DNA from: Pelagomonas calceolata
Lineage: Eukaryota > Sar > Pelagophyceae > Pelagomonadales > Pelagomonadaceae
Length of the DNA stretch: 64,000 bases
Reading direction: 5' to 3'
Assembly (NCBI GenBank): GCA_918797485.1
Contig: CAKKNE010000002.1
Span: 1,640,501 to 1,704,500, forward strand
Positions within the stretch are counted from its first letter, which is position 1, and every line of letters begins with the position of its first letter. This document shows, piece after piece, positions 1 to 64,000 of the stretch. Position numbers and translations under genes: made by a program. The notes beneath the pieces are model-generated. The model was not told where the DNA came from and ran no database searches. It saw only the letters and a list, made by a program, of their open reading frames with translations.

Positions 1-124
1 CGTCATAAGACGGTAACGGTAGGCAGCGGCGGACGGCGCCGACTTTGGCGTAGTGGTCCTTCATTAATTGAGTGGCTTCGGCTGGCGTGAGGAGGGGGCG
101 GACCTCTTCCGTGAAGGTGGCCAT
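1..124 (-). CDS. Hydroxylysine kinase-like (aminoglycoside phosphotransferase fold), 5' end only
   Basis: The first 41 codons run leftward from an ATG at 124 and leave the window. The peptide opens MATFTEEVRPLLTPAEATQL and ends in LPLPSYD. The LPSYDDQN-type sequence just after the first helices is typical of hydroxylysine kinase / AGPHD1 proteins, which phosphorylate 5-hydroxy-L-lysine. The fragment is too short for the length track. The kinase core and catalytic residues lie outside the window, so the family call rests on this short N-terminus. No introner is seen in it. Confidence 0.55.
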   Translation of the reverse strand, partial: MATFTEEVRPLLTPAEATQLMKDHYAKVGAVRRCLPLPSYD

Positions 125-461
125 GGCGCTCGCGTTTGTTGGCAGCTTAAATCTCTGAGAGCGCTCTCGGAGGCTGTGCGGCACGAGGACGCCTGAGCTC
201 TCTCGCAGCCAGAGAATGGTAAGTCAGCTTGCAAATGCAGGCGCACGCAAGTCTGCGGTGCCGTAGAGCGGCAGCTATAGCGACAACAAAGCTGCTCCCG
301 GCCCCGGCTTAAAGTACGGGTTCCACCACCTCGTACACGCGTCCACGTGGTCCCTGGTGGCGCAGAGTCGCCGAACGGCATCCCAGACGCGAGAAGGACG
401 GGTCCTTCTGTGCTAGTGTCTTTACAGGGACGCTAGCTAATTTTGCATGATACCGGCAACC
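125..461. other. Divergent intergenic region
   Basis: No supported gene. It separates the leftward kinase-like gene from the rightward FCP gene. It holds the palindrome GAGAGCGCTCTC near 156-167 and a copy of the bipartite CTAG promoter motif at 412-437. Confidence 0.6.
412..437 (+). promoter_or_regulatory. Bipartite CTAG promoter motif
   Basis: GCTAGTGTCTTTAC, a short spacer, then CGCTAGC. It ends about 25 bases before the proposed first FCP exon (ATG 462). It is one of at least fourteen copies in this window. Confidence 0.6.
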
Positions 462-1511
462 ATGGCGTATAACGCAGCGTGGACGACTCAGAATCACCCC
501 AGAGCTCGGGGACCTTATTATTGATGCTCGCCGCCCGTCCTGGCTTTCAAACAGCTCGCGAAATGGCCGTCTTGGTGCCGAGTTAGCCGTGGCAGCTGCT
601 CTGGGCTTTTGGAGGCCCAGCGCGAGCCGCGCGGCGAACGCGCAGCCGAGGACGTTCGCGACACTACCCGCCGCGCCGCCGGACCCGGCAAGAGCACCAA
701 ATTCGCACGACGAGAGCCGCCTACTGGACCGCCGTTCTCCGATGTCGACTTCGCCGGATGAGCCAACACCGCACAACGAGAGAGCCAGCTCGCCCAAACG
801 AGCTGAACCGACGCGCAATTCGCCCGAAAGAGCCCAGAACGACGAGAGCCCAGAACGAGCCACATATCACACAGGCGCTCCGTTGTGGCGCTGCTGGCGC
901 TCGCGCCGGCGAGCGGCTACGTCGCGCGCGCGCCGCTGTCCGCCCGGCCGCGGAGGACGGCGCGCGTCGCGCCGTCGATGGCGCTCATCACGGGCTCGCC
1001 CTTCGGCTACTTCGACCCCTTGCAGCTGTCCAAGGGCAAGACGGAGGCCGAGATGAACCAGCTCCGGGAATACGAGCTCAAGCACGGCCGCGTAGCCATG
1101 GCCGCGGTCTTTGGGCTCATCGTCGAGCCGTACATCCACCCTTTGGCGAAGTCGTGCCACCTCGCGCACCCGACGGACCCCATTCTCAGCGGAGTGGAAC
1201 TGAACTTCGCGGGCAAGGCGCAAATTCTCGGCTTCTGCGGCGGCGTCGAGGCCCTCAACTACTTCATCAAGAAGGGCGACAAGTACAAGCCGGGCGACTT
1301 GTTGGGCGCGGCCTACTACGTCGCCGACGAGGAGGACGAGTTGTGGGTCAGTTACCAGGAGAAGGAGCTGAACAACGGCAGATTAGCGATGGTCGCGTTC
1401 GCCGGGTTCATCACGCAGTACGGCCTCTACGGCAACGTCGACGACATGCTCTTCAAGCCCATGATCAAGCCGGCGTCCGAGCTGACGTGCTACGGCTGGC
1501 TCTGCGTGTAG
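462..1511 (+). CDS. Fucoxanthin chlorophyll a/c-binding light-harvesting protein
   Basis: Membrane antenna protein of the LHC superfamily that binds chlorophyll a/c and fucoxanthin in the thylakoid. The mature part has FGYFDPLQL, the first chlorophyll-binding helix ([15 protein letters not shown]), a middle helix (QILGFCGGVEALNYF) and the third helix (EKELNNGRLAMVAFAG). The first in-frame ATG of the main exon comes too late. I propose a tiny first exon 462-466 (ATGGC), a 408-nt intron 467-874 ending ATCACACAG, and exon 875-1511. This gives a hydrophobic start, MARSVVALLALAPASGYVARAP, which fits a plastid bipartite presequence. The total is 213 aa, normal for the family. The first exon is an inference; the main exon is secure. 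Confidence 0.85.
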
Positions 1512-1729
1512 ATTGTTTCTGAAGGGGAGTTAAGAAACATTCATTATCCTCATGCGGCGACGGCGTGCCCCCGTCGCCGCTCGCGACGCTCACTCCGACA
1601 AAACTACCTACGACGGCTGTGTGTGTAGAGTGCGGCTCACGGGGGGTCTAGTCCCTAGTCCATAGCATAAGCACAGCAGCAGAGTGGTAAGAGTGGCAGC
1701 CCTGGGCCGGGGGGGCGGCGGGGCGCGAA

Positions 1730-4700
1730 CTAACTACTCAACCTTAGCTCCCTCACGAGCTCCGCGAGCTTCGCCATCGCGGCGCGCTTCCGATGGCCCG
1801 CAAAACCGTTGGAGGTCGCGTCCGAGACGAGGGATAAGAGAGACGCCGTGTCCTTCGGCGTCAGCTCGACCGCCTCGTCAGTCGCCGCCGCGAGCGCCGC
1901 CAATTTCTCCTTCAGAGTACTCTGATCAGTACCGTCCCCGACCATGCGCGCCATCGACACCAAGCGCGCCCCGTTCAGCGTCAGCGCGCGACTTAGCCGC
2001 TGCCAGCAGCCCCACGTCCGGAAGTGCTTGTAGAACAAGGACAGGGCCGGCTCCTGCTCGAGCAAGTGACAAAAGTCCATCGCATCCAGCGCGTGCATCT
2101 GCGTCACCGCCGTCGCGTGGCAGGAATAATGCCTCAAAATCTTCTCACGCGCGCCGCACGCCTGTGTGCTCAAAATCAAAAAAGAAACGACCCCCGGCAT
2201 CGTGCGATGGCCACGAGTCTCATGGACACGACGGGACGCCGTATACATACCAGCATCGCGATGTCATCGCCGATGAACTCGTCGTCCTGCTTCACACTTA
2301 TCCCGAAAGTTTTTCTCGCGTCGTAGTTCAAACAACACACTTTCCCGTGCTCGATGACGTACATGACGTCGTTCAGACTCAGGTCCTTGTGGACGATGAC
2401 GTCGAAGGTCATGAACAGTCGCGTCGTGAATAAGGAAGCGACCTTCGAGAGAAATAGATCCCGCTGGAAGTGCAAGCGTTGTATTTCACCTCGTCTAAGA
2501 TGTAACAAGTCCGGAGGTAGAGGTGGGGGCTCGATGTGCGTATGCCTGACGTTCTTTTGGACCTCGCCTGCGCGGAGCATCGCGGTCTATGGACACGAGT
2601 CGCGTCGATGGCGTGAAGGGACGCCGCGAGCGCACCGTCGTCGAACTGCACATCATATCGCAACAGTGAAGGAGATCTAAGTACGAGAGCAGGTCTACCC
2701 ACACTCATTTCTTCATCGTCGCCCCGCTCCCACTCGCGGTCATGGACCAAGACGCGCTGGCCCTTGGGGTAGCCCCCCGTCCGCTGCACCGTGTGAGCAT
2801 AAAAAGGGATCTTCTCGACGACGTGGCCCATCTTCTTGCGAGCCACTACCGATATAAGTGTAGGTGATAGTTTCGTGAGCATCTCCTTGTTGAAGTGGTC
2901 CCGGAAACAAGGTTCCGACAGCATGATGTACTCCCGCAGCTTGAGTCGTAGGTCGTTGTCGAAGCCGCTCCGATGCATGTAGTCGTTCAAATTATCTAAA
3001 GTTTGTTTAAATTCATTCGCCACGGGGTCCAAATTACTCATGATGTTCGACAGGTCGCCGATGAGGAACGCCATCACGATGATGCCCCCGAGCATCACCT
3101 GCGTGGCGGTTTCGCGTGTTGCCGCGGTTTTCTGGCGAGATGACGCCATCGACGCGACTCGTCTCCGTCTCACAATGAAGTGGGTGCTTTGGTTTTCGAT
3201 TTTGGGCCGATTCGGGCGAAGGCGACGGGACGCCGCGACGCGACCAGCAGACCTAGCACGCCCTCGCCGTGCGTTCTTGTACTAGCCTCACCGTTAATAG
3301 CGACGAGCGCCCAGACCGCCGCCTCCACGTACTGCGCCCAGATGCCGTCCCGGTAGTTACTCGTCGAAGTTAATATGGTCTGGGGGCAATCATCCCATGA
3401 GCACTCTGCTAGTGTATACTCCGTCACCAATTTCAAAGCGCAGGCCGTCCAGTGGACGATGACGATGAGCACGACGCAGTATTTGATCACGGTCTGTAAT
3501 TTGGTGGACATGTCGACGTGCTTGGCGATGTTGTTGACGAGCTCCTGCGACCGGAGGACCTGCGTGGCGCTTCGTCGATTTCGGAGGCGCGCTCGCGAGA
3601 CACTCACCTTGGCGAGCTTCATCAGCCGGAAGACTCGCAGTAGTCTTATCGCAGAAGCTTGTTTGGATTTGATCATGTACTCGACGGGCAGCATCGACAC
3701 AACGTCCAACGCCATCCAGCCGCGCGCGTAGTGGAGTGCTATCTGGTCGAAGCGCAACAGCCACTTGTTGAGCTGTGGATCGTAGACGGCCGTTAAGAAA
3801 TTGAAGATAATATCGACAATGAATAACAAATTAACAGTCCAATTTGTTATAAACAATCCGGTATATTTATTGGGAAACGGCGTGTAGTTCTTGCTCCAGC
3901 CCACCGCAGACACAAAGGCCAGCTCGAAGGGCGTCACGATCATCACGAAGCCTGCGTGGAAGTGACGCTATCTCGGCACCGCGGTCCTCGGAGAGGCCCA
4001 AACCCGGACACGACGTTCCTCAGACCACGAGAGACCACGAATTGAAGGGCGCTTGAACTTTGCTTGCCACACGGGACCACACAGATCATGAGCATCATCA
4101 AAATGTCCCATTTCAATCGCCATTTTTGTAGAGGGTCCATGACCAGCCAGTGGGCCCGATGCCTCGGGAACTTGTTCGACCGCATGTCATCGAGCAGCTC
4201 CTTCTCGATGTCGTCGTCCTGCTTCTCGAAGAGGCCTATGAGGTCCGTGAAGGTCGTTCGTGAGCGGGCGCGTTTCATTTTCCGCAGCCGTTGGCGTTTT
4301 TCTTTCGCGAGGGTCGAAGAGGTGGAGTCCGACGACGACGTGCGCTTGATCTTTGCCGGTGTCTTGTGCCACGAACTTCGCGTCGGTGCGGCTTGTTGCG
4401 CCGTCATCGTCAATAATTGGCCGCCCGTCGGCGTTTGGTCAACTGGCTTCTTTTTGAGGAGCTTGGCCGGGTTGAGGAGGGAGACGGCGTGCTTGGCCTT
4501 GCGCCAGCGGCGCTTCGCTGCGGGTGTGGGAGGCGCCTGGACGTCGTCGGGGCTCCCCTCGACCTCGGGCGCGTCGTCGCTCGGCGTCGCGACCGGCGAA
4601 GGCGCATCGTTCAGGGCCGCGTCGGTCTGCCTTCGCAACGACACGACGTGCTTGACGTCGCCGTCCTTCGTTTCGCTGGGACTGCCCTTGTCTTCGAAGG

Positions 4701-4737
4701 ACTCGCCGCGCGGCCGGTCGCCCGGCGCCGCACTCAT
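1730..4737 (-). CDS. Voltage-sensor cation channel of the CNG/HCN/EAG type
   Basis: Six exons (4737-4083, 3951-3608, 3559-3245, 3098-2705, 2567-2251, 2161-1730) join in frame to 818 aa. A basic/acidic N-tail precedes S1 (WDILMMLMIC), S2 (TNWTVNLLFIVDIIFNFLTA), S4-like IRLLRVFRLMKLAK, S5 (VIKYCVVLIVIVHWTACAL), a pore (YVEAAVWALVAINGEA) and S6 (LLVMLGGIIVMAFLIGDLSN). A C-linker and a cyclic-nucleotide-binding-like region follow (FMTFDVIVHKDLSLNDVMYV ... EFIGDDIAML). The pore has no GYG. NGEA aligns with the GE of animal CNG channels, which suggests a non-selective cation pore. Introns are 131, 48, 146, 137 and 89 nt. A CTAG promoter motif lies about 170 nt upstream of the ATG. Confidence 0.85.
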
Positions 4738-5162
4738 CAGTGGTGCTGTCTGGGTTCGAAAAATGGGCAGCCGCAGCCCAATGGCGCTACCACTGGTGCG
4801 ACCAGCGCGACCAGCACCGAGGCAGCCGCAGCCGTTCGATGCCTTCGCGCTCCGGCCTCGCGTGAAATATGACAGCACAAATCGCGAGTGCTTCCCGGCT
4901 CGGGCTAGTGTCTCACGGACGCTAGAGCTCGCCGTGCCTATCGCCAACGGAGGTCCCCGAGGGCCTCCCGGCGAGGAACCGGGACAGGTATGTCGCCGAG
5001 ACGCCCAGAAAATGACGAAAGGGGCCGTCGCGGCGGACGTCGACGCGCGGTGTGTCTCCTCCCCAGCAGGCGCTCCGCCCACTAGTCCTAGCACCGAACC
5101 AATACACGGACGTCGTCGGTGCCACGAGAAGAGTCCCCCAAGTTACGCGGGAGCACAGACGC
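4738..5162. other. Intergenic region upstream of the channel gene
   Basis: No supported gene. It holds the channel's putative promoter with a CTAG motif at 4904-4925, and the 3' flank of the CEP164-like gene. Confidence 0.6.
4904..4925 (-). promoter_or_regulatory. Bipartite CTAG promoter motif
   Basis: GCTAGTGTCTCACG then GACGCTAG, about 170 nt upstream of the leftward channel ATG. Written on the plus strand it reads in the motif's usual sense, so its orientation relative to the gene is not fixed. Confidence 0.6.
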
Positions 5163-8100
5163 CTAGCCCCGCAGCCGCGCCTCGACGGCGGCGTCGAGCG
5201 CGGCGTCGCCCGGCACTCCCACGACCTCGGGCTCCGGCTTGCCGTAGCAGTGGGCCGTCAGCTCGTTCCGCAGCCCGTCCAGCCACTTCACGTGGGAGTG
5301 CATGCGGCCCTGCGCGTGCTCACGATTCACCGCCCACTCCCGCAGCGGCGTCGCCATCGTCGGTTGTGGTACTACGGGAGGCGGTGGTGGTGCCCAATGA
5401 GTACCAGAAGGTGCCTGGGCCTGGGCCTGTTGATAATAATCGTCCGTCGGGCGCGGCGGCGGAGGCGGCGGCGGCGGCATGCAGTAGTAGAAGGCTTGCG
5501 GCGGCCGGTACGGGTCGTACATGCCGTAGTGCACCTCCGGCGCGCGTCGATAACGGCGTCTCCTCCGGTGGGGCGTCTCGCTCACCGAGGAACAGAATGT
5601 TTCGTCGTCGAGCAGGTCGAGCTCCGCCAGCGGCGACGCGCCGGCCTCGACGCGCCGCACCTTCTCGTTCCTATCCTCGATCCAGCTCTGCGCCTTGCGC
5701 AGTTGCCTCACCAGCTTGTTCAGGTCCGACGCCTCGCGATCGAGGTGCTGGCGCTCCCGCGTCGACCCGCGCGACTCCTTGAGGGCCGCCCGGGAGCGCC
5801 ACGCGTTCCGCTTCTCCTCGAGCTGTCGTTGGCGCTCCTTGAGCCAGGCGCGCTGCTTCTGTACCAATTCTTTGGCCTCCCTGAGCGCGCTCCGCTCGTC
5901 GTCGACGCGAGATCGGGGAGACTCCTGCTGTTGCCGTAACTTGGCCTCCGCATGTCGTAACGCGTCGACGGCGGCGTCGCGCTCCCGTCTCGCGGACCGC
6001 GCGGCGCGGTCGTCGTTACCGGGTGTCGTGGGCGCCTGAGTCCGCGCCCGGGCCAGCTCCGTCTCCAGGTGCAGCGCCCGCTTCGTGGCGGCGTCTCGCT
6101 CACTCTCGGCCTTCTCGGCTCTGAGTCGAAGCGACTCGACGAGCACGGCGTCGCCGCCGCCACCGTCAACCGACGCCCGCAAGGACGCGAGGTCGCGCTC
6201 CGCGGACACGCGCTTCGCCGCTTCGCCGTCGGCCCGCTGCGAGAGCTTGTCGAGCTTCTCCTGCTTCCACGTCTGCTCCTTTTCCAGTTCCGTGGCCCGG
6301 TCCTCGGCATCACTCAATTTGCGCGCCATGTCTCGCGCGTCGGCCTTGAGCTTGCGCACGGCCTCCTCGGACGCCGCCAGGCGCTCCTCGGCGTCGTGGC
6401 ACTGCTGTTGCATTTCGTTCTTCGACCGGTTGGCTTCATCAGTATTGCGCTTGGCGCGTTGCGCGTCGGCCTCGGCGGCCTGCGCTCTATTCAGCAACGC
6501 GCTGTCCTGGGCGCCCGACCGGTCGTCGAGCTGCCGCCGCAGGTCGTCGATCGTCGCCCGCGCGTCGTTCTCGGCGCGCTTCGAGCCCTCGGCCCGCTCC
6601 TCCAACGCTCTCAATCGCGCGTCACTTCTCGATTTGGCGTCCTCGAGGGCCTTGCGCTCATCCCTACGGTCCCTTTCTAGCAATTCAAGGCGCGCCTCGG
6701 CCTCGCGCGCGCGGCGGTCCGCCGTGTCGTCCGCTCTAGCTTTGCTCAGTTCCGAGCGCGTCTCCGTCACCTCGCTTCGAGCCTGGCTCGCGCGGGCCTC
6801 GGCTTCAGAAAGCGCCCTCTGCGACGCGTCGCGCGCCGACCGCGCCACGGATAACTCCTCCTGCAGCGTCTTGACCAAGGCCGTCTGCGCGGCCAGCGCC
6901 GTTTCCTTGGCGCCGCACAACTCCTTGGCCTTGTCGGCGTCCCGCTGCAGCGCGTCCCTCTCGGCCTTGAGTTCCTGCGACGCCGTCTCGGCGGCCTCGC
7001 GGCGCCGCGTCTGCTCGGCCGCGTGCTGGGCGATCTCCGCGGCGTCCTTTTTCACAGTCTCCAACTCCCGTTCCAGCGCCGCGGCCCGGGGCAGCGACTC
7101 CCTTAACTTATCAGTTTCGTCGTCGCCGCTCGGCTCGACCTTTTGAACGGCATCTAAAGCCGCCTGGAGGCTCTCGCTCTTGCGCCTCTCCGCCTTGAGT
7201 TCGAGGTTGCGCTCGTCCAGGCACGTCTCGACGGCCTTCGACGCCGCGAAGTCGCGCGCCAGGTCCGCCTCGAGCTTCTTCACGAGCTCGTCCGCCTTCG
7301 CGCAGCGCTCCTCGCAGGTCCGCTCGGCCTCGGCCGCGCGGGCCTCTGCTGCCTTACAACGGGCCTCGGCCGCCTCCTCCGCCTGCGCCGGGGTTGTTGT
7401 TGGCTCTCCGTCGCACGCCATCGCCGCGCCCCCAGTGAAAAAAGACGCCGCCGCACGTACCGCCTTGAGGCGCTCGTGCGCGTCTCCAGTATCCGACGAC
7501 GTGCGGAGCCGGTCGACCTCCCTCTTGAGCTCGTCTCTCTCCAGTTCCAGGGACTTCACGAGGGACGTCTGCACCGGCGATGCCGCCGTCGGTTTTGGTG
7601 AAGGCACGGCGAAGTCCTTCGAGTCGGCGACGGCCGCGAGCGCCCTATTTCGGGAGCGCGGCCGGTCGCCGTTGCTCGAACCGTTCTGCGACGGCGGCCT
7701 CTCATTATTCAATAAACCTTCGATCTTCGTCTCCGTTTGTTGGATCGTCGCGGAGACGTCCGAGTCGCTCGCGGAGACGGCCGCGGCGAGCTTGTTGCGC
7801 GCGCGCGACGGCGGCCTATCATCGTCGCCCGTGCGCGTCGGCTCCTTCTTGACCTCGCCCAGATGGTCTCCCGTCCTCTTCGGCTCCTTCTTGGCCATTG
7901 TAGGAGACGTCGCGCCGATCGGGGCCAGCTCGCTCTTCTTGTCGGTTCCTTTCAGCGCGCCGAGCGGGGCCTTCTCGAGGGCCTTCTTCCTCTTCGCCTT
8001 CTTGGGCTTCTTATCTAGTAATTTACGGACGTCGTCCTTCTCCTTCTGCTTCGCGGTAGACGAATTTTTGAGGTCGTTGGCCTTCTTCTTGCGTTGCTCC

Positions 8101-8549
8101 TGCGTGGGCAGTGCGAAGCGTCGACGTCCACCTCGACGCCATCGACGCGGCGCTTCTCTCCGTGTCTCTCTCCACGTCCTCACGCCATCGACGCGCAGCT
8201 TCTCTCGATGATGCGAAGGAGGACGCCGCGGCGGGACCTCGTAGAGCGTGCGATAGTACTCGTCGCAGGGGTGGTCCCAGGTAGATTCTCCAGAAGAAAA
8301 ATTAAAGTAGTAGATCTCGTCCGTGTCCGTCGTCTTGCACGGTTTCCAATGTTCTGGTAGAGGCGCTTTCAGCCCTTCGCGCGCGATCCACTGCAAATCT
8401 TTGTCTTGCTGCAGGTCCATGCCGAGCCACTTCGCATATTCATCAATCTCGTCCTGGCTGGGCACGTAGTTCGGGTCGATCTCCTCCTCGAGGATGATCG
8501 AGTCGCCGGGCGGACTGGGGCCCGTGGGGGACGGGGAGACTTCCGGCAT
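5163..8549 (-). CDS. CEP164: CEP164-like centriole distal-appendage protein
   Basis: The N-terminus carries the CEP164 signature: DEIDEYAKWLGMDLQQDKD, LQWIAREGLKAPLPEHWKPC, then a WW domain (EIYYFNFSSGESTWDHPCDE). Known CEP164 proteins sit on basal-body distal appendages and recruit TTBK2 for ciliogenesis. A long Glu/Lys/Arg/Ala-rich coiled coil follows (about residues 200-950). Then come a poly-Pro stretch and a C-terminal helix (SHVKWLDGLRNELTAHCYG). The first ATG is at 8549. Two introns are inferred: 8100-8237 (138 nt) and 7383-7460 (78 nt). Both are multiples of three and free of stops, so they hide inside one long ORF; without them the protein is 1056 aa. The upstream extension to 8645 lacks an ATG. 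Confidence 0.82.
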   Translation of the reverse strand: MPEVSPSPTGPSPPGDSIILEEEIDPNYVPSQDEIDEYAKWLGMDLQQDKDLQWIAREGLKAPLPEHWKPCKTTDTDEIYYFNFSSGESTWDHPCDEYYRTLYEVPPRRPPSHHREKLRVDGVRTWRETRREAPRRWRRGGRRRFALPTQEQRKKKANDLKNSSTAKQKEKDDVRKLLDKKPKKAKRKKALEKAPLGALKGTDKKSELAPIGATSPTMAKKEPKRTGDHLGEVKKEPTRTGDDDRPPSRARNKLAAAVSASDSDVSATIQQTETKIEGLLNNERPPSQNGSSNGDRPRSRNRALAAVADSKDFAVPSPKPTAASPVQTSLVKSLELERDELKREVDRLRTSSDTGDAHERLKAVRAAASFFTGGAAMACDGEPTTTPAQAEEAAEARCKAAEARAAEAERTCEERCAKADELVKKLEADLARDFAASKAVETCLDERNLELKAERRKSESLQAALDAVQKVEPSGDDETDKLRESLPRAAALERELETVKKDAAEIAQHAAEQTRRREAAETASQELKAERDALQRDADKAKELCGAKETALAAQTALVKTLQEELSVARSARDASQRALSEAEARASQARSEVTETRSELSKARADDTADRRAREAEARLELLERDRRDERKALEDAKSRSDARLRALEERAEGSKRAENDARATIDDLRRQLDDRSGAQDSALLNRAQAAEADAQRAKRNTDEANRSKNEMQQQCHDAEERLAASEEAVRKLKADARDMARKLSDAEDRATELEKEQTWKQEKLDKLSQRADGEAAKRVSAERDLASLRASVDGGGGDAVLVESLRLRAEKAESERDAATKRALHLETELARARTQAPTTPGNDDRAARSARRERDAAVDALRHAEAKLRQQQESPRSRVDDERSALREAKELVQKQRAWLKERQRQLEEKRNAWRSRAALKESRGSTRERQHLDREASDLNKLVRQLRKAQSWIEDRNEKVRRVEAGASPLAELDLLDDETFCSSVSETPHRRRRRYRRAPEVHYGMYDPYRPPQAFYYCMPPPPPPPPRPTDDYYQQAQAQAPSGTHWAPPPPPVVPQPTMATPLREWAVNREHAQGRMHSHVKWLDGLRNELTAHCYGKPEPEVVGVPGDAALDAAVEARLRG

Positions 8550-8852
8550 CGTTGCGCGCTGCTGCCCCGGCCGCGCGGCTGCTTTGGGTGCTGGGGCCCG
8601 CGCTGCTGCGCCGCTGCGCTGCTGGCGCGCGTCTTTGGGGGCCAAACGATGGCTTTTGGCAAAGGACAGTTTGGTGCAAATCGCACTAGCGGCGCGGCGG
8701 TTAAAACTCGAGTCGTGGGGTCGGGGGAACCCTGGGGATGCTTCTGGACGGATTGTTGCGACAAATCCTGCTTACATTTCGTGCGGGTTCCTAGTGGGCA
8801 CCAGAGTTGCTTTTCAGCTCCAGCGGCCAATCCTGCCCTGTACGCCGTAATT
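8550..8852. other. Divergent promoter region CEP164-like / DUF3110
   Basis: No gene seen. The 303-base gap between two divergent starts must hold both promoters. No clear CTAG motif was found here. Confidence 0.5.
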
Positions 8853-9470
8853 ATGGATCGAAGGCGGATATCCCTCGGGTTCTGGGCTTTGGCCACCGTT
8901 CTCAGCTTTGCACCCGGCGCGCGGCGCCCCGCGTCGCCTAGACGAAGAGTTAGCGCAGCCCTGCGCGTATCCACCGGCGACGCGGCCCCCGGCGGCTCGG
9001 ACGCCATCTACGCCGGCCTCCGGGCCCGCTGCGAACAGCTCCAAGCCGCGGCGGCCCGGGAACTGACGGACCTCGCGGACCTGCGCCACGCGTGGGTCGT
9101 CCTTTTTAGGGGGGACGAGACGGGCGATGGGATCCACTCGCTGTCGAGCGAGGGCCGGGAAATAGTCTTAGCGTTTGAGGCCGGCGCGGAGGCGCAGCGC
9201 TTCGCCCTCGTCTTAAAGGCCCAGGGGTTCTACGAGCCGACGCCCCGCAAAATGGACGTCCGCGACCTCGAGGCTTTTTGTGCCTCTGATGAACGTATAT
9301 CATTATTACGCGTGCCCGAGGGCACGGCGCTGGTGCCGCCGGAAGATAGGGTGGATGACGTCGAGTTTTCGCCTCGCGGCGCGCCGTCGGCCGAGTCGAC
9401 AGAGGAGCTTGATGAAGCGTCGCGGTCCCTCGACGAGGCGCGCGCGCGCTTGGAATTGCTGTTCCAGTAG
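8853..9470 (+). CDS. Plastid DUF3110 family protein
   Basis: 205 aa. The core reads HAWVVLFRGDETGDGIHSLS, IVLAFEAGAEAQRFALVLKA, QGFYEPTPRKMDVRDLEAFC, which is the DUF3110 pattern known from cyanobacteria and plant chloroplasts (function unknown). It starts MDRRRISLGFWALATVLSFA then PGARRPASPRRR, which looks like a signal peptide plus transit peptide. A C-terminal acidic helix (TEELDEASRSLDEARARLEL) follows the domain. No intron is needed. Confidence 0.75.
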   Translation: MDRRRISLGFWALATVLSFAPGARRPASPRRRVSAALRVSTGDAAPGGSDAIYAGLRARCEQLQAAAARELTDLADLRHAWVVLFRGDETGDGIHSLSSEGREIVLAFEAGAEAQRFALVLKAQGFYEPTPRKMDVRDLEAFCASDERISLLRVPEGTALVPPEDRVDDVEFSPRGAPSAESTEELDEASRSLDEARARLELLFQ

Positions 9471-9507
9471 TCCTTTCCTAAGCTGAGTTTGTTGTAGTCA
9501 CATGATC

Positions 9508-11064
9508 TTACGGGATGGCGGGCCGCAGCTCGAGGAAGCGGCCCAAACATTGGGCGGCGGCAACGGCATCATCGGGTGTCACTGCGGCCGCCTGCAAACA
9601 TTGGCCGTAGATACTTGGCTCGTTGCTCGCCACGAAGACGGCCCCGTCGGCCCGGACGATGAGCGACGACGCCGCGCCGTCAAGCAAACCACCGGCGGCG
9701 ACGTGCACGGCATTACCGACGTTGGGTACGAGACGCGCCCGCTGCCGCGCCTCTATATCGTCATCGGCACCATGACCGAGGGCCAAAAGGGCTGAGCGGT
9801 GAACGCCGCCCCACGTGTACACGCGGCCTTCGGCCGTGCGACAGATGGCGTGCGCGTGTCCGCAGGCCACGGAAACAACCTTCTCGTGGCGCCCTCCACG
9901 GCCCCAGAGCGCGTCGACCTCGTTTGACGAAAGATCGGACCGGTCAAAAATCTCGGCCGCCCACCGCGTGTCTTCGTCGCCGATGGGCACGCGCTGGAAG
10001 CGCTGCGCAACCGAAACAAAGAACGGCGGGCCGCCGAGGCCCATCGCGCCGGTGCGATTGGTACCGGCCGCGTGCACACCGCCGTCGGCGTCAACCGCAA
10101 GCGAGAAGGCGTTGCCGGCCGCGCAGTCGACGACGGTGACGCCGTCGAGCGAACAGGCCAATGGCACGAGCGGGTGGCTGCGTACTGGCATGGGCACAGC
10201 TCGCTTTTTTTGCCCGGGGTCGCCGAGCTGCCCAAATTTTCGGGCACCCCACGCATACAGGACTCCTCCGGCGACAGCGAGAGCGTGATTCACTCCCGCG
10301 GCGATGCACGTGACGCCGATGAGCTCCGCGCCGACGCCATCGCCGGGCTTCCAACGCCGCGCCGGGCCGTCCTCGAGGCCCACGCGACAGCGCTGCACGG
10401 AGGTTGTCCTTGCGGTGTAGTCGCCGGTCCCGAGCTGGCCGTGGTTGTTCGCCCCTAGACCGACAACCGCTCGGTCGTCGCCGACGATCCACAGCGAATA
10501 GTCGACCCCCGCCGCGCACCTCCACACGCGCGTCCTCAGCTCGGGAATCTGCCGCGGCGTCGAGCACGACCGAATGGGCGCTGGCGCGGTCCCAAGCTGG
10601 CCCTGCTCCCCGTTGCCGCAGCCGTATGCCACGCCGCCACCGATGACGAACACCGTAAAGTCCCTGCCGACTGACAGCTGCGCGACGCGCGGCGGCGTAG
10701 AGAATTCGCGGCCCCAGCGAACCGCCTCGACGTTGGAGGAATCGCCGACGCTCCAGACGCCGCGCTGGCCTTGGCCTCCGCGACCGCACGCAATCGCGCC
10801 GCGCGCGTCCGCCGCGACGACGTGGGCACCGCAGGCCGCGGCGACGCCCGCTATGTCTAAAAATGCCGCACTGTCGACAAGTGCGCCGCGGCACGGCGTC
10901 GTGCCGTCGTCAGCGTTCTTCGGCGCTTTGATACGCCGCGCCGCAGCGCGTGCAGCCCACGCGAGGCCGGTGCGACTCGTACGAAATACCCTGGCGAGAC
11001 CGGTGCCATCGATTAGGTTGGTGTCCACCAGCAGGTCAAACACCAGCTGGTGCTGCAGGAGCAT
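9508..11064 (-). CDS. RCC1-repeat beta-propeller protein
   Basis: 518 aa from the first ATG (11064). Repeats of the RCC1 type are clear: GCGNGEQGQLG, GLGANNHGQLGTGDY, VTCIAAGVNHALAVAGGVLYAWGARKFGQLG, VVSVACGHAHAICRTAEGRVYTWGG. RCC1 propellers act as Ran exchange factors or as scaffolds, and nothing here picks between these. The frame is open for another 37 codons upstream (SRLPLSTRSLVDRCDAAKSS) with no ATG, so a short 5' exon is possible. A CTAG promoter motif lies at 11196-11215. Confidence 0.78.
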   Translation of the reverse strand: MLLQHQLVFDLLVDTNLIDGTGLARVFRTSRTGLAWAARAAARRIKAPKNADDGTTPCRGALVDSAAFLDIAGVAAACGAHVVAADARGAIACGRGGQGQRGVWSVGDSSNVEAVRWGREFSTPPRVAQLSVGRDFTVFVIGGGVAYGCGNGEQGQLGTAPAPIRSCSTPRQIPELRTRVWRCAAGVDYSLWIVGDDRAVVGLGANNHGQLGTGDYTARTTSVQRCRVGLEDGPARRWKPGDGVGAELIGVTCIAAGVNHALAVAGGVLYAWGARKFGQLGDPGQKKRAVPMPVRSHPLVPLACSLDGVTVVDCAAGNAFSLAVDADGGVHAAGTNRTGAMGLGGPPFFVSVAQRFQRVPIGDEDTRWAAEIFDRSDLSSNEVDALWGRGGRHEKVVSVACGHAHAICRTAEGRVYTWGGVHRSALLALGHGADDDIEARQRARLVPNVGNAVHVAAGGLLDGAASSLIVRADGAVFVASNEPSIYGQCLQAAAVTPDDAVAAAQCLGRFLELRPAIP

Positions 11065-11195
11065 GTTTGAGCCGCACCGCTCGGACGAAGACTTCGCAGC
11101 GTCGCAGCGGTCAACCAGCGACCTCGTGCTCAACGGTAAGCGGCTGACAGGCTCCGCAAACCGGCGCCAGCGCAAAAAGTTAATGCGTCCCGCGG

Positions 11196-11215
11196 GCTAG
11201 GTGTAAGACACTAGC
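11196..11215 (-). promoter_or_regulatory. Bipartite CTAG promoter motif
   Basis: On the minus strand GCTAGTGTCTTAC then ACCTAGC, about 130 nt upstream of the RCC1-gene ATG and in the gene's sense. Confidence 0.65.
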
Positions 11216-11265
11216 AGGCAAAACGACCCGTGCGCCCCGAAACGACACATAAAACGAATCACAAG

Positions 11266-12135
11266 TTACCGCCGCCGATTATGCAGCGGGTCCACGAGCC
11301 ACGCCTCTCCACTAAGGGTCCCCGCGGCCAGGCAAAAGTCGACCGGCTCCTGAACGCCCGTGCAGCCGAAGCCCGCGCCGTGGGCCCAGTCATCTTTCGA
11401 ATCCCCCATGAGCCAGGAGCAGTAGTCCGCCGCGTTGAAGGGCCCGTCCGTTGCCGAGCCAAATTCTGACAACCAATTGGCCTCCGCGAGCGCCGTGATC
11501 GACTCCAGTTGGTCTTTGCTACCCGTATCTACGTAATCTTTTGGTTTACTAAAGATCCAGGTCGCGTCGCAGTTGAAGAAGTAGAGTTTATTGGAGACAA
11601 TGACCCAGGGCTGACCCATCGTCTTCTCTTCGTACGGATCTTTCTGCCCGACACAGATGGGCACGGACGAGTCGCCGGTCACGACCTTCGACGCGCCGTC
11701 GACGTAGGCCACCGACGCCGTGCAGTGGCCGCCCATGCGCGGGGCATAGCGCCAAGGATCGCTTACGAACAGGTCCCGGTTGTGACCGTTCCGGAACCAG
11801 AAGACGTACGTGCCGTAAGATGTGGAAAGAGAGGCGCTGTATTCGGAACTGCCGGGCACGCCACCCTGGCTCGGCCGGACCTCGCCCAGATGATACGCAA
11901 CGACGTCGTACCCAAATACCACGGGGCAGCTCGCGGCGCCCGCCGTCGCCGTCAGCGCGACGGCGCGCGTCGGGAGTTTCGCGTTCCGGGCGCCGTTCAC
12001 CGCAAAGAGCCCGAGAAGCGCTATGGCGCCCGCCGCGAGCTGCCGCCGCCGTCTCTTCGAGCTCAGGACCATCATGGTCGCCCGCGCGGCGTCGTCGGCG
12101 GCGACGCTGCCGTATATTGGTGCTGCTGCGGCCAT
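11266..12135 (-). CDS. Membrane-anchored YHS-domain protein
   Basis: 289 aa. After a cytosolic start there is one membrane segment (LAAGAIALLGLFAVNGA, about residues 34-50). The lumenal/extracellular part follows with PVVFGYDVVAYHLGEV ... GTYVFWFRNGHNRDLFVSDPWRYAPRMGGHC. This GYDVVAY / Y.F / F..P..Y.P..GG.C pattern is that of YHS-like domains, some of which bind metal. The rest is Cys-containing (CVGQ, FFNCDATW, DYCSWLMG, GFGCTG). Topology looks type II. No intron. The function is not known. Confidence 0.65.
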   Translation of the reverse strand: MAAAAPIYGSVAADDAARATMMVLSSKRRRRQLAAGAIALLGLFAVNGARNAKLPTRAVALTATAGAASCPVVFGYDVVAYHLGEVRPSQGGVPGSSEYSASLSTSYGTYVFWFRNGHNRDLFVSDPWRYAPRMGGHCTASVAYVDGASKVVTGDSSVPICVGQKDPYEEKTMGQPWVIVSNKLYFFNCDATWIFSKPKDYVDTGSKDQLESITALAEANWLSEFGSATDGPFNAADYCSWLMGDSKDDWAHGAGFGCTGVQEPVDFCLAAGTLSGEAWLVDPLHNRRR

Positions 12136-12554
12136 GTTTGTTTTTGGCTGCCCTTTTGCCTAGCCAGGCGCGCGGTGGTCGTAGGGCCCGGCTCGGAGCT
12201 TCTTCTCTTCGGATGGTACACCGGGGCTGCCTCCGGGCGTCGCTCGGGCTGCCGTCCCTCTATGATTAGCGGATTTGGACCACAGCAGCAGGAGATCGAA
12301 ACAGGAGTTGCACTTTTTAGGGGACGTGGCACTAGGATGGGGCGCATGTGGACGAGGGCGTCACGAGCAGGGTCAGCCCTTCGTCGGGCCGTGGCGACGG
12401 CGTCGTGTGGGTTGGGTGTCCTTGACTGGCGCGGACGCGCCGCCGCGGCCCGCGGACTGCGCTCCACACACCCCAGCACGCCGTCGAAGCGAACGATGTC
12501 GAAAAGCGAACGCCGCGAAAGAAGGATACTCCTATAGAACGTTACGCCGCACCT

Positions 12555-13253
12555 CTAGAGCAGCGACATCGACGTCATGCTCATCGACTGCACCTCGTCC
12601 GCGAAGAGGTCCTCCGTGATTTCCTCGATGATCGCGTCCATGGACAGCGTCTGGTTGACGACGGCAGTACAGATGATTTTCTGCACGCCAAACGCGACGT
12701 CGACCAATTTTAGGCCCTCCGACCACTTGAGCCCGTCCTTCACGACGGTCTTCTTGATCTTTGCATAGAGAGCTTTCAGGTCCTGGTCCGCCTCCCAGGG
12801 CTTGATCTCGAGGTTACACAACGACCGTTGGTTCGCCTCCTTCTTCGCGAGCTTGGCCATGGCCTTGGCCTTGGCCTCCTCGAGCTCCTTGGCGGCCTGG
12901 GCCTTCTCCTCCTCGGTCTGCTCCTCGTCGTCGCCCCAGAAGTCGTCGTCGTCCTCCTCCTCGGCGGCGGCCGCGGGCGCCGGTTTGGCGGGCGCGGCTT
13001 TTTTGGGCGCGGCGGCCTTCGCCGGCGCGGGCGTCGGTTTGGATCCGGCGCCGCCCGCCACCAACGCGAGGCACTTGCTGCCGCTCAGGGCCGCCGTGTG
13101 CACGTACCAGCGGTACGCGTGCGGGTGCGCTTTTTGGTCCGGCAGGCCGATCTTGCCAAACACTTCCACGTCCTTGGCGGAGAAGGCGTAGCCCTCGACG
13201 TAGGACCGCGTCTTCATGTAGTCATTTACTTCCGCTGCGGTGGAGAGACCCAT
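12555..13253 (-). CDS. EEF1B: Translation elongation factor eEF1B (beta/delta) guanine-exchange subunit
   Basis: 232 aa. The N-terminal GST-C-like region (SYVEGYAFSAKDVEVFGKIG, AYRWYVHTAAL) is followed by an Ala/Pro/Lys linker and the acidic EEEDDDDFWGDDEE block. The exchange domain (NLEIKPWEADQDLKALYAKI ... GVQKIICTAVVNQTLSMDAI) follows and ends with an acidic tail. The subunit recharges eEF1A with GTP. The start is the ATG at 13253 (MGLSTAAEV); longer ORF starts are not ATG. The C-terminus is extended by SMSMTSMSLL beyond the usual end. Confidence 0.93.
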   Translation of the reverse strand: MGLSTAAEVNDYMKTRSYVEGYAFSAKDVEVFGKIGLPDQKAHPHAYRWYVHTAALSGSKCLALVAGGAGSKPTPAPAKAAAPKKAAPAKPAPAAAAEEEDDDDFWGDDEEQTEEEKAQAAKELEEAKAKAMAKLAKKEANQRSLCNLEIKPWEADQDLKALYAKIKKTVVKDGLKWSEGLKLVDVAFGVQKIICTAVVNQTLSMDAIIEEITEDLFADEVQSMSMTSMSLL

Positions 13254-13741
13254 GCTGCTGACTGTGACTAGCTTTGTGAGCTCGTCTTGTGCGGCTAGCG
13301 ATGCAACGCCGTTGGCGCTGTGTTGCAAGCTGGTTTTGAATTTATAATGCAGCGCAGATGCACGTGTTGCCAGGCAACAATGGCGATGCGACGCGGCAAA
13401 AATAGATGCTTATCTCGCCAATGCTGGACGCTGGTCATCGAGTCGACGGCCTCGACGCCTCCTGCTCCGCCGAAGTCGTGACGAAGCCGTCCTTCCAAGA
13501 CTCCTCTTCTCCTAAAAGGGATCCGGGCTAGCGGCCTAAGACACTAGGCATCCAAGCAAGCAAGCAGTGAGTGCCAGCGCGCGGCGTGTGGCGCATCCAA
13601 GGCGCTGTCACTCATTGATAAGATCAATACGAGCTGGTGCGATCCGAAAATCCAGCAGTTCAACGCCTATTGTCGCGCTTCGTATAGGTGCACTACCTGC
13701 CAGCAGAGCAGCACTCAGCAGCACTCAGCAAGGCAGCAGCA
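13254..13741. other. Divergent promoter region eEF1B / O-methyltransferase
   Basis: No gene seen. It contains a CTAG motif at 13527-13548 and, just before the methyltransferase ATG, a CAG/GCA-rich leader with the direct repeat GCAGCACTCA. Confidence 0.6.
13527..13548. promoter_or_regulatory. Bipartite CTAG promoter motif
   Basis: GCTAGCGGCCTAAGACACTAGG on the plus strand (complement CCTAGTGTCTTAGG...GCTAGC). It lies between the divergent eEF1B and methyltransferase starts, about 275 and 195 nt from their ATGs. Confidence 0.6.
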
Positions 13742-14713
13742 ATGCGCGGGAGCCGCGGCGCCATCGCACGGCTCCTCGTCGCCATGACAATCACGCGCGC
13801 GCACCGCCTCGTCCGCCGCCGCACGGCGATCGCCGCGCTCGCACCCATACCAGCAAACGCGATGTGGCAGCTCTGGCTGCCGAGCGACATGGAGCGCTTC
13901 GTGGCCGAGGCCGACGCGAATGCTGACAGTGTCCTCGCGGCCATGGATAAATGCGCCGAGACGTCGTGGATGATGAACATGGGCAGCGCCAAAGGCGTTT
14001 TAATAGAAAAAGTTATACAGCAGAGAAGGCCCAAACGCCTGCTGGAGATCGGCACCTTCCTGGGCTACATGTCCATCCGCTTGGCAAGGAGCATGCCCGT
14101 CGACGCAATCCTGACGACGGTCGAAATTGATGAAGATAACTATGCGGCCTCGAGACGGATCCGGGCGAAAGCTCTGGGGAAGCGAGATGACAGTGTCGTG
14201 GCGCTCAAGGCGAACGCGAGCGAAGCTCTCAAATCGTTGAAGGGGCCCTTCGACTTCGTGCTCATGGACCACTGGAAGCCGGACTACGCGAGGGACCTCG
14301 AGGCGTTACGAAGAAAAGGTTTATTGGCAGATAAATGCATGGTCGTGGCGGACAACGTCTTGTTTCCGGGCGCGCCGGAGTTGCTGGATTATTTAAATGT
14401 ACCCTACGTGCCGGCGACCGACGCGGTGAGCGGCCAAGCTTGTTTACAGGCTGCTGCGGATATTGACCAGAAGTTCCTGAAGCGCGCCGAGAACGACTTG
14501 AAGGCGATCCGGCGGCGGGGCGGCGACGATGTCGAGGCGGACCTCGCGGACGCGTCGGCGCGCCTCGAGGCGTATAAGCGGGCGGCGGCGAGCAGACCGG
14601 CGCGCGACGCGGTGTACTCCGGGAATGGCTTCGCCACGACGTTAGCAAGGACGCCCTTCGAATATAGACCGGACACGCCCGACGCGATGACGTTCTCGGA
14701 GTACTCTCGATAA
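13742..14713 (+). CDS. Catechol-type SAM-dependent O-methyltransferase with targeting signal
   Basis: 323 aa. Class I methyltransferase motifs of the COMT family are clear: LLEIGTFLGYMSIRLAR (SAM-binding motif I), TTVEIDEDNYAASRRI (acidic loop), FDFVLMDHWKPDYARDLEAL and VVADNVLFPGAPELLDYL. MD and DN match the metal-ligand positions of catechol methyltransferases. The first ATG is 13742; a second at 13772 (MTITRAHRL) is also possible. The basic/hydrophobic N-terminus (LARLLVAM, RRRTAIAALAPIPANAM) suggests export or organelle targeting. A charged helical insert (residues 255-290) precedes the end. Confidence 0.85.
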   Translation: MRGSRGAIARLLVAMTITRAHRLVRRRTAIAALAPIPANAMWQLWLPSDMERFVAEADANADSVLAAMDKCAETSWMMNMGSAKGVLIEKVIQQRRPKRLLEIGTFLGYMSIRLARSMPVDAILTTVEIDEDNYAASRRIRAKALGKRDDSVVALKANASEALKSLKGPFDFVLMDHWKPDYARDLEALRRKGLLADKCMVVADNVLFPGAPELLDYLNVPYVPATDAVSGQACLQAAADIDQKFLKRAENDLKAIRRRGGDDVEADLADASARLEAYKRAAASRPARDAVYSGNGFATTLARTPFEYRPDTPDAMTFSEYSR

Positions 14714-14745
14714 CTATTGTGTTGTAAACAAGTATCTTAACAAAT

Positions 14746-15507
14746 CTAACGGTGCCCGCACCCAAACGCCACAGTCGGCGGGTCCCAGCCCAGGCCCGCC
14801 GCGAGGAACGCCAGGTTCTTGTAGTTCTGGCCCATATCACCCAAAGCTCCGTTGATGCCGCTAATCGACGACATGCGGACCTTGGCGTTGCCGCCGCTCG
14901 TCACGCCGACGGAGAACTTCAGCTGATCAACATACCCGCCGCTCGTGGCGTGAAACCCACTGGTCGTGTAGCGCCACGGCAACGCGGGAGAGAACTGGAA
15001 CGGGTAGTCGCCCTGGTCGTCCTCGGAGACGTGTCCGACGGTGTCGCTCGCCGGGGCCTTGGCGTAGAGGCCGTCGCCGCCGCCGTTCTCGAGGTACGCG
15101 GCCAGGGCGTCGTAGGCGTCGTCGACGCCTCCATCGACGTGGACGTCCAAGACGCAGCACGCGTTTCCGCAGGACCCTTGGTCCCACTTGTCGCAGTCGA
15201 CGGGCTGACTGCCCGCCTTCATGCCGCAGGTCGCGTCCCCGAGGGTCGGCTGATGCGTCGGCTGGCGCGACGGCGGCCTCGTATGCGTCGCGGCGAGGTA
15301 CTCGGGCACGCGCGTCTGGCGCCGCAGCGAGCGTATCGAGACGGTGGCTGCGAGAGCGACGCAGCCCAGCGCGAGCACGAATGCGGCTGCGCGGCCGCCA
15401 GCGCCCCGCGGTCGCCGCTGTGGCCGGAAGGAGAACACTGGAGAGTCTGCTGAGTCTGCGTCGTCGATGGCACAGGCAGGGGAGGTCGTGAATTCCAGTT
15501 CAGGCAT
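14746..15507 (-). CDS. Single-pass Cys-rich protein, unknown
   Basis: 253 aa, not recognised. A cytosolic tail, one membrane segment (AAAFVLALGCVALAATVSI, residues about 40-58), then a lumenal part with GDATCGMK, CGNACCVLDVHVDGG and a final VAFGCGHR. The Cys spacing suggests disulfides. The order CVLDV...AYDALAAYLENGG...RYTTSGFHATSGGYVDQLKF hints at a small beta-rich domain with two repeats. Type II topology is likely. A CTAG motif lies upstream at 15573-15594. Confidence 0.6.
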   Translation of the reverse strand: MPELEFTTSPACAIDDADSADSPVFSFRPQRRPRGAGGRAAAFVLALGCVALAATVSIRSLRRQTRVPEYLAATHTRPPSRQPTHQPTLGDATCGMKAGSQPVDCDKWDQGSCGNACCVLDVHVDGGVDDAYDALAAYLENGGGDGLYAKAPASDTVGHVSEDDQGDYPFQFSPALPWRYTTSGFHATSGGYVDQLKFSVGVTSGGNAKVRMSSISGINGALGDMGQNYKNLAFLAAGLGWDPPTVAFGCGHR

Positions 15508-15846
15508 TGCTGTTGGCCTTCTTGTGTGAAGTAATGGCTGTATTTGGACGAATGGCAGCCAGAGAGCAGCTTGCTAGTGTCTTACCGACGCTAGGACAGC
15601 TGTGCGGATGCTTCTCCGCACCCCTCGCATCGCGCAGACGACAGCTCATTCGGGACGCGTCCGATTCAAAGCACAGCGTAGCACAGCGGAGGCGCAGCGC
15701 AGCAATATGATGGCAATTACGGCCGGCACGAGGACAGTGATGGACGGCCAGGGCGCGTGGGCGCTGCAGGCGGCTGCCCAGTGATCACGCAACCGGGGGG
15801 AATTCCAGCGGTGGCGCGCAGGACCTGCCGGAGACGAATTGGCACC
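15508..15846. other. Divergent promoter region
   Basis: No gene seen. A CTAG motif at 15573-15594 lies between a leftward start (15507) and a rightward start (15847). Confidence 0.6.
15573..15594 (+). promoter_or_regulatory. Bipartite CTAG promoter motif (best consensus copy)
   Basis: GCTAGTGTCTTAC, CGA, CGCTAG. It is the cleanest copy and sits in a bidirectional gap 66 nt from the leftward ATG and 250 nt from the rightward one. Confidence 0.7.
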
Positions 15847-18800
15847 ATGAGGCTGCCCAAAGTCCTGCTGATGATGGCAGCCGCCCGGGCCCAGGAGCTC
15901 GAACAAATACGCCTCGAGTTCTTGGTAGATCATCTCCAGGAGACCATGGCCGACGCCTGGGACGTCACGGGCACGGTGGCCGAGCTCGTCGAGTCGGCCG
16001 TGCCGGACCACCAAGCTGATTTGGTAGGGGGCGCCGAAGCTTTACGCAAGGCCATCTTCGCGTCCCTGCGCATGTTGGCCGAAGAGGGCCGGGTCTACAT
16101 GATGTACGCGGGCTTCGAGGCGGACGGGACCTTCTGCGGGTACTACGGCGAGGGACAGAGCTCGCGAGGCGACGACTACTACTACACGCTGCTGCGGGGC
16201 TGGGACTGCGCCTGGAACTACGTGGATTCGTGCGCGACGGACTGCGCCGGGGACTGCGTTGCAGACGTGACCGTGCCGTGTGTTGATGGCTACAAGGGCG
16301 CCAACCCCGATTGTAGGCGCTACTACGACGTGTCCAGCGACACGGGCGTACCTGATACTTGCGCCTCGGCCGTGAGCTGCACGACGTATTTTGATGATCA
16401 CTACAACACGGCAGTCTACGACCCGCGCATGCGGCCCTGGTACACTAAGGTCAATGCCGCGACGCCGCGCGCCTGGTCGAGCGTCTACCCCTTCGCGAGC
16501 GAGGGCGTGCTGGGCATCACGGCGGCCTGGCGCTTCGCCAACAGCGGCGGCGGCGTCGTCGGGTTGGATCTGAAATTGGGCTCCATAAGACAGATCGTCG
16601 CCGACGCCTACGCCGCCGCCGACGGCTCATTCACGCCGGCCTACGTGACGACGGCCGATGGTTTATTAGTGGCCGCCTCGGATTCTAGTGTTGCGCTCGT
16701 GGATGGTGACGGAAATCCAGTAACCGCTACAAATTGCTCGTCGGCCGCGATCCGCGCCGGCGAGGCGTACCTGGCGACGTCAACCAGTTTCACGGGCCGG
16801 GCGGACGCGATCCTAGAAATAGAGGGCGTCCCGTACTGGCTCTTCCGCGGCGCCGTGGCCGACGCCTACGGCCTCGACTGGAGAGTCATCGCATTACATA
16901 CAGCCGCGTGCCGCGCGGGCTACGGTTTGCGGGGCAGCGCCTGCGCGCCCTGCCCCAAGGGCGCGGCGTCGGCCGCTGGAAAACCGTATTGCGACGTCCG
17001 CGCGCACCACTACCGCTTCGTGGAGAACGCGGTTGAAGTGTATGCGTGCCCGGCGCACGACGACGCCTGCCGCGGCCAGCGCGGTGATCATGGAGCCGGC
17101 GACGCGTTGTGCGCGCGCCGGGCGACGGGCCCGCTCTGCATGAGATGTATGAGGGGGCACCACCGGGTCGTCACGCGGAACGGTAGAGCAAGATGTAAAA
17201 AATGTGGCGACTGGCGGTCCATCGCGGGCGTCTACGTTTATTTGGTTGTTTTTGTGGGCTTGGCGTTCATCTGGTTGGCGTGGGCGCGCAAGGCGTTAGC
17301 GCGCGAGGTGCGGACGCTCGCCGACCGCTTACGAGCTAGAAGCCGGCTCCAGGGCTTCGACCGCGCGCTGCCGACGCTCTGGATCGTGGCGCGCCAGGCC
17401 ATCTACGCGATCACGGTCATGTCTCAAGTCAGGAGCATCGAGCGGTTGAGTCTGCCGCGGCCGTATAGTCATCTCATGGACGCGCTGACGGCGTTCGCGA
17501 TCGATATTGATAAATACTTGGGGCCGTTGGCGTGCTTCGAACTTGGGTATTATCAACAATTGATATTTTGGACTCTGTTACCTCCCGTACTGTTGATGAT
17601 AGCGGTGTCCCTGACGGTCGCGTCGGTCTCGATGCATCAATTACTCGCTAAACATCGCCTGACCTCAAAATTCAAGCGCCAGGACGAGTTCCGACGATCC
17701 TCAAGACCATCATTGCAGGAAGCTTCAAGAAGGGCCTGGGAGGCCGTGCGGACGCAGATTAATGCTGTGGTTGCCTTTAGAGCAAATACCCATTACAAAC
17801 CACCTATACAAGAAGACAAGGTCGTGACGATGGCGGACGCGCTACGTAAAGTCGTCACGGGCTGGGTCATCCTGTGCATCTATCTCCACTCATTTATTTG
17901 TGGGGTCATTTATAAGGCGTTCGTCTGCGCAAGGCCTTTACAGAGTGAAAAGTTCTTGACGGGACGAGGTGAGAAAGCTTTTTTACGGGCGGACTACGGC
18001 TTGGTGTGCGGCACGCAAACACACAAAGCTTACGTATTGTACGCTACACTAATGTTAGTAGTGTACGCGACCTTCCCCGCTATATTAGCGTTACGACTTT
18101 ATATCAACAGAAAAGACGGTAAACCGGACAAGTATCTAGGGTTCATGGTGTCCCACCTGCGGCCGGGCGCCTGGTGCCTCGAATGCGTCGCGATGTGGTA
18201 TCGCATGGTGCTAAGTGGCGCCTTGTGGTTGTTTTTCCGGAGGGATGATGATGTGGTGCGCTTGGGGTTGTGTGTGGTCTTCGTCATCTTGTTCGTGGCC
18301 GCCATCAGTTTTTTGCGACCCTATGCCACGGAAGGTAAGAGGCAAGCGTGCACGATGATCCAGCACTCTCTCTTAATTTTCTTCTGTCTGGCTATTGCCG
18401 TCAAAGGTGAACTTTTCAGTCCGAAACGCTTCGCCTTGTTTGGCACTTTGGCGTTTGTCGCCACGATTGGACTGGCGTGTGGCGTGGCCTGGCATGTCTG
18501 GCGGGCCGACGTTCGAGCACTCGTGGATGGCCTGCACGCCCATAAGCTAGATAGACTGGCACTCAGAAGGTTGTATGAAGGGGCCGAGAAGGCGGTGATC
18601 GGTGAAGCGATCCTCGAAGCGGCGTTGGTACCGATCGAGGGCGGCGTCGAGGCTAGTGACGAGCGCTGGGAGTTTGTGGAGAGCGAGCTGTTCGGGTCGC
18701 ATGGGGCGACGCGCGACGTGTTGCGGGACGTCTGGGACGACCCCGGTACCGAAGATCTGGAGCCCTGGCTTGGGGCCGTAAGAGCCCAGGCGTCGCGGAA

Positions 18801-19935
18801 GCTCTGGGCGGAGAATGATGACACGATGACCGTGGAGGCCTTTGCGAGTGACGTCGACGAGGCGGCGCCCTGGCTTCGAAATTGGCTGCGACCCTTTGTG
18901 GAGAGGGCCTACGCTTGCGTCGCTGAAGAGGGTCCCTTGAAATGTTGCGACGCGCTCTTGGCGTTCGACCTGGCGGTCATTCACGCGCTGGGCGGGGAGT
19001 GCACCGTCGACCAGGTGCGCAAGAAGCTCCACGGCCTGGCGCACCAAGCTACAGATAAAAAACACGCCTGGTCCTTCGCGCATGGTAAGGTGGCGCCGGC
19101 ATCATCATTTTCTGATGCTTTAAGAAGGGCAAGTCGTACTATTTTACATCAGCACGACGACCCCTACGCCTTCGTCAAGCCCGAGCAGCCGCCGCTGTGC
19201 TCGCGATATACTGTTTTAGCTATCCGAGCCAAGGCCCTTGCGTTACAATCAGACGACGCGATGGCCCAGATAGCTAGAGTGGCTTTGGAGGACGACGCAG
19301 GTCTCAAATTGGTCGAACGGGGCTCTGTTGGTTTAGAGATGAGTGTCGAGCAGCCGTCGCTGACGGATGCACAACTGGCGGCCTACGTGCAGACGCTCGG
19401 CGGATCATCTTTAAGGGATCGAGTGGACGCGGACGCGCTGCCGGACATTTTGCACGATTTAGCTGGTTGTGCTCATACTTCTTTTCGTAATGCTCTAGAG
19501 GCCATCGTCAAGGCGTGCCCCGGCAGCTCTTTGCTAGGTGGATGCGCGTCGGATACCGCGGTCAAATCTGTCTCGAGGATGCGCGCCAAGGTCCACGAGT
19601 ATCGAGCCGAGGAGGGGGCGACGTGGCCGGCCTGCGCGCGCGTCCAGGATCCGCTCCGCGCGACCATACTATGTGAAAGTAGTGCGGTCATGCTCGCGGC
19701 ACTGGAGCAGGTCGAGGCAAGACCGTTCCGGCTGTTGCGGCTGAAGAACAACCTCGCGAGCGAGAAGAAGCCCTTCAACCTCCACGCGGTCCTCGAGTAC
19801 ACTACAAAAGCGGTCGGCGTGCCGTTGGTCGTCGAGGTCCAGTTGTTGTTTGACGACCTGCTCCCGCTCTTCGAGCACACGCACAACCTGTACTCCGTCT
19901 ACCGGGCGCGGTCGTTCGCCGAAAGGCACACGTGA
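15847..19935 (+). CDS. Cache-like sensor / Cys-rich / multi-TM protein with RelA/SpoT-like C-terminus
   Basis: 1362 aa in one exon. Signal peptide MRLPKVLLMMAAARAQ. Residues about 20-355 resemble an extracellular dCache-type sensor (DPRMRPWYTKV, FTPAYVTTADGLLVAASD). A Cys-rich knot follows (GLRGSACAPCPKGA ... GPLCMRCMRGHH ... CKKCGDW). About eight membrane segments span residues 460-885 (VYVYLVVFVGLAFIWLAW, LLPPVLLMIAVSLTVASV and others). The cytosolic tail ends DPLRATILCESSAV ... KPFNLHAVLEYTT ... PLVVEVQLLFDDLLPLFEH ... HNLYSVYRARS. That order (DxLRaT, H.V, VEVQ, YR) recalls the RelA/SpoT nucleotidyltransferase fold, but the key Lys/Arg loops are not evident, so activity is doubtful. This reading is tentative. 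Confidence 0.7.
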   Translation: MRLPKVLLMMAAARAQELEQIRLEFLVDHLQETMADAWDVTGTVAELVESAVPDHQADLVGGAEALRKAIFASLRMLAEEGRVYMMYAGFEADGTFCGYYGEGQSSRGDDYYYTLLRGWDCAWNYVDSCATDCAGDCVADVTVPCVDGYKGANPDCRRYYDVSSDTGVPDTCASAVSCTTYFDDHYNTAVYDPRMRPWYTKVNAATPRAWSSVYPFASEGVLGITAAWRFANSGGGVVGLDLKLGSIRQIVADAYAAADGSFTPAYVTTADGLLVAASDSSVALVDGDGNPVTATNCSSAAIRAGEAYLATSTSFTGRADAILEIEGVPYWLFRGAVADAYGLDWRVIALHTAACRAGYGLRGSACAPCPKGAASAAGKPYCDVRAHHYRFVENAVEVYACPAHDDACRGQRGDHGAGDALCARRATGPLCMRCMRGHHRVVTRNGRARCKKCGDWRSIAGVYVYLVVFVGLAFIWLAWARKALAREVRTLADRLRARSRLQGFDRALPTLWIVARQAIYAITVMSQVRSIERLSLPRPYSHLMDALTAFAIDIDKYLGPLACFELGYYQQLIFWTLLPPVLLMIAVSLTVASVSMHQLLAKHRLTSKFKRQDEFRRSSRPSLQEASRRAWEAVRTQINAVVAFRANTHYKPPIQEDKVVTMADALRKVVTGWVILCIYLHSFICGVIYKAFVCARPLQSEKFLTGRGEKAFLRADYGLVCGTQTHKAYVLYATLMLVVYATFPAILALRLYINRKDGKPDKYLGFMVSHLRPGAWCLECVAMWYRMVLSGALWLFFRRDDDVVRLGLCVVFVILFVAAISFLRPYATEGKRQACTMIQHSLLIFFCLAIAVKGELFSPKRFALFGTLAFVATIGLACGVAWHVWRADVRALVDGLHAHKLDRLALRRLYEGAEKAVIGEAILEAALVPIEGGVEASDERWEFVESELFGSHGATRDVLRDVWDDPGTEDLEPWLGAVRAQASRKLWAENDDTMTVEAFASDVDEAAPWLRNWLRPFVERAYACVAEEGPLKCCDALLAFDLAVIHALGGECTVDQVRKKLHGLAHQATDKKHAWSFAHGKVAPASSFSDALRRASRTILHQHDDPYAFVKPEQPPLCSRYTVLAIRAKALALQSDDAMAQIARVALEDDAGLKLVERGSVGLEMSVEQPSLTDAQLAAYVQTLGGSSLRDRVDADALPDILHDLAGCAHTSFRNALEAIVKACPGSSLLGGCASDTAVKSVSRMRAKVHEYRAEEGATWPACARVQDPLRATILCESSAVMLAALEQVEARPFRLLRLKNNLASEKKPFNLHAVLEYTTKAVGVPLVVEVQLLFDDLLPLFEHTHNLYSVYRARSFAERHT

Positions 19936-20211
19936 TTGGGCCCCCAGGGCTCCCTGTGCTAAGTATCTTTGTGTGAATCTTTGAGAGATATCGAGATAAA
20001 CCCGTTTTGTAGCTTTAGTTTTTAGGCGTTTTAGACGTTTTTTTGCATCCTGCGCGGCCGCATCCAGCGCATTCGCACATGCACTGCGCCTTTTAGCAGC
20101 TCTACTTGTCTATTAGCGTGTCTGCACCCACCCGTGCCCAGCCGCCTCGCGTAAAACAAGACCCAGCAGCCAAGCCAGTCCAGGCAGCAAAAGCAGCCAA
20201 GCCGCAAACCG

Positions 20212-21060
20212 ATGGGCGCCGACCAGCCCCCAGCGCTCCTCGCCGAGCCGTCGGGCATAGTATTATGGCTCTGGTTCGAGGTCGCGGTCGGTCTGAGTGT
20301 TGTCGTCGTCGTCCTCTCGGCGCTCATTTTGGGGCTAGATGTGGACGGCGCGCCACCCATACCCGTCATCGTCGCGTTAATTTTGGGTGTGGGCTGCTTG
20401 ACGCTGGCGCACCAGGCTAGAAGTTACAGACGAACAGCAGGCTGGGTCGATGTGGATGACGACGGCTGGGACGAGCTGCGGCGCGAGGCGCAGTCCGAGC
20501 GCGACCTGCGGGGCTGGGAGGAGCTCGCGCCGCCGCCGACGGCCGCCGACGTCGCGGCCGCGCGCCACGAGTCCTTCTCGGCGCACGCGTCGCGGCTCTG
20601 CGCCGTTGCCTTTGCGACGGTCATAGCGTGGGCGGGCCTCGTCGGTTGTCTGATAGCCGGCGCCGTCCTCGCTAAAGAGTGGAGCACGGAGTTTATATTG
20701 TGGTGCGCGTGCGTCGCATGTCTTTCGATCTCCGTTTCCACATTACCGCTGTTCGCGCGGGCGCACTCCTGCGCCGCGGCGAACGGCGAGTCGTCCGCAT
20801 TACGATTCGCGCTCGCCTGTTCACAACCACCATGGCAATTGTGCGCGGGCGCGACGCGCGCGGCGCGCGGCACGGCCGCCTTCTTCCGGTCCGTCGACGC
20901 GCGACTGCCCTGCTGCCACCACGTGCGCAAGGCCCACAAGGCCGCGAGGGCGCCCAAGGGGCCGAAGGGTTCCGAGTCTCCTCGAAAGAAGAACGCGGAG
21001 GCGACGGCCGAGGAAACGGACGACCAATTCGCGGCCCCGGACGAGTTCCCCGAGGCATGA
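20212..21060 (+). CDS. Four-TM membrane protein, unknown
   Basis: 282 aa, not recognised. Hydrophobic segments are FEVAVGLSVVVVVLSALILG, PVIVALILGVGCLTLA, VAFATVIAWAGLVGCLIAGA and FILWCACVACLSISVSTLPL. A soluble loop with an acidic stretch (VDVDDDGWDELRREAQSERD) separates the pairs. The C-tail is basic then acidic (KAHKAARAPKGPKGSESPRK ... EETDDQFAAPDEFPEA). No intron. Confidence 0.6.
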   Translation: MGADQPPALLAEPSGIVLWLWFEVAVGLSVVVVVLSALILGLDVDGAPPIPVIVALILGVGCLTLAHQARSYRRTAGWVDVDDDGWDELRREAQSERDLRGWEELAPPPTAADVAAARHESFSAHASRLCAVAFATVIAWAGLVGCLIAGAVLAKEWSTEFILWCACVACLSISVSTLPLFARAHSCAAANGESSALRFALACSQPPWQLCAGATRAARGTAAFFRSVDARLPCCHHVRKAHKAARAPKGPKGSESPRKKNAEATAEETDDQFAAPDEFPEA

Positions 21061-21078
21061 TGTCCCCGCCATCGACCG

Positions 21079-21132
21079 CGCCTGCTCGTTGGCGTGGAGC
21101 CTGCAATTCATCGACGCGACGTTATTCCCGTG
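21079..21132 (+). repeat. Possible introner remnant
   Basis: GCCTGCTCGTTGGCGTGGAG followed by CATCGACGCGACGTTATTCC resembles two inner blocks of the family A introners (CTGCTCGATGGCGTGGAG; CATCGACGCGACGTTGTCCC). It lies just after a stop codon with no terminal repeats left. Confidence 0.35.
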
Positions 21133-21154
21133 TAATATTATTCTGTGGTACTTA

Positions 21155-24100
21155 TCACATATCCTCCGTCTCCTCCACGGCCCCGTCCCCGTCGGGCTCC
21201 TGCGCCGCGACGTCCTGTTCCGCGCACCACAGCGGGAAATCTAAAGATGTCCGCGTCGAGCGCGGGTCCGACAGCTGCGCTTTGCTGAGGTACTTCGGGA
21301 TTAGGGAGAGCGGTTTGCCGCCACCCAACAACACCCCATTCCGTTTCAGCGCGACCCGCGCGATGACGTGGCGCAGGAGCCAGTCTAGCTTCGCGGCATG
21401 CACTTTTCGCAGCGCCGCGTCGGAGACCGGGACATCAACTTCCTCCGGTACATCAACGGAAGGAGCGTCCCGCAAAGCCGCGAGGTCCACCCCTAACGCC
21501 GTCTTGACGGACGAGCCCGCTTTCTTACCCTTCTTCTTCGGTTTCGCCGCCTCCTGCTCGGCGAGGATGGCCGCCCGCGCCTGCTCCGCCGCCTCGCGCC
21601 GCTTTTCCGCCCGCTGCGTTTCCAGCACGTCCTCAATTTTCAAAGGATCCGAGAAGTCGCACGCGCCCGGCAGCTCCGCACACGCAGCGGCCACGCGCGA
21701 CAGCGCTTCGAGAAAGTCCACGAAGGCTAAGGCCTGCTCCGGTACCAAACTAAGGGGCCGCGCCCGGAAGAAGGCCAGGTGTAGCACCTGCGGCGTCAGT
21801 TCCATATACGTCGTCTGCAGGACGTCTCCGTCACTCATCAGGTCGAGCCACTTCTGGAGGGGCAGCCGCCCGTTCACGTGCGCTATGACGCGCGTCGCAT
21901 CATCATCAGAGGCAGAGTACACCACAAAAAGTCGTTGGAGCTCCTTGACGTGCGCGCCAAAGGCCCGCTCCGTGTCCCTCGCATAAAACAACTTGGCCCT
22001 ATGATCATCATCGGCCGCGGCCGGCGTTTTTGAGACGCGGCCCATCAGTTTGGAGATGGCCTGGTGGGGCCGCTTCTTGGACGCGCGCAACGCGAGTCTC
22101 ACGAGCGCGTGCAGGAACGTCGCCCGCGTCAGCGTGGGACCCTCGGCGGCCCGCTCGAAGGTCTTGCGCGCCTTCCGCCCGGGCAGCTTCAGGCCGATCT
22201 CCCTGAGAAAGACGCGGAAGTGCGGCTCGTGGAGGCCGAACAAATTACTTGGGTCCACATAATTGGCCGACTCCGGCGCGCTGAAGAAACCTACAACTGA
22301 TGCGGACGGCGAATTCAGGGGACTCATCACCGTCGACTCGAGGCTCGCCACCGTCGGCGAGTCGAGGCTCTGCAGCGAGCTGTCGAGGGTGTCCATGGCA
22401 CTCGACTGGAGCGTGTCCATCGATCCTCTAGATGCCCGCTTGGATCGGATCTTGAGGAAGTTCTGGCACGCGCAGTAGTGGTCGAAGACCCTCGCAATAA
22501 CACGGAAGTCCTTCTTTAATGAATCGTGGACGCTCTCGAGCACCACATCGAGGCCCGAGGGCGGCTTGGGCGTTTCCCCCACCTCGACCTCCTGCTGTAA
22601 TTCGTCAGGCAGCTGTGTTTGAACGACACCCTCGACCTCGATGTCCTCCAGCCCAGATATGGCGACCTTCTGCTTCTCGAGCTCGAGCTTGTACTCCTCC
22701 ACAGCCAAAGCCCGTTGCTTGGCCAGCTTCATCCGCGACTTGTGCTTCTTCTCGTCGTTTTTGGCACCATCCTTCTCGCATTTTTCTAGCAGCTCGACGA
22801 GAGCAGTGTTTGTTTTGATCGAATCCCAGTCGGCGGCCAGGACATTTCGTGATACTTCCTCAGAGTCGTCAAAGGTGTTAAAGTCGGTCTGGAACTGGCG
22901 CTGCGCGTAGAGCGACTGCTCGACGCGCCAGTCGTCTTCCTCGTCCTCCTCGCATGCGTCGCCGAGTTGTGACGTGACCAGCGTCAACGGTAGGACAGGT
23001 ATCATGCTGTCCATCGGTGATGGTCTGGGTGCTTTTTTAGCGAGAATGACGGGAGGGAGGTTTATGGGAGGCGCCCTTGCGAGACGAGGTCCTTGCATGG
23101 CCACTTCCAGTAAAGGATGCGGGAGCTGGAGCAAGGCGTCAGGCGCGGAGGCCACGCAAGCGACCTGGGGCGCGTGGTAGAAGTAGCAGCCCTCTCCATT
23201 ATCGTTGCCGACTGAGTCGAAGAGGCCCTCGGAGACGCGCGCGCCCGCGACTCGCTTCCACTTCACGAGCTTGGGCGGCGCCCTATCCAACGTCCGCCTC
23301 CTCCCATCGGACGCGAAGTGGAAGAATTCTTTTTCAGACGTGTCTGTCGATGCTAACACGACCCAGGACGCGTCTGGTGATGATGATGGCTCCGGTGGTG
23401 ACGAGGGACCGGCCTCGACGGTCTGGTGGCCCCGCGCCAACTTCTCGCGCACCTCAGCGTCGTCCGGGCGCGTGAGCAACTTGGCCAATATACCAGCCTT
23501 TGACGGGCTCTTGCGGGCTTCGGGCGTGGCCTCCGGCTCCTCTTGCGGCGCGGGCGCGGGCGCCGGCGCTTCGACGGGCTCGGGTTCGGCTTCCGGCAGC
23601 GTCGTATCGACGCCGCAAAACCTAGACACGGGCGGTTTCCACCTAGAACCGTCCGCGCCGCCCAATAATAGTGTCGATTTATGAGTCGCGTTCAGCTTCT
23701 TCAGCTCAGTACCATCAGCTTGCCACAGGTTCAGGGCGCTGCCCCTCAACAAGGTATTGACGGCCGGCGGCACCAACGGCGGTGCCACCGGATACAGGTC
23801 CGCCCTAGACTTAATCTCCTTCGGCGGCCGCCTCCTTTTTATGGTCTTCCGCTGCTCTATCACACCTTTGGAGGCCTCGGCGAGCTGGTAGTGGTATAAA
23901 GCGGCTCGAGAAGCGCCGTCGCACATGAGGTTGGCCAAGACCGCGCGCGCGAAGTCGCCGAGTCCATCGACGTACGCCGCGGCCTTGAGCAGCAGCGGGA
24001 CCGCCGCGTCGCAGAGGGCCGGCCTTGCACAGGGCTCCGCCGACAAATTGAGCAGCGCGCGGAAGGCGTCCGCGGTTATTGATCTGATCTTGGCCGATAA

Positions 24101-26884
24101 TGAAGCGAGGGACGCGGACCGCGGCGTATTGACATCATCATCTTGATCCGCGCCGTCGCCGTGGCGCGCTACTGATGCGAGGGCTCTTACCAAGGAACGG
24201 TCCACGCCCAGGCGCTTCCTCGAAGCGGGCGCCGTCGTGAGTAAGACGACGGCCCTTACAGAAGCGGCGAGATTGCCAGAAGACCAGGCTTCATTGTCAG
24301 GCAGGAAGGACGCGCAGGCCACGACGAGGGCTCCTAATACGCTTTCGAGGAAGCCCGCTTCCGTACATCGCTGGAGCGCGGCTCTTTGCCTAAGTGATTG
24401 GTCGCACAGCGCGACGCCGAGCAAGACGGACCCCGCTCTCAGGGCGAGGCCCGGCCCCGCTTCACTAAGAGACGCCGCGTCCTTCGCTAGTAACGCGGCG
24501 ACGGGCATCGGGCGCTCATCCAAAGAATCGAGTCTTGACTCGTCGACCTCGCGGCCGCGGACGAGCGCATATAAAGCGGCGACGGCCAGCGACCGTATGT
24601 GGACGAATCGGGCCATGTCTCCGGCGTCTGCCGTGCGCTCGCGCGCGAAGGCCCTCCCTGCTTCATCCGCGAGGCGCTCCAGGCCGCCCGCTTCAAGTAG
24701 AGCTCGGCCCTCGGTCCGCGCGAGCAAAGCTAGTGCGGCCAACGCGACGGCGTCGTCAACGTCCGGGCAGCGAATACAATCGAGCAACAGGTGCGCCGCG
24801 CCCGCCCTCGCGGCGGCGCGTCGATGTTCTTTCCGCCGCAGCAGCGCCCAGAGGGCGCGGCAGCCATGGCCGCGCACCTTGCCGCTCCGCTCCGACGTGC
24901 ACAATGCGACCGCGGCCTCGACGTCGCACTTGCGCCACCCTTCAGTGTGTAGTATGTTGTTGTCGTGTGGGTCCGGACTGTTGGCTCTCCCGTCGTAGTT
25001 GTCCCGCGCTGCGCATCGAGCCACGAAGGACGCGAGGTGCTGTGCCGTGCGCCGCAACGCGGCCTCCGCCTCCGCGTCGTCCCCGGCGTACCGGATGCGG
25101 TCCTCCGCCGTTCTTATGGATGCTAAGGCCCTTATGCAAGTATTGTGTTCCTCGCGCGCCCAATTTAGTTCTGCGGAAGGCGCGGAACATCCAAACTCGC
25201 TCGCTTCGGACCGTCCAAATTCGCTCAAACATGCCGCAGCCGTCTCCATGACGTGCCACGCCGGCCCTCCGACCAAACTGGTCCGCTCTTCGTCGTCGAT
25301 CGGGCGCGTGACCACGCACGCCGCCGACCCGCGGGGCCGCGCTGCCTCAACGAGCGCCAGGCACAGCGCCGGCACTTCATGCTCGAAGACTTTGCATTTG
25401 CATTTGAAACACCAGGGCCCCAGCACGGCGAGCGTGCCAAGAGCGGCACCGGCGGCAGACACGCCGGCGGCCGCCTCCCCTGGAGGGATGGCCTCGACGG
25501 GCGCCGGTGCCGGCGCCGGTGCGCAAGCGCAGTCCTCAAAGGCCGGCGCCGGCGCCCAGGCGTCCGGTTCCGCTTCATCGTCCACGAGGTGCGCCTTGGC
25601 CCGTGCCGCGACGGCGAGGCACACGTGCAACACCTTGTCGGCGTTTCCACTGTGCAGAACCGGGCCCCACTCGGTCGGATCTCCGTCGACCGCCGCGCGG
25701 GCCGCGCTCCAGAGGGCGACGGTCGCGTGCGCCAGGAGCCGCGGCGAATCACTAAGTCCTTGGGACCGCTGCGCCAGCGCCAGCCGCGCGCGTGTCGACG
25801 CGACCGCCGCTTCGTCATCCAGGAGCCGCACAGCGTCGGACCGCGTCGCCACCGCCTTGAGTAGTTGGTCGCACAGGTCGGCGAGCGGGCGTATCAAGGA
25901 CGCGGCATCCGCGGGCAGGATCGACGCCTGCTCGTCCCGCAAGACACAACTCGCGGCCTGGCAGATCGCGGCCGCCAGCTCCGTCGAAGGTGATTTGAGG
26001 AAGGGCCCCAGACTTTGCAAACGATGTTGGTCCGCGAACGCCGCGCGCGCGGCCGGCACATTTGATAGCCACCCGCAGAGGGCGTTCGCCGCTATTTTGG
26101 AAGTGGCTTCCTTCGCTATTAATTGAAGGAGGCAGGGCACTGGATCAAAATCTCGCGGCGCGTTTCCGGGCGATTCGAGGCAGCACGCGAGCGCAGAAGC
26201 ATGTTCAACACCCTTGTCGCGGCAGACCGCGTCCACCAAACGCTGGCCCCAGAGCAAGGACGCCATGCGCCTATCTAAATGCGCCGCGAGGCGCCAGACG
26301 ACCCTCGCCGAGGCCTCGTCCAAAGGCACAGACTGTAAACACTCACTTAGAGCTCGACAAGCGTTCTCGTCAAAACCCCGCAAATTTGCAGAAGTCGACG
26401 CCAACATTTCAAGATCTTCCAAAGCCGTGCGGCGGCCGTCTTCCCCGTATTTTTCTGATCTAGCAGTAGAAGCCGCTTTCAGCACCCGAAAGTCGACCTC
26501 CTCGTCGCGCCTAGCACCACAGCCGTCGACCCACTCCCTCCAGCAGTCCTCCCACTCAACTAACCTTTTCATGCGCACCCGCTCGGTGGGGTGGCCCAGA
26601 TGGCGTTTTTTCTTACCAGCAGGTGGCTTCGGACAAACGTCCACCACAACTTGTTTCGTGTACCCAAACTGCGCCGCCGCCGTCCTTCTCACGAGGTTGA
26701 GCGACCCCGTGAGTGGGAGGAGCTCATTTAGTTCCTCGCCCGTCTTTTGATCGACGATTTTTATCGGTAGGCCCTTGCCGTCGAGCACTTCAAAACCGGT
26801 CGTCGCGACGTCGCGCGTGGCCGTGACGTTTCGCACCAGAAAGCCGGCCTTCCTCCACTTCGACTGCTTGGCTGCTCCCCTCAT
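21155..26884 (-). CDS. Large armadillo-repeat protein with EF-hand-like C-terminus
   Basis: 1909 aa in one exon, starting MRGAAKQSKWRKAGFLVRNV at 26884. Residues about 130-900 are helical ARM/HEAT-like repeats (ALASVARHGDGAD..., AFRALLNLSAEPCARPALCD, GDFARAVLANLMCDGASRAA). A linker with acidic coiled coil follows (CEKDGAKNDEKKHKSRMKLA). The C-terminal 450 residues contain helix pairs (DPSNLFGLHEPHFRVFLREI, TRATFLHALVRLALRASKKR, QALAFVDFLEALSRVAAACA) that look like degenerate EF-hands without clear Ca loops. Similar ARM plus EF-hand-like proteins occur in flagellated protists, and a scaffold role is a guess. Longer starts upstream are not supported. Confidence 0.65.
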   Translation of the reverse strand: MRGAAKQSKWRKAGFLVRNVTATRDVATTGFEVLDGKGLPIKIVDQKTGEELNELLPLTGSLNLVRRTAAAQFGYTKQVVVDVCPKPPAGKKKRHLGHPTERVRMKRLVEWEDCWREWVDGCGARRDEEVDFRVLKAASTARSEKYGEDGRRTALEDLEMLASTSANLRGFDENACRALSECLQSVPLDEASARVVWRLAAHLDRRMASLLWGQRLVDAVCRDKGVEHASALACCLESPGNAPRDFDPVPCLLQLIAKEATSKIAANALCGWLSNVPAARAAFADQHRLQSLGPFLKSPSTELAAAICQAASCVLRDEQASILPADAASLIRPLADLCDQLLKAVATRSDAVRLLDDEAAVASTRARLALAQRSQGLSDSPRLLAHATVALWSAARAAVDGDPTEWGPVLHSGNADKVLHVCLAVAARAKAHLVDDEAEPDAWAPAPAFEDCACAPAPAPAPVEAIPPGEAAAGVSAAGAALGTLAVLGPWCFKCKCKVFEHEVPALCLALVEAARPRGSAACVVTRPIDDEERTSLVGGPAWHVMETAAACLSEFGRSEASEFGCSAPSAELNWAREEHNTCIRALASIRTAEDRIRYAGDDAEAEAALRRTAQHLASFVARCAARDNYDGRANSPDPHDNNILHTEGWRKCDVEAAVALCTSERSGKVRGHGCRALWALLRRKEHRRAAARAGAAHLLLDCIRCPDVDDAVALAALALLARTEGRALLEAGGLERLADEAGRAFARERTADAGDMARFVHIRSLAVAALYALVRGREVDESRLDSLDERPMPVAALLAKDAASLSEAGPGLALRAGSVLLGVALCDQSLRQRAALQRCTEAGFLESVLGALVVACASFLPDNEAWSSGNLAASVRAVVLLTTAPASRKRLGVDRSLVRALASVARHGDGADQDDDVNTPRSASLASLSAKIRSITADAFRALLNLSAEPCARPALCDAAVPLLLKAAAYVDGLGDFARAVLANLMCDGASRAALYHYQLAEASKGVIEQRKTIKRRRPPKEIKSRADLYPVAPPLVPPAVNTLLRGSALNLWQADGTELKKLNATHKSTLLLGGADGSRWKPPVSRFCGVDTTLPEAEPEPVEAPAPAPAPQEEPEATPEARKSPSKAGILAKLLTRPDDAEVREKLARGHQTVEAGPSSPPEPSSSPDASWVVLASTDTSEKEFFHFASDGRRRTLDRAPPKLVKWKRVAGARVSEGLFDSVGNDNGEGCYFYHAPQVACVASAPDALLQLPHPLLEVAMQGPRLARAPPINLPPVILAKKAPRPSPMDSMIPVLPLTLVTSQLGDACEEDEEDDWRVEQSLYAQRQFQTDFNTFDDSEEVSRNVLAADWDSIKTNTALVELLEKCEKDGAKNDEKKHKSRMKLAKQRALAVEEYKLELEKQKVAISGLEDIEVEGVVQTQLPDELQQEVEVGETPKPPSGLDVVLESVHDSLKKDFRVIARVFDHYCACQNFLKIRSKRASRGSMDTLQSSAMDTLDSSLQSLDSPTVASLESTVMSPLNSPSASVVGFFSAPESANYVDPSNLFGLHEPHFRVFLREIGLKLPGRKARKTFERAAEGPTLTRATFLHALVRLALRASKKRPHQAISKLMGRVSKTPAAADDDHRAKLFYARDTERAFGAHVKELQRLFVVYSASDDDATRVIAHVNGRLPLQKWLDLMSDGDVLQTTYMELTPQVLHLAFFRARPLSLVPEQALAFVDFLEALSRVAAACAELPGACDFSDPLKIEDVLETQRAEKRREAAEQARAAILAEQEAAKPKKKGKKAGSSVKTALGVDLAALRDAPSVDVPEEVDVPVSDAALRKVHAAKLDWLLRHVIARVALKRNGVLLGGGKPLSLIPKYLSKAQLSDPRSTRTSLDFPLWCAEQDVAAQEPDGDGAVEETEDM

Positions 26885-27366
26885 GGTCTCCCTGTAGCTT
26901 ACGGTCCTGGTTCTGCGACGCCCGGCGGTGGGCGGAGGTGTAGTTTCCACTTTCCACGAGTGGGGTTGTGGCCTCCGGGCAGCCCGGCGGCCGCTCCTCG
27001 CGGTGCCGCTCGGCCGGCGCTGCCAAGCTCTCTGAGCAGCAAAGGCTAGTGCCTCTGCTAGGCGAGTGTGACGCGAGGCCCCGCGAGGGCGTCGCGCGCG
27101 AGGCGTGCCTGGGGCCACACGCCTGGAGCGGTCCTCCGCCCCGCCTGTCTTCAAATGGTCTTGTGTGAAACCCCCAAGCTCTCCCAGCGCTCGGTGTTTG
27201 CGCGCCGCGCCCACGCCCCAGCGGTGGTGACGGGCGCTTCCGGCGAGGCAGCAGCACGCCGTGACACCGCAGCAAGCGCACCACCGCAGAGAGACAAGGG
27301 CAGCACGCCGTAAGAGGCAGCCCCCTCTACAGACAGCAAGCGCCCGGCCGCCGCCGCAGCGTAAGG
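26885..27366. other. Bidirectional promoter region
   Basis: No gene seen. It separates two divergent starts (26884 leftward, 27367 rightward) and holds a CTAG motif at 27045-27062. Confidence 0.6.
27045..27062. promoter_or_regulatory. Bipartite CTAG promoter motif
   Basis: GCTAGTGCCTCTGCTAGG, a shortened variant in the middle of the bidirectional gap. Confidence 0.5.
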
Positions 27367-30300
27367 ATGCCCTCCATCCAGGCCGTACTAAAACGTAGAG
27401 ACACGATCCAGCCGCCGCCCTTCCTTAAGAGCAAGCTAAAGAAGCTCGGCCCGCGCGCAACCACCATCGCTTTACAACCCCTCGATCTGGTCAAGAGGCG
27501 AGCCTTGGACGAGGATGAAGGGACACGAGCGTTCAGCAAGAAGCCAGTACCTCCCACGAGCCAGTTCGCACCGTTACAACGAAGACATTCCTTCCACACT
27601 TTGACAGACGAAGAACCGACGCTCCTCCACGACCTAAGGTCATATTTTGACCCCCAGTATCGACTGTACTTGGTGAAGAAACAACTGCTGAGCTTAGTAC
27701 GCGACGACGACGTCAGTGTCGAGGAGATGTTCGACCTCGTGGATGAAGATTTTTCCGGTGTTTTAGAACGAGATGAGTTGTGTAAAATGATACACATGTT
27801 ACAAATTAAGGTGAAGGAGGTCGAGATTGATACATTAATGGACATCCTGGATGAAGACGGCTCTGGAGGAGTGGACATCGACGAGTTCCAGGATTGGTTG
27901 TTCGCGACCGAAGATCAGTGGCTCGAAAGAAGACGTACTAGGGACGACGATGAATTTAATGATCAAAGGTTATTACAGCGGGATATTTTGAGGTTCGATG
28001 CGGACATACGAGGCATGCTCGGCGCCCTGTGGGACCTGGTCGATGCCGATGACTCGGGACAGGTCGACGTCGACGAATACGTGACGCTGTCTGTGAATTT
28101 ACAACGGGCGGTCACGGACGACTTTGATTTAGATGAGGCAAAAAAGATAGCTAAAAGAGAATTCGAGTTCGACGCCCAAGGCCACGAGACGATGGACAGG
28201 ACGCTGTTCTTTTGGTCGTTCTTTCAACTAGCGGACGCCTGGCGCGACGGGCCCGCCATCAACTCTGGGTCGTACTGTTATTTTATGGACTTTCTCTCGG
28301 ATCGATGCACGTCCATCGAAGTTGTTGAGGGTAAGCCTACGTTAGTGTGGAAGTGGAGCAGCGACCCGGAGTGGTACAGTAAGATCGAGCCGATGCGGCT
28401 CGTGGAGAAGAGGCGTAATGCAAGGCGCAAGAAGGGCCTGCCGCCGGAACCGATACCTTCTTCTCCTCTCAGGGAGATGGCCCTGTACAATCGCCAGCAA
28501 CAATATCCTGACGCGGTCGAGGCCTGTGTGGAAATCAAACTTCAGACGCCCCACGCCATCGACGCGACGTTGTCCCCGTAACTGCGTCTGCTCGATGGCG
28601 TGGAGGTTCACGAAGGTCTCTTGCAATCCTCAGGGTAACCTAGCTCACTGGTTGATTTCCACACAGGTCGAGGCCCCGGCGCCCAGCAAGAAACTGACCC
28701 TGAAGGAGGCCGCCAAGGCCGCTAAAAATGCAGTGAAAGCTCGAAAGAACCAGCAACGGCGCAAGGCGAGACGGTCCTGGGACCTCGAGCAGGAGGAAAA
28801 AGCACGACTGCAAGCTAGAAACGACGCCGACGCGAGTTATCTGGAGGCCGAGCGGCTGCGGCTCGAGATGGAGGCGGCTCGTTCCGAAGCTTTACGGGCC
28901 AAACAAGAGAAGCAGCGCGAGGCCCTTCGATCGAAAGCCGAGGCCAAAGCCCTTAGAGAGCTCGAGAAACGGGAAGCGGCGGCGAAGCGCGAAGCTGCGC
29001 GCCTGGAGAAGCTCGGCGAGAAGCAGAAGGCCGCTGACTTGAGGGAACAAGCTCGGAGAGAGGCGCAGCAGGAGCAGGCCCGTCTTAAAAGAGAGGCCGC
29101 GGCGGCGCGCGAATTCTCCCTGAAAAAGAAACTGGAGGACAAACTACGAGCGAAGGCCGCGTCCGCGGACCGGAAACGAAGACTCATGGAGGGCAAGGTC
29201 GAGGAGGCCGAACGTAGAAGATTGATGGACATCGAGCAAAAAGCGGCAGCTGCTAAAGCTCGCCGCCGTTCTTGTATAGGTGCGCCGGCGCCCGCTCCCT
29301 TTGTGGAGGACGATGAGTATGACTACCGGAAGATGCTCGGTTCTATTGCTAGAGAGTCGTACGACGACTTCAGCTACGCGTCGACGCAGCCGTCACCACC
29401 TGTGTGGAAATCAACCAGTGCGTCGGGCGCACCCGACAATTCTTCACTAAGTCATTTCTCGGTGATGGGGCGGCCGTGCTGGCTCGGTCGAGCGGTGGGG
29501 GGCTGGCATCGCCACGCCGTCGAGCAGGCGTCGCGCCGATGGCGTGGAGGACGATGCGACGATTCAGCGCGAACGCGCCGTAAATTTTGATTTTCACACA
29601 GGTCACCACCCAAAGATCGTAAGAAGAAGAGCTTCGCGTCGCCCCCGAAGGATGCGACGGAGTCCGAGGCCCCGCTGCCCGACTGGGACGCGGCGTCCTA
29701 CGCCGCAAGCCATAGGAGCGACGGGCCGCCGTCGGCGCGAAGCTTCGCGCGGTCGTTTCGCAGCGACGGCTCCGAAGTTAAGCAGCAGGATCCCGATTTT
29801 GATGAGAGGAGCGTCTCAAAATCGTATCGGTCGGACGGCACGGAGATTAAGGAGGGAGATGAAGACTACGACGACCCGAGTGCGGTGGCATCGGTAAGAT
29901 CTTACAGGGCGGACGGCACCGAACTCCGACCGGGCGACGCGGACTGGGACGACCTCTCGCACGTTTCTTTTGCTCGCTCCGTCACTTCTGTGGATGAGCT
30001 CTCGGTGCAGTCGTACCGGTCGGACGGCTCGCCGCTCAAGGTGCCGAGCCCCGGCAAATCCGATGCGCTCATCAAGGACTTCTTGTCGAGCCCCAGCAAA
30101 TCCGACATCTCGTCTCATAAAGCGCAGTACCAGGAGGCGGCGAGCCCCGTCCAGTCCGACCTGTCCTCACCAGCAAAAGATGATCTCAGCTATAGATCGG
30201 ACGGCTCGCTCATCAAGCCTACGGACCCCGACTCCGCGACGGACGGGCTCCGGTACCGCGAGGACGGTTCTCAGAAACTTCCTGAGGATGACGATTATAA

Positions 30301-32410
30301 CATTCCACCATCGTATCGAAGCGACCGCACTCTCATAAAAAGAGGTGATCCCGACTATATCGCTGGTACCTTCGACCGACGTAAGAGATTGGCGGAGCAG
30401 GCGGCCGAAGAGCTGAGGATCAAAGAACAAGAGGCTCTACAGAGGAGGGAGGAGCGGGAACAGGCGGCCGCGGCCCGTAGATTGGCAAGAGCCGCCGAGG
30501 CGGACCAACGTAGGATACAGAGAGAGGCCGCAGCTTTAGCTAGAAAGCAGCAGCGCGAGGCCGAGGCCGCGAAGAAGATCGAAGCAGCTAGACTGAAGGG
30601 CGACCTCAAGGCCATCGACCGCATCTCCGAAGCGTTATCACTTAAAAACCGCAGGGAGGCCGAGGAGCTCGCTCGCGTCAATAAGAGCGAATTGGCGGCG
30701 CTCGAACGGGCGAATCAAGTATCGAGGCAGAAGCTCCGGGCTCAGCAGCTCGAGGACGAGCAAAAGTTGAGAGCAGAAGCGGCGGAGCTGCGGCGGCAGT
30801 TGCGGGAGGCCGCGGCGATCGAGGAGATCCATGAAAGTTGGGTTGTGGGTGACGAGATGAGAGCGGAGTCCATCGCCGAGGGTCTCGTGAAGGCTAATAG
30901 AGCTTCACTGATGGGGTTAGAAAGAGCTGAAGCGGACGCGGCCGCGGATCTGGCGAGGAGAGATAGAGCGTCGCTCGAGGCGTTTTCCGAGGCGTCCGGG
31001 CGAACCTATAGGACTGATGGGTCTTTAATACGAGAGACGGACCCCGACTTTCTGACGGACGGCAAGGCCTACCGCGCCGATGGCACCGTAAAACATCCTG
31101 GAGATGCGGACTACGTCACGCTCCCGAACTTTAGGAGTGACGGTACGGAAGTGAGGCGGGGCGACCCGGACTACTACTCTGGCGGGCGGCGGGCGGGCCC
31201 TCTGTCGCCGGTAAGTTACGACAGTATGTCGTCGCCCGCCAAGTCCCCGCAGCGAAGTGACGGCTCGTACGTCAAGCCCGGTGATAGTGACTACGACGAG
31301 TGGTCCTTCGTCTCGAAACTCACGAACCCCGAGGAGGCCTCGTTCACGACTGCTTCTTGCGTCGGGGGCGGGCCCGTCGGCGCGGAAGACATGGTCTCGT
31401 ATCGTTCTGGAGACACGAAGACTCTAGAGTATGTGCCGTCGTCGCCTGGTGACCATTCGTCTGTCACGCCGTTTCCACGTGAAAAGACGCCGCAGGACCT
31501 CGCAAATGAAGCCCACGACGGCGACTTCGACCATTTGACCCATGAGTCGAGCCTCTCGCCCCTCGATAGACAAGGACCGAGGGACGCCGGCTGGTTCCCG
31601 CCCGGGGGCCACGGCTCGTACATCGCGCGCGGCCTCGTGCTGAACCACTCCCCCCAATACTTCAAGGAGAAGATGGCACAGAGGAAGCCGCCGACGCCGC
31701 CCGAGAAGCACACGGACTTTGGTTTAAGGTATTGCTACCCTCCCAGTAACAGTGTGGAAGTTTCGGACGGGGTCTGTTGTTCTCCTAGAAAACCTTCGGA
31801 GGACTACTTCGTGCTGGATCCCGGTAAACAGTCTACTTTCGAGCTCCCGGCGCCGCCGGTGACCAAGGAACAACCGCGGTGTCCGATCTGGAGCTTTGGA
31901 GATACGCCTTGGTTCTCGAAAGTTTTAGATGAACAGACCATGGCCCTCACGGACGGTGCGCTAGATGTGGGTGGTGCCCGAGCCATGCGTTTGATCTCGA
32001 AGCAGCGCCTGGCGCGCAAATTAGGGGCGCCGCAAAGAAGGCGGAACAAAAGACGTCATTTCGGCATCAAGCCGCCGCGGTGGGGTCCCGGCGACGACGA
32101 GCCCTTCGTGCCCGGCGGCGTGGCTATCAGGGACAAGCGGGACGCGCGCTATACTCGCTTGTTCTCGGGCGAGCCGCCGCCGCTCGAGGAGCCGTCGCCG
32201 CGCGAGTCGCTCGAGCGTCTTTCTTCCTTCATCGAGACATTCCGCCGTGAAGACGAGCCGAACGACGTCTGGGCCAAAATTAGCAAGGGCGGCGTCAAGC
32301 CCATGACTATTAGTCGGAGACGGTCCCTCGACTCCATCGGCGTCGGGCGGACGGTGCCGCGGGGCCAGGAACCGGACGAGCCGCGGCTCATTATGCGAGG
32401 AATGCGGTGA
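27367..32410 (+). CDS. EF-hand / coiled-coil protein with YRSDG repeats
   Basis: Three exons (27367-28527, 28667-29403, 29602-32410) join to 1568 aa. Both introns are introners. The N-terminal third has EF-hands with good Ca loops: DLVDEDFSGVLERDEL, DILDEDGSGGVDIDEF, DLVDADDSGQVDVDEY. A charged coiled coil follows (exon 2). Exon 3 has twelve copies of a 16-20-residue repeat of the form YRSDGTxIxxGDPDY, eight before and four after a second coiled coil (nt 30370-30990). The tail is Pro/Ser-rich and basic. I know no named family. EF-hand plus long coiled coil suggests a cytoskeletal or flagellar protein, which is inference. It shares a bidirectional promoter with the ARM-repeat gene. Confidence 0.75.
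28524..28666 (+). mobile_element. Introner copy a (family A), intron 1 of the EF-hand gene
   Basis: 143 bp. Terminal repeats CTGTGTGGAAATCAA and TTGATTTCCACACAG are exact complements. Target duplication GTCGAGGC is perfect (28516-28523 and 28667-28674). Reading frame requires the intron to be 28528-28666 (CTGT|GTGGAAATC ... CACACAG|). Confidence 0.9.
29400..29601 (-). mobile_element. Introner copy b (family B), intron 2 of the EF-hand gene
   Basis: 202 bp with perfect 8-bp duplication GTCACCAC (29392-29399 and 29602-29609). Its body is the reverse complement of copy h at 59 kb, yet both splice as introns of plus-strand genes. Intron 29404-29601 restores the frame, giving PSPPV|SPPKDRKKK. Confidence 0.9.
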
Positions 32411-32731
32411 ATAATTACTGTTTTAGAACCTATCCACCACCATCGAGCGCTCAGCGCTATGAGTGGCCCGAATGTACTAGTACTAGAAGTGTTACCTCCG
32501 AGTCACAAGTGGAAGACGAGCGGCCCGTGCCCATGGATCTCGCGCGCCCGACCTTTCCCCACCTTCCGGGCGATCATTTCTGCGAGCGCGCCATCTGCCG
32601 CCATCATGGAGCCGGCCCCCTGTGGTCGATTACCTGGACGTCGCCGCCCCGCGGCCAGCCGTTTCCCCCGTTCGTAGCGTCGAACAATAAAGGTCAGGTT
32701 CTTCCGGTCGAGGTACTGTGCCCTGAAAAGC
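32411..32731. other. Intergenic region before the TPR gene
   Basis: An open plus-strand frame crosses it (32407-32763) but without recognisable domains. A promoter or unseen 5' exon of the TPR gene is possible. Confidence 0.4.
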
Positions 32732-33155
32732 ATGGCTGCGAGATCGATGCTCTTGACCCGTAAGTGACCGGGCGACGACTCGTAGGGCTGATGGATCGAC
32801 GATCATAGCTGCCAACAACTACGCGAATACCCTGATCCATCTAGAGCGCATCGAAGAATCCAAGGCACTGCTGCGCAGAACGGTGCCCGTGGCGCGACGT
32901 GTTCTCGGAGAGGATGATAGAATCACGCTCACGATGAGCTGGATTTACGGAGAGGCGCTCTACGAGGACTCCGCCGCCACGCTCGACGATCTCCGCGAGG
33001 CCGTGACGACGTTCGAGGACTTGGAACGGATTGCGCGGCGCGTGCTCGGTGGCGCGCACCCGACCACGTTGGGGATTGAACATAACCTACGAAAGTCGCG
33101 AGCCGCGCTCGCCGCCCGCAAGACGCCGTCGCCGCCTCCGGCGAGGAGCGTGTAA
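32732..33155 (+). CDS. Small TPR (kinesin-light-chain-type) protein
   Basis: Exon 32732-32759, intron 32760-32808 (GTAAGT ... CATAG, 49 nt), exon 32809-33155; 124 aa. The product carries two TPR_10/12-type repeats: ANNYANTLIHLERIEESKAL then LLRRTVPVARRVLGEDDRIT, and EALYEDSAATLDDLREAVTT ... IARRVLGGAHPTTLGIEHNL. Such proteins are expanded in Aureococcus and are usually longer, so this may be the 3' part of a bigger gene or a truncated copy. The first exon is inferred; the second is convincing. Confidence 0.55.
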
Positions 33156-33192
33156 TGGTAGCAATATAGCGACTAAACCACAACACCAGAAG

Positions 33193-34125
33193 TTACTCGT
33201 CCTCCCCCTCGGGAAACGCGAGCTCGACGCCGACGATCGGGTAGCGCGCCGCCGAGCAGTTCAGCGTGACGCGCGCGATCGCCGCATTCTTCAATTTCTT
33301 CTTTGAGAGGTGCGCCAGCGTCTCGTCCCTCGCCTTCGCCTCGGAAGACGCGAAGTTGTCAAAAACGGTCCTGAAGAATAAGGAATGGCCGACGACAATA
33401 ATGTCGTCATCCTCCGACGTCCGCAAGCGGTCCACAAAAGCCTGCATGCGGTCCGTCACCGCTCTAGGCCCCTCGGGGCCCCACCAGTCCGCCTCGGCCT
33501 CGGTCACGTCGACTTTTACTGTTCCTCTGCTGATGGACTTGAGTTGCGTTTTTGGAGCGACCTTCTTCGCGCGGCGCACGGCCCGCCTCAAAATCTCCGA
33601 TCCTGTTGTTCCTCTTATAGAGTCAAAACCGCCAACAGGATAGCAGAGTTCTCGACAAGCCGGCACGAGCGTCACTCCTTTCCCTGACGCCCTCAAACAA
33701 GGATGATCTCGCAGCGCCACGAGGCACGTCTGCAGCGCCCTCGTCAAGGGTGAACAGTAGATCATGGTGCAGCGCTCGAACGCGCGCCGCTCGTCCTTCC
33801 ACTGCGGTGTCTTCGCGATGCGCCTCGCGAGCCGGTCGGCCTGCTCCAGGCCTTCGGCCGTGAGGGCGTGGTCGAACTTGCCGAACATTTTCACGGGATT
33901 GCGATTCGCCTGCGCCTCGTTCCACTGGCTCTCGCCGTGCCGCAGGAAGTACACCGTCTTCAGCTCTTCTCGGGCCCTTGTCGCGACGAAGGTCCTATCG
34001 GGAAGAAGCTTGAGGGGCGCGTTCTTCTTCCGTTTGGCTTCGTTGATCAAGGTCGCGGCCGCCAAGAGGAGGGTGAGTTTTTTCAGCGCGGCGTTGAGGA
34101 GGTGCTGCGGCACGCGCGGCACCAT
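33193..34125 (-). CDS. Histidine phosphatase (phosphoglycerate mutase-like) protein
   Basis: 310 aa from the ATG at 34125. The catalytic motif is VYFLRHGESQWNEAQ. The second histidine lies in DDDIIVVGHSLFFRTVFDN. Between them come ALTAEGLEQADRLARRIAK and IYCSPLTRALQT, as in the branch 1 family. Substrate is not predictable (sugar phosphates, peptides or other phosphoesters). The N-terminal 45 residues are hydrophobic then basic (LTLLLAAATLINEAKRKK), so a signal anchor or presequence is likely. A CTAG motif and the GC-rich module lie upstream. Confidence 0.82.
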   Translation of the reverse strand: MVPRVPQHLLNAALKKLTLLLAAATLINEAKRKKNAPLKLLPDRTFVATRAREELKTVYFLRHGESQWNEAQANRNPVKMFGKFDHALTAEGLEQADRLARRIAKTPQWKDERRAFERCTMIYCSPLTRALQTCLVALRDHPCLRASGKGVTLVPACRELCYPVGGFDSIRGTTGSEILRRAVRRAKKVAPKTQLKSISRGTVKVDVTEAEADWWGPEGPRAVTDRMQAFVDRLRTSEDDDIIVVGHSLFFRTVFDNFASSEAKARDETLAHLSKKKLKNAAIARVTLNCSAARYPIVGVELAFPEGEDE

Positions 34126-34139
34126 GGTGATCAATGCCG

Positions 34140-34290
34140 TGCGGTGCTTGCTCTGTTGAATGGGTGCCGTGCAGCTTTGCTGTTGAATGGGTGCAGTGCG
34201 GCTTGTAGACTGCAGCTGCTGCAGGTTGCAGCCGAGTGCAGCTTGCTGTAAGGTGCAGCTTTGCTGTGAGGTGCTACCCGAGTGTAGTCG
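34140..34290. repeat. Degenerate CTGCA/GTGCAGC-rich short tandem array
   Basis: Repeated units TGTTGAATGGGTGC (twice), GTGCAGCTTTGCTGT (twice) and GCAGCTGCTGCAGGTTGCAG lie in the 5' flank of the phosphatase gene. Confidence 0.6.
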
Positions 34291-34397
34291 ATGCAAACGC
34301 GTTATACGTGCACGACGATAGGTGCTTGGGACAAATGGCGTGCCTTGTCGGCGACAGCGCCAAAAGAGCGCGGTTTTACGCGAGTGCCAAAGCGCTT

Positions 34398-34420
34398 GCT
34401 AGCGGCAGTAAGACACTAGC
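34398..34420 (-). promoter_or_regulatory. Bipartite CTAG promoter motif
   Basis: On the minus strand GCTAGTGTCTTAC, TGC, CGCTAGC, in the sense of the phosphatase gene, 273 nt upstream of its ATG. Confidence 0.65.
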
Positions 34421-34515
34421 AAAAAATAGCCAGTGGCCAGTTCCACATCCTGACGGGGGTCGTCCCAAAAGAAGGGGGGGCGTGCGAGTCCCTGTGACTC
34501 AGCCCTTGCGTCCTA

Positions 34516-34596
34516 GTCCAGCCGGACGGGTGGGCCCGGGGGGAGCGGGAGGGGTACGGGGAACCCTGCGACGTAACTAGCCTCAGCCTCAGCCTC
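34516..34596 (-). repeat. GC-rich upstream module, copy 1
   Basis: Core on the plus strand: GACGGGTGGGCCCGGGGGGA, GCGGGAGGGGTACGGGGAAC, CCTGCGACGTAACTAGCCTC. It is nearly identical to copies at 53168-53240 and 56581-56652. It lies upstream of the CTAG motif of the leftward phosphatase gene. Confidence 0.85.
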
Positions 34597-34658
34597 AAAA
34601 ATACGCGTCGACGCCATCGAGATGCGGAAGATCTACGTGCAACAAGATTAGGCGTGTG

Positions 34659-36044
34659 TCATCGTCGCCCGAAGTCCGCCGCGAGCAGCTCGCGCGTGGA
34701 CCTCTCCTCCGACGGCGGCGGCGGCGGCGCGCCGGCGGCGGCGCAGAGGTCGTCGAGCGCGGCCGCCCGCGCCGCGCGCGCGCCGTCGACGGCCACCTTC
34801 GCGGCCGGCAGCAGGTCCCGCAGGCGCGCGGCCGCCGCCGCCGCCGCGTCGCCGCGCGCCGCGTCGGCCGGCCCGGCCTCGTCAGCCTCAAACCCCCCCG
34901 CGGCGGCCAGCGCGAGGCGCAGCCGCTTCTCCCGTTCAATGGAAGCCTCCAGCTTGCTCTCCAGCGTCTCTTTGACCGCCGCCGCGGCGTCGAGCGCGGC
35001 GACCTTAAGGAGGTCGTGCAGGTGCGCGAACGCCGCGGCCGCGCGCAGCTCCTCCTCGACGGCCTCGCGACACTTCACGGCCGCGGCGCCGACGGCGGCA
35101 TTTACAACAGGTTCACCGACGACCTCCTCATCCACTTGACAACCGCGGCTCACGCCCGGCCGCCGCAGCTCCGCGAGCTGCGCTCTCAACTCAGCCACGG
35201 CGCCCCGCTCGCGTCTTACCGCATCCTCGGCGGCGTCCCGCTCCGATTCGATCGACGCGAGCCGCGCGTTCGCCAGCTTCAGCGCATCCCTTTCATTCGC
35301 CGCGGCCTGGTGGAGCCGCGCCTGGCGCAGCGCGTCGTCGGCGGCGGCGCAAAAGGCCGCGCTCGCGGCGTCGTCTCTCATATCTTCCAGGGCGTTCTCG
35401 TAGGCGAAGCGCTCTTTCTGCGCTTGCCGGTAGGCGGCCAGCTCGCGCTCGAGCTCATCAATGCGCTGCGCGTCGCCGCGCGCCGCCAGCTCCCGCGCGA
35501 GGTCGGCGGCGCGACGACGCGCCGCCGCGACGTGCTCGTTTGTGTCCCGAACGCGGGCGGCGGCGGCGCCGACGCGGCCGTCGAGCGCACCGAGGCGCTC
35601 TAGTTGCATCCGCTGCAGCTTCTCGTGGTTCTTCGTGAGTTCAGACGCGACCTTTGACGCGTATTCGCGCGCGCTCCGCTCATCCAGAGAGCGCGCCGCG
35701 TCGTATAAAGCGCGTTGAGCCGCGAGCGCCGCGCAGCGCGCCTCCCAGCGTTGCGCTTCGTTATCATTCGACTTCACGACGCGTTCCGGCGACGCCGCTT
35801 TGACGGCCACGTCGTCCTTCTTCCCACCGCGTTCCGGCGACGCGGCGCCCCGCTTCATGCGCAGCTGGCGCTGGAGATCCTCGCGTTCGCGCGCGAAGTC
35901 TCGAGCCTGGTCGTCGAGGCGCTGGCGTGTTTGTGCGAGCTCGCTCTTCAACACGTCGATTTCCTTGCGGTAGCCGTCGACGCTCGAGTAGGAGCGCGTG
36001 GCCACAGCAAGCTGGAAGACGTCCGGCCGCTTGGTGCGCGGCAT
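34659..36044 (-). CDS. Coiled-coil protein, unknown
   Basis: 461 aa from the ATG at 36044 (MPRTKRPDVFQLAVATRSYS). Nearly all of it is Ala/Arg/Glu-rich coiled coil (YRKEIDVLKSELAQTRQRLD, ERDALKLANARLASIESERD). A twice-repeated A-ASPERGGKK/A-ASPERVVKS element lies near residues 72-92. An SRGCQVDEEVVGEP break is the only non-helical stretch in the middle. The C-terminus is PPPPPSEERSTRELLAADFG. It is divergent from the CFAP73-like gene and shares its promoter gap, which fits but does not prove a cytoskeletal role. Confidence 0.6.
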   Translation of the reverse strand: MPRTKRPDVFQLAVATRSYSSVDGYRKEIDVLKSELAQTRQRLDDQARDFAREREDLQRQLRMKRGAASPERGGKKDDVAVKAASPERVVKSNDNEAQRWEARCAALAAQRALYDAARSLDERSAREYASKVASELTKNHEKLQRMQLERLGALDGRVGAAAARVRDTNEHVAAARRRAADLARELAARGDAQRIDELERELAAYRQAQKERFAYENALEDMRDDAASAAFCAAADDALRQARLHQAAANERDALKLANARLASIESERDAAEDAVRRERGAVAELRAQLAELRRPGVSRGCQVDEEVVGEPVVNAAVGAAAVKCREAVEEELRAAAAFAHLHDLLKVAALDAAAAVKETLESKLEASIEREKRLRLALAAAGGFEADEAGPADAARGDAAAAAAARLRDLLPAAKVAVDGARAARAAALDDLCAAAGAPPPPPSEERSTRELLAADFGRR

Positions 36045-36511
36045 GGCTGCCCCTGTGCCGGTGTCTACGCTAGGCGAGGCAGCCCATGCGTGGTCACGGG
36101 GCTTGGTTTGTCGCCGAATCAATGCCGAGGAATGCGTGGCGGGCTCCCAGCTCCCTCGCGCGGTCGGATGCCAGCGGCCGGGCAGGCTTCGCACTGTCCG
36201 TCTAGTGGGTTTCCGTGGAACCGTTCGGCCCGCGGCTGCGACGCCGGCAGCGCATCCGAGGCGTCGGAGGGCTGCAACTACGCCGTGCGGGCAAGAAAAG
36301 CTACTAGCTCCTCGTCTTGCTCGGCTTAGCGCTCCTCACAAAACACACGGCAAGGGCTGCCCATCGACGCCCGCCGACAGCCGCCGAGACGCACCGGTCC
36401 ACGCCCGTAGCCCCATAGCTGCGGCAAAAGCAAGCCGCGCCCGCCCGACGCGCCAGTGGCACACTCACATACACCAGAGACACCAGAGACAACACCAGCA
36501 ACACCGCGAAG
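36045..36511. other. Bidirectional promoter region
   Basis: No gene seen. It separates two divergent coiled-coil genes. A half CTAG motif lies at 36060-36073, and the rightward leader is rich in ACACCAG repeats (ACACCAGAGACACCAGAGAC). Confidence 0.55.
36060..36073. promoter_or_regulatory. Partial CTAG promoter motif
   Basis: GTGTCTACGCTAGG, which lacks the leading GCTA, 16 nt upstream of the leftward coiled-coil ATG. Confidence 0.4.
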
Positions 36512-37522
36512 ATGGCCTTCATCCAGCAGAAGGCCTCGACCAGCCGGGTCAACCCGACGCAGGACGACGAGCAGGTCCTGGAGGCCTTAGTAGGTTTCGA
36601 CACCGTCTCGCAATCAACATTACTCTTAAAGAAGAAGAAGGAGATGCACCAGGTCGACGACCGGTTAGATGACGCCAAAGATGACTACCGACGAAGGGGC
36701 GACGCCTGTGAATTGCGGCGGAAAGAGTTCGAAAAAAGACAAGAGGAGATGCGGTCGCAAGTTTCCAGATTTGAGAAGTTCGTCCAAGAAAACGACGCTA
36801 AGAGAAGTAGAGCGGAGGCCAAGGCCAAGGGCGAGAAGCGCATGTTCCTCCAGAAAGTTCAGGAGCAGAAGAGGGGCGAAGAGGAGTTATCGAGGTTGAA
36901 GGTCGAGAAGGACAAGCAGGCCTTGAGACTAAAGAAGCTGTCGTCGTATCGCGAGTTTTTGGAGCGGACGGTCGACGCCGCGGGCGAGGACACGGAGGAG
37001 GTCTGGGATCTGCTGAATAGACATGATACGTTGCGGAGCGCGAATACGGATCTCCAAGGGCAAGTGCAGGAGGGCGAGAAGGCCGTCGACGGCATGCGGA
37101 GCGATCTGGATGCCTTGACCTTGAGTGCGGAGAGCGCTGGGTTGAGTCGTAATAGGGCAGTGACGGGCAAACGAGGAGCCCTGGAAGGCTTCCGGACGTC
37201 AAGGAAAGCGCGCGAGGAGGGCAAGGAGGCCGCCGAGGACAAGGCCAAGGATTCGATGAGGGAGGAGGCGCAGGTGGTCATGGCCGCGCGGAACTTGTAC
37301 CAGCGGTGCGTGTCGACGCAACGGGGCATGAAGGTCGAAGGCGTCCGCTTCGACGAATGGGAGAGTCTGGACCAGAAGACGCGTCTGAAAAGGTTGACCG
37401 ACGCCTTGGAGTTGATCGGGGACCGCATCTCCGATCTGACGGCGATCCAACGGGAGCACACGGAGGAGGAGCGGGAGAAGGCTCGGCTCGCCGAGACGGG
37501 GCCGCGGCAGCTCTACTACTAA
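36512..37522 (+). CDS. CFAP73/CCDC42-like (DUF4200) axonemal coiled-coil protein
   Basis: 336 aa, one exon. The DUF4200 pattern is clear: LLLKKKKEMHQVDDRLDDAK, then RRGDACELRRKEFEKRQEEM and FEKFVQENDAKRSRAEAKAK. In known members (Chlamydomonas MIA2, animal CCDC42/CFAP73) this coiled coil belongs to the modifier-of-inner-arms complex that docks f/I1 dynein on the axoneme. The C-terminal part (QREHTEEEREKARLAETGPR) and length of about 300-340 aa also fit. Together with the CEP164-like gene it suggests the organism keeps flagellar genes. Confidence 0.78.
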   Translation: MAFIQQKASTSRVNPTQDDEQVLEALVGFDTVSQSTLLLKKKKEMHQVDDRLDDAKDDYRRRGDACELRRKEFEKRQEEMRSQVSRFEKFVQENDAKRSRAEAKAKGEKRMFLQKVQEQKRGEEELSRLKVEKDKQALRLKKLSSYREFLERTVDAAGEDTEEVWDLLNRHDTLRSANTDLQGQVQEGEKAVDGMRSDLDALTLSAESAGLSRNRAVTGKRGALEGFRTSRKAREEGKEAAEDKAKDSMREEAQVVMAARNLYQRCVSTQRGMKVEGVRFDEWESLDQKTRLKRLTDALELIGDRISDLTAIQREHTEEEREKARLAETGPRQLYY

Positions 37523-37582
37523 TATTTGGGTCTCCTAGTCTTGTGCGAGCGCGCGGCCAGGCAATGTTTTTTTTTTTTTTTT

Positions 37583-38010
37583 ACGTGGGGGCCCCGACCA
37601 TGCACGCGTTACGGTGACGTCCGTGGGCGTTTGTGAATACGAAAAGCCAGCCTTGCCACCGATGGTGAAGACATTCTTTTCGACTAATCCCCCAAAACAC
37701 GCACCTCCCCTCACATCTAATGCGCCGCCGACCGAAGCGCCGAAATTCCACGAATCCTCCAGCTCGGCAGCGTGCGAGCCGTCGATGGCCAACGAGTAGT
37801 AGCTCTTCACCTTGTAGCTCTCCAGGAGCTGGAAGTCGTACGAGCACTGAGACGAGTCGTCATTGCAGCCGCCGCCGCTCGAGACGTCTTTGTCAAGGCC
37901 ATTGGTGCCGGTAAGGGACTCGCCGTTGTAATTAATTTTTTTTTGTTTTTTTGGGAGGGCGCTCGTGTACCACGTTTACCTGCGAGCGGACGCAGTCGTG
38001 GACGTCCTCC
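37583..38010 (-). pseudogene. Beta-rich protein fragment bounded by an A16 tract
   Basis: Read leftward, an open stretch gives VSSGGGCNDDSSQCSYDFQL, YYSLAIDGSHAAELEDSWNF, GASVGGALDVRGGACFGGLV and TIGGKAGFSYSQTPTDVTVT, then runs straight into A16 in the coding sense. A possible upstream exon ends CTCGCAG|GTAAAC at about 37978. No start codon or 5' part is found. The glycine-rich alternating pattern suggests beta strands; I cannot assign a family. Ending in an A-tract could mean a retrocopied or truncated gene, or a chance A-run in the 3' end. Confidence 0.3.
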
Positions 38011-38720
38011 CGTGCTGGCGCGTGGGCGCGCGCGCGGCGAAAATAGCCGATAATCGTCGCAGTTCCCGGTGGTCCACCGGGCGTGTGGCCCGAAACTGAC
38101 GCCCACGGCCGCGCGGCGGCAAAGGCGCGGGGACAGGAGCGCGCCGCCCGCCCTGACGGCTACGCAGTCCGTCACAGTTGATTTGATACACCGTGCGCCC
38201 ACCTTTTGCGTGTGCGTTGTGAAACTCCTTTATATAGGCCTGCAAGTGCGCTTATTTTTGCGCCTCGGGGCGCGCGGGCGTTTCTCCGGGCGCGTGGCGA
38301 TAACGCTATACGTTGAGCACTGTCAGGACGAACCAAATTGATACGCGGTCGCGCGCGCGTGTGTTTTGATGCTCTTTTTTTGGCTGGTTTCAGCGGATTT
38401 TGCAAACTAGAACCCGGGTATCTCAGAGTTTTTAGCAGCGGCTTATACTGAGCGCATTAATCGTATCGAAGAGCGAAAGGAGCGGTAGGAGACCAAAAGC
38501 GTCCGGGGGCCCGGTGGGGCGGTCGCGGGTCCACGCGCCGCCCGAGCCGGGGGCTCGGAGCACCCTCTGCGAAAATGCAATTGTTTTCATACGCGCGGGC
38601 CTCCTCGACGAGAGAGACGTCCGAAGCCTGGGCACAAAGGCTGGCGCGCGTCGTCGCGGTATTAAATAATGTCATCAATAAATAATACCCGGGGTCCGGC
38701 GCGAGGCATTGATGGGAACA

Positions 38721-38746
38721 CTGCGCCTGCTCGATGGCGTGGAGCT
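38721..38746 (+). repeat. Possible introner remnant
   Basis: CTGCGCCTGCTCGATGGCGT then GGAGCT matches the inner block of family A introners (CTGCGTCTGCTCGATGGCGTG). It lies 130-155 nt before the PhyH-like ATG, so it may be in a 5' UTR intron. Confidence 0.35.
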
Positions 38747-38874
38747 CGGCGAGTGAAACTTTGCCCATCGCACGGGTTTGCGCTGGCATCACCTTGTGAC
38801 GCCAAATTTTAGGCTGCCGGGCAGCCTCGCGGCCGCACGCGTCCGCGGCAGACGCCGGCGCCGCGTCCGCATCG

Positions 38875-40122
38875 ATGCGGGCAGCGATTCTGCTCGCGCA
38901 CGCCGTACATGCGACGACGCAAGGTTGCCTGGAATGGAGTGCCGTCAATGCGACCTGGTTCGGCGACGAGCACGACGGACCGGCCCAGCCCTACTGTCTC
39001 CATAAAAGATGCCTCGTGGCCTTGAACGGCTGCGCCGTCTGGTGGCGCACCGTGTCCGACGACGTCATCCCTCCGATTCCCGAACTGGCCATACCGCTGC
39101 CTGATGATGACCGCAGGGGTGCCTGTCGGGGACCGACGCGAGTGACGGGTCATTTGGGCATCGCGGACGACGAAAATTTTGGAAGGTGCACCACCTCTGA
39201 CAAAATTTTCGACAACGGCGGCGGCTTCGAGATTCTGCAAGCCCGGAGGCACGCGCCTCCATCCATAGACTGCGGCGACCGGCGCCGACTGAAAGCGAGG
39301 TGGGAGGCGTTGCTGGCGACGTTAACGGACGAGGACTACGCGCTCGTCGAGGCGGCGACGACGAGGCCGATTCGGAACGTGACCGCGGCCTTTGTCAACA
39401 AAGCGTCGGCCTGCGACTTCGCGGGGTTCCTGTCCTCCTCGCGGTTGTTCGTCCACGCCCTGAATGGCGAGGGCCTCCATGCACTACGGGCCGTCCTCGC
39501 GGAGCGCTTGCGGGACCTACGACTAACGAAGTACGCGTCCGGTTCAATTCTAGACGAGTGGTTTGAGCATGGCGTCTTGATCCGACCCTACACCAATGAT
39601 CAAGATGTGTACGACCTCCTCAAAGTCGTGGCCGGCGAGCCTTCGGTCCCGGCGCCGCCCTACGACTGGGCCGAGCGGCGCATCACTTCTGTGGAGAACG
39701 ACCCCCAGGGCCGGGCCCACGTCGACTCCTTCGCGAGCGTCGTGAAAGTGTGGCTCTTCGACGACGTCGGGGCGGACGCGGGACCGTTGCACGTCGTGCG
39801 CGGGAGCCACCGCCACACGGTTGACAGGCTCGCGTGGGAGCACGCGCGCGCGAATGGGAGGGAGGCCTTGATCGAGCCGTCCTTCCGTCTTACCAGTAAT
39901 GAGTCGGATGCGGGGGACGCGGCGGCCTTCGTGGCGCGGTGCCAGCGGGACGCGGCGCCGATCGTGACACAAGAGCCGATCGTCGTGGTCGCGGACACGT
40001 CGCTCGTGCACTTTAGGGGCGCCGGGCGCGTTGGGGCCGTGCGGCGGTCGCGGCGGTTGCGGGGAGACAACGGCGGCGGGCTCGCGCGGCGGAACCCGTT
40101 CCGGTTCGCGGACGAGGAGTAA
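38875..40122 (+). CDS. Secreted phytanoyl-CoA dioxygenase-like (2-oxoglutarate/Fe) protein
   Basis: 415 aa. Signal peptide MRAAILLAHAVHATTQG. The double-stranded beta-helix part has the metal site: HVDSFASVVKVWLFDDVG (His-x-Asp), GPLHVVRGSHRHTVDRLAWE, and the distal His in VVVADTSLVHFRGAGRVGAV. This spacing is that of the PhyH family, which hydroxylates small molecules with 2-oxoglutarate. The Cys-containing N-terminal domain (CLHKRCLVALNGCAVWWRTV) is extra, and the substrate is unknown. One exon. Confidence 0.75.
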   Translation: MRAAILLAHAVHATTQGCLEWSAVNATWFGDEHDGPAQPYCLHKRCLVALNGCAVWWRTVSDDVIPPIPELAIPLPDDDRRGACRGPTRVTGHLGIADDENFGRCTTSDKIFDNGGGFEILQARRHAPPSIDCGDRRRLKARWEALLATLTDEDYALVEAATTRPIRNVTAAFVNKASACDFAGFLSSSRLFVHALNGEGLHALRAVLAERLRDLRLTKYASGSILDEWFEHGVLIRPYTNDQDVYDLLKVVAGEPSVPAPPYDWAERRITSVENDPQGRAHVDSFASVVKVWLFDDVGADAGPLHVVRGSHRHTVDRLAWEHARANGREALIEPSFRLTSNESDAGDAAAFVARCQRDAAPIVTQEPIVVVADTSLVHFRGAGRVGAVRRSRRLRGDNGGGLARRNPFRFADEE

Positions 40123-40151
40123 TATCATGTTGTGACACTTACTACAATATA

Positions 40152-41570
40152 CTATTCGGCGACGCGGCAACTATCGGAGAGCGCCTTCAGCCGCGCCGCC
40201 GCGACCCCAAGGATCTCGTCCGACTTGCAGAACGCAAAACGAACGAGCGGCCTCGAAGGTTCGTCCGTGAAGAAAGGAGAAGAAGGAATGGCCACGACGC
40301 CGTGCTCCGCCGCCAGCCATCTACAAAAAGCCCAGTCCGCCGCGACGCTCCCGTCCCTATACTCATCCGGCATGAGCTCGAGCAGGTTGCTCACGTCGCC
40401 AACCACGAAATACCCCCCCTGCGACGGCAGCGGCTCGACGCACGCTGCCCTTAATGCGTCGGCCAGCACCCTACGTTTGCGCGCGTAGCTCTTGGCCAGC
40501 CAGGCGTAGTACGACGGCTCGCCCTCGTACTCGCGATCGGCCTCGTCGAGGCAGTCGGCGAGCGCCTGCTGCATCGGCGTCGGCGCGCAGAACTGGAGGT
40601 AGGGGAGTAACGCCTGACAGGGTTGTATGAGATGTCTCGGTCCGACGATCCAGCCGATCTGCCAGCCTGTTGCCGAAAACGTCTTGCCCGCGCTCGAGAC
40701 CGTCAGAGTTATATCATTCATATCTTGCAAAGAGGCGAAGTGGATGTGTTGCTCGTCGCCGTGGCAGACGTACTTGTAGACCTCGTCCGCTATCACCAAC
40801 AACTCGTCGCCTGGTAACCTATTGCGGTTCTCCTCTCGTACTACCCTAGCTATAGTCTCGAGCTCCTCCCTACTAAACACCTTGCCCGTCGGGTTGTGCG
40901 GGCTGTTCACTATGAGTACACGGCTTTTCGGCGTGATGGCTTTCCTTAGTGTATCTTCGGAAAGACGCCACTCCCCATCTCCATCGACGGTCATCGGCGC
41001 CGGCTTCGTAACACCACCAGCTAACGCCACCTGCCCCACGTACAAATCAAAAAAAGGCTCCGGCAAGATAACTTCCGAACCCTTGTCCAGCGTCGCGATG
41101 AGTGCCACCAGTAAAGCTTGCGTGGCTCCGACAGTGACGGCCACTTCGTCAAACGGATCGACGTCCCGCGAAAAGTGGACCCCGTACCGCCTAGCTAGCA
41201 CAGTCGTCAGCGGCGGGTGCCCCGCGCTCCGCGCGTACTGGTGGCCCCCCGCTGATTCCTCCGACGCCGCCCTTCTCAGTCCATCCTTCACAAATTGCGG
41301 CGGCGCCCAGTTCGGGAAGCCCTGGCCCAGGTTCGCGACGCCGCCCTCGAACTTGTGGTCGACTTCCCTGGCCAAATCGGCGAACTCGCTCCAGACGGTC
41401 GGACTCGTGCCGCCGCCCGGCAGCCGTCTCAGCGCGGCGGACGGCGGCGCTATTCTTGTGAGGGGCGGGTCCAATGTTGCGGCTTGTCTTGGTGTTCGTT
41501 TTGGGGTTGGCGTGTTGGGCGCGAGGGCTATTGTGGCTTGTGCCAGCCAGAGGGTGGTGCAGCACCTCAT
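40152..41570 (-). CDS. Kynurenine aminotransferase / glutamine transaminase K-type class I aminotransferase
   Basis: 472 aa from the ATG at 41570. Fold-type I PLP enzyme: NLGQGFPNWAPPQFVKDGLR, HQYARSAGHPPLT, VTVGATQALLVALIATL, VLIVNSPHNPTGKVFSREEL, ADEVYKYV, and the PLP lysine in SSAGKTFSATGWQIGWIVG. These blocks match kynurenine-oxoglutarate transaminase / cysteine-S-conjugate beta-lyase. The closing VRFAFCKSDEIL is typical. The first 25-60 residues (LWLAQATIALAPNTPTPKR) look like a signal/transit peptide, so it may act in the plastid or another organelle. A CTAG motif lies 252-273 nt upstream of the ATG. Confidence 0.88.
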   Translation of the reverse strand: MRCCTTLWLAQATIALAPNTPTPKRTPRQAATLDPPLTRIAPPSAALRRLPGGGTSPTVWSEFADLAREVDHKFEGGVANLGQGFPNWAPPQFVKDGLRRAASEESAGGHQYARSAGHPPLTTVLARRYGVHFSRDVDPFDEVAVTVGATQALLVALIATLDKGSEVILPEPFFDLYVGQVALAGGVTKPAPMTVDGDGEWRLSEDTLRKAITPKSRVLIVNSPHNPTGKVFSREELETIARVVREENRNRLPGDELLVIADEVYKYVCHGDEQHIHFASLQDMNDITLTVSSAGKTFSATGWQIGWIVGPRHLIQPCQALLPYLQFCAPTPMQQALADCLDEADREYEGEPSYYAWLAKSYARKRRVLADALRAACVEPLPSQGGYFVVGDVSNLLELMPDEYRDGSVAADWAFCRWLAAEHGVVAIPSSPFFTDEPSRPLVRFAFCKSDEILGVAAARLKALSDSCRVAE

Positions 41571-42002
41571 GCTGGCTGCTTGATGCCTCTGCTGGGCTCG
41601 GCTTGTTTTGATTCGTTGCTTGCACTGATGTGAGACCTGTAGCGTCTTTCCAAAATGTTGCTGCGTTGCGAGGCGACTCAGACAGCTCTCGCAGCTCCAC
41701 CTACGAGGCGCTTGCATGCCATGACAGCCTTTGCAATGGGGCTCCAGGAAGGCGTCCAGGACGGTCGCCGCTCGCCACGGAAGGCTCTGTTGCGCGAAAC
41801 AGTTGTCGCTGGCAGTAACGAGCTAGCGTACACAGACACTAGGCTGTTTTGCAGGCTCGCATTGAGCTCCAGATTGCTTCGCATTACGTGCCCGTGGGCC
41901 GCAGCGTACGACAGGATTGGTCGTTTTGCGCAGCGCTGCGCTGCGATAGCATCGCTACAGGCTGCGGCGCTCTGGTAATTGTTTGCAGCAGCAGGCTGCA
42001 CC
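41571..42002. other. Bidirectional promoter region
   Basis: No gene seen. It is a gap between divergent starts, with a CTAG motif at 41822-41843 and a GCAGCAGCAGG leader before the rightward ATG. Confidence 0.55.
41822..41843. promoter_or_regulatory. Bipartite CTAG promoter motif
   Basis: GCTAGCGTACACAGACACTAGG on the plus strand; complement begins CCTAGTGTCTGTG and ends CGCTAGC. Confidence 0.6.
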
Positions 42003-43250
42003 ATGGCTACCAGGATAGCGCTCGCGTTACTATGCGCTTTACACACGACCAGTTTCACGCCGTCAGCGCCGCAGCGCACCCGCATACAACCGCTGCGGAA
42101 GACGCGCGGCGCCGGCGGCGACCTCGTGGACCCCGACGCCGGTGCTCCAGACGATGACGCCATGACGGAGCTGCGAGAAAGGATGATGCAGGAAGAACTC
42201 AAACAAAGAAAACAAACGATAAAGGAAGGCAAGGGCAACCGACTGTCGGCGCAGTACGTCGAGCTATTAACAGCACAACATCCCTCGGAATTAGTAGGCG
42301 CCTTCTACAGGGAAGCGGACCCGCGAGTCCAGGTCGCGATCCAGGACGCGATCATGGGCATGCTCGGGGCCGGCGCCGTGGACATCGAGTTCACGACGAC
42401 GGGCTCCCGAATCGCGGAGCTGTGCTTCCGTCTTCAGATGACCGGCTACATGCTGCGGAACGCGGAGTACGTCCTAGCTCTCCAAGATGTTTTGAAATTA
42501 GCACCTACTGGAAGAACGCCGGCTCAGCTGAGAGCCGCCTTCTCGCGCGTCGATACGGACAATAGTGGATATATCGATGCGGACGAAGTGCAAAATCTGT
42601 TCGATGACGTGTATGGGGATTTGCCGGACACGGCTAGTACGGCGGAGATCAACGACCTGAAACAAAGGAAAAAAGCGGACGTCGAGTCGTTCGTGCGGTT
42701 CTTCGACGCGAACTCTGATGGGAAAATAAGCTTTGCGGAGTTCTGCCGCGCGCTGGGCGGCGCCGACGCGTCGCCGGCCCAGCAGGCCCTCGACAAGTTT
42801 TCCTCCGAGAGGCTCCTCGAGGCTCCATCGACTCCTACACCTATCACCGGTGAGTTGAAAGTAGGAGATCGCACGGTCGAAGCCTCGGACTACGTCGCCG
42901 AGTTAAAACAGGAGGCCGCTAGACTAAAAAATGAATTGGCGACCTACGCGCAGTCGTCGGGCCAGAACTCGTTAGCTGCTATTGGCCAATACATCGCGTC
43001 GATCGACCCCGAGCAGCGCGATCTACTCGTGTCGAAGATGACGCCGGAGGCGCGGGAAGCCGCCGCCGAGCTCGTCAATTATGTGCTGAAGGACTCGTCG
43101 CCGGAGGGCGCGGGCCAGAAGCTCGAGCCCGACCAACAAGTCACCATGGAGCGGCGCATCCTGGATCAAATTTGTAGGTGGCAGATCGTCGTCGGGTATC
43201 GGCTGCGGGAGCTCGAGGCGTCGGGCGAGGCGCGGCGGCGGCTCGGCTGA
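42003..43250 (+). CDS. Plastid DUF760 protein with inserted EF-hand pair
   Basis: 415 aa starting MATRIALALLCALHTTSFTP, a signal peptide with an ASAF-like TSFTPS site. Two DUF760-like halves are visible: VELLTAQHPSELVGAFYREA ... FRLQMTGYMLRNAEYVLAL, and QYIASIDPEQRDLLVSKM ... ERRILDQICRWQIVVGYRL. Between them lies an EF-hand pair with good loops: AFSRVDTDNSGYIDADEVQN and RFFDANSDGKISFAEFCRAL. DUF760 proteins are plastid proteins of unclear function. Calcium control is suggested by the insert. One exon. Confidence 0.78.
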   Translation: MATRIALALLCALHTTSFTPSAPQRTRIQPLRKTRGAGGDLVDPDAGAPDDDAMTELRERMMQEELKQRKQTIKEGKGNRLSAQYVELLTAQHPSELVGAFYREADPRVQVAIQDAIMGMLGAGAVDIEFTTTGSRIAELCFRLQMTGYMLRNAEYVLALQDVLKLAPTGRTPAQLRAAFSRVDTDNSGYIDADEVQNLFDDVYGDLPDTASTAEINDLKQRKKADVESFVRFFDANSDGKISFAEFCRALGGADASPAQQALDKFSSERLLEAPSTPTPITGELKVGDRTVEASDYVAELKQEAARLKNELATYAQSSGQNSLAAIGQYIASIDPEQRDLLVSKMTPEAREAAAELVNYVLKDSSPEGAGQKLEPDQQVTMERRILDQICRWQIVVGYRLRELEASGEARRRLG

Positions 43251-43660
43251 GTGGTGGGCAGCGTCCGTCTTTTTTTTTTTGAGATGCCAGTGACGAATAT
43301 CCGACCCATTAAAGTTTGAGAACTGATCGCTCGTGACGAACCATCTTACGGACGTTCCAGCCGAGGCGTCGTCGTCGCGGGGCTGGCTTGGTCGACGGCG
43401 ATGGGCGCGCGATGACTGGGGCGTCCCCCGCGCAGGCGTCGTCATCACCCGATCTCTTTGTAGTACATAATAAATTCGCTTGAAATAGCCTCTCACGAAC
43501 ACGCGAGGCTTTTGACGGTGCTAGTGTGTTTCGACACGCTAGCTGGTCTGCCGGCCAAGCTTGTAGTCAGGGTTCTCTCGCGGTCCACTAGTACTGCCAG
43601 GCCCCTTCCGTGGTGCTGTGGTGTGCGACAAAAACTCTCGCCAGCTCTCGTGCCAGAAAA
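43251..43660. other. Intergenic region
   Basis: No gene seen. It has a T10 tract at 43270-43279 and a CTAG motif at 43520-43543. Confidence 0.55.
43520..43543 (+). promoter_or_regulatory. Bipartite CTAG promoter motif
   Basis: GCTAGTGTGTTTCGACACGC then TAGC, 118 nt upstream of the UPF0301 gene ATG and in its sense. Confidence 0.65.
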
Positions 43661-45400
43661 ATGCGCCGCCTTGCGCTGCTTAGCTTGGTGCCGGCCACCC
43701 TGGCCCTCACCGCCCCAGCCCTGCGGCCACGGGCGAGGGGGCAGTTACTGCGAAGCAGCCCGGACGACGACGAGGCGCCGCCCGAGATTAATGAAGACTT
43801 CCGCGACTTCCGCGCGCGATTGATTGCAAGGACGAAGGGCGAGGGCCTCACGGAAGCGGGCGACGAGAAAGCCGTGGCGGAAGGCTGGGCCTACGAGACG
43901 CCCTTGCTCGAAGCGGGCTGCCTGCTTCTGGGGGGCACGGAGCAGGACTTCGGGTTCGGGCTGCGGCAGCAGTACTTCCACAAGTGCGTGTTGCTCCTGA
44001 CGCAGCACGACGAGTTCTTCACGCGGGGCGTCATCGTGAACCGGCCGTCGCGGAGGACGGTGAGGGGCTGGACGGTCTGGTGCGGCGGCGACGTCGAGGA
44101 GGGCGGCGTGTTTGCGCCGCATGGTGGTAGCAGTTCGGATAGGCCGCCGGCGCTCGAGTGCTTGTCCACCACTGTGTGGAAATCAAATGTCGGGCGCCCC
44201 ACTCGATGGCGTGGAGCTTCACATACCTAACTCACTGGTTGATTTCCACACAGGTCCACCGTGAAGATCGAGGGCGCGGCGTCCTGCACGGAGGTGAACA
44301 AGGACCTCTACACGACCTCTTTTGACGACGCGAACAAAGCCCTGGAGCGGGGCTACGAAAAGTCGGACTTCATGTGCCTCTGCGGCTACGCGGGCTGGGC
44401 GCCGAAGCAGTTGGACGGCGAGGTCGAGCGGTCGAGCTGGCACGTCGCGTCGGTCGACGGAGGCACTTTGGTGAAGGATTTACTCGCGAGAGATGATGAT
44501 GAAGATTTGCCCGTCGACGACGGCCTCGGGACCTGGGCGCAGCTCATGCGTCGCCTGGGCAAGGACCCCGCGCCTTCGGGCTTTGAGTTCGACGACGAGA
44601 TGCTCCGGGCGTGGATCGCCGCGCGCTTGGACGCGCCGAAGGTCGATGTGAGTGCGCTAGCGGACGCGGCACGCAGAAAGCAGCGCGAGGAGACGTACCT
44701 CGAGTCGATTTTAGATGATAACGGCGAGGTCACGCCGGGCGTCGTCTTCACGTGTCAGGCGTTGGCACCCGCAGCAGACTTCCTACTCGAGCGCCAGTTC
44801 CTGCACAAGTCGGTCGTCCAGGTCATCGCCGTCCAGCAGGACACGGTCATCATGTGCTGCCTGAACCGGCCGACGTCCCGGAGGGTCGCGCTGAAGCTCG
44901 GCGACGCGGAGCGGGTGAAGACAGTAGCGTTCGGCGGCGACGTGCAGGTGCGGAGCGCGCAGGGCGGCGTCGTGTGGCTGTCGCGGGGGCCGCTGCCCGG
45001 CGGCGCCGGCGAGCGGCTGCCCGCCGGCGGGCTGGAGGAGGAGGACGCGACGCACGTCGTGGCCGCCCGGGACGTCGTCGAGGGTTTAAAAAGGGCGGAC
45101 GTGCGCGTCGAGGCCGTGCTCGCGGCGTCGGGCGTCGTCGCCTTCCCGGTGGCGGAGCTGCGGCGGTTGTTGGGCGCGGGGCACGTCGTCCCCGTGCCGC
45201 CGGACGCGGCGCCGCTAGATCAGTGCTGGGCGCTCCACGCGCCCGGCGCGGCGGCGGACCCGGAAGACGCGTGGCGGCGCGCCTACGCCGCAGCCGTCGA
45301 CGCCGCGCGCGGGGCCCCGCCGGCGGCGACGCCGGCCGAGCTCCGGGGCGGCATCGCGGACGAGGCCCTGGACCGGTTCGTCGGGACCTTCCTCTCGTAA
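43661..45400 (+). CDS. Plastid UPF0301/AlgH (DUF179) protein, two domains
   Basis: Exons 43661-44175 and 44254-45400 give 553 aa. The signal/transit start is MRRLALLSLVPATLALTAPA. Domain 1: PLLEAGCLLLGGTEQDFGFG ... QYFHKCVLLLTQHDEFFTRG ... VIVNRPSRRTV ... CGGDVEEGG. Domain 2 repeats the pattern: TCQALAPAADFLLERQFLHK, VVQVIAVQQDTVIMCCLNRP, AFGGDVQV. The role of AlgH/UPF0301 proteins is not settled. The single intron is introner copy c; the 7-of-8 duplicated target adds four residues (LSTTVSTVKIE). Confidence 0.82.
44172..44253 (+). mobile_element. Introner copy c (family A, short), intron of UPF0301 gene
   Basis: 82 bp, an internal-deletion form. Ends CTGTGTGGAAATCAA / TTGATTTCCACACAG; target copies GTCCACCA and GTCCACCG. 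Intron 44176-44253 restores phase 2 to phase 2. Confidence 0.9.
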
Positions 45401-45468
45401 CGTCGAATTCTTGTGTGACTTTAGGCTCGTGCCCCGGGGGGGGCGCCTGTTTCGAATCTTATGCACAC

Positions 45469-46800
45469 TTATGCGGCACGCGCGTTGCGCGCGTAGGTGC
45501 GCATGTGCTCGAACGACGACCAGCGGACGGCGAGCGCGCCGGGCGGCGGCGGGACGATGTCGATGTGGCGGGACCAGGGGACCCAGCGATCGAGCAGCCT
45601 GCGTATATCCTCCCGATACATCAACCGTTCAAGCCCATCAGTATAGTGTCCTCGGCGAGGGCCTGACCATACATCGGCTTTGAGACCGGCGTGAGGGGTT
45701 CTGGTATCATATTCCAGACGTAAACGGGCGCATCCAACTTCAATGAGACGGGCGTGGTGGAGGTCGTGCACTGCCTCGTTGTATCCTATCGTGGACGTTG
45801 CGAACAATCGTAGCGTCGCCCCACTACTTACAGTATTCAGGACCATATCCATCAGCTTGGCACACTGAAATCCCCCAGCGGTGCGACGGGAAACGAGGAT
45901 ACGAGCTCTGATGTCAGTGCCCTCCGCGGAGAGCTGTCGCACCGTTGTGCTCGTCGACAAGTCGGTGCCGGGAAAACGGAGCTGGAACCCATTCCCATCA
46001 TTCGCAAAATGTATTCCCAACGTGGCCGTCGCGAGGAATAGTGGCGCGTCAGTACCATCAGCAGTCAGCTCGAGGGAGAACACATCCCCTCGTAACAAGA
46101 ATGTCGATGGATACAAAGGTGGCTCGCCGCACGTGGGTGTCGTCACCTGGCCGAGGCGGTCGGGCTCGGCGCTGAAGATGTCCTTCTGGCTCATGACGAG
46201 GCCGCCCAGCGTCTTCGCATCGAGGGCTGACAAGTCACAGACCGTCGCGAGGATCGGATGGGCCCGCTGAACCAAGCAGTGCTCGGGAGCGAGCGAGAGG
46301 CGACCAACAGCGTCGCGCAGGAGGCGGCTCGCGCAGGCACAACCGAAGCGCGTCCGCAGGTCGCGGTACGATAGAACGTGTCTGAGGATTTCTTTCGGGA
46401 GCGTCGTCAGCGCGCAGCGCGCCGGGCTCGCGCCTCGGGCGTCGTCGTCGGCCGGTGGCAGCGCCGGGACGCTCGGCACGCTCGGCACGCTCGGCGCGAC
46501 AGCCCGGGGCTGTGTCATCAGTCCGGCACGTTCGAACAGGCTGGCGAGGTTCAGCAAGATATCGAGCGGGTTCCCCTGTTGATCCGCGGGTACGCATGAA
46601 AGCAAACCCTGCAGCGTCGATTGCTCGTCCGATAGGCCATTAGCTGCGAGGGCGGAGAGGGCGGCGGCGGCGCGAGGGTCCATGAGAGGGCCGGGCGACG
46701 GCTCGGGCGGCGGAATAAATTCATGGCCCAATGCCGCGTTTATGGCGTCGTCCCCGTTACCCTGGAGGAAGTCGTCGATGAATTGCTGCAACGTCGACAT
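45469..46800 (-). CDS. F-box-like protein with beta-rich C-terminal domain
   Basis: 443 aa from the ATG at 46800. Residues about 130-175 (LTTLPKEILRHVLSYRDLRT then FGCACASRLLRDAVG) fit an F-box, the Skp1-binding helix set of SCF ubiquitin ligases. The N-terminus has a UBA/ubiquilin-like helical stretch (LDILLNLASLFERAGLM) and a short SVP tandem (SVPSVPSVPALPP). The C-terminal 250 residues are mixed beta and not recognised (LTADGTDAPLFLATATLGIH). A substrate adaptor role is inferred only. One exon. Confidence 0.6.
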   Translation of the reverse strand: MSTLQQFIDDFLQGNGDDAINAALGHEFIPPPEPSPGPLMDPRAAAALSALAANGLSDEQSTLQGLLSCVPADQQGNPLDILLNLASLFERAGLMTQPRAVAPSVPSVPSVPALPPADDDARGASPARCALTTLPKEILRHVLSYRDLRTRFGCACASRLLRDAVGRLSLAPEHCLVQRAHPILATVCDLSALDAKTLGGLVMSQKDIFSAEPDRLGQVTTPTCGEPPLYPSTFLLRGDVFSLELTADGTDAPLFLATATLGIHFANDGNGFQLRFPGTDLSTSTTVRQLSAEGTDIRARILVSRRTAGGFQCAKLMDMVLNTVSSGATLRLFATSTIGYNEAVHDLHHARLIEVGCARLRLEYDTRTPHAGLKADVWSGPRRGHYTDGLERLMYREDIRRLLDRWVPWSRHIDIVPPPPGALAVRWSSFEHMRTYARNARAA

Positions 46801-46959
46801 CAATCAATTGGTGTCACTGGTGGTGAATCGCCGACAATTATAAAGTCTTTGCGATTATGGCAAAGCGGACCGCGGCCTGCACCACGAGGATAGCGTAAAT
46901 CCACACAAACGCTGATCAAACAACGCACGTGCACTTATACGTCGGCCTCAATCAAGCGC

Positions 46960-46979
46960 CCTAGTGTCTTACCGCTAGC
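46960..46979 (+). promoter_or_regulatory. Bipartite CTAG promoter motif
   Basis: CCTAGTGTCTTAC then CGCTAGC. It ends 7 bases before the downstream ATG (46987), the closest spacing in the window. Either the leader is extremely short or a later ATG (47035 or 47044) is used. Confidence 0.65.
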
Positions 46980-46986
46980 GCCCAAA

Positions 46987-48788
46987 ATGGCAAGTGGACT
47001 TGACGAGAGCGTGCGCGACGCAGCCCATCATAGTATGACAACAATGGACGGCGCCGACGCGGCGGCCCTCGCCCGCGCGCGGCGCCGGGCAGCCCCGCCG
47101 CGGGCCCCCGTGCCGGCGCCCGCCCGCCCCCAGCACTACCGCGTCGCCGTGCTCGGCGCGGCGGAGGCCGGCAAGACGGCGCTCGTCGCGCGCTGGGTCG
47201 GCGCGACGCCGCCGTCGACCTACGCGCCGACGCTGGGCGCGTCACCGGCGGAGAACGATGTTTTTGTGGTTACCACTGACGGGCCCGCGCGCGTGACGTT
47301 GGTGGACTGGTGCTGGGACCACGCCGCCGACGCGGACGTCACGCGGCAGATGGCCGCCAGCAACGCGGCCGTCGCCGTGTTCTCGCTGGCCGACGGCAAG
47401 TCCTTCACGCGGGCGGCGGTGGCCGCCGTCGCGTACGGGAGCAAAAGGCCCGTGGTCTTCGTCGGGACGCACAGCGACGGCAAAACGAGATGCGACGCGG
47501 ACGCGGTGTCAAAGCGCGACGCCGCCCTCTGCTCCTGCGCGACGGGCGCCGGCGTCGACCGGGCCCGCGCGAGGCTCCTGGACGCGCTGGCGCTCAAGGA
47601 CTCCACTTCATCGTCCGAGGACGCGTGGCTTCTGAGCGAGAGGCGCGTCGACGCCTACGAGCGGTTTCTGAAGGACGACGAGGCGTGTGTACTGGATCTG
47701 GTGAAGCGGCGCCTCGGTTTTGATGATGGCCTTGCGCCGGAGGCGACGGTCGCCGCCGCCCTGAAGCTGCTCGGGTTCGCGGCGGACCCGGACGCGGTTC
47801 TGAAAGACAACCTCGCGCGCGCGGCCGCACTCCACGGCCTCGACGCGGAGGAGGAGGAGGAAGATGAGCCCGACGAAGTCGCGTTCGCGGCTGACGCGTC
47901 GGTGAAGAAGAAGGCGGTCAGTGACTCAGTGTGATTTCTGAGCTTTTCTGATCTTCGAGTTGCGTCGATGGCGTCGTCGCGATGCCGCATTGCTTCGACG
48001 CTGTCGTTCGACACAGGTCAAGCGGGTCGCGCGGGCGGCCGGGGACGGGGCCGCCGTCGACGTGGTCCAGGCGTCGACGGACGAAGAAGTAACCCGCGCG
48101 GCGCGGCGGCGGGCCCGAATCAACGAGCGCGACCGCGCGGACGCCGCGGCGGCCCGGGCGGCGCGCGAGCGGTTTTTTCGGTGTCCTTTTCCGATGCCCC
48201 TGGTGCTGCCGCGTATACGAGCCCGCGGAGCCTACGGCCGTATCGACGCGACCCTCCCCGCGACGCAGGCGCGAGGCGGAGGCGCGCGCCGCGGCCGGGG
48301 CCGCGGCGGCGCGCCGCGAGCGCCGCGCCGCGCGCGCCGCGCGCGACCGGCGCGCGGCCCGGGGCCCGCGCGCCGCCGCGGCCGACGCGCTCCGGGCCGC
48401 GGAGCGCGCGCGCGCCGCGGCGCTCAAGGCCGCGCTCGCCGCCGAGGACGCGGCCACGTCGGCGGAGAAGCGCGACTACGGCCTGCGGAAGGCCTCGGTC
48501 GGCGCCGCGTGGCCCGCGTGCGTCGTCCACGCCGGCTACGAGACGCCCGGCAAGGGCGTCTCGCTGCGGCTCGACGTGCCCGAGGCCTGGCGCGACGCGC
48601 CCCTCGCCAAGCTGCTCGCGGCCGTCGACGCGTGGGAGATGGCCAAGGCGCGGAAGAAGTCGAAGCGCAGGCGCCGGCCGGTGCGCGCGCGGTCGGCGCG
48701 CTGCGAGGACCTCGAGGGCTACAACCTCGACCACCTGTCGGTCTACGAGGCCATCGAGGCGTCGGGCGGGTGCGTCGTGCTGCGCTAG
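46987..48788 (+). CDS. Ras-like P-loop GTPase-related protein with charged C-terminal region
   Basis: Exons 46987-47928, 48017-48171, 48269-48788 join to 538 aa. P-loop: YRVAVLGAAEAGKTALVARW (GxxxxGKT). A switch-like DWCWDHAADADVTRQM follows, then AAVAVFSLADGKSF and RPVVFVGTHSDGK where Ras proteins have NKxD. So guanine specificity is uncertain. An Arg/Ala-rich helix (exons 2-3) precedes a small C-terminal domain (YETPGKGVSLRLDVPEAWRD, YNLDHLSVYEAIEASGGCVV). Introns of 88 and 97 nt share the inner GTCGATGGCGTC / CGGTGTCC words of other old introns here. Very high GC in exon 3. Confidence 0.65.
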
Positions 48789-49066
48789 GTTTTTTGTCCC
48801 TAAGTATTATATCCCCGTTGTCCCATCTCGTTGTTGTACTCATGCTAGACTAAGACACGGCACCACCCTGCCGCAGGTCGACCGGAGCCGCCCCGGGCAC
48901 CGCGTCCGAACTCGCACTCCCCTTTGCGCTCGCCCTAAAAACGCTCGAGATCGTCCGAAGTTCCGGAGACTACTGTCTTCACGAAATCATATTACTTCAG
49001 GAAAGGTGGCGCGGGGGCGACACAACGGGAGCCTCGTCCGGGTGCCCGTCCGCGCCGGCGCGCCCT

Positions 49067-50263
49067 CTAGCCGAGGAGCGAGAACTGGCCCTCGAACGGG
49101 ACCATGACGTTGCCCGCGTAGGCGGGGAAGTCGAACTGGTCGAGGAACGGCACGGAGCCCGGGACCTGTGCATAAATCAACCAGTGAGTTTCTGACCGAA
49201 TCGAGGACGCGTCGCGACAATTTGATTTATGCTCTGCCCGGGACCTTCGACTCCGCGAGGAGTGAAAAGAGCCCAATCATGGCCAGGCGGCCGTTGTTCA
49301 CCTCGGCGTTGCGGCCGCGCGCCTTCTTCTCCTCCGACGCCTTCTTGAAGAGGTTGAAGGGGTCGTAGAGGTTGAGCGGGAGGCCGTCGAAGCGCGGGTA
49401 GGCGCCTGTGTGGAAATCGAATGTCGGGCGCCTCACTCCATGACTGCGTGTCTGCTTGAATTCCACACGGGTAGGCGCCCGGCTGGCCGCCGCGCATGTA
49501 GTGCTTGGGCTTGTCCGCCATGGCGGGCATCTGCGCCGCCGGGTTGTCGTACTGCCACTCGTCGTACCACTCGAGGCAGCCGATGGCGGTGATGATCTGC
49601 CACTTGGCGCCCTCCGGGATCTGGTCCCAGAGCGCCGGCACGCCGCCCTCGCCGAGCGTCGGCCAGGCGTCGCCGTCGAGCGTCATCTTGAAGGGCCACC
49701 TGTGTGAACGAAGCGGTCGACGCCGTCGCCGCGACCCGCTCTCAAATCGTCGAGCGCGGCGCGGCGGCGCACGTGATGCCCTGCGCGTGCACGAGGTAGC
49801 CGACGAAGCCGGCCATCGCGACGCGGCCGTGCTTGAGCTCGGCCTGGCGCAGGAAGCCGATGGTCGCCGTGTTCGACTCGTCGAAGAACTCCTTGAGCGA
49901 GAGCTCGAGGGGGTCGAAGTAGCCGACGATGGGGTTCTGCTCGTAGGCGAGCGCCTGGAGGCCTACGCGAAAATCGACCAGTGAATAGGCGTCGCGTCGA
50001 TGGCGTGCAGGTCGCGAAATTTGAATCGTGCACTGCTGGAGGCCCGCGAGGTCGAGGCCGCCCGCGGACTTGGAGGGGGTGATCGTGTCCTTGCGGTTGC
50101 TGGTGCCCGTCTTCTTCGCGGGCGCGGCCGGCGCCGGCGCGGCCGCGGGCTCGGGCGCGGCCGTCTCCTCCTCGGCGCTGACCCGGAGCGAGGCGCGCTG
50201 CACCGACGGCGCGACGAACGCCGCGGCGCCGGAGAGCGCGAGGGCGACGATGAGCTTCTGCAT
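49067..50263 (-). CDS. Fucoxanthin chlorophyll a/c-binding protein, five exons
   Basis: Exons 50263-50032, 49962-49773, 49699-49467, 49405-49233, 49165-49067 give 308 aa. Presequence [20 protein letters not shown] has the SGAAAFVAP cleavage motif of ochrophyte plastid proteins. FCP core: [76 protein letters not shown]. An Ala/Pro-rich insert (residues 35-60) is unusual. Three of four introns are introners and two of these need GC donors; the fourth (49700-49772) is a normal GT-AG intron. A 5' UTR intron acceptor (CACACAG|GTCC) lies just upstream of the ATG. Confidence 0.88.
49166..49236. mobile_element. Introner copy j (family C), last intron of the minus FCP gene
   Basis: 71 bp; perfect 8-bp duplication CCCGGGAC (49158-49165, 49237-49244). 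Ends read CTGTGCATAAATCAA on the plus strand, with a mutated CAGA at the gene's 5' side. Frame demands the intron 49232-49166 on the minus strand, starting GCATAAATC: a GC-AG intron. Protein gains RVPG. Confidence 0.8.
49406..49470. mobile_element. Introner copy d (family A, short), minus FCP gene
   Basis: 65 bp; perfect duplication GTAGGCGC (49398-49405, 49471-49478). Intron is 49466-49406 on the minus strand (GTGGAATTC ... CACACAG). The host protein reads GAYPCAYPRF, four residues more than the plus-strand paralog's GAYPSF. Confidence 0.85.
49963..50035. mobile_element. Introner copy k (family C), first intron of the minus FCP gene
   Basis: 73 bp; perfect duplication CTGGAGGC (49955-49962, 50036-50043). 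The intron (minus strand 50031-49963, 69 nt) must start GCACGATTC to keep the frame, again GC-AG, ending CGCGTAG. It has no stop and is a multiple of three, so retention would also be readable. Confidence 0.75.
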
Positions 50264-51291
50264 CTTTTTGGACCTGTGTGCGGGCGCGTGAGCGTTTGGC
50301 AGCGCATGGCGCTACGCGTTGCGTCCCGCGCGCGCGAATTCCAAAGTGCTGAGCGGTGCCAGCCTCGCAATTTTTTGCTGCTGCTGCTCCGTTTGCGCTG
50401 AGATTTCGTGCCGGCGGTGGCACTGTCCGATAGACCGCAAATGTTACTCTGAAGTCACGAATGATTGCGTATACACGCCGCGCTCACAAGGAATATAGAC
50501 TGCCTCGTGCCCAATCTTGTAAGTGATTGAACGACGGCGTCATCGCCGTGGACCCAGTCAAACAGTAAACATCCTTCCCGCTAACGGATGCCAAGCACCG
50601 CGTCAAACTCACATTGCAGCTTTAGCTTGAAAGCGCACCTCCTTCGCCCGCGGCCGAACGCCGGCGTTCATTTTGATGGGCATGTGCGGACGTAACGCGC
50701 ACAGAAAGACAGCTCCGCGTGTGACTTGCGAGCCTCGTGAAACTTGCGATCTAGAGATGGTGGCGCTTCCTCGCGCGTCCGCGTTTACGCTCGCAGCGGT
50801 CCCGCGGGGCGCATGGCTCTTTCTTAGCTTCGAGAGCTGTCCGTGCCCGGACAAACCCTGCGACAGGTGTGCTGGCACGGTTGCGTCAGCGGACCAGTGT
50901 GGTGTCGACTTCGACGTTCAGGCGCGTGTGCTGGGTGGCAGTCGCACAACAACTTTAAAGACTGGATCCTCGATAGCTCTATTGCAAGCTTTCGGCGTCA
51001 GTGGTTACGCAGCGCACTGCGCACAGTCTCCTTACCCACCGCGCGGGACGAACCGTGGAAAAATCGGCGCTTCGCGCACGCTGTGCAGCAGTTTATGAGA
51101 CCTCTTCAGGAGCTGCTCGAATATCTGCAGCCAGCGAACGCGGACGCTGCCGCGCCGCCGCGGCAAGCGCACCGCTCGCCGCGCCGCGGCCCGGGCGCGC
51201 TGCGCACGCAACGCCGCCGCGCGCCAGAGCCGCCGCGCGGGCGTCGGTCGGGACGCGGTCGCCTCACCGTTGAACAACGCAGGTCACCAAC
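50264..51291. other. 1-kb bidirectional region between two FCP genes
   Basis: No gene supported (a GC-rich frame at 50673-51098 looks random). It should hold both FCP promoters and their 5' UTR introns: acceptors CACACAG|GTCC before 50263 and AACGCAG|GTCACC before 51292. Confidence 0.55.
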
Positions 51292-52185
51292 ATGCAGAAG
51301 CTCATCGCCGCCCTCGCCCTCTCCGGCGCCAGCGCGTTCGTCGCGCCGAAGGCCGCGCGCGCCGGCGTCGCCGTCTCGGAGACGAAGGCGGACCTCGAGA
51401 AGCTCGCCGTCGAGCTCAACCCCATCGTGGGCTTCTGGGACCCGCTGTCGCTCGCCGACGCCGAGTTCTGGGACACGACGAACGAGCAGACGATCGGCTT
51501 CCTCCGGCACGCGGAGATCAAGCACGGCCGCGTCGCGATGGCCGGCTTCGTCATTAACGGAGTGGAAATCAAATTCCAGGCGCCCCACGCCATCGACGCG
51601 ACGTTGTCCCCGTGACCGCGTCGGCTCGATGGCGTGGATGTGCACGAAGGTCCACGCAATATTTGAAACCTACCTCACCGGTTCATTTCCACACAGGTGG
51701 GCTACTGCCTCCACGCGAACGGCTTCCAGTTCCCGCTCCACATCCCCGGCGACTACACGACGAAGTCGCCGGCCGAGCTCTGGGACCAGGTGCCGACGAA
51801 CGGCAAGCTCCAGATCCTCGGCTTCGTCGCGTTCCTCGAGTTCTTCGGCGAGCTCGGCGGCCGCGTCGGCGCGCCGGCGCACTACATGCGCGGCGGCCTC
51901 CCGGGCGCCTACCCGTCGTTCAAGAAGTACCTCAACGGCGTCTTCCCGCACCCCGTGCCGCTCGACCTCTACGACCCGTTCGGAATCTTCTCGAACGCGT
52001 CGCCCGAGAAGAAGGCGCGCGGCCGCCTCATCGAGATCAACAACGGCCGCCTCGCGATGATTGGTCTTTTCGGCTTCCTTTCGGAGTCGAAGGTGCCGGG
52101 CTCCGTGCCGGCGCTCGGCTCGATCGTGCTCCCGTACGACGGCGACTACATGGCGCCGCTTGAGCCGCTCCACTTCCTCAACTAG
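51292..52185 (+). CDS. Fucoxanthin chlorophyll a/c-binding protein, two exons
   Basis: Exons 51292-51561 and 51697-52185 give 252 aa. Presequence MQKLIAALALSGASAFVAPK, with the SGASAFVAP site, is almost the same as that of the divergent neighbour. Core: [76 protein letters not shown]. The one intron (51562-51696) is introner copy e. Without the VING insertion the sequence AGFVGYCLHANG matches the neighbour's [12 protein letters not shown]. The other introns of the neighbour are absent. Confidence 0.92.
51558..51696 (+). mobile_element. Introner copy e (family A, older), intron of the plus FCP gene
   Basis: Body closely matches copy a (CGCCCCACGCCATCGACGCG, ACGTTGTCCCCGTGACCGCG). The left end has decayed (CGGA instead of CTGT) and the target copies differ (GTCATTAA / GTGGGCTA). 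Yet the intron still starts GTGGAAATC and the 12-base footprint between TTC and GTG is intact. Confidence 0.88.
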
Positions 52186-52394
52186 GCGCCCGCTGTTGGA
52201 AGAGATTGACGATGAAGATGTAACGGGCACCGCGGAGGACGCGTGTCGCCCCCGGGGTGGCGTTGGTTCCGCCTAACGGACTCCGGATTATATATTTTAC
52301 GACTCTTCGCGGCGGCGGCGTAGCTCGTGCTTTGCTTGCTTAGAGCTAGGCCGCCTAGCCACCACGACCGCCGCGGGTTACTACAAGTACTAAC

Positions 52395-53075
52395 TTACTG
52401 GACCTCATGGTTGCGCGCGCGCTTCGCGGGCGGCGGCGGGTACTCAACACCAGCCAAGAGAGCGCGCCGCTGGGCCAACGGTAATTCGTACCAGGCCCTC
52501 GCTTGGGCCGCCGCGTCCATCTCGTCGAACTCCTTCTCACGCTGAGCCATCATGGCGGCGTGCTTCTTGTGCGCTAAGTTTCGCTCCCTCCTCCGCTCCT
52601 CCGCGGCTTTTTCAGTCGCGTCCAGGTTGGCCTGGGCCACGGCGAGGTCGGCTCGGGCTCGCAACAAGGCCGCCTGTGCCTGGGCCTCGAGCGCGAGCGA
52701 GCGAGCGCGCGTCGTGGCCGGCGCCGCGCTACTCCTGGCCTCGCGCTCCCGCGCTATATCCTCGGCCTGCAGGCGCTCCGCGGCCGCTCTTCTTTGCGAG
52801 GCCGCTATTTCCACGCTGCACGCGGCCGAACGGGCGCGGGCCGCGCGGCCGTCGGCGATCGCCTCGCGGAATCGGGCACCCGCCCTGAAAACTCTCGTCA
52901 CGTCCTCGATCGTACGCACTATGCCGGACGACAGTTCGCCGTTCACCTGTACTGACTCGGCCATTATTTGGATGAGGCCCCGCTGTAAAGGGGTGAATAC
53001 ATCATTTTTGTCGGCTAAGTCGGCGAAAAGTTGCCACGCTTTCTTGTAGTCCTCGCGTTCCTTGTCGCTCATCAT
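52395..53075 (-). CDS. Coiled-coil protein, unknown
   Basis: 226 aa from MMSDKEREDYKKAWQLFADL (ATG 53075). A short helical head (ADKNDVFTPLQRGLIQIMAE) is followed by an Ala/Arg/Glu-rich coiled coil. The end is RAWYELPLAQRRALLAGVEY then PPPPAKRARNHEVQ, with a possible nuclear signal (PPAKRAR). An upstream in-frame ATG at 53150 falls inside the CTAG motif, so the later start is preferred. Promoter has both the CTAG motif and the GC-rich module. Not recognised. Confidence 0.6.
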   Translation of the reverse strand: MMSDKEREDYKKAWQLFADLADKNDVFTPLQRGLIQIMAESVQVNGELSSGIVRTIEDVTRVFRAGARFREAIADGRAARARSAACSVEIAASQRRAAAERLQAEDIAREREARSSAAPATTRARSLALEAQAQAALLRARADLAVAQANLDATEKAAEERRRERNLAHKKHAAMMAQREKEFDEMDAAAQARAWYELPLAQRRALLAGVEYPPPPAKRARNHEVQ

Positions 53076-53139
53076 CGTTTCGTCGTGGCTTACCGCCGCG
53101 TACGACCGTATAGCACGTGCAAGAGTGAGCTTGACGTGG

Positions 53140-53162
53140 GCTAGCTGCATAAAGACTCTAGC
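53140..53162 (-). promoter_or_regulatory. Bipartite CTAG promoter motif
   Basis: On the minus strand GCTAGAGTCTTTATGCAGC then TAGC, 65 nt upstream of the coiled-coil ATG. Confidence 0.6.
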
Positions 53163-53167
53163 AATAA

Positions 53168-53240
53168 GTCCAGCGGACGGGTGGGCCCGGGGGGAGCGGG
53201 AGTGGTACGGGGAACCCTGCGACGTAACTAGCCTGAGCCT
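53168..53240 (-). repeat. GC-rich upstream module, copy 2
   Basis: GTCCAGCGGACGGGTGGGCC, then CGGGGGGAGCGGGAGTGGTA and GGGAACCCTGCGACGTAACT. It abuts the CTAG motif of the leftward coiled-coil gene, five bases apart. Confidence 0.85.
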
Positions 53241-53309
53241 GACGGAGTGTTGGAGGGCCTTAGAACGGAGTCGCGGCTCAAGACAGGTGCGGATTGACAC
53301 TCTTACTCC

Positions 53310-54253
53310 CTAGAGCGGCATGCCCTCCGCCTTGAGCTGCTCCACCCAGGCCGTCGCGCGGTCCTCGCTCTGGTCCATCTGGTTCTGCTCGTCGCACATG
53401 AGGCCGCAGAACTTGTCGTCGCGGATGGCCTTGGAGTCGTAGTGGTCGTAGCCGTCCTGGTCCGTGAAGCCGACGACCGTCGCGCCGCGCGCCGTGAAGC
53501 AGTCGTAGAGCTCGCCGACCTGTGTGAAAATCAAATTTCGGACGCCCCACGCCCATCGACGCGACGTCGTCCTCGGAACTGCATCTGCTCGATGGCGTGT
53601 AGATCCCACGCCATCGACGCGAGATTGCATAACCTAGCTCACTGTTTGATTTCCACACAGGTGTCGACGGAGTCGCAGAAGTTGCCCGAGTAGCCCGCGC
53701 TGTCGCCGAGGCCGAAGAGCGCGACCTTCTTCCCGCTGAGGTCCGCGTTCGGCAGCTCGCTGTAGAGCCAGTCGTCGATGTCCGTGCCTGCGTGAGCGTA
53801 GCGTCGACGGCGCGGTGTAGGTGGTTACTCACCGGAGCGCATGTCGTCGGCGCCCGTGTTCCAGGTCGGCGCGCCGCAGATGATGCAGTCCGCCGCCTCC
53901 AAGTCCGCCGCGCTGACGTCGGCGATGGGCGTCGGGCTGATGCCCGTCGCGTCGCCGATGTAGCCCGCGATGCGCTCCGTGTTGCCTGCGGGCGGGCGTG
54001 TCCGCGACGTCAAATGAAAAATTCGTTCCGAACGTCTGCAAAACGCGGCATGGAGCAATGCTGCCCCGCGCCTGCAATGTGAAGCGTTCAATCTGCACTG
54101 GATCGTGCCGCTCATCGTGGCAAAGCCAATCAAGCCGCTCATGATGGTGGTGCAACGCGCAGCATTCGTGCGTTTTGCTCCGGATTTCAAGGTGCGCGCA
54201 GTGAATGCCTCAGAGGTGCCAAGGATGCACGCTACAGCGTATAGGCGCAGCAT
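53310..54253 (-). CDS. Plastid flavodoxin
   Basis: Exons 54253-54109, 53985-53833, 53787-53657, 53519-53310 join to 212 aa. The presequence (MLRLYAVACILGTSEAFTAR) has an ASAF-like SEAFTA site. FMN-binding parts: IGFATMSGNTERIAGYIG (phosphate loop), CIICGAPTWNTGADD (the W-containing 60s loop), ALFGLGDSAGYSGNFCDSV (the 90s loop region), TVVGFTDQDGYDHYDSKAIR and FCGLMCDEQNQMD. Flavodoxin replaces ferredoxin under iron limitation. Introns: 53986-54108 (frame demands a GC donor), 53788-53832 (45 nt, GTGAGT), and introner copy f. Confidence 0.88.
53520..53660 (+). mobile_element. Introner copy f (family A), last intron of flavodoxin
   Basis: 141 bp. Its body lies in plus orientation within a minus-strand gene, opposite to copies a and e relative to transcription. 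Ends CTGTGTGAAAATCAA / TTGATTTCCACACAG; target copies have diverged to 5 of 8. The intron 53656-53520 leaves DTCV between DSV and GELYD, where flavodoxins lack these residues. Confidence 0.85.
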
Positions 54254-55160
54254 AATGGCGTCGGATATTGCACGTGCGTGAGAGCAGCGCTTTAGCTAGT
54301 TTAAACATACTAGTAACGCACCAGACGACATCGTACAGGAAATTGTATACCACGGACATTGCCAGGCGCCCGGTGACGCGTGCTCCCACCGCTCTTGTTG
54401 GAGCACAGTTCGGAGGATGTAGGAACAAGCGCGATGGCGGCGGCCAGGAAGGTGGCTCCCAGGGCGTTCGGCCCTAATTCCTGTGCAACATCCGTCGACA
54501 CGAGCGCCGCTATTTTGTTGTGCGTCTGTAACTAAGCCACTTTGACAACGTCGTCTCAATAGGAGATAGCTCTTCTGCTCGCGGCGGGTCCCGCGTACCC
54601 AAATTACAAGAACCACGCCACGCTGCTGGTAAACGCGGTTTCTTCGTTTCCGACGCTCCGTTGTAGACTTCTAGAACTTATGGGGCATCAAGGGCGAGTA
54701 TTCGCGGGACGCGGATGCTGCATGTGTCACATGGGTACTTATACCTACAAAGGCGCGTGCTTCGGCTTAAAACGACGCGCGTAGCGTTGCTTAGAATGGG
54801 GCACGCGCGGGGTCACGCAGAGAGCCAAGCAGCACGGGCCTCGTCGACGGCCCAAATTGGCTTGCTGTGTCCACGTTTTGGCCTCTGACGCTAAGATCCA
54901 CTGCGCGACGCCGCGTTGCATCCTCAACCCTTCCAAGTACCGCTGCGGGCATTGCAAAGCGATACCAAAGCAAGGGCGTGCACCAAAATTGCCGCACTGA
55001 CGCTTCGATCAGGCTGCAATCCCGATTGTAGCGACAGTCGGGGCGCCAGCGCCGCTCCCGAGACTCGTCGCCTCGCGCGCCGCCGCCGCATGGCAAAAAA
55101 CAAGAGAAAGCAGCACACGTCACCGCTTGCACCCCTCACCGCGCGCACCGCAGGTCCACG
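54254..55160. other. Divergent region flavodoxin / aldolase
   Basis: No gene supported. A weak CTAG-type motif (GCTAGTTTAAACATACTAG) lies near 54295-54313, in the flavodoxin leader. The aldolase ATG is preceded by a likely 5' UTR intron acceptor (CACCGCAG|GTCCACG). Small leftward frames (54310-54501) are not convincing. Confidence 0.5.
54295..54313. promoter_or_regulatory. Weak CTAG-type motif
   Basis: GCTAGTTTAAACATACTAG, about 45 nt upstream of the flavodoxin ATG. It keeps the two CTAG ends but not the GTGTCTTAC core. Confidence 0.35.
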
Positions 55161-56455
55161 ATGAAGTCCGCCATCCTCGCCCTGGCCCTCAGCGCGCCGG
55201 CGTCGGCGCTCGTGCCGACGAAGACGTTCTCGACGCAGCAGCGCACGTCCGCGCGCGCCGCGGCGCCGCAGATGAGCCTGGAAAAGTACGCGGACGAGCT
55301 CGTCCAGACCGCCAATTCCATGGTCCTGCCCGGCAAGGGCCTCTTGGCCTGCGACGAGTCGACGGGCACGGTTGGCAAGCGCCTCGAGTCCATCGGCCTC
55401 GAGAACACGGAGGCGAACCGCCAGACGTGGCGCAACCTGCTCTTCACGACGCCGGTCCGCGACTCGGTGTCCCATCTTTTCGACCTTCGCGTTGCGTCGA
55501 CGGCGTCGTCGCGACGCCGCACCGTGGCCGCCAGAGAGTGGACATGTTGAACGACGCACAGGGCATCAACCAGTACATCTCCGGCGCGATCCTCTACGAG
55601 GAGACGCTCTTCCAGGACGACCCCTCCGGCAAGCCCTTCGTGGACGTGCTCAAGGCCGCGAACATCATCCCGGGCATCAAGGTCGACATGGGCCTGAGAC
55701 CGCTCGTGGGCGCGGGCCCCGGCGAGAACTGGTGCACGGGCCTCGACGGCCTCCTGGAGCGCTGCGAGAAGTACTACGCCCAGGGCGCGCGCTTCGCCAA
55801 GTGGCGCACGGCGCTCAAGGTCGACGTCGCGAACAACTGCCCGACGGACCTCGCGATCGAGGTCGCGGCCCAGGACCTCGCGCGCTACGCGCGCATCTGC
55901 CAGGAGGCCGGCCTCGTGCCCATCGTCGAGCCCGAGATCATGATCGACGGCGTCCACGACATCCAGACGTCCGTGAAGGTCCAGGAGCAGGTCCTGACCA
56001 CCGTCTACAAGAAGATCCAGGAGAACGGCGTCATGCTCGAGGGCTCGCTCCTCAAGCCCGCCATGGTCGTGCCCGGCGTCGACGCCGCCGACAAGAGCGA
56101 CCCGACCGAGATCGCGCAGCTCACGGTCCGCACGCTCGAGCGCTGCGTGCCCGGCGCCATGCCCGGCGTGACTTTCCTCTCGGGCGGCATCTCCGAGGAG
56201 GACGCCTCCATCTACCTCAACGAGATCAACAAGGTGCCGCGCAAGACGCAGACGCGCCTCACCTTCTCGTACTCGCGCGCGCTCCAGTCGTCCTGCATCA
56301 AGACCTGGAAGGGCGAGGCGGGCAACGTCGACGCGGCGCAGAAGCAGCTCCTCGCGCGGGCCCAGGCCAACGGCGAGGCCTCCAAGGGCGAGTACGTCCC
56401 GGGCTCGCAGCCGTCCGACGAGGAGTCGCTCTTCGTGAAGAACTACGTCTACTAG
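55161..56455 (+). CDS. FBA: Class I fructose-bisphosphate aldolase, plastid
   Basis: Exons 55161-55454 and 55562-56455 give 395 aa. Presequence [20 protein letters not shown] suits plastid targeting. Class I signatures: [79 protein letters not shown], and the Schiff-base lysine in [15 protein letters not shown], then [20 protein letters not shown]. The enzyme acts in the Calvin cycle and gluconeogenesis. The intron (107 nt, GTCCGC ... CACAG) restores [13 protein letters not shown]. The C-terminal YVY fits the catalytic tail Tyr. Confidence 0.93.
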
Positions 56456-56580
56456 GCGCCGGTCTGATCGCTCTCCCCCTCGTTTATCTCCCCTGGTGTT
56501 AAAAGCGACACTGTTATATATATGTGTCCTGGGCGCGCGATCGTCGGCCTCTAGTCGTCGCGAGACTGCTCACAACCGTC

Positions 56581-56652
56581 GAGGCTGAGGCTGAGGCTAG
56601 TTACGTCGCAGGGTTCCCCGTACCCCTCCCGCTCCCCCCGGGCCCACCCGTC
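56581..56652 (+). repeat. GC-rich upstream module, copy 3
   Basis: GAGGCTGAGGCTGAGGCTAG, TTACGTCGCAGGGTTCCCCG, TACCCCTCCCGCTCCCCCCG. It is the reverse complement of copies 1 and 2 on the plus strand but in the same orientation relative to its downstream gene (rightward methyltransferase). Confidence 0.85.
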
Positions 56653-56659
56653 GATGACA

Positions 56660-56681
56660 GCTAGTATCAATCTACACTAGC
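56660..56681 (+). promoter_or_regulatory. Bipartite CTAG promoter motif
   Basis: GCTAGTATCAATCTACACTAGC, eight bases after the GC-rich module and 174 nt before the methyltransferase ATG. Confidence 0.55.
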
Positions 56682-56854
56682 TGGCTGACGAGTTGCTCCG
56701 CGGCAGAGAGCACGTGCCGTTCAAACTCGACGCGGTGATTGGCAATCTCGGTCTCAAAAGTGTCAAACGAATCGCTGGTAGAGTCATTTTTTCCGCAGGA
56801 TCCGTGCACAGCCTCAGCAAGCAGGATCAGCTGCAGCAGCAAGCAGCAAAGCCA

Positions 56855-58059
56855 ATGATCCTCCCGGTCGTCCTCGTCCTCACGGCGGCCGACGCATTTC
56901 TCGCGCCGCCACGCGTCCGCACAGTACCAAGCCGCGGCGCCACCGAGGCGCCTGAGCTCGACGACGCCGACCTCTCCGCGCTCTCGACGGCCGCGACGCG
57001 GATGCAGCTCGAGCGGCGCTTCTCGCGCAGCGTGACGCGACGGCGGCGCATATATTTGCCCTACGCCGACGCCGCGCGCTGGGCTCGTGGGCTGGGCTTA
57101 TCGTCACGTGAGGACTGGGAGGAGTGGGTCGGCCTCGGCGAGGGCAAAAACGCCTACGTGCCCAGCCGCCCGGCGGACTACTACGGCGGCCGCGGCGAGT
57201 GGGTGTCCTGGGCCCACTACCTCGTCGGCGGCGCCGACGCCGACGCCGCGCCGGCGCCGCCGCCGGAGGTGCTCCCTCAAAATTACTTCGCGGACCTCGA
57301 CTACGCGGGCGACGCGGTGCCGTGGGACCTGCGCGGCCGGCCGCAGCCCGCCGTCCGCAAGGCGTGGGCCGCGGGCGCTTTCCGCAATTGTCGGGAGATC
57401 CTCGACTGCGGCTGCGGCGCCGGCGACAACGCGAACTACCTCGCGAGCCGCGGCCACGCCGTCGTCGGCTTCGACCTGTCGCCGTCGGCCGTCGCCGCCG
57501 CGCGCGAGCGGGCCGCGGCGCCGCCGTTCGCCGACTCCATCGCCGACGCGGGCGGGTCCGCGCGCTTCGAGGTCGCGTCGTGCGCGGACCTCTTCGACTC
57601 GCCGGTCTACGCGCTGGCCGAGGAGATCGGCGGCTTCCCCGTGGCGCTGGACTCGGCGCTGCTGCACTGCTTCGACCTGTGTAGAATCTTTACATCATCG
57701 AGCAGATGCAGTTACGGGGACTGCATCGGATCGATGGCGTGGGGCGTCCGAAATTTGATTTTCACACAGGCCTTGACGACAAGATGCAGCGGCGCTACGT
57801 CGCGGAGCTCGCCAAGGTCGTCCGGACCGGCGGCCGGCTCTACGTCGGCTGCTTCAGCGACGCGAACCCCGACCCGTGGTCGAACCCGCGGCGCCTGTCC
57901 GAGGCGCACCTGCGGGCGCTCTTCGCGGGGCCCGCCTGGCGCGTCGAGGCCGTCGAGCCCGCGTGGTACGAGCGGCCGCGGGCCCTGAACGAGGGCCACC
58001 GGTCGGGCGCCTGGACGATGGCGTGGTGGTGTCGGATTTGTAGGTTGGGGGCTATGTAA
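56855..58059 (+). CDS. Plastid SAM-dependent methyltransferase with N-terminal RPxxYxxxxxW repeat
   Basis: Exons 56855-57680 and 57770-58059 give 371 aa. Presequence MILPVVLVLTAADAFLAPPR with ADAFLAP site. Residues about 85-125 (LGLSSREDWEEWVGLGEGKN, YVPSRPADYYGGRGEWVSWA) match an algal motif usually written xxPSNPDxxYKxxWxGWxDWLG. Methyltransferase motif I is EILDCGCGAGDNANYLASRG, with GFDLSPSAVAAARERA, VASCADLF, ALDSALLHCF and VVRTGGRLYVGCFSD. It resembles thiol/thiopurine-type methyltransferases; the substrate is unknown. The intron is introner copy g. Confidence 0.78.
57677..57769 (-). mobile_element. Introner copy g (family A, reverse), intron of methyltransferase
   Basis: 93 bp, reverse orientation relative to copy a (its complement reads CGGACGCCCCACGCCATCGA then GCAGTCCCCGTAACTGCATC). 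Target copies GCTTCGAC / GCCTTGAC match 6 of 8. Intron 57681-57769 (GTAGAATCT ... CACACAG) gives HCFDLCLDDKMQ, four residues longer than the implied original. Confidence 0.85.
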
Positions 58060-58101
58060 CAATAACATACTTAACTTGAACTAAGTAAATACCAAACCTA
58101 A

Positions 58102-58263
58102 ATGCCGCCTTCATCAGGCCCCAGCTTCATTACGAAAACTCACAAGGGCTACAACCGCGACGGCCGGCCTTTTGAGGTCGAGGACAAGAAAGAGACGGGC
58201 GAGGACGGCCTCGCGACGCTGGGCAAGGAGCTGCTGCGGGCGCAAATGAACGGCAAGAAATAG
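58102..58263 (+). CDS. Small 53-aa protein, unknown
   Basis: ATG at 58102 to TAG at 58261-58263, 42 bases after the methyltransferase stop. Product: MPPSSGPSFITKTHKGYNRD, then GRPFEVEDKKETGEDGLATL and GKELLRAQMNGKK. Charged, no signal peptide or membrane segment, with codon use like its neighbours. It may be a real microprotein or the 3' end of an alternatively spliced transcript. The A-rich leader (AAATACCAAACCTAA) just before the ATG suits initiation. Confidence 0.45.
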   Translation: MPPSSGPSFITKTHKGYNRDGRPFEVEDKKETGEDGLATLGKELLRAQMNGKK

Positions 58264-58651
58264 AGCCTTATCACAAAGCCGCGACGACGCGCGTCGCCCC
58301 GGCCGGCGCGGGATTCATCGGCAGGACGCGCCCGATGGAAGGAGTCGAGCTGTAGAGCACGCGTAATAACACTAACGTGACGCGTGTTTCGGACGGCTCA
58401 AGTAGGCTGCCTCGTGGGGCCCGTGCCCACAGGGTCGACGCTGGGAGTGGCCATGCGCTCTGGGTTTGATCAACCTGCGCGAGGTCGCAGTCTGCATAAA
58501 GTCCGCTTGACTTGCCGAAAAGCTGCGCAGCAGCTCGCTGGGAAGGTCGCAACAGCAATCCGCGCAAACCAGACCTCGTTTGGTGCAGTTTAGGCCCAGG
58601 ACCACCGGATTCATCTTTCGTACGCGCCAACTGCACTCTTATTGCAACACC
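58264..58651. other. Intergenic region
   Basis: No gene or clear motif seen. Confidence 0.5.
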
Positions 58652-59932
58652 ATGTCTCCTCTCCTAGAATACTTCACCAAGGGCGGCCCGATCAACAAGG
58701 AATTGTTCCTAAATACTCTTCAAGCGAACCCGGGCGCGGCGGCCGACGTCGACCCGAAGACCGGCAACACGCCGCTGCACTTCGTCTGCTGCAACGGCGC
58801 GCCCCGCGACCTCGTCGAGCCGCTGCTGACCGCAAATCCGGGTGCCGCCGCGACGGCGGACCTCGACGGCTTCCTGCCCCTCGTCGGCGCGCTCAGCTGC
58901 GGCGCGGCCGCGGACGTCGTCGACCTCTTACTGGCGGCGCACCCCGGGGCGGCCAGTTGCATGGTCCAAGGCCGCACGCCCCTCCACTACGCCGTGTCCC
59001 ACGGCTGCGACGTGCGCGTCACCAAGGCCCTCGTCCGCCTCTTCCCGGACGTGTGCGCCTGTGTGGAAATCAAATTTTACGGCGCGTTCGTCCTGAATCG
59101 CCGCGTCGACCTCGACGCCATCGACGCGAGACCTGCTCGATGGCGTGGCGATGTCGGTTCCTCACCGCTCGACGGAACCAGCGCGACCGCGTCATCGCCG
59201 ACTCGACGCCGAGAAATGACTTAGTGAAGAATAGTGCACCCGACACACTGGTTGATTCCCACACAGGCGTGCGCGACGCGCGACGCCGACGGCAACGCGC
59301 CCCTCCACTTCGCGCTAGTGCGCTGCGCGGCGCCGGAGGTCGTCGACGTGCTCGTGCGCGCCCGGCCCGGCGCCTGTGGCCAGCGGGGCTTCCTCGGCCG
59401 CCTGCCGCTCCAGCTCGCGAAGCTCTACGGCGCGGCCCCATCCACGTTAGAAGTCCTAACGGACGCCTACCCCGGCGCCGCCGACTGCGACAAGCCGGCC
59501 ATCACGCAGCGCACGACGCCGCCCCGCACCCGGCCGTCGAAGCGCAAGGGCGCGGCCGCGCGCCGGCCGTCGAAGCGCGTCGCGCGCACGGTCACGCCGC
59601 CGGACCTGCACAACGTCGTCCCGCCCTTCGACGACGACTACGACGCCCTCGGCCTCGGCGCGGGCTGCGGCTGGCTCGACGACATCTTCGACGAGGGCCA
59701 CGCGCTCCAGCCGTCGTACGAGGAGTCCCTCGAGGACCTCGGGCTCGACGAGGTCAAGGCGCGCTGCGCGGCGGCGGGCCTCGACACGACGGTGCGCAAG
59801 ACCGACGGCGAGCCGGGCAAGGGCCGCTTCAAGCGCGTGCTGGTCGCGCGGCTCCTCGCGTCCGCGGCGGCGGCGCGCACCGTGCGCGACGTGTCGCCGG
59901 ACGCGTCGCCGCGGGCCGTCGCGTGCGTGTGA
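58652..59932 (+). CDS. Ankyrin-repeat protein with SAP-like C-terminus
   Basis: Exons 58652-59062 and 59267-59932 give 358 aa. About five ankyrin-type repeats: DPKTGNTPLHFVCCNGAPRD, ADLDGFLPLVGALSCGAAAD, VQGRTPLHYAVSHGCDVRVT, RDADGNAPLHFALVRCAAPE, GFLGRLPLQLAKLYGAAPST. The helices carry an LLxANPGAAA pattern common in ochrophyte ankyrin proteins. A basic linker (PSKRKGAAARRPSKRVARTV) may be a nuclear signal. The end (LEDLGLDEVKARCAAAGLDT ... KGRFKRVLVARLL) fits a SAP-like motif. The intron is introner copy h. Confidence 0.75.
59059..59266 (+). mobile_element. Introner copy h (family B, long), intron of ankyrin gene
   Basis: 208 bp, the longest copy. Target copies GTGTGCGC / GCGTGCGC match 7 of 8. 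Inner sequence (AAATTTTACGGCGCGTTCGTCC ends shared with copy i) is the reverse complement of copy b. Intron 59063-59266 gives FPDVCACACATRDADG. Confidence 0.9.
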
Positions 59933-60518
59933 CGGCCCCTCCCTCCTCCTGTCTGTCCTCCCCCCCGCCCGCCGGCCCAGACGGGGCTCCGCGCCGGGCT
60001 CTAACCCTTACTCTTTCTCTAGTATACCTCAAATGCCCGTTCCCGACGGCGCGCGCCGCTCCCGTGCGCTCGCCCCATCTATGTTCTTTGTCCGGGGGCA
60101 TTGATCCCTTGTCCTACGGCGCGCGCCGGTGGCGTGCGGGCCCCGGATTTGAAGACTGCGGCGGTTCCCTACCGCGCACGCCGCTCGCGCGTGGCCCGCG
60201 TCGTCGAAAACTGGGGGACCCGATCGTCGCGGCGGTTTCTAGGGCTCTCGACGCAGCCGAGAAGAGTCACACGAGCAGTGAATAAAGGACGTACCAGAGT
60301 CCGACTTGGCCGCGCGCGTGCGGCAGCCGAGCACCTCGTACGACTATTGGTGGCAGTGGAATGTCAGCTTGACGGGCTTCCGCGCCGCAAATCCGCAAGG
60401 ATCAAGCCTAAAACTTCTCTCTCATCAACCTCGAGCAGCTTTTCCTGCGCGATTTCGCTGTCGCGCTGATAAAAGCGACAACACAAAACTCGGGCAGGAT
60501 TCGAACGAGCTGCACGCG
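59933..60518. other. Intergenic region
   Basis: No gene supported. C/T-rich 3' flank of the ankyrin gene, then leader of the ChaN-like gene. A T-arm-like GGCAGGATTCGAAC at 60492 has no tRNA around it. Confidence 0.5.
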
Positions 60519-61795
60519 ATGCACGCAACGTCAACCACCACGACGCGCCGTCGAGCGCGTCGTGGCCGCGGCGCGGCCGCGTCAACCAGCACGAGAACGT
60601 TCGCGCTTCTCGTCCACGCCGCCGCCGCGCTCGCGCCGCGCTCGCCGCCCGTCAACCGGCGAACGACGCTCAAGGGCGTCGCCGGCGCCTGCGCCGTCGC
60701 GGCGGCGCCGTCGCCGGCCGACGCCGTCGAGAAGGCGTCGAAGTCGCGGGCGGCCCAGCTCGCCGGCGTCCTCTACGACTGCCGGCGCGGCCTCGCGAGC
60801 CCCGCGACGCCCGACGCGCTGACGTCGATGATCAACACGAACGTCCTCGGCGCGGGCGCGCCCCTCACGCGCGGCGTCCTCTGCGTGAGCGAGCGCCACG
60901 ACTGCTTCGACCACCACCTCGCGCAGCTCTACACGATCAAGCAGCTCCGGAAAGCATTAAGGCAGCGCGAGGACCGGGCCCAGGTCGCCGTCGGCCTCGA
61001 GGCCTTCCAGCGCATCCACCAGACGTACCTCGACCGCTACGTGAGCGCGGACCCGAACTACGGCCTCAACGAGCTCTTCCGCGACGTGGACTGGCAGCAG
61101 ACGTGGGGCTACGACCCGCTGCACTACGCGCCGATCCTCGAGGACGCGCGGCGGACGGGCATGCGCCTCGTGGGCCTGTCGCCGCCCGACGAGCTCCTCG
61201 ACGCCGTGGCCCGCGCCGGCGGCGTCCGGAACCTCGAGAGCCCGCTCTGGCCGTTCCTGCCTGTGTGGAAATCAAAATTTACGGCGCGTTCGTCCTCCAC
61301 GCCATCGACGCGAGCACCCGACGCACTGGTTGATTTCCACACAGGTTCCTGCCCGAGGGCGGCGTCTGCAACGACAACGCGCCGGGCCGCGTCGAGCGCC
61401 TCTACGGGTCGAGCGTCGACGCCGAGCGCCTGACGGCGGTCCAGAACTTCCGCGACGAGTACATGGCCGACGCCGCCGCGCGGCACTACGACGCGAAGAA
61501 GACGCGGGACGGCTGGCTCGTGCTCCTGGCGGGCCAGCGCCACGTCGCGAACCGCGACGGGCTGCCGGACCGCGTCGCGCGGCGCGTCGCGCGCGCCGCG
61601 TCGACGCCGGCGCACGGCGACGCCGTCTTCCGCGGCGTGCACACGATCCTCCCGGAGACGACGAACTTCCCCGTCAAGCTGGCCTGCCTGCCGTCGTCGA
61701 CCTACGGCGACGTCGTCTGGCTCCAGCCGAAGAGCGCCGACTTCGACCCCTCCAAGGTGAACCGCGCGCCGCGGCCGGCGAAGAGCCGCGCGTAG
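60519..61795 (+). CDS. ChaN-like (DUF399/Tiki superfamily) protein, probably thylakoid-lumen targeted
   Basis: Exons 60519-61264 and 61345-61795 give 398 aa. Blocks of the haem-binding ChaN/DUF399 family: VLCVSERHDCFDHHLAQLYT (the E.HD.P.HH-like site), VAVGLEAFQRIHQTYLDRYV, WGYDPLHYAPILEDARRTGM, RLVGLSPPDELLDAVARAGG, WLVLLAGQRHVANRDGLPDR. Presequence FALLVHAAAALAPRSPP is followed by VNRRTTLKGVAGACAVAAAP, a twin-Arg then hydrophobic then APSPADA cleavage site, so a Tat lumen signal is likely. The intron is introner copy i. Confidence 0.75.
61261..61344 (+). mobile_element. Introner copy i (family B, short), intron of ChaN-like gene
   Basis: 84 bp internal-deletion form of copy h. Perfect duplication GTTCCTGC (61253-61260, 61345-61352). 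Ends CTGTGTGGAAATCAA / TTGATTTCCACACAG are exact. Intron 61265-61344 gives WPFLPVFLPEGG, the duplication visible as FLP...FLP. Confidence 0.93.
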
Positions 61796-61930
61796 TCGCC
61801 CCCTTCCCCCCTCGTAAGTGTTGCTTGTGTTTTTCTTCCCGGTGCCACGAGTGTAAGGACTTTGACACTCTAATCATATGCTTCGGCGGCGTTTTCCGGC
61901 ATCGAGGCGGCAAGGGACGCAAAACCCGGA

Positions 61931-61953
61931 GCTAGCGTGATCGACATACTAGC
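61931..61953. promoter_or_regulatory. Bipartite CTAG motif without an assigned gene
   Basis: GCTAGCGTGATCGACATACT then AGC. The ends are good and the core is variant. It would mark a start site at the edge of the decayed repeat region. Confidence 0.4.
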
Positions 61954-62099
61954 AAATTCAAAGATACGCTTCGATAGCATCAAAAGAATGACCCAAGTTC
62001 AGAACACATCCTAGTCGTTCGCCGAGACCAAATATTTCAGAGTAGCGGCCCGGGAACATACCCTCGCGCCTCCCGGAAGGCACCGCCCGCGACATTCGC

Positions 62100-62800
62100 G
62101 GATGAGACTTGCGGCTTGTCAAAGTAGACCAGCGATTGATGCCGCCATCTACCGTCCGAATGGGACATCATATCAACTCCAGCCCAGTTTTCATACATGA
62201 TCGACGGAACCGGAGCCGACGGCCCGCGCTCGGAGGGCGGGAAAAGAATTCTACTAGACAACTCCCGAGTTTATGTTCGTTTCCTTCCGTTTGGTAGTGG
62301 TAGAGGCCATCTAGGCCGTTTGAACAACTACTCATCTATTAAAGGTTCTCCGTTAGAGCCGCGCGAATCGGCATCTCGGCGACTTCGCGTTTACATAAAG
62401 ACGAGCCACTATCCTAAACCTGCGAGTATCAGCGACGCCACCATCCAGATGGACCATAACGCCGTTGTTCTATTCACGATCGACCGACTTGCCCGTTCTC
62501 CGCGGACGACGGTGCGTAGACGGAGCACCGGAAAGGCCCCAGACCGGTGGTTTATAAAATAAATTTGAGTTTCAGGCGGTTCGGTTATGGGACGGGCCAG
62601 GTAACCGGCCTGACTGCCTACTACATTGCTCCGAGACCCCAAGATGCTCGGCGCGCCTCGGCCAACTCCCGAGCCCACGATCTCGTTAATTGGGGCATAT
62701 ATCCCGGACCTGCGACCATCAGCGCGTGTACCATCACCATGGACCATGACGCGATCGTTTGTTCCATGATCGACGGACTTACGCGAGGTCCAGATAAAGA
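62100..62800 (-). repeat. Diverged tandem units of 289 bp, coding-like on the minus strand
   Basis: Anchor words TGGGACAT (62161), TGGACCAT (62451) and TGGACCAT (62740) are spaced about 289 bases. Shared flanks are GATCGACGGA / GATCGACCGA / GATCGACGGA and ATCAGCG. Leftward the units read VDMMSHSDGRWRH, GVMVHLDGGVADTRR and RVMVHGDGTRADGRR, with frame breaks between units. A fourth, weaker match (TGGACCATG, AAMVHGGRA) lies at 63277. Probably remnants of a repeated exon; no family assigned. Confidence 0.5.
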
Positions 62801-63609
62801 TGTTCACGTCCCGAGCGTGGGCAGCCAAAAGTACCCTTCTTATGATGTAGATGTCATGTACTTGTAATTGACTATCGCTGGGGTAGTATGGGGTCCGACG
62901 AAACCGCTATCACGAGTCCTGGGGGCCCTCGGGTAATTGACGTTTTTGACGGGAACGGGGCGCCATCGGGCCCAAATTGCACACTTTTTTCGGGGCCAGC
63001 TCGGCTCGCGGACGCCCTCCGGGATAGGTCTGGGGTCGGGTAGTCGCCTGCACCGCATGCGCGAGAGCTTGGAGCTCTCCAGCGAGCTCTGGATCCAAAA
63101 CTTTGGGGGATTATGGTAGCTGTCCACGCACTGCCATGAACCTAGCATATGTATCTACCGATGGAAGCTGCCGCGCATGCGGTGTAGGCGCTTGCACGTG
63201 TATAGTACCGACCCTAGGCGACCCCAGGGAGACCTCAAGACCACGAATTGACAGATTTCGGCTGGCGCGGCCGCCGTGGACCATGGCGGCATCGTCGCCG
63301 CGAATAGTAAACACATGCTTTTTCGGCCCCCAGGAAGTGTCCCATTGATCTCTTTGGACCAGTAGCGAACCAAACGACTCAGGGACGGCTGCATTGAGGT
63401 CGCATCCAACACCCCCCCCTAACTGCTTGCACGCGCCATCCTCGATTTGACGCACATCCGCTGTCGTCCGAGTGCTCGCGGTGCCGCAGCGCAACTCAAA
63501 CACTGAGACGTGCTCCGACGCGCTGTACCCATCGCTGTTGCAGCGATACTCGAAAATCGCGTCGCTCAACGCTCAAACAGCATCTCTTGGCACATCCAGG
63601 ACACAAAAT

Positions 63610-64000
63610 ATGAAAGTGCAGCGCCTCGTCGTCGTCCTCTTCGCCAGCGCTGCAGCGCTCGTCCCGAGCCGCCGCGCGCCGCCGCGGCCGAACAAGCCGA
63701 CGGCGCTCTACAACGCGATCAAGGCGCCGTTCGAGAGCCCGCACGCGCAGCAGTACGTCGTCTGCGCGCGGCGCGCCATCGACGACGGCGCCTTCGACAC
63801 GGCGCGCAAGACCTACGCCTACTACCACGAGCGCCACTCGCTGCGCCACAAGCGCGACGCGGCGAAGATGGTGCTCCGCTGGGCGCTGCTCGAGCAGCGC
63901 GCGCTGAACGCGACGGGCGCGCGCGCGGTCTTCAAGCTCGGGGCGCGCGTCGTCCACGACGAGCTCCGCAACGGCGACGCCGACCTGCGGCGCGCGGCGG
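63610..64000 (+). CDS. N-terminal part of a signal-peptide protein, unknown
   Basis: ATG at 63610 and open to the window end (130 codons). Signal peptide MKVQRLVVVLFASAAALVPS, with an AALVPS plastid-like site. The mature part is helical and repeat-like: QQYVVCARRAIDDGAFDTAR, KTYAYYHERHSLRHKRDAAK, MVLRWALLEQRALNATGARA, VFKLGARVVHDELRNGDADL. Paired helices of about 35 residues suggest PPR/TPR-type repeats, but this is unproven. Confidence 0.55.
   Translation, partial: MKVQRLVVVLFASAAALVPSRRAPPRPNKPTALYNAIKAPFESPHAQQYVVCARRAIDDGAFDTARKTYAYYHERHSLRHKRDAAKMVLRWALLEQRALNATGARAVFKLGARVVHDELRNGDADLRRAA

Follow-up and report, generated by a model that had tools for sequence, protein, structure and literature searches.

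A two-part CTAG-centred DNA site at gene 5′ ends in Pelagomonas calceolata, a candidate binding site for a general promoter factor

Described promoter elements and the Pelagomonas genome

Promoter grammar is, to our knowledge, little known outside animals, yeasts and plants. The metazoan NRF1 and BANP promoter motifs are partly symmetric palindromes common at unrelated promoters, and as generally described they differ in sequence from the CTAG site reported here. Among yeast factors, Abf1 recognizes a bipartite site. The sites of the yeast general regulatory factors (GRFs) Reb1, Abf1 and Rap1 lie upstream of many unrelated genes (PMC9481977), as does the CTAG site of the pelagophyte Pelagomonas calceolata, which differs in its longer and distinct sequence, in its quantised spacing and in being known here from sequence alone. 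Within the stramenopiles, INR+FPR and DPEP were described as general 5′ elements in a genome-wide study of oomycetes (PMC3599244). These elements are directional and located at or near the start site, with forward-to-reverse ratios in P. infestans of 5.9 for INR+FPR, 2.9 for INR and 1.8 for both FPR and DPEP, and combined INR+FPR is found in approximately 13 % of oomycete genes (PMC3599244). In contrast, the CTAG site has no detectable direction and is present in about half of the sampled promoter gaps. No match to the oomycete INR (YCAYTYY; PMC3599244) was found in the consensus of the CTAG site, CTAGTGTCTTACAGGCCGCTAG, when both strands were read.

The P. calceolata assembly comprises 32,445,274 bases in 8 contigs, six of which are 3.9–6.3 Mb in length. 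The published description gives six nuclear contigs, with contigs 7 and 8 representing the chloroplast and mitochondrion, as well as 63 % GC, 16,667 genes and 0.45 introns per gene (PMC9481584). The words 'motif' and 'promoter' are absent from the main text of that paper. In titles and abstract starts, mainly of open-access papers, we found no description of the site for Pelagomonas, pelagophytes, Aureococcus or stramenopile core promoters, and no study of nuclear promoter motifs was named for pelagophytes. Among the papers listed for the literal sequence GCTAGTGTC, none was about algae by title. One paper on an Aureococcus virus mentions promoter motifs. The site is probably a general docking site for a putative gene-switching protein. 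A motif of such strength would make promoters predictable from sequence, and would serve both as bait in isolating the putative factor and as a ready-made element for pelagophyte expression vectors.

Sequence, spacing and detection of the site

The site is a two-part signal of approximately 24 bp with two CTAG-centred halves, CTAGTGTCTTAC and CGCTAG. Genome-wide, the left half occurs 2,364 times (1,186 and 1,178 by strand) compared with a single occurrence (0 and 1) in the reversed-letter control, and in 95 % of its copies a right CTAG follows within 9 bases. The pattern CTAGTGTCTTACN{0,9}CTAG was found 2,254 times (1,124 and 1,130), against none (0 and 0) in the control. CGCTAGC alone was not enriched in the window, the 64,000-nucleotide stretch of chromosome 2 that was analysed (C2, 1640501–1704500; GC 59–68 % per 4 kb), with 11 copies found versus 16.7 expected, indicating that the pairing of the halves carries the signal. 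The original prediction listed GCTAGTGTCTTAC as recurring across the window and thereby overstated its exactness: the 13-mer is exact at three places only (11203, 15573 and 34408), and the other listed copies differ by at least one base. Allowing up to three mismatches, 17 matches were present versus 8.4 expected, with a maximum of 15 in 100 shuffles. The six top-ranked 8-mers of promoter gaps were all words of the site. Outside it, there were no strongly conserved positions, and nothing clear emerged by way of a fixed-distance secondary element or a sharp composition edge nearby.

Spacing between the two CTAGs is quantised, being mostly 18, then 17, 16 and 14, and almost never 15. Exact genome-wide counts with CG before the right CTAG were 49 at spacing 14 (21 + 28 by strand), 2 at 15 (2 + 0), 159 at 16 (75 + 84) and 459 at 17 (229 + 230). 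Spacing 18 was the commonest, accounting for 70 of the first 100 listed out of 2,254 matches, all 100 on the + strand of chromosome 1; the same 100 comprised 18 at spacing 17, six at 16, four at 14, two at 19 and none at 15. CTAG–CTAG distances in the 264 kb sample defined below also peaked at 18 (22), 17 (13), 16 (11) and 14 (8). Distances of 6 (11) and 9 (6) were raised there as well, owing to other words. A second form of the site, CTAGTRTGTCN{1,8}CGCTAG, was found 224 + 217 times genome-wide against 1 + 1 in the control. Among 100 of its matches listed, the spacing was 16 to 18 in 73 and 15 in 4, an A preceded CGCTAG in 75, and GATA formed the filler in 13 of the 28 at spacing 16.

Sites were called with a two-part weight matrix at a threshold of 18 bits, using sequences read backwards as a control, in a 264 kb sample comprising the window and 20 segments of 10 kb placed at even intervals along chromosomes 1 and 2. 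This yielded 62 sites of at least 18 bits versus one in the reversed control; at 8 bits, the control gives 12 matches per 264 kb. The matrix was trained on the same sample in which it was counted, and independent checks were provided by leaving the window out and by other chromosomes. The window holds 13 sites of at least 16 bits, whilst 15 first-order Markov shuffles of it held none in 14 cases and one in the remaining case. A matrix trained without the window recovered 11 of these 13, missing those at 54293..54319 and 56655..56683, and returned nothing of at least 12 bits from the reversed window. In 24 kb from four other chromosomes, four sites were found, three of them in divergent gaps, and the control lacked any match of at least 12 bits. 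All eight loci chosen for the exact 13-mer had the site next to a predicted gene 5′ end, in five cases within a divergent gap. Scaling up the sample, to which the non-random window belongs, gives an extrapolated total of approximately 7,600 sites (5,700–9,700) for the genome.

Sites in the window are given in Table 1. All fourteen positions originally listed had correct coordinates and 12 of them scored 16.6–42.2 bits, whereas 27045 reached 7.6 bits and 36060 gave no match of at least 4 bits.

Table 1. CTAG-centred sites in the window and their surroundings (window coordinates)
Feature	Position	Strand	Score (bits)	Context
Bipartite CTAG site	407..439	+	35.0	538 bp to usable ATG
Gene 3′ of site 407..439	885-1508	+		Chlorophyll a/b-binding domain
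Bipartite CTAG site	4899..4928	+	28.5	5′ of - gene 4084-4836, opposite orientation
Bipartite CTAG site	11194..11220	-	31.1	Spacing 14; 5′ of - RCC1-repeat gene 9511-10926
Bipartite CTAG site	13525..13553	-	32.5	Divergent gap, EF-1 guanine-exchange (-) / O-methyltransferase (+)
Bipartite CTAG site	15568..15597	+	40.8	Divergent gap, 14752-15381 (-) / 15838-19932 (+)
Weak candidate only	27040..27069	+	7.6	Divergent gap
Bipartite CTAG site	34396..34425	-	42.2	5′ of - histidine-phosphatase-type gene 33196-34251
Bipartite CTAG site	41820..41848	-	27.5	Divergent gap, aminotransferase (-) / DUF760/EF-hand (+)
Bipartite CTAG site	43515..43545	+	33.6	5′ of + exons 43760-44158 and 44261-45394
Exon 3′ of site 43515..43545	44261-45394	+		AlgH-like domain
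Bipartite CTAG site	46955..46981	+	32.9	Spacing 14; divergent gap
Bipartite CTAG site	53138..53167	-	33.7	Tandem gap, directly 3′ of dispersed repeat copy
Bipartite CTAG site	54293..54319	-	23.9	Divergent gap; absent from original prediction
Degenerate site	56655..56683	+	16.6	5′ of + gene, directly 3′ of dispersed repeat copy
Second form (CTAGTATGTC...CGCTAG)	61929..61958	-	31.7	1.8 kb gap, no gene called

Placement and orientation relative to genes

Exons were taken from predictions of a coding-potential script rather than from gene annotation, with positions at least 30 bp inside counted as exonic. Gaps below 80 bp were excluded from gap counts, and same-strand gaps include introns. Sampled positions fell into exons (71.6 %), divergent gaps (9.3 %), same-strand gaps (10.4 %), convergent gaps (3.8 %) and edges (4.9 %). 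As first called, the 62 sites comprised 27 in divergent gaps, 25 in same-strand gaps, one in a convergent gap, two in exons and seven at edges. Both exon calls were over-extended open frames, one site (in L027) falling after a stop codon and ahead of the following ATG, and the other preceding the ATG of a Ras-like gene. After correction there were 28 divergent, 26 tandem, one convergent and seven edge sites, and no exonic site in a sample of which exons fill 72 %, in agreement with the original observation that none had been noticed inside exons. Gaps that could contain a gene start held a site in 51 of 107 cases, compared with 1 of 30 convergent gaps (Fisher P 3e-6), the lone convergent example being L010:5912.

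Occupancy was 26/44 for divergent gaps and 25/63 for same-strand gaps, introns included. An introner-type signature was present in 24 of the 63 same-strand gaps, which are probably introns, and four of those 24 hold a site. Same-strand gaps without the signature were occupied in 21 of 39 cases, close to the divergent figure, leaving 18 of 44 divergent gaps and 18 of these 39 same-strand gaps with no site of at least 18 bits. Across 84 gene sides, the distance from the site to the first usable ATG ranged from 5 to 1,651 bp, with a median of 184. The lower extreme is the site at 46955..46981, which stops 5 bp short of the ATG of a Ras-like gene on the + strand. The placement in 'short 5′ gaps' originally proposed applied to 10 of the 12 window sites of at least 18 bits, whose nearer side has a usable start codon no more than 270 bp away, but not to those at 407 (538 bp) and 61929 (1,651 bp). 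Pfam matches at E 0.001 were obtained for 14 of 20 proteins neighbouring sites (one below Pfam's own cut-off) and for 11 of 15 proteins flanking a site of at least 16 bits, in both cases from many different families. The site occurs in the 5′ flanks of many unrelated genes and not in the sampled exons, as GRF-type sites do, and the prediction of a general promoter element at unrelated genes is supported by these families and by the scarcity of sites in convergent gaps.

Relative to the gene, 29 sites were in the same and 25 in the opposite orientation (95 % interval 40–67 % same), a count covering 54 of the 62 sites, with seven edge sites and the convergent site excluded. In tandem gaps, 15 sites pointed with the gene and 11 against it, and in divergent gaps the nearer gene was in the same sense in 14 cases and the opposite sense in 14. 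The interval corresponds to same-to-opposite ratios of approximately 0.7 to 2.1 and is compatible with a bias as weak as 1.8; within an approximately two-fold bias, the site is orientation-independent in the manner of a GRF site. A single site was present in 25 of the 26 occupied divergent gaps and two sites in the other. Even orientation and single sites in divergent gaps together favour an orientation-independent site over a directional initiator, and one protein-bound site serving the whole gap fits better than one directional element per gene.

An initiator had been part of the original prediction, and a directional core-promoter element that fixes the transcription start, as oomycete INR+FPR does, would account for the frequency of the site near the 5′ ends of unrelated genes, for the copy ending 5 bp before an ATG and for the majority of tandem-gap sites pointing with the gene. 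We nevertheless consider it unlikely: the bias towards the gene that such an element should display was undetectable, with an interval that excludes the oomycete ratios of 5.9 and 2.9 though not 1.8, divergent gaps were typically served by one copy, distances to the ATG were widely scattered, and no fixed-distance neighbouring signal stood out. The near-equal frequency of both orientations also argues against an RNA hairpin in 5′ leaders. The two arms, GCUAGUG and CGCUAGC, can pair as RNA when read from the consensus, yet neither the window nor the relative's contig described below (L040) gave an Rfam match at gathering score, a search that an undescribed family would escape, and we regard the hairpin as scarcely credible. 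A reading of CTTAC...CTAG (GTAAG on the other strand) as a splice site or branch point was rejected, because the sites are found in either orientation outside exons and the signature of introns is a different one.

Inverted CTAG ends, and a dispersed repeat that adjoins some sites, could point to a mobile element (MITE or introner element), of which the site would be a relic or terminal repeat, and 3-base direct repeats were slightly commoner at the 62 sites (51) than in controls (41.2). Flanking direct repeats displayed no clear excess at 4 to 8 bases, however, with 19 versus 15.9 in controls at 4 bases, 6 versus 5.0 at 5, 1 versus 2.0 at 6 and 0 versus 0.2 at 8, and a shared body was not apparent beyond the site itself. 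We infer that the introner-type signature marks introners. It is a different sequence from the site, with 119 matches at up to two mismatches versus 13 in the control, 47 of them in same-strand gaps and 52 in called exons, and it was also present in 8 of the 51 site-bearing divergent and same-strand gaps. The CTAG site does not follow the distribution of an introner element, namely in introns with this signature, and a mobile origin appears very improbable.

We favour, with a probability of about 0.7, a double-stranded DNA site that would be bound by one dominant promoter factor, sequence-specific and acting in the manner of a general regulatory factor, or by a small family of such factors. 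This factor would contact both CTAG-centred halves, CTAGTGTCTTAC and CGCTAG, across approximately 24 bp and would tolerate only certain spacings, mostly 18, then 17, 16 and 14, and almost never 15. Once bound, it may open chromatin and hold the promoter region accessible, such that RNA polymerase II would start on one side of the site between tandem genes and on both sides between divergent genes. A search for candidate factors, covering C2H2 zinc fingers only, returned two matches.

Low-GC stretches and a contig from a relative

On chromosome 1, + strand sites among the matches listed stop at 2,585,303 and resume at 2,963,179, an interval picked after its emptiness was seen and in which 14.5 would be expected. 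Three stretches from this interval with 48–52 % GC (L033, L035 and L036) contained long open frames and no site. Together with L026 (51 % GC), they held one site in 40 kb, compared with 66 in 298 kb elsewhere (one-sided Poisson P 0.0014). Two further stretches of the interval, L034 (73 % GC) and L037 (69 %), proved GC-rich and were pooled with the remaining sequence; as L037 holds one site, the interval is not entirely devoid of sites. Low-GC troughs have been suggested to encompass centromeres, and gene density there drops only slightly (PMC9481584). The scarcity of sites in low-GC stretches with long open frames is not predicted by a universal factor.

This distribution would suit a site acting as a chromatin boundary or replication origin and lying between genes by coincidence, as would orientation independence and the presence of mostly one site per gap. 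Such a role is distinctly unlikely given the near absence of sites from convergent gaps compared with gaps containing a possible gene start, and the extrapolated total is very many for replication origins. Returning to the promoter-factor reading, a broader version is conceivable but tentative: a single factor specific to the lineage, its footprint in two parts and its spacing quantised, might be the main promoter-defining factor of pelagophytes, acting in both directions at roughly half of promoters or more, and might be replaced in centromeric low-GC regions.

Scanning prokaryote genomes for the site returned seven stretches, where about nine would be expected by chance as estimated from pattern length and collection size; viral contigs, scanned with one exact pattern, returned none. 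One prokaryote-filed stretch, L040 (contig NZGT01000013.1, filed under a Spirochaeta MAG), aligned with C6:2236569-2246679 in blocks of 83–94 % identity, a synteny indicating a misbinned contig from a close relative of P. calceolata. Five sites were called in 8 kb of it, against none in the reversed reading. Four of these are upstream of called genes (ornithine/arginine decarboxylase-type, thioesterase-type, pseudouridine synthase and EamA transporter), all in the opposite sense to the gene, too few to judge orientation. For the fifth (4288-4316), the exons closest to its gap are weakly called. Two sites of this contig, at q4288 and q2199, fall where an aligned block has its edge, a hint that the site may be kept while its flank is not. 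A 298-base query around the site at 5350 had its sole match on another chromosome (C3), an identical stretch of 30 bases. L039, from the same MAG and with one exon carrying an EDR2_C domain, probably likewise derives from such a relative, whilst L043 and L044 are probably chance matches. The remaining stretches matching the pattern in the prokaryote collection are L038, L041 and L042.

Placement of a dispersed repeat relative to genes and CTAG sites

Two pieces of dispersed repeat, one of 58 bp and the other of roughly 157 bp, recur in the window and in other stretches examined, most of them from the same genome. The second piece is predicted to fold strongly. Both pieces lie downstream of the preceding gene, and the repeat shared the orientation of the upstream exon in all 13 copies for which such an exon was called, two of these copies occupying one common gap. 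On the 3' side of the repeat, a CTAG site was found within 152 bp in 11/14 copies, and within 30 bp in seven of those 11, against a background of 8.8 % of non-exon positions so close to a site. The repeat may serve as a 3'-end signal; alternatively, it may be an element directed at promoter sites.

Copies of the dispersed repeat (W, window; L, other stretches) and paired repeat seeds
Feature	Location	CTAG site near
Repeat copy	W 5038-5094	yes
Repeat copy	W 34516-34574	yes
Repeat copy	W 53168-53225	yes
Repeat copy	W 56603-56652	yes
Repeat copy	L009:2788-2836	yes
Repeat copy	L009:2871-2978	yes
Repeat copy	L011:4898	yes
Repeat copies	L021:1920, L021:3753	yes
Repeat copy	L022:642	yes
Repeat copy	L025:8724	yes
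Repeat copies	L014:11, L015:7258, L016:8296	no
Repeat copy in relative	L040:299-455	
Seed pairs, C1/C5	23,888/23,863; 48,567/48,526; 283,587/283,541	

A related copy in a Spirochaeta-filed MAG

The GTDB MAG labelled Spirochaeta sp. MED672 includes algal DNA (contigs NZGT01000179.1, L039, and NZGT01000013.1, L040). L040 is syntenic with the P. calceolata genome; L039, which contains an EDR2_C domain, is probably algal too. In the relative from which L040 derives, a related repeat copy at L040:2038-2198 adjoins a CTAG site, and the aligned blocks flanking this copy meet directly in P. calceolata at G000:C6:2244520/2244521, so the repeat has been gained or lost at this locus.

Intron-like gaps and other genome regions

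Some same-strand gaps, including W 28529-28661, 53588-53655 and 61266-61339, bear an inverted GTCGATGGCGTGG signature together with a shared acceptor-like TTGATTTCCACACAG, suggesting introner-type introns. Low-GC stretches (G000:C1 about 2.59-2.96 Mb; L033, L035 and L036) carry few CTAG promoter sites and retain long open frames. Within the first 0.3 Mb of contigs C1 and C5, the copies of a repeat seed lie at near-equal distances from the two contig starts, which points to a duplicated block.
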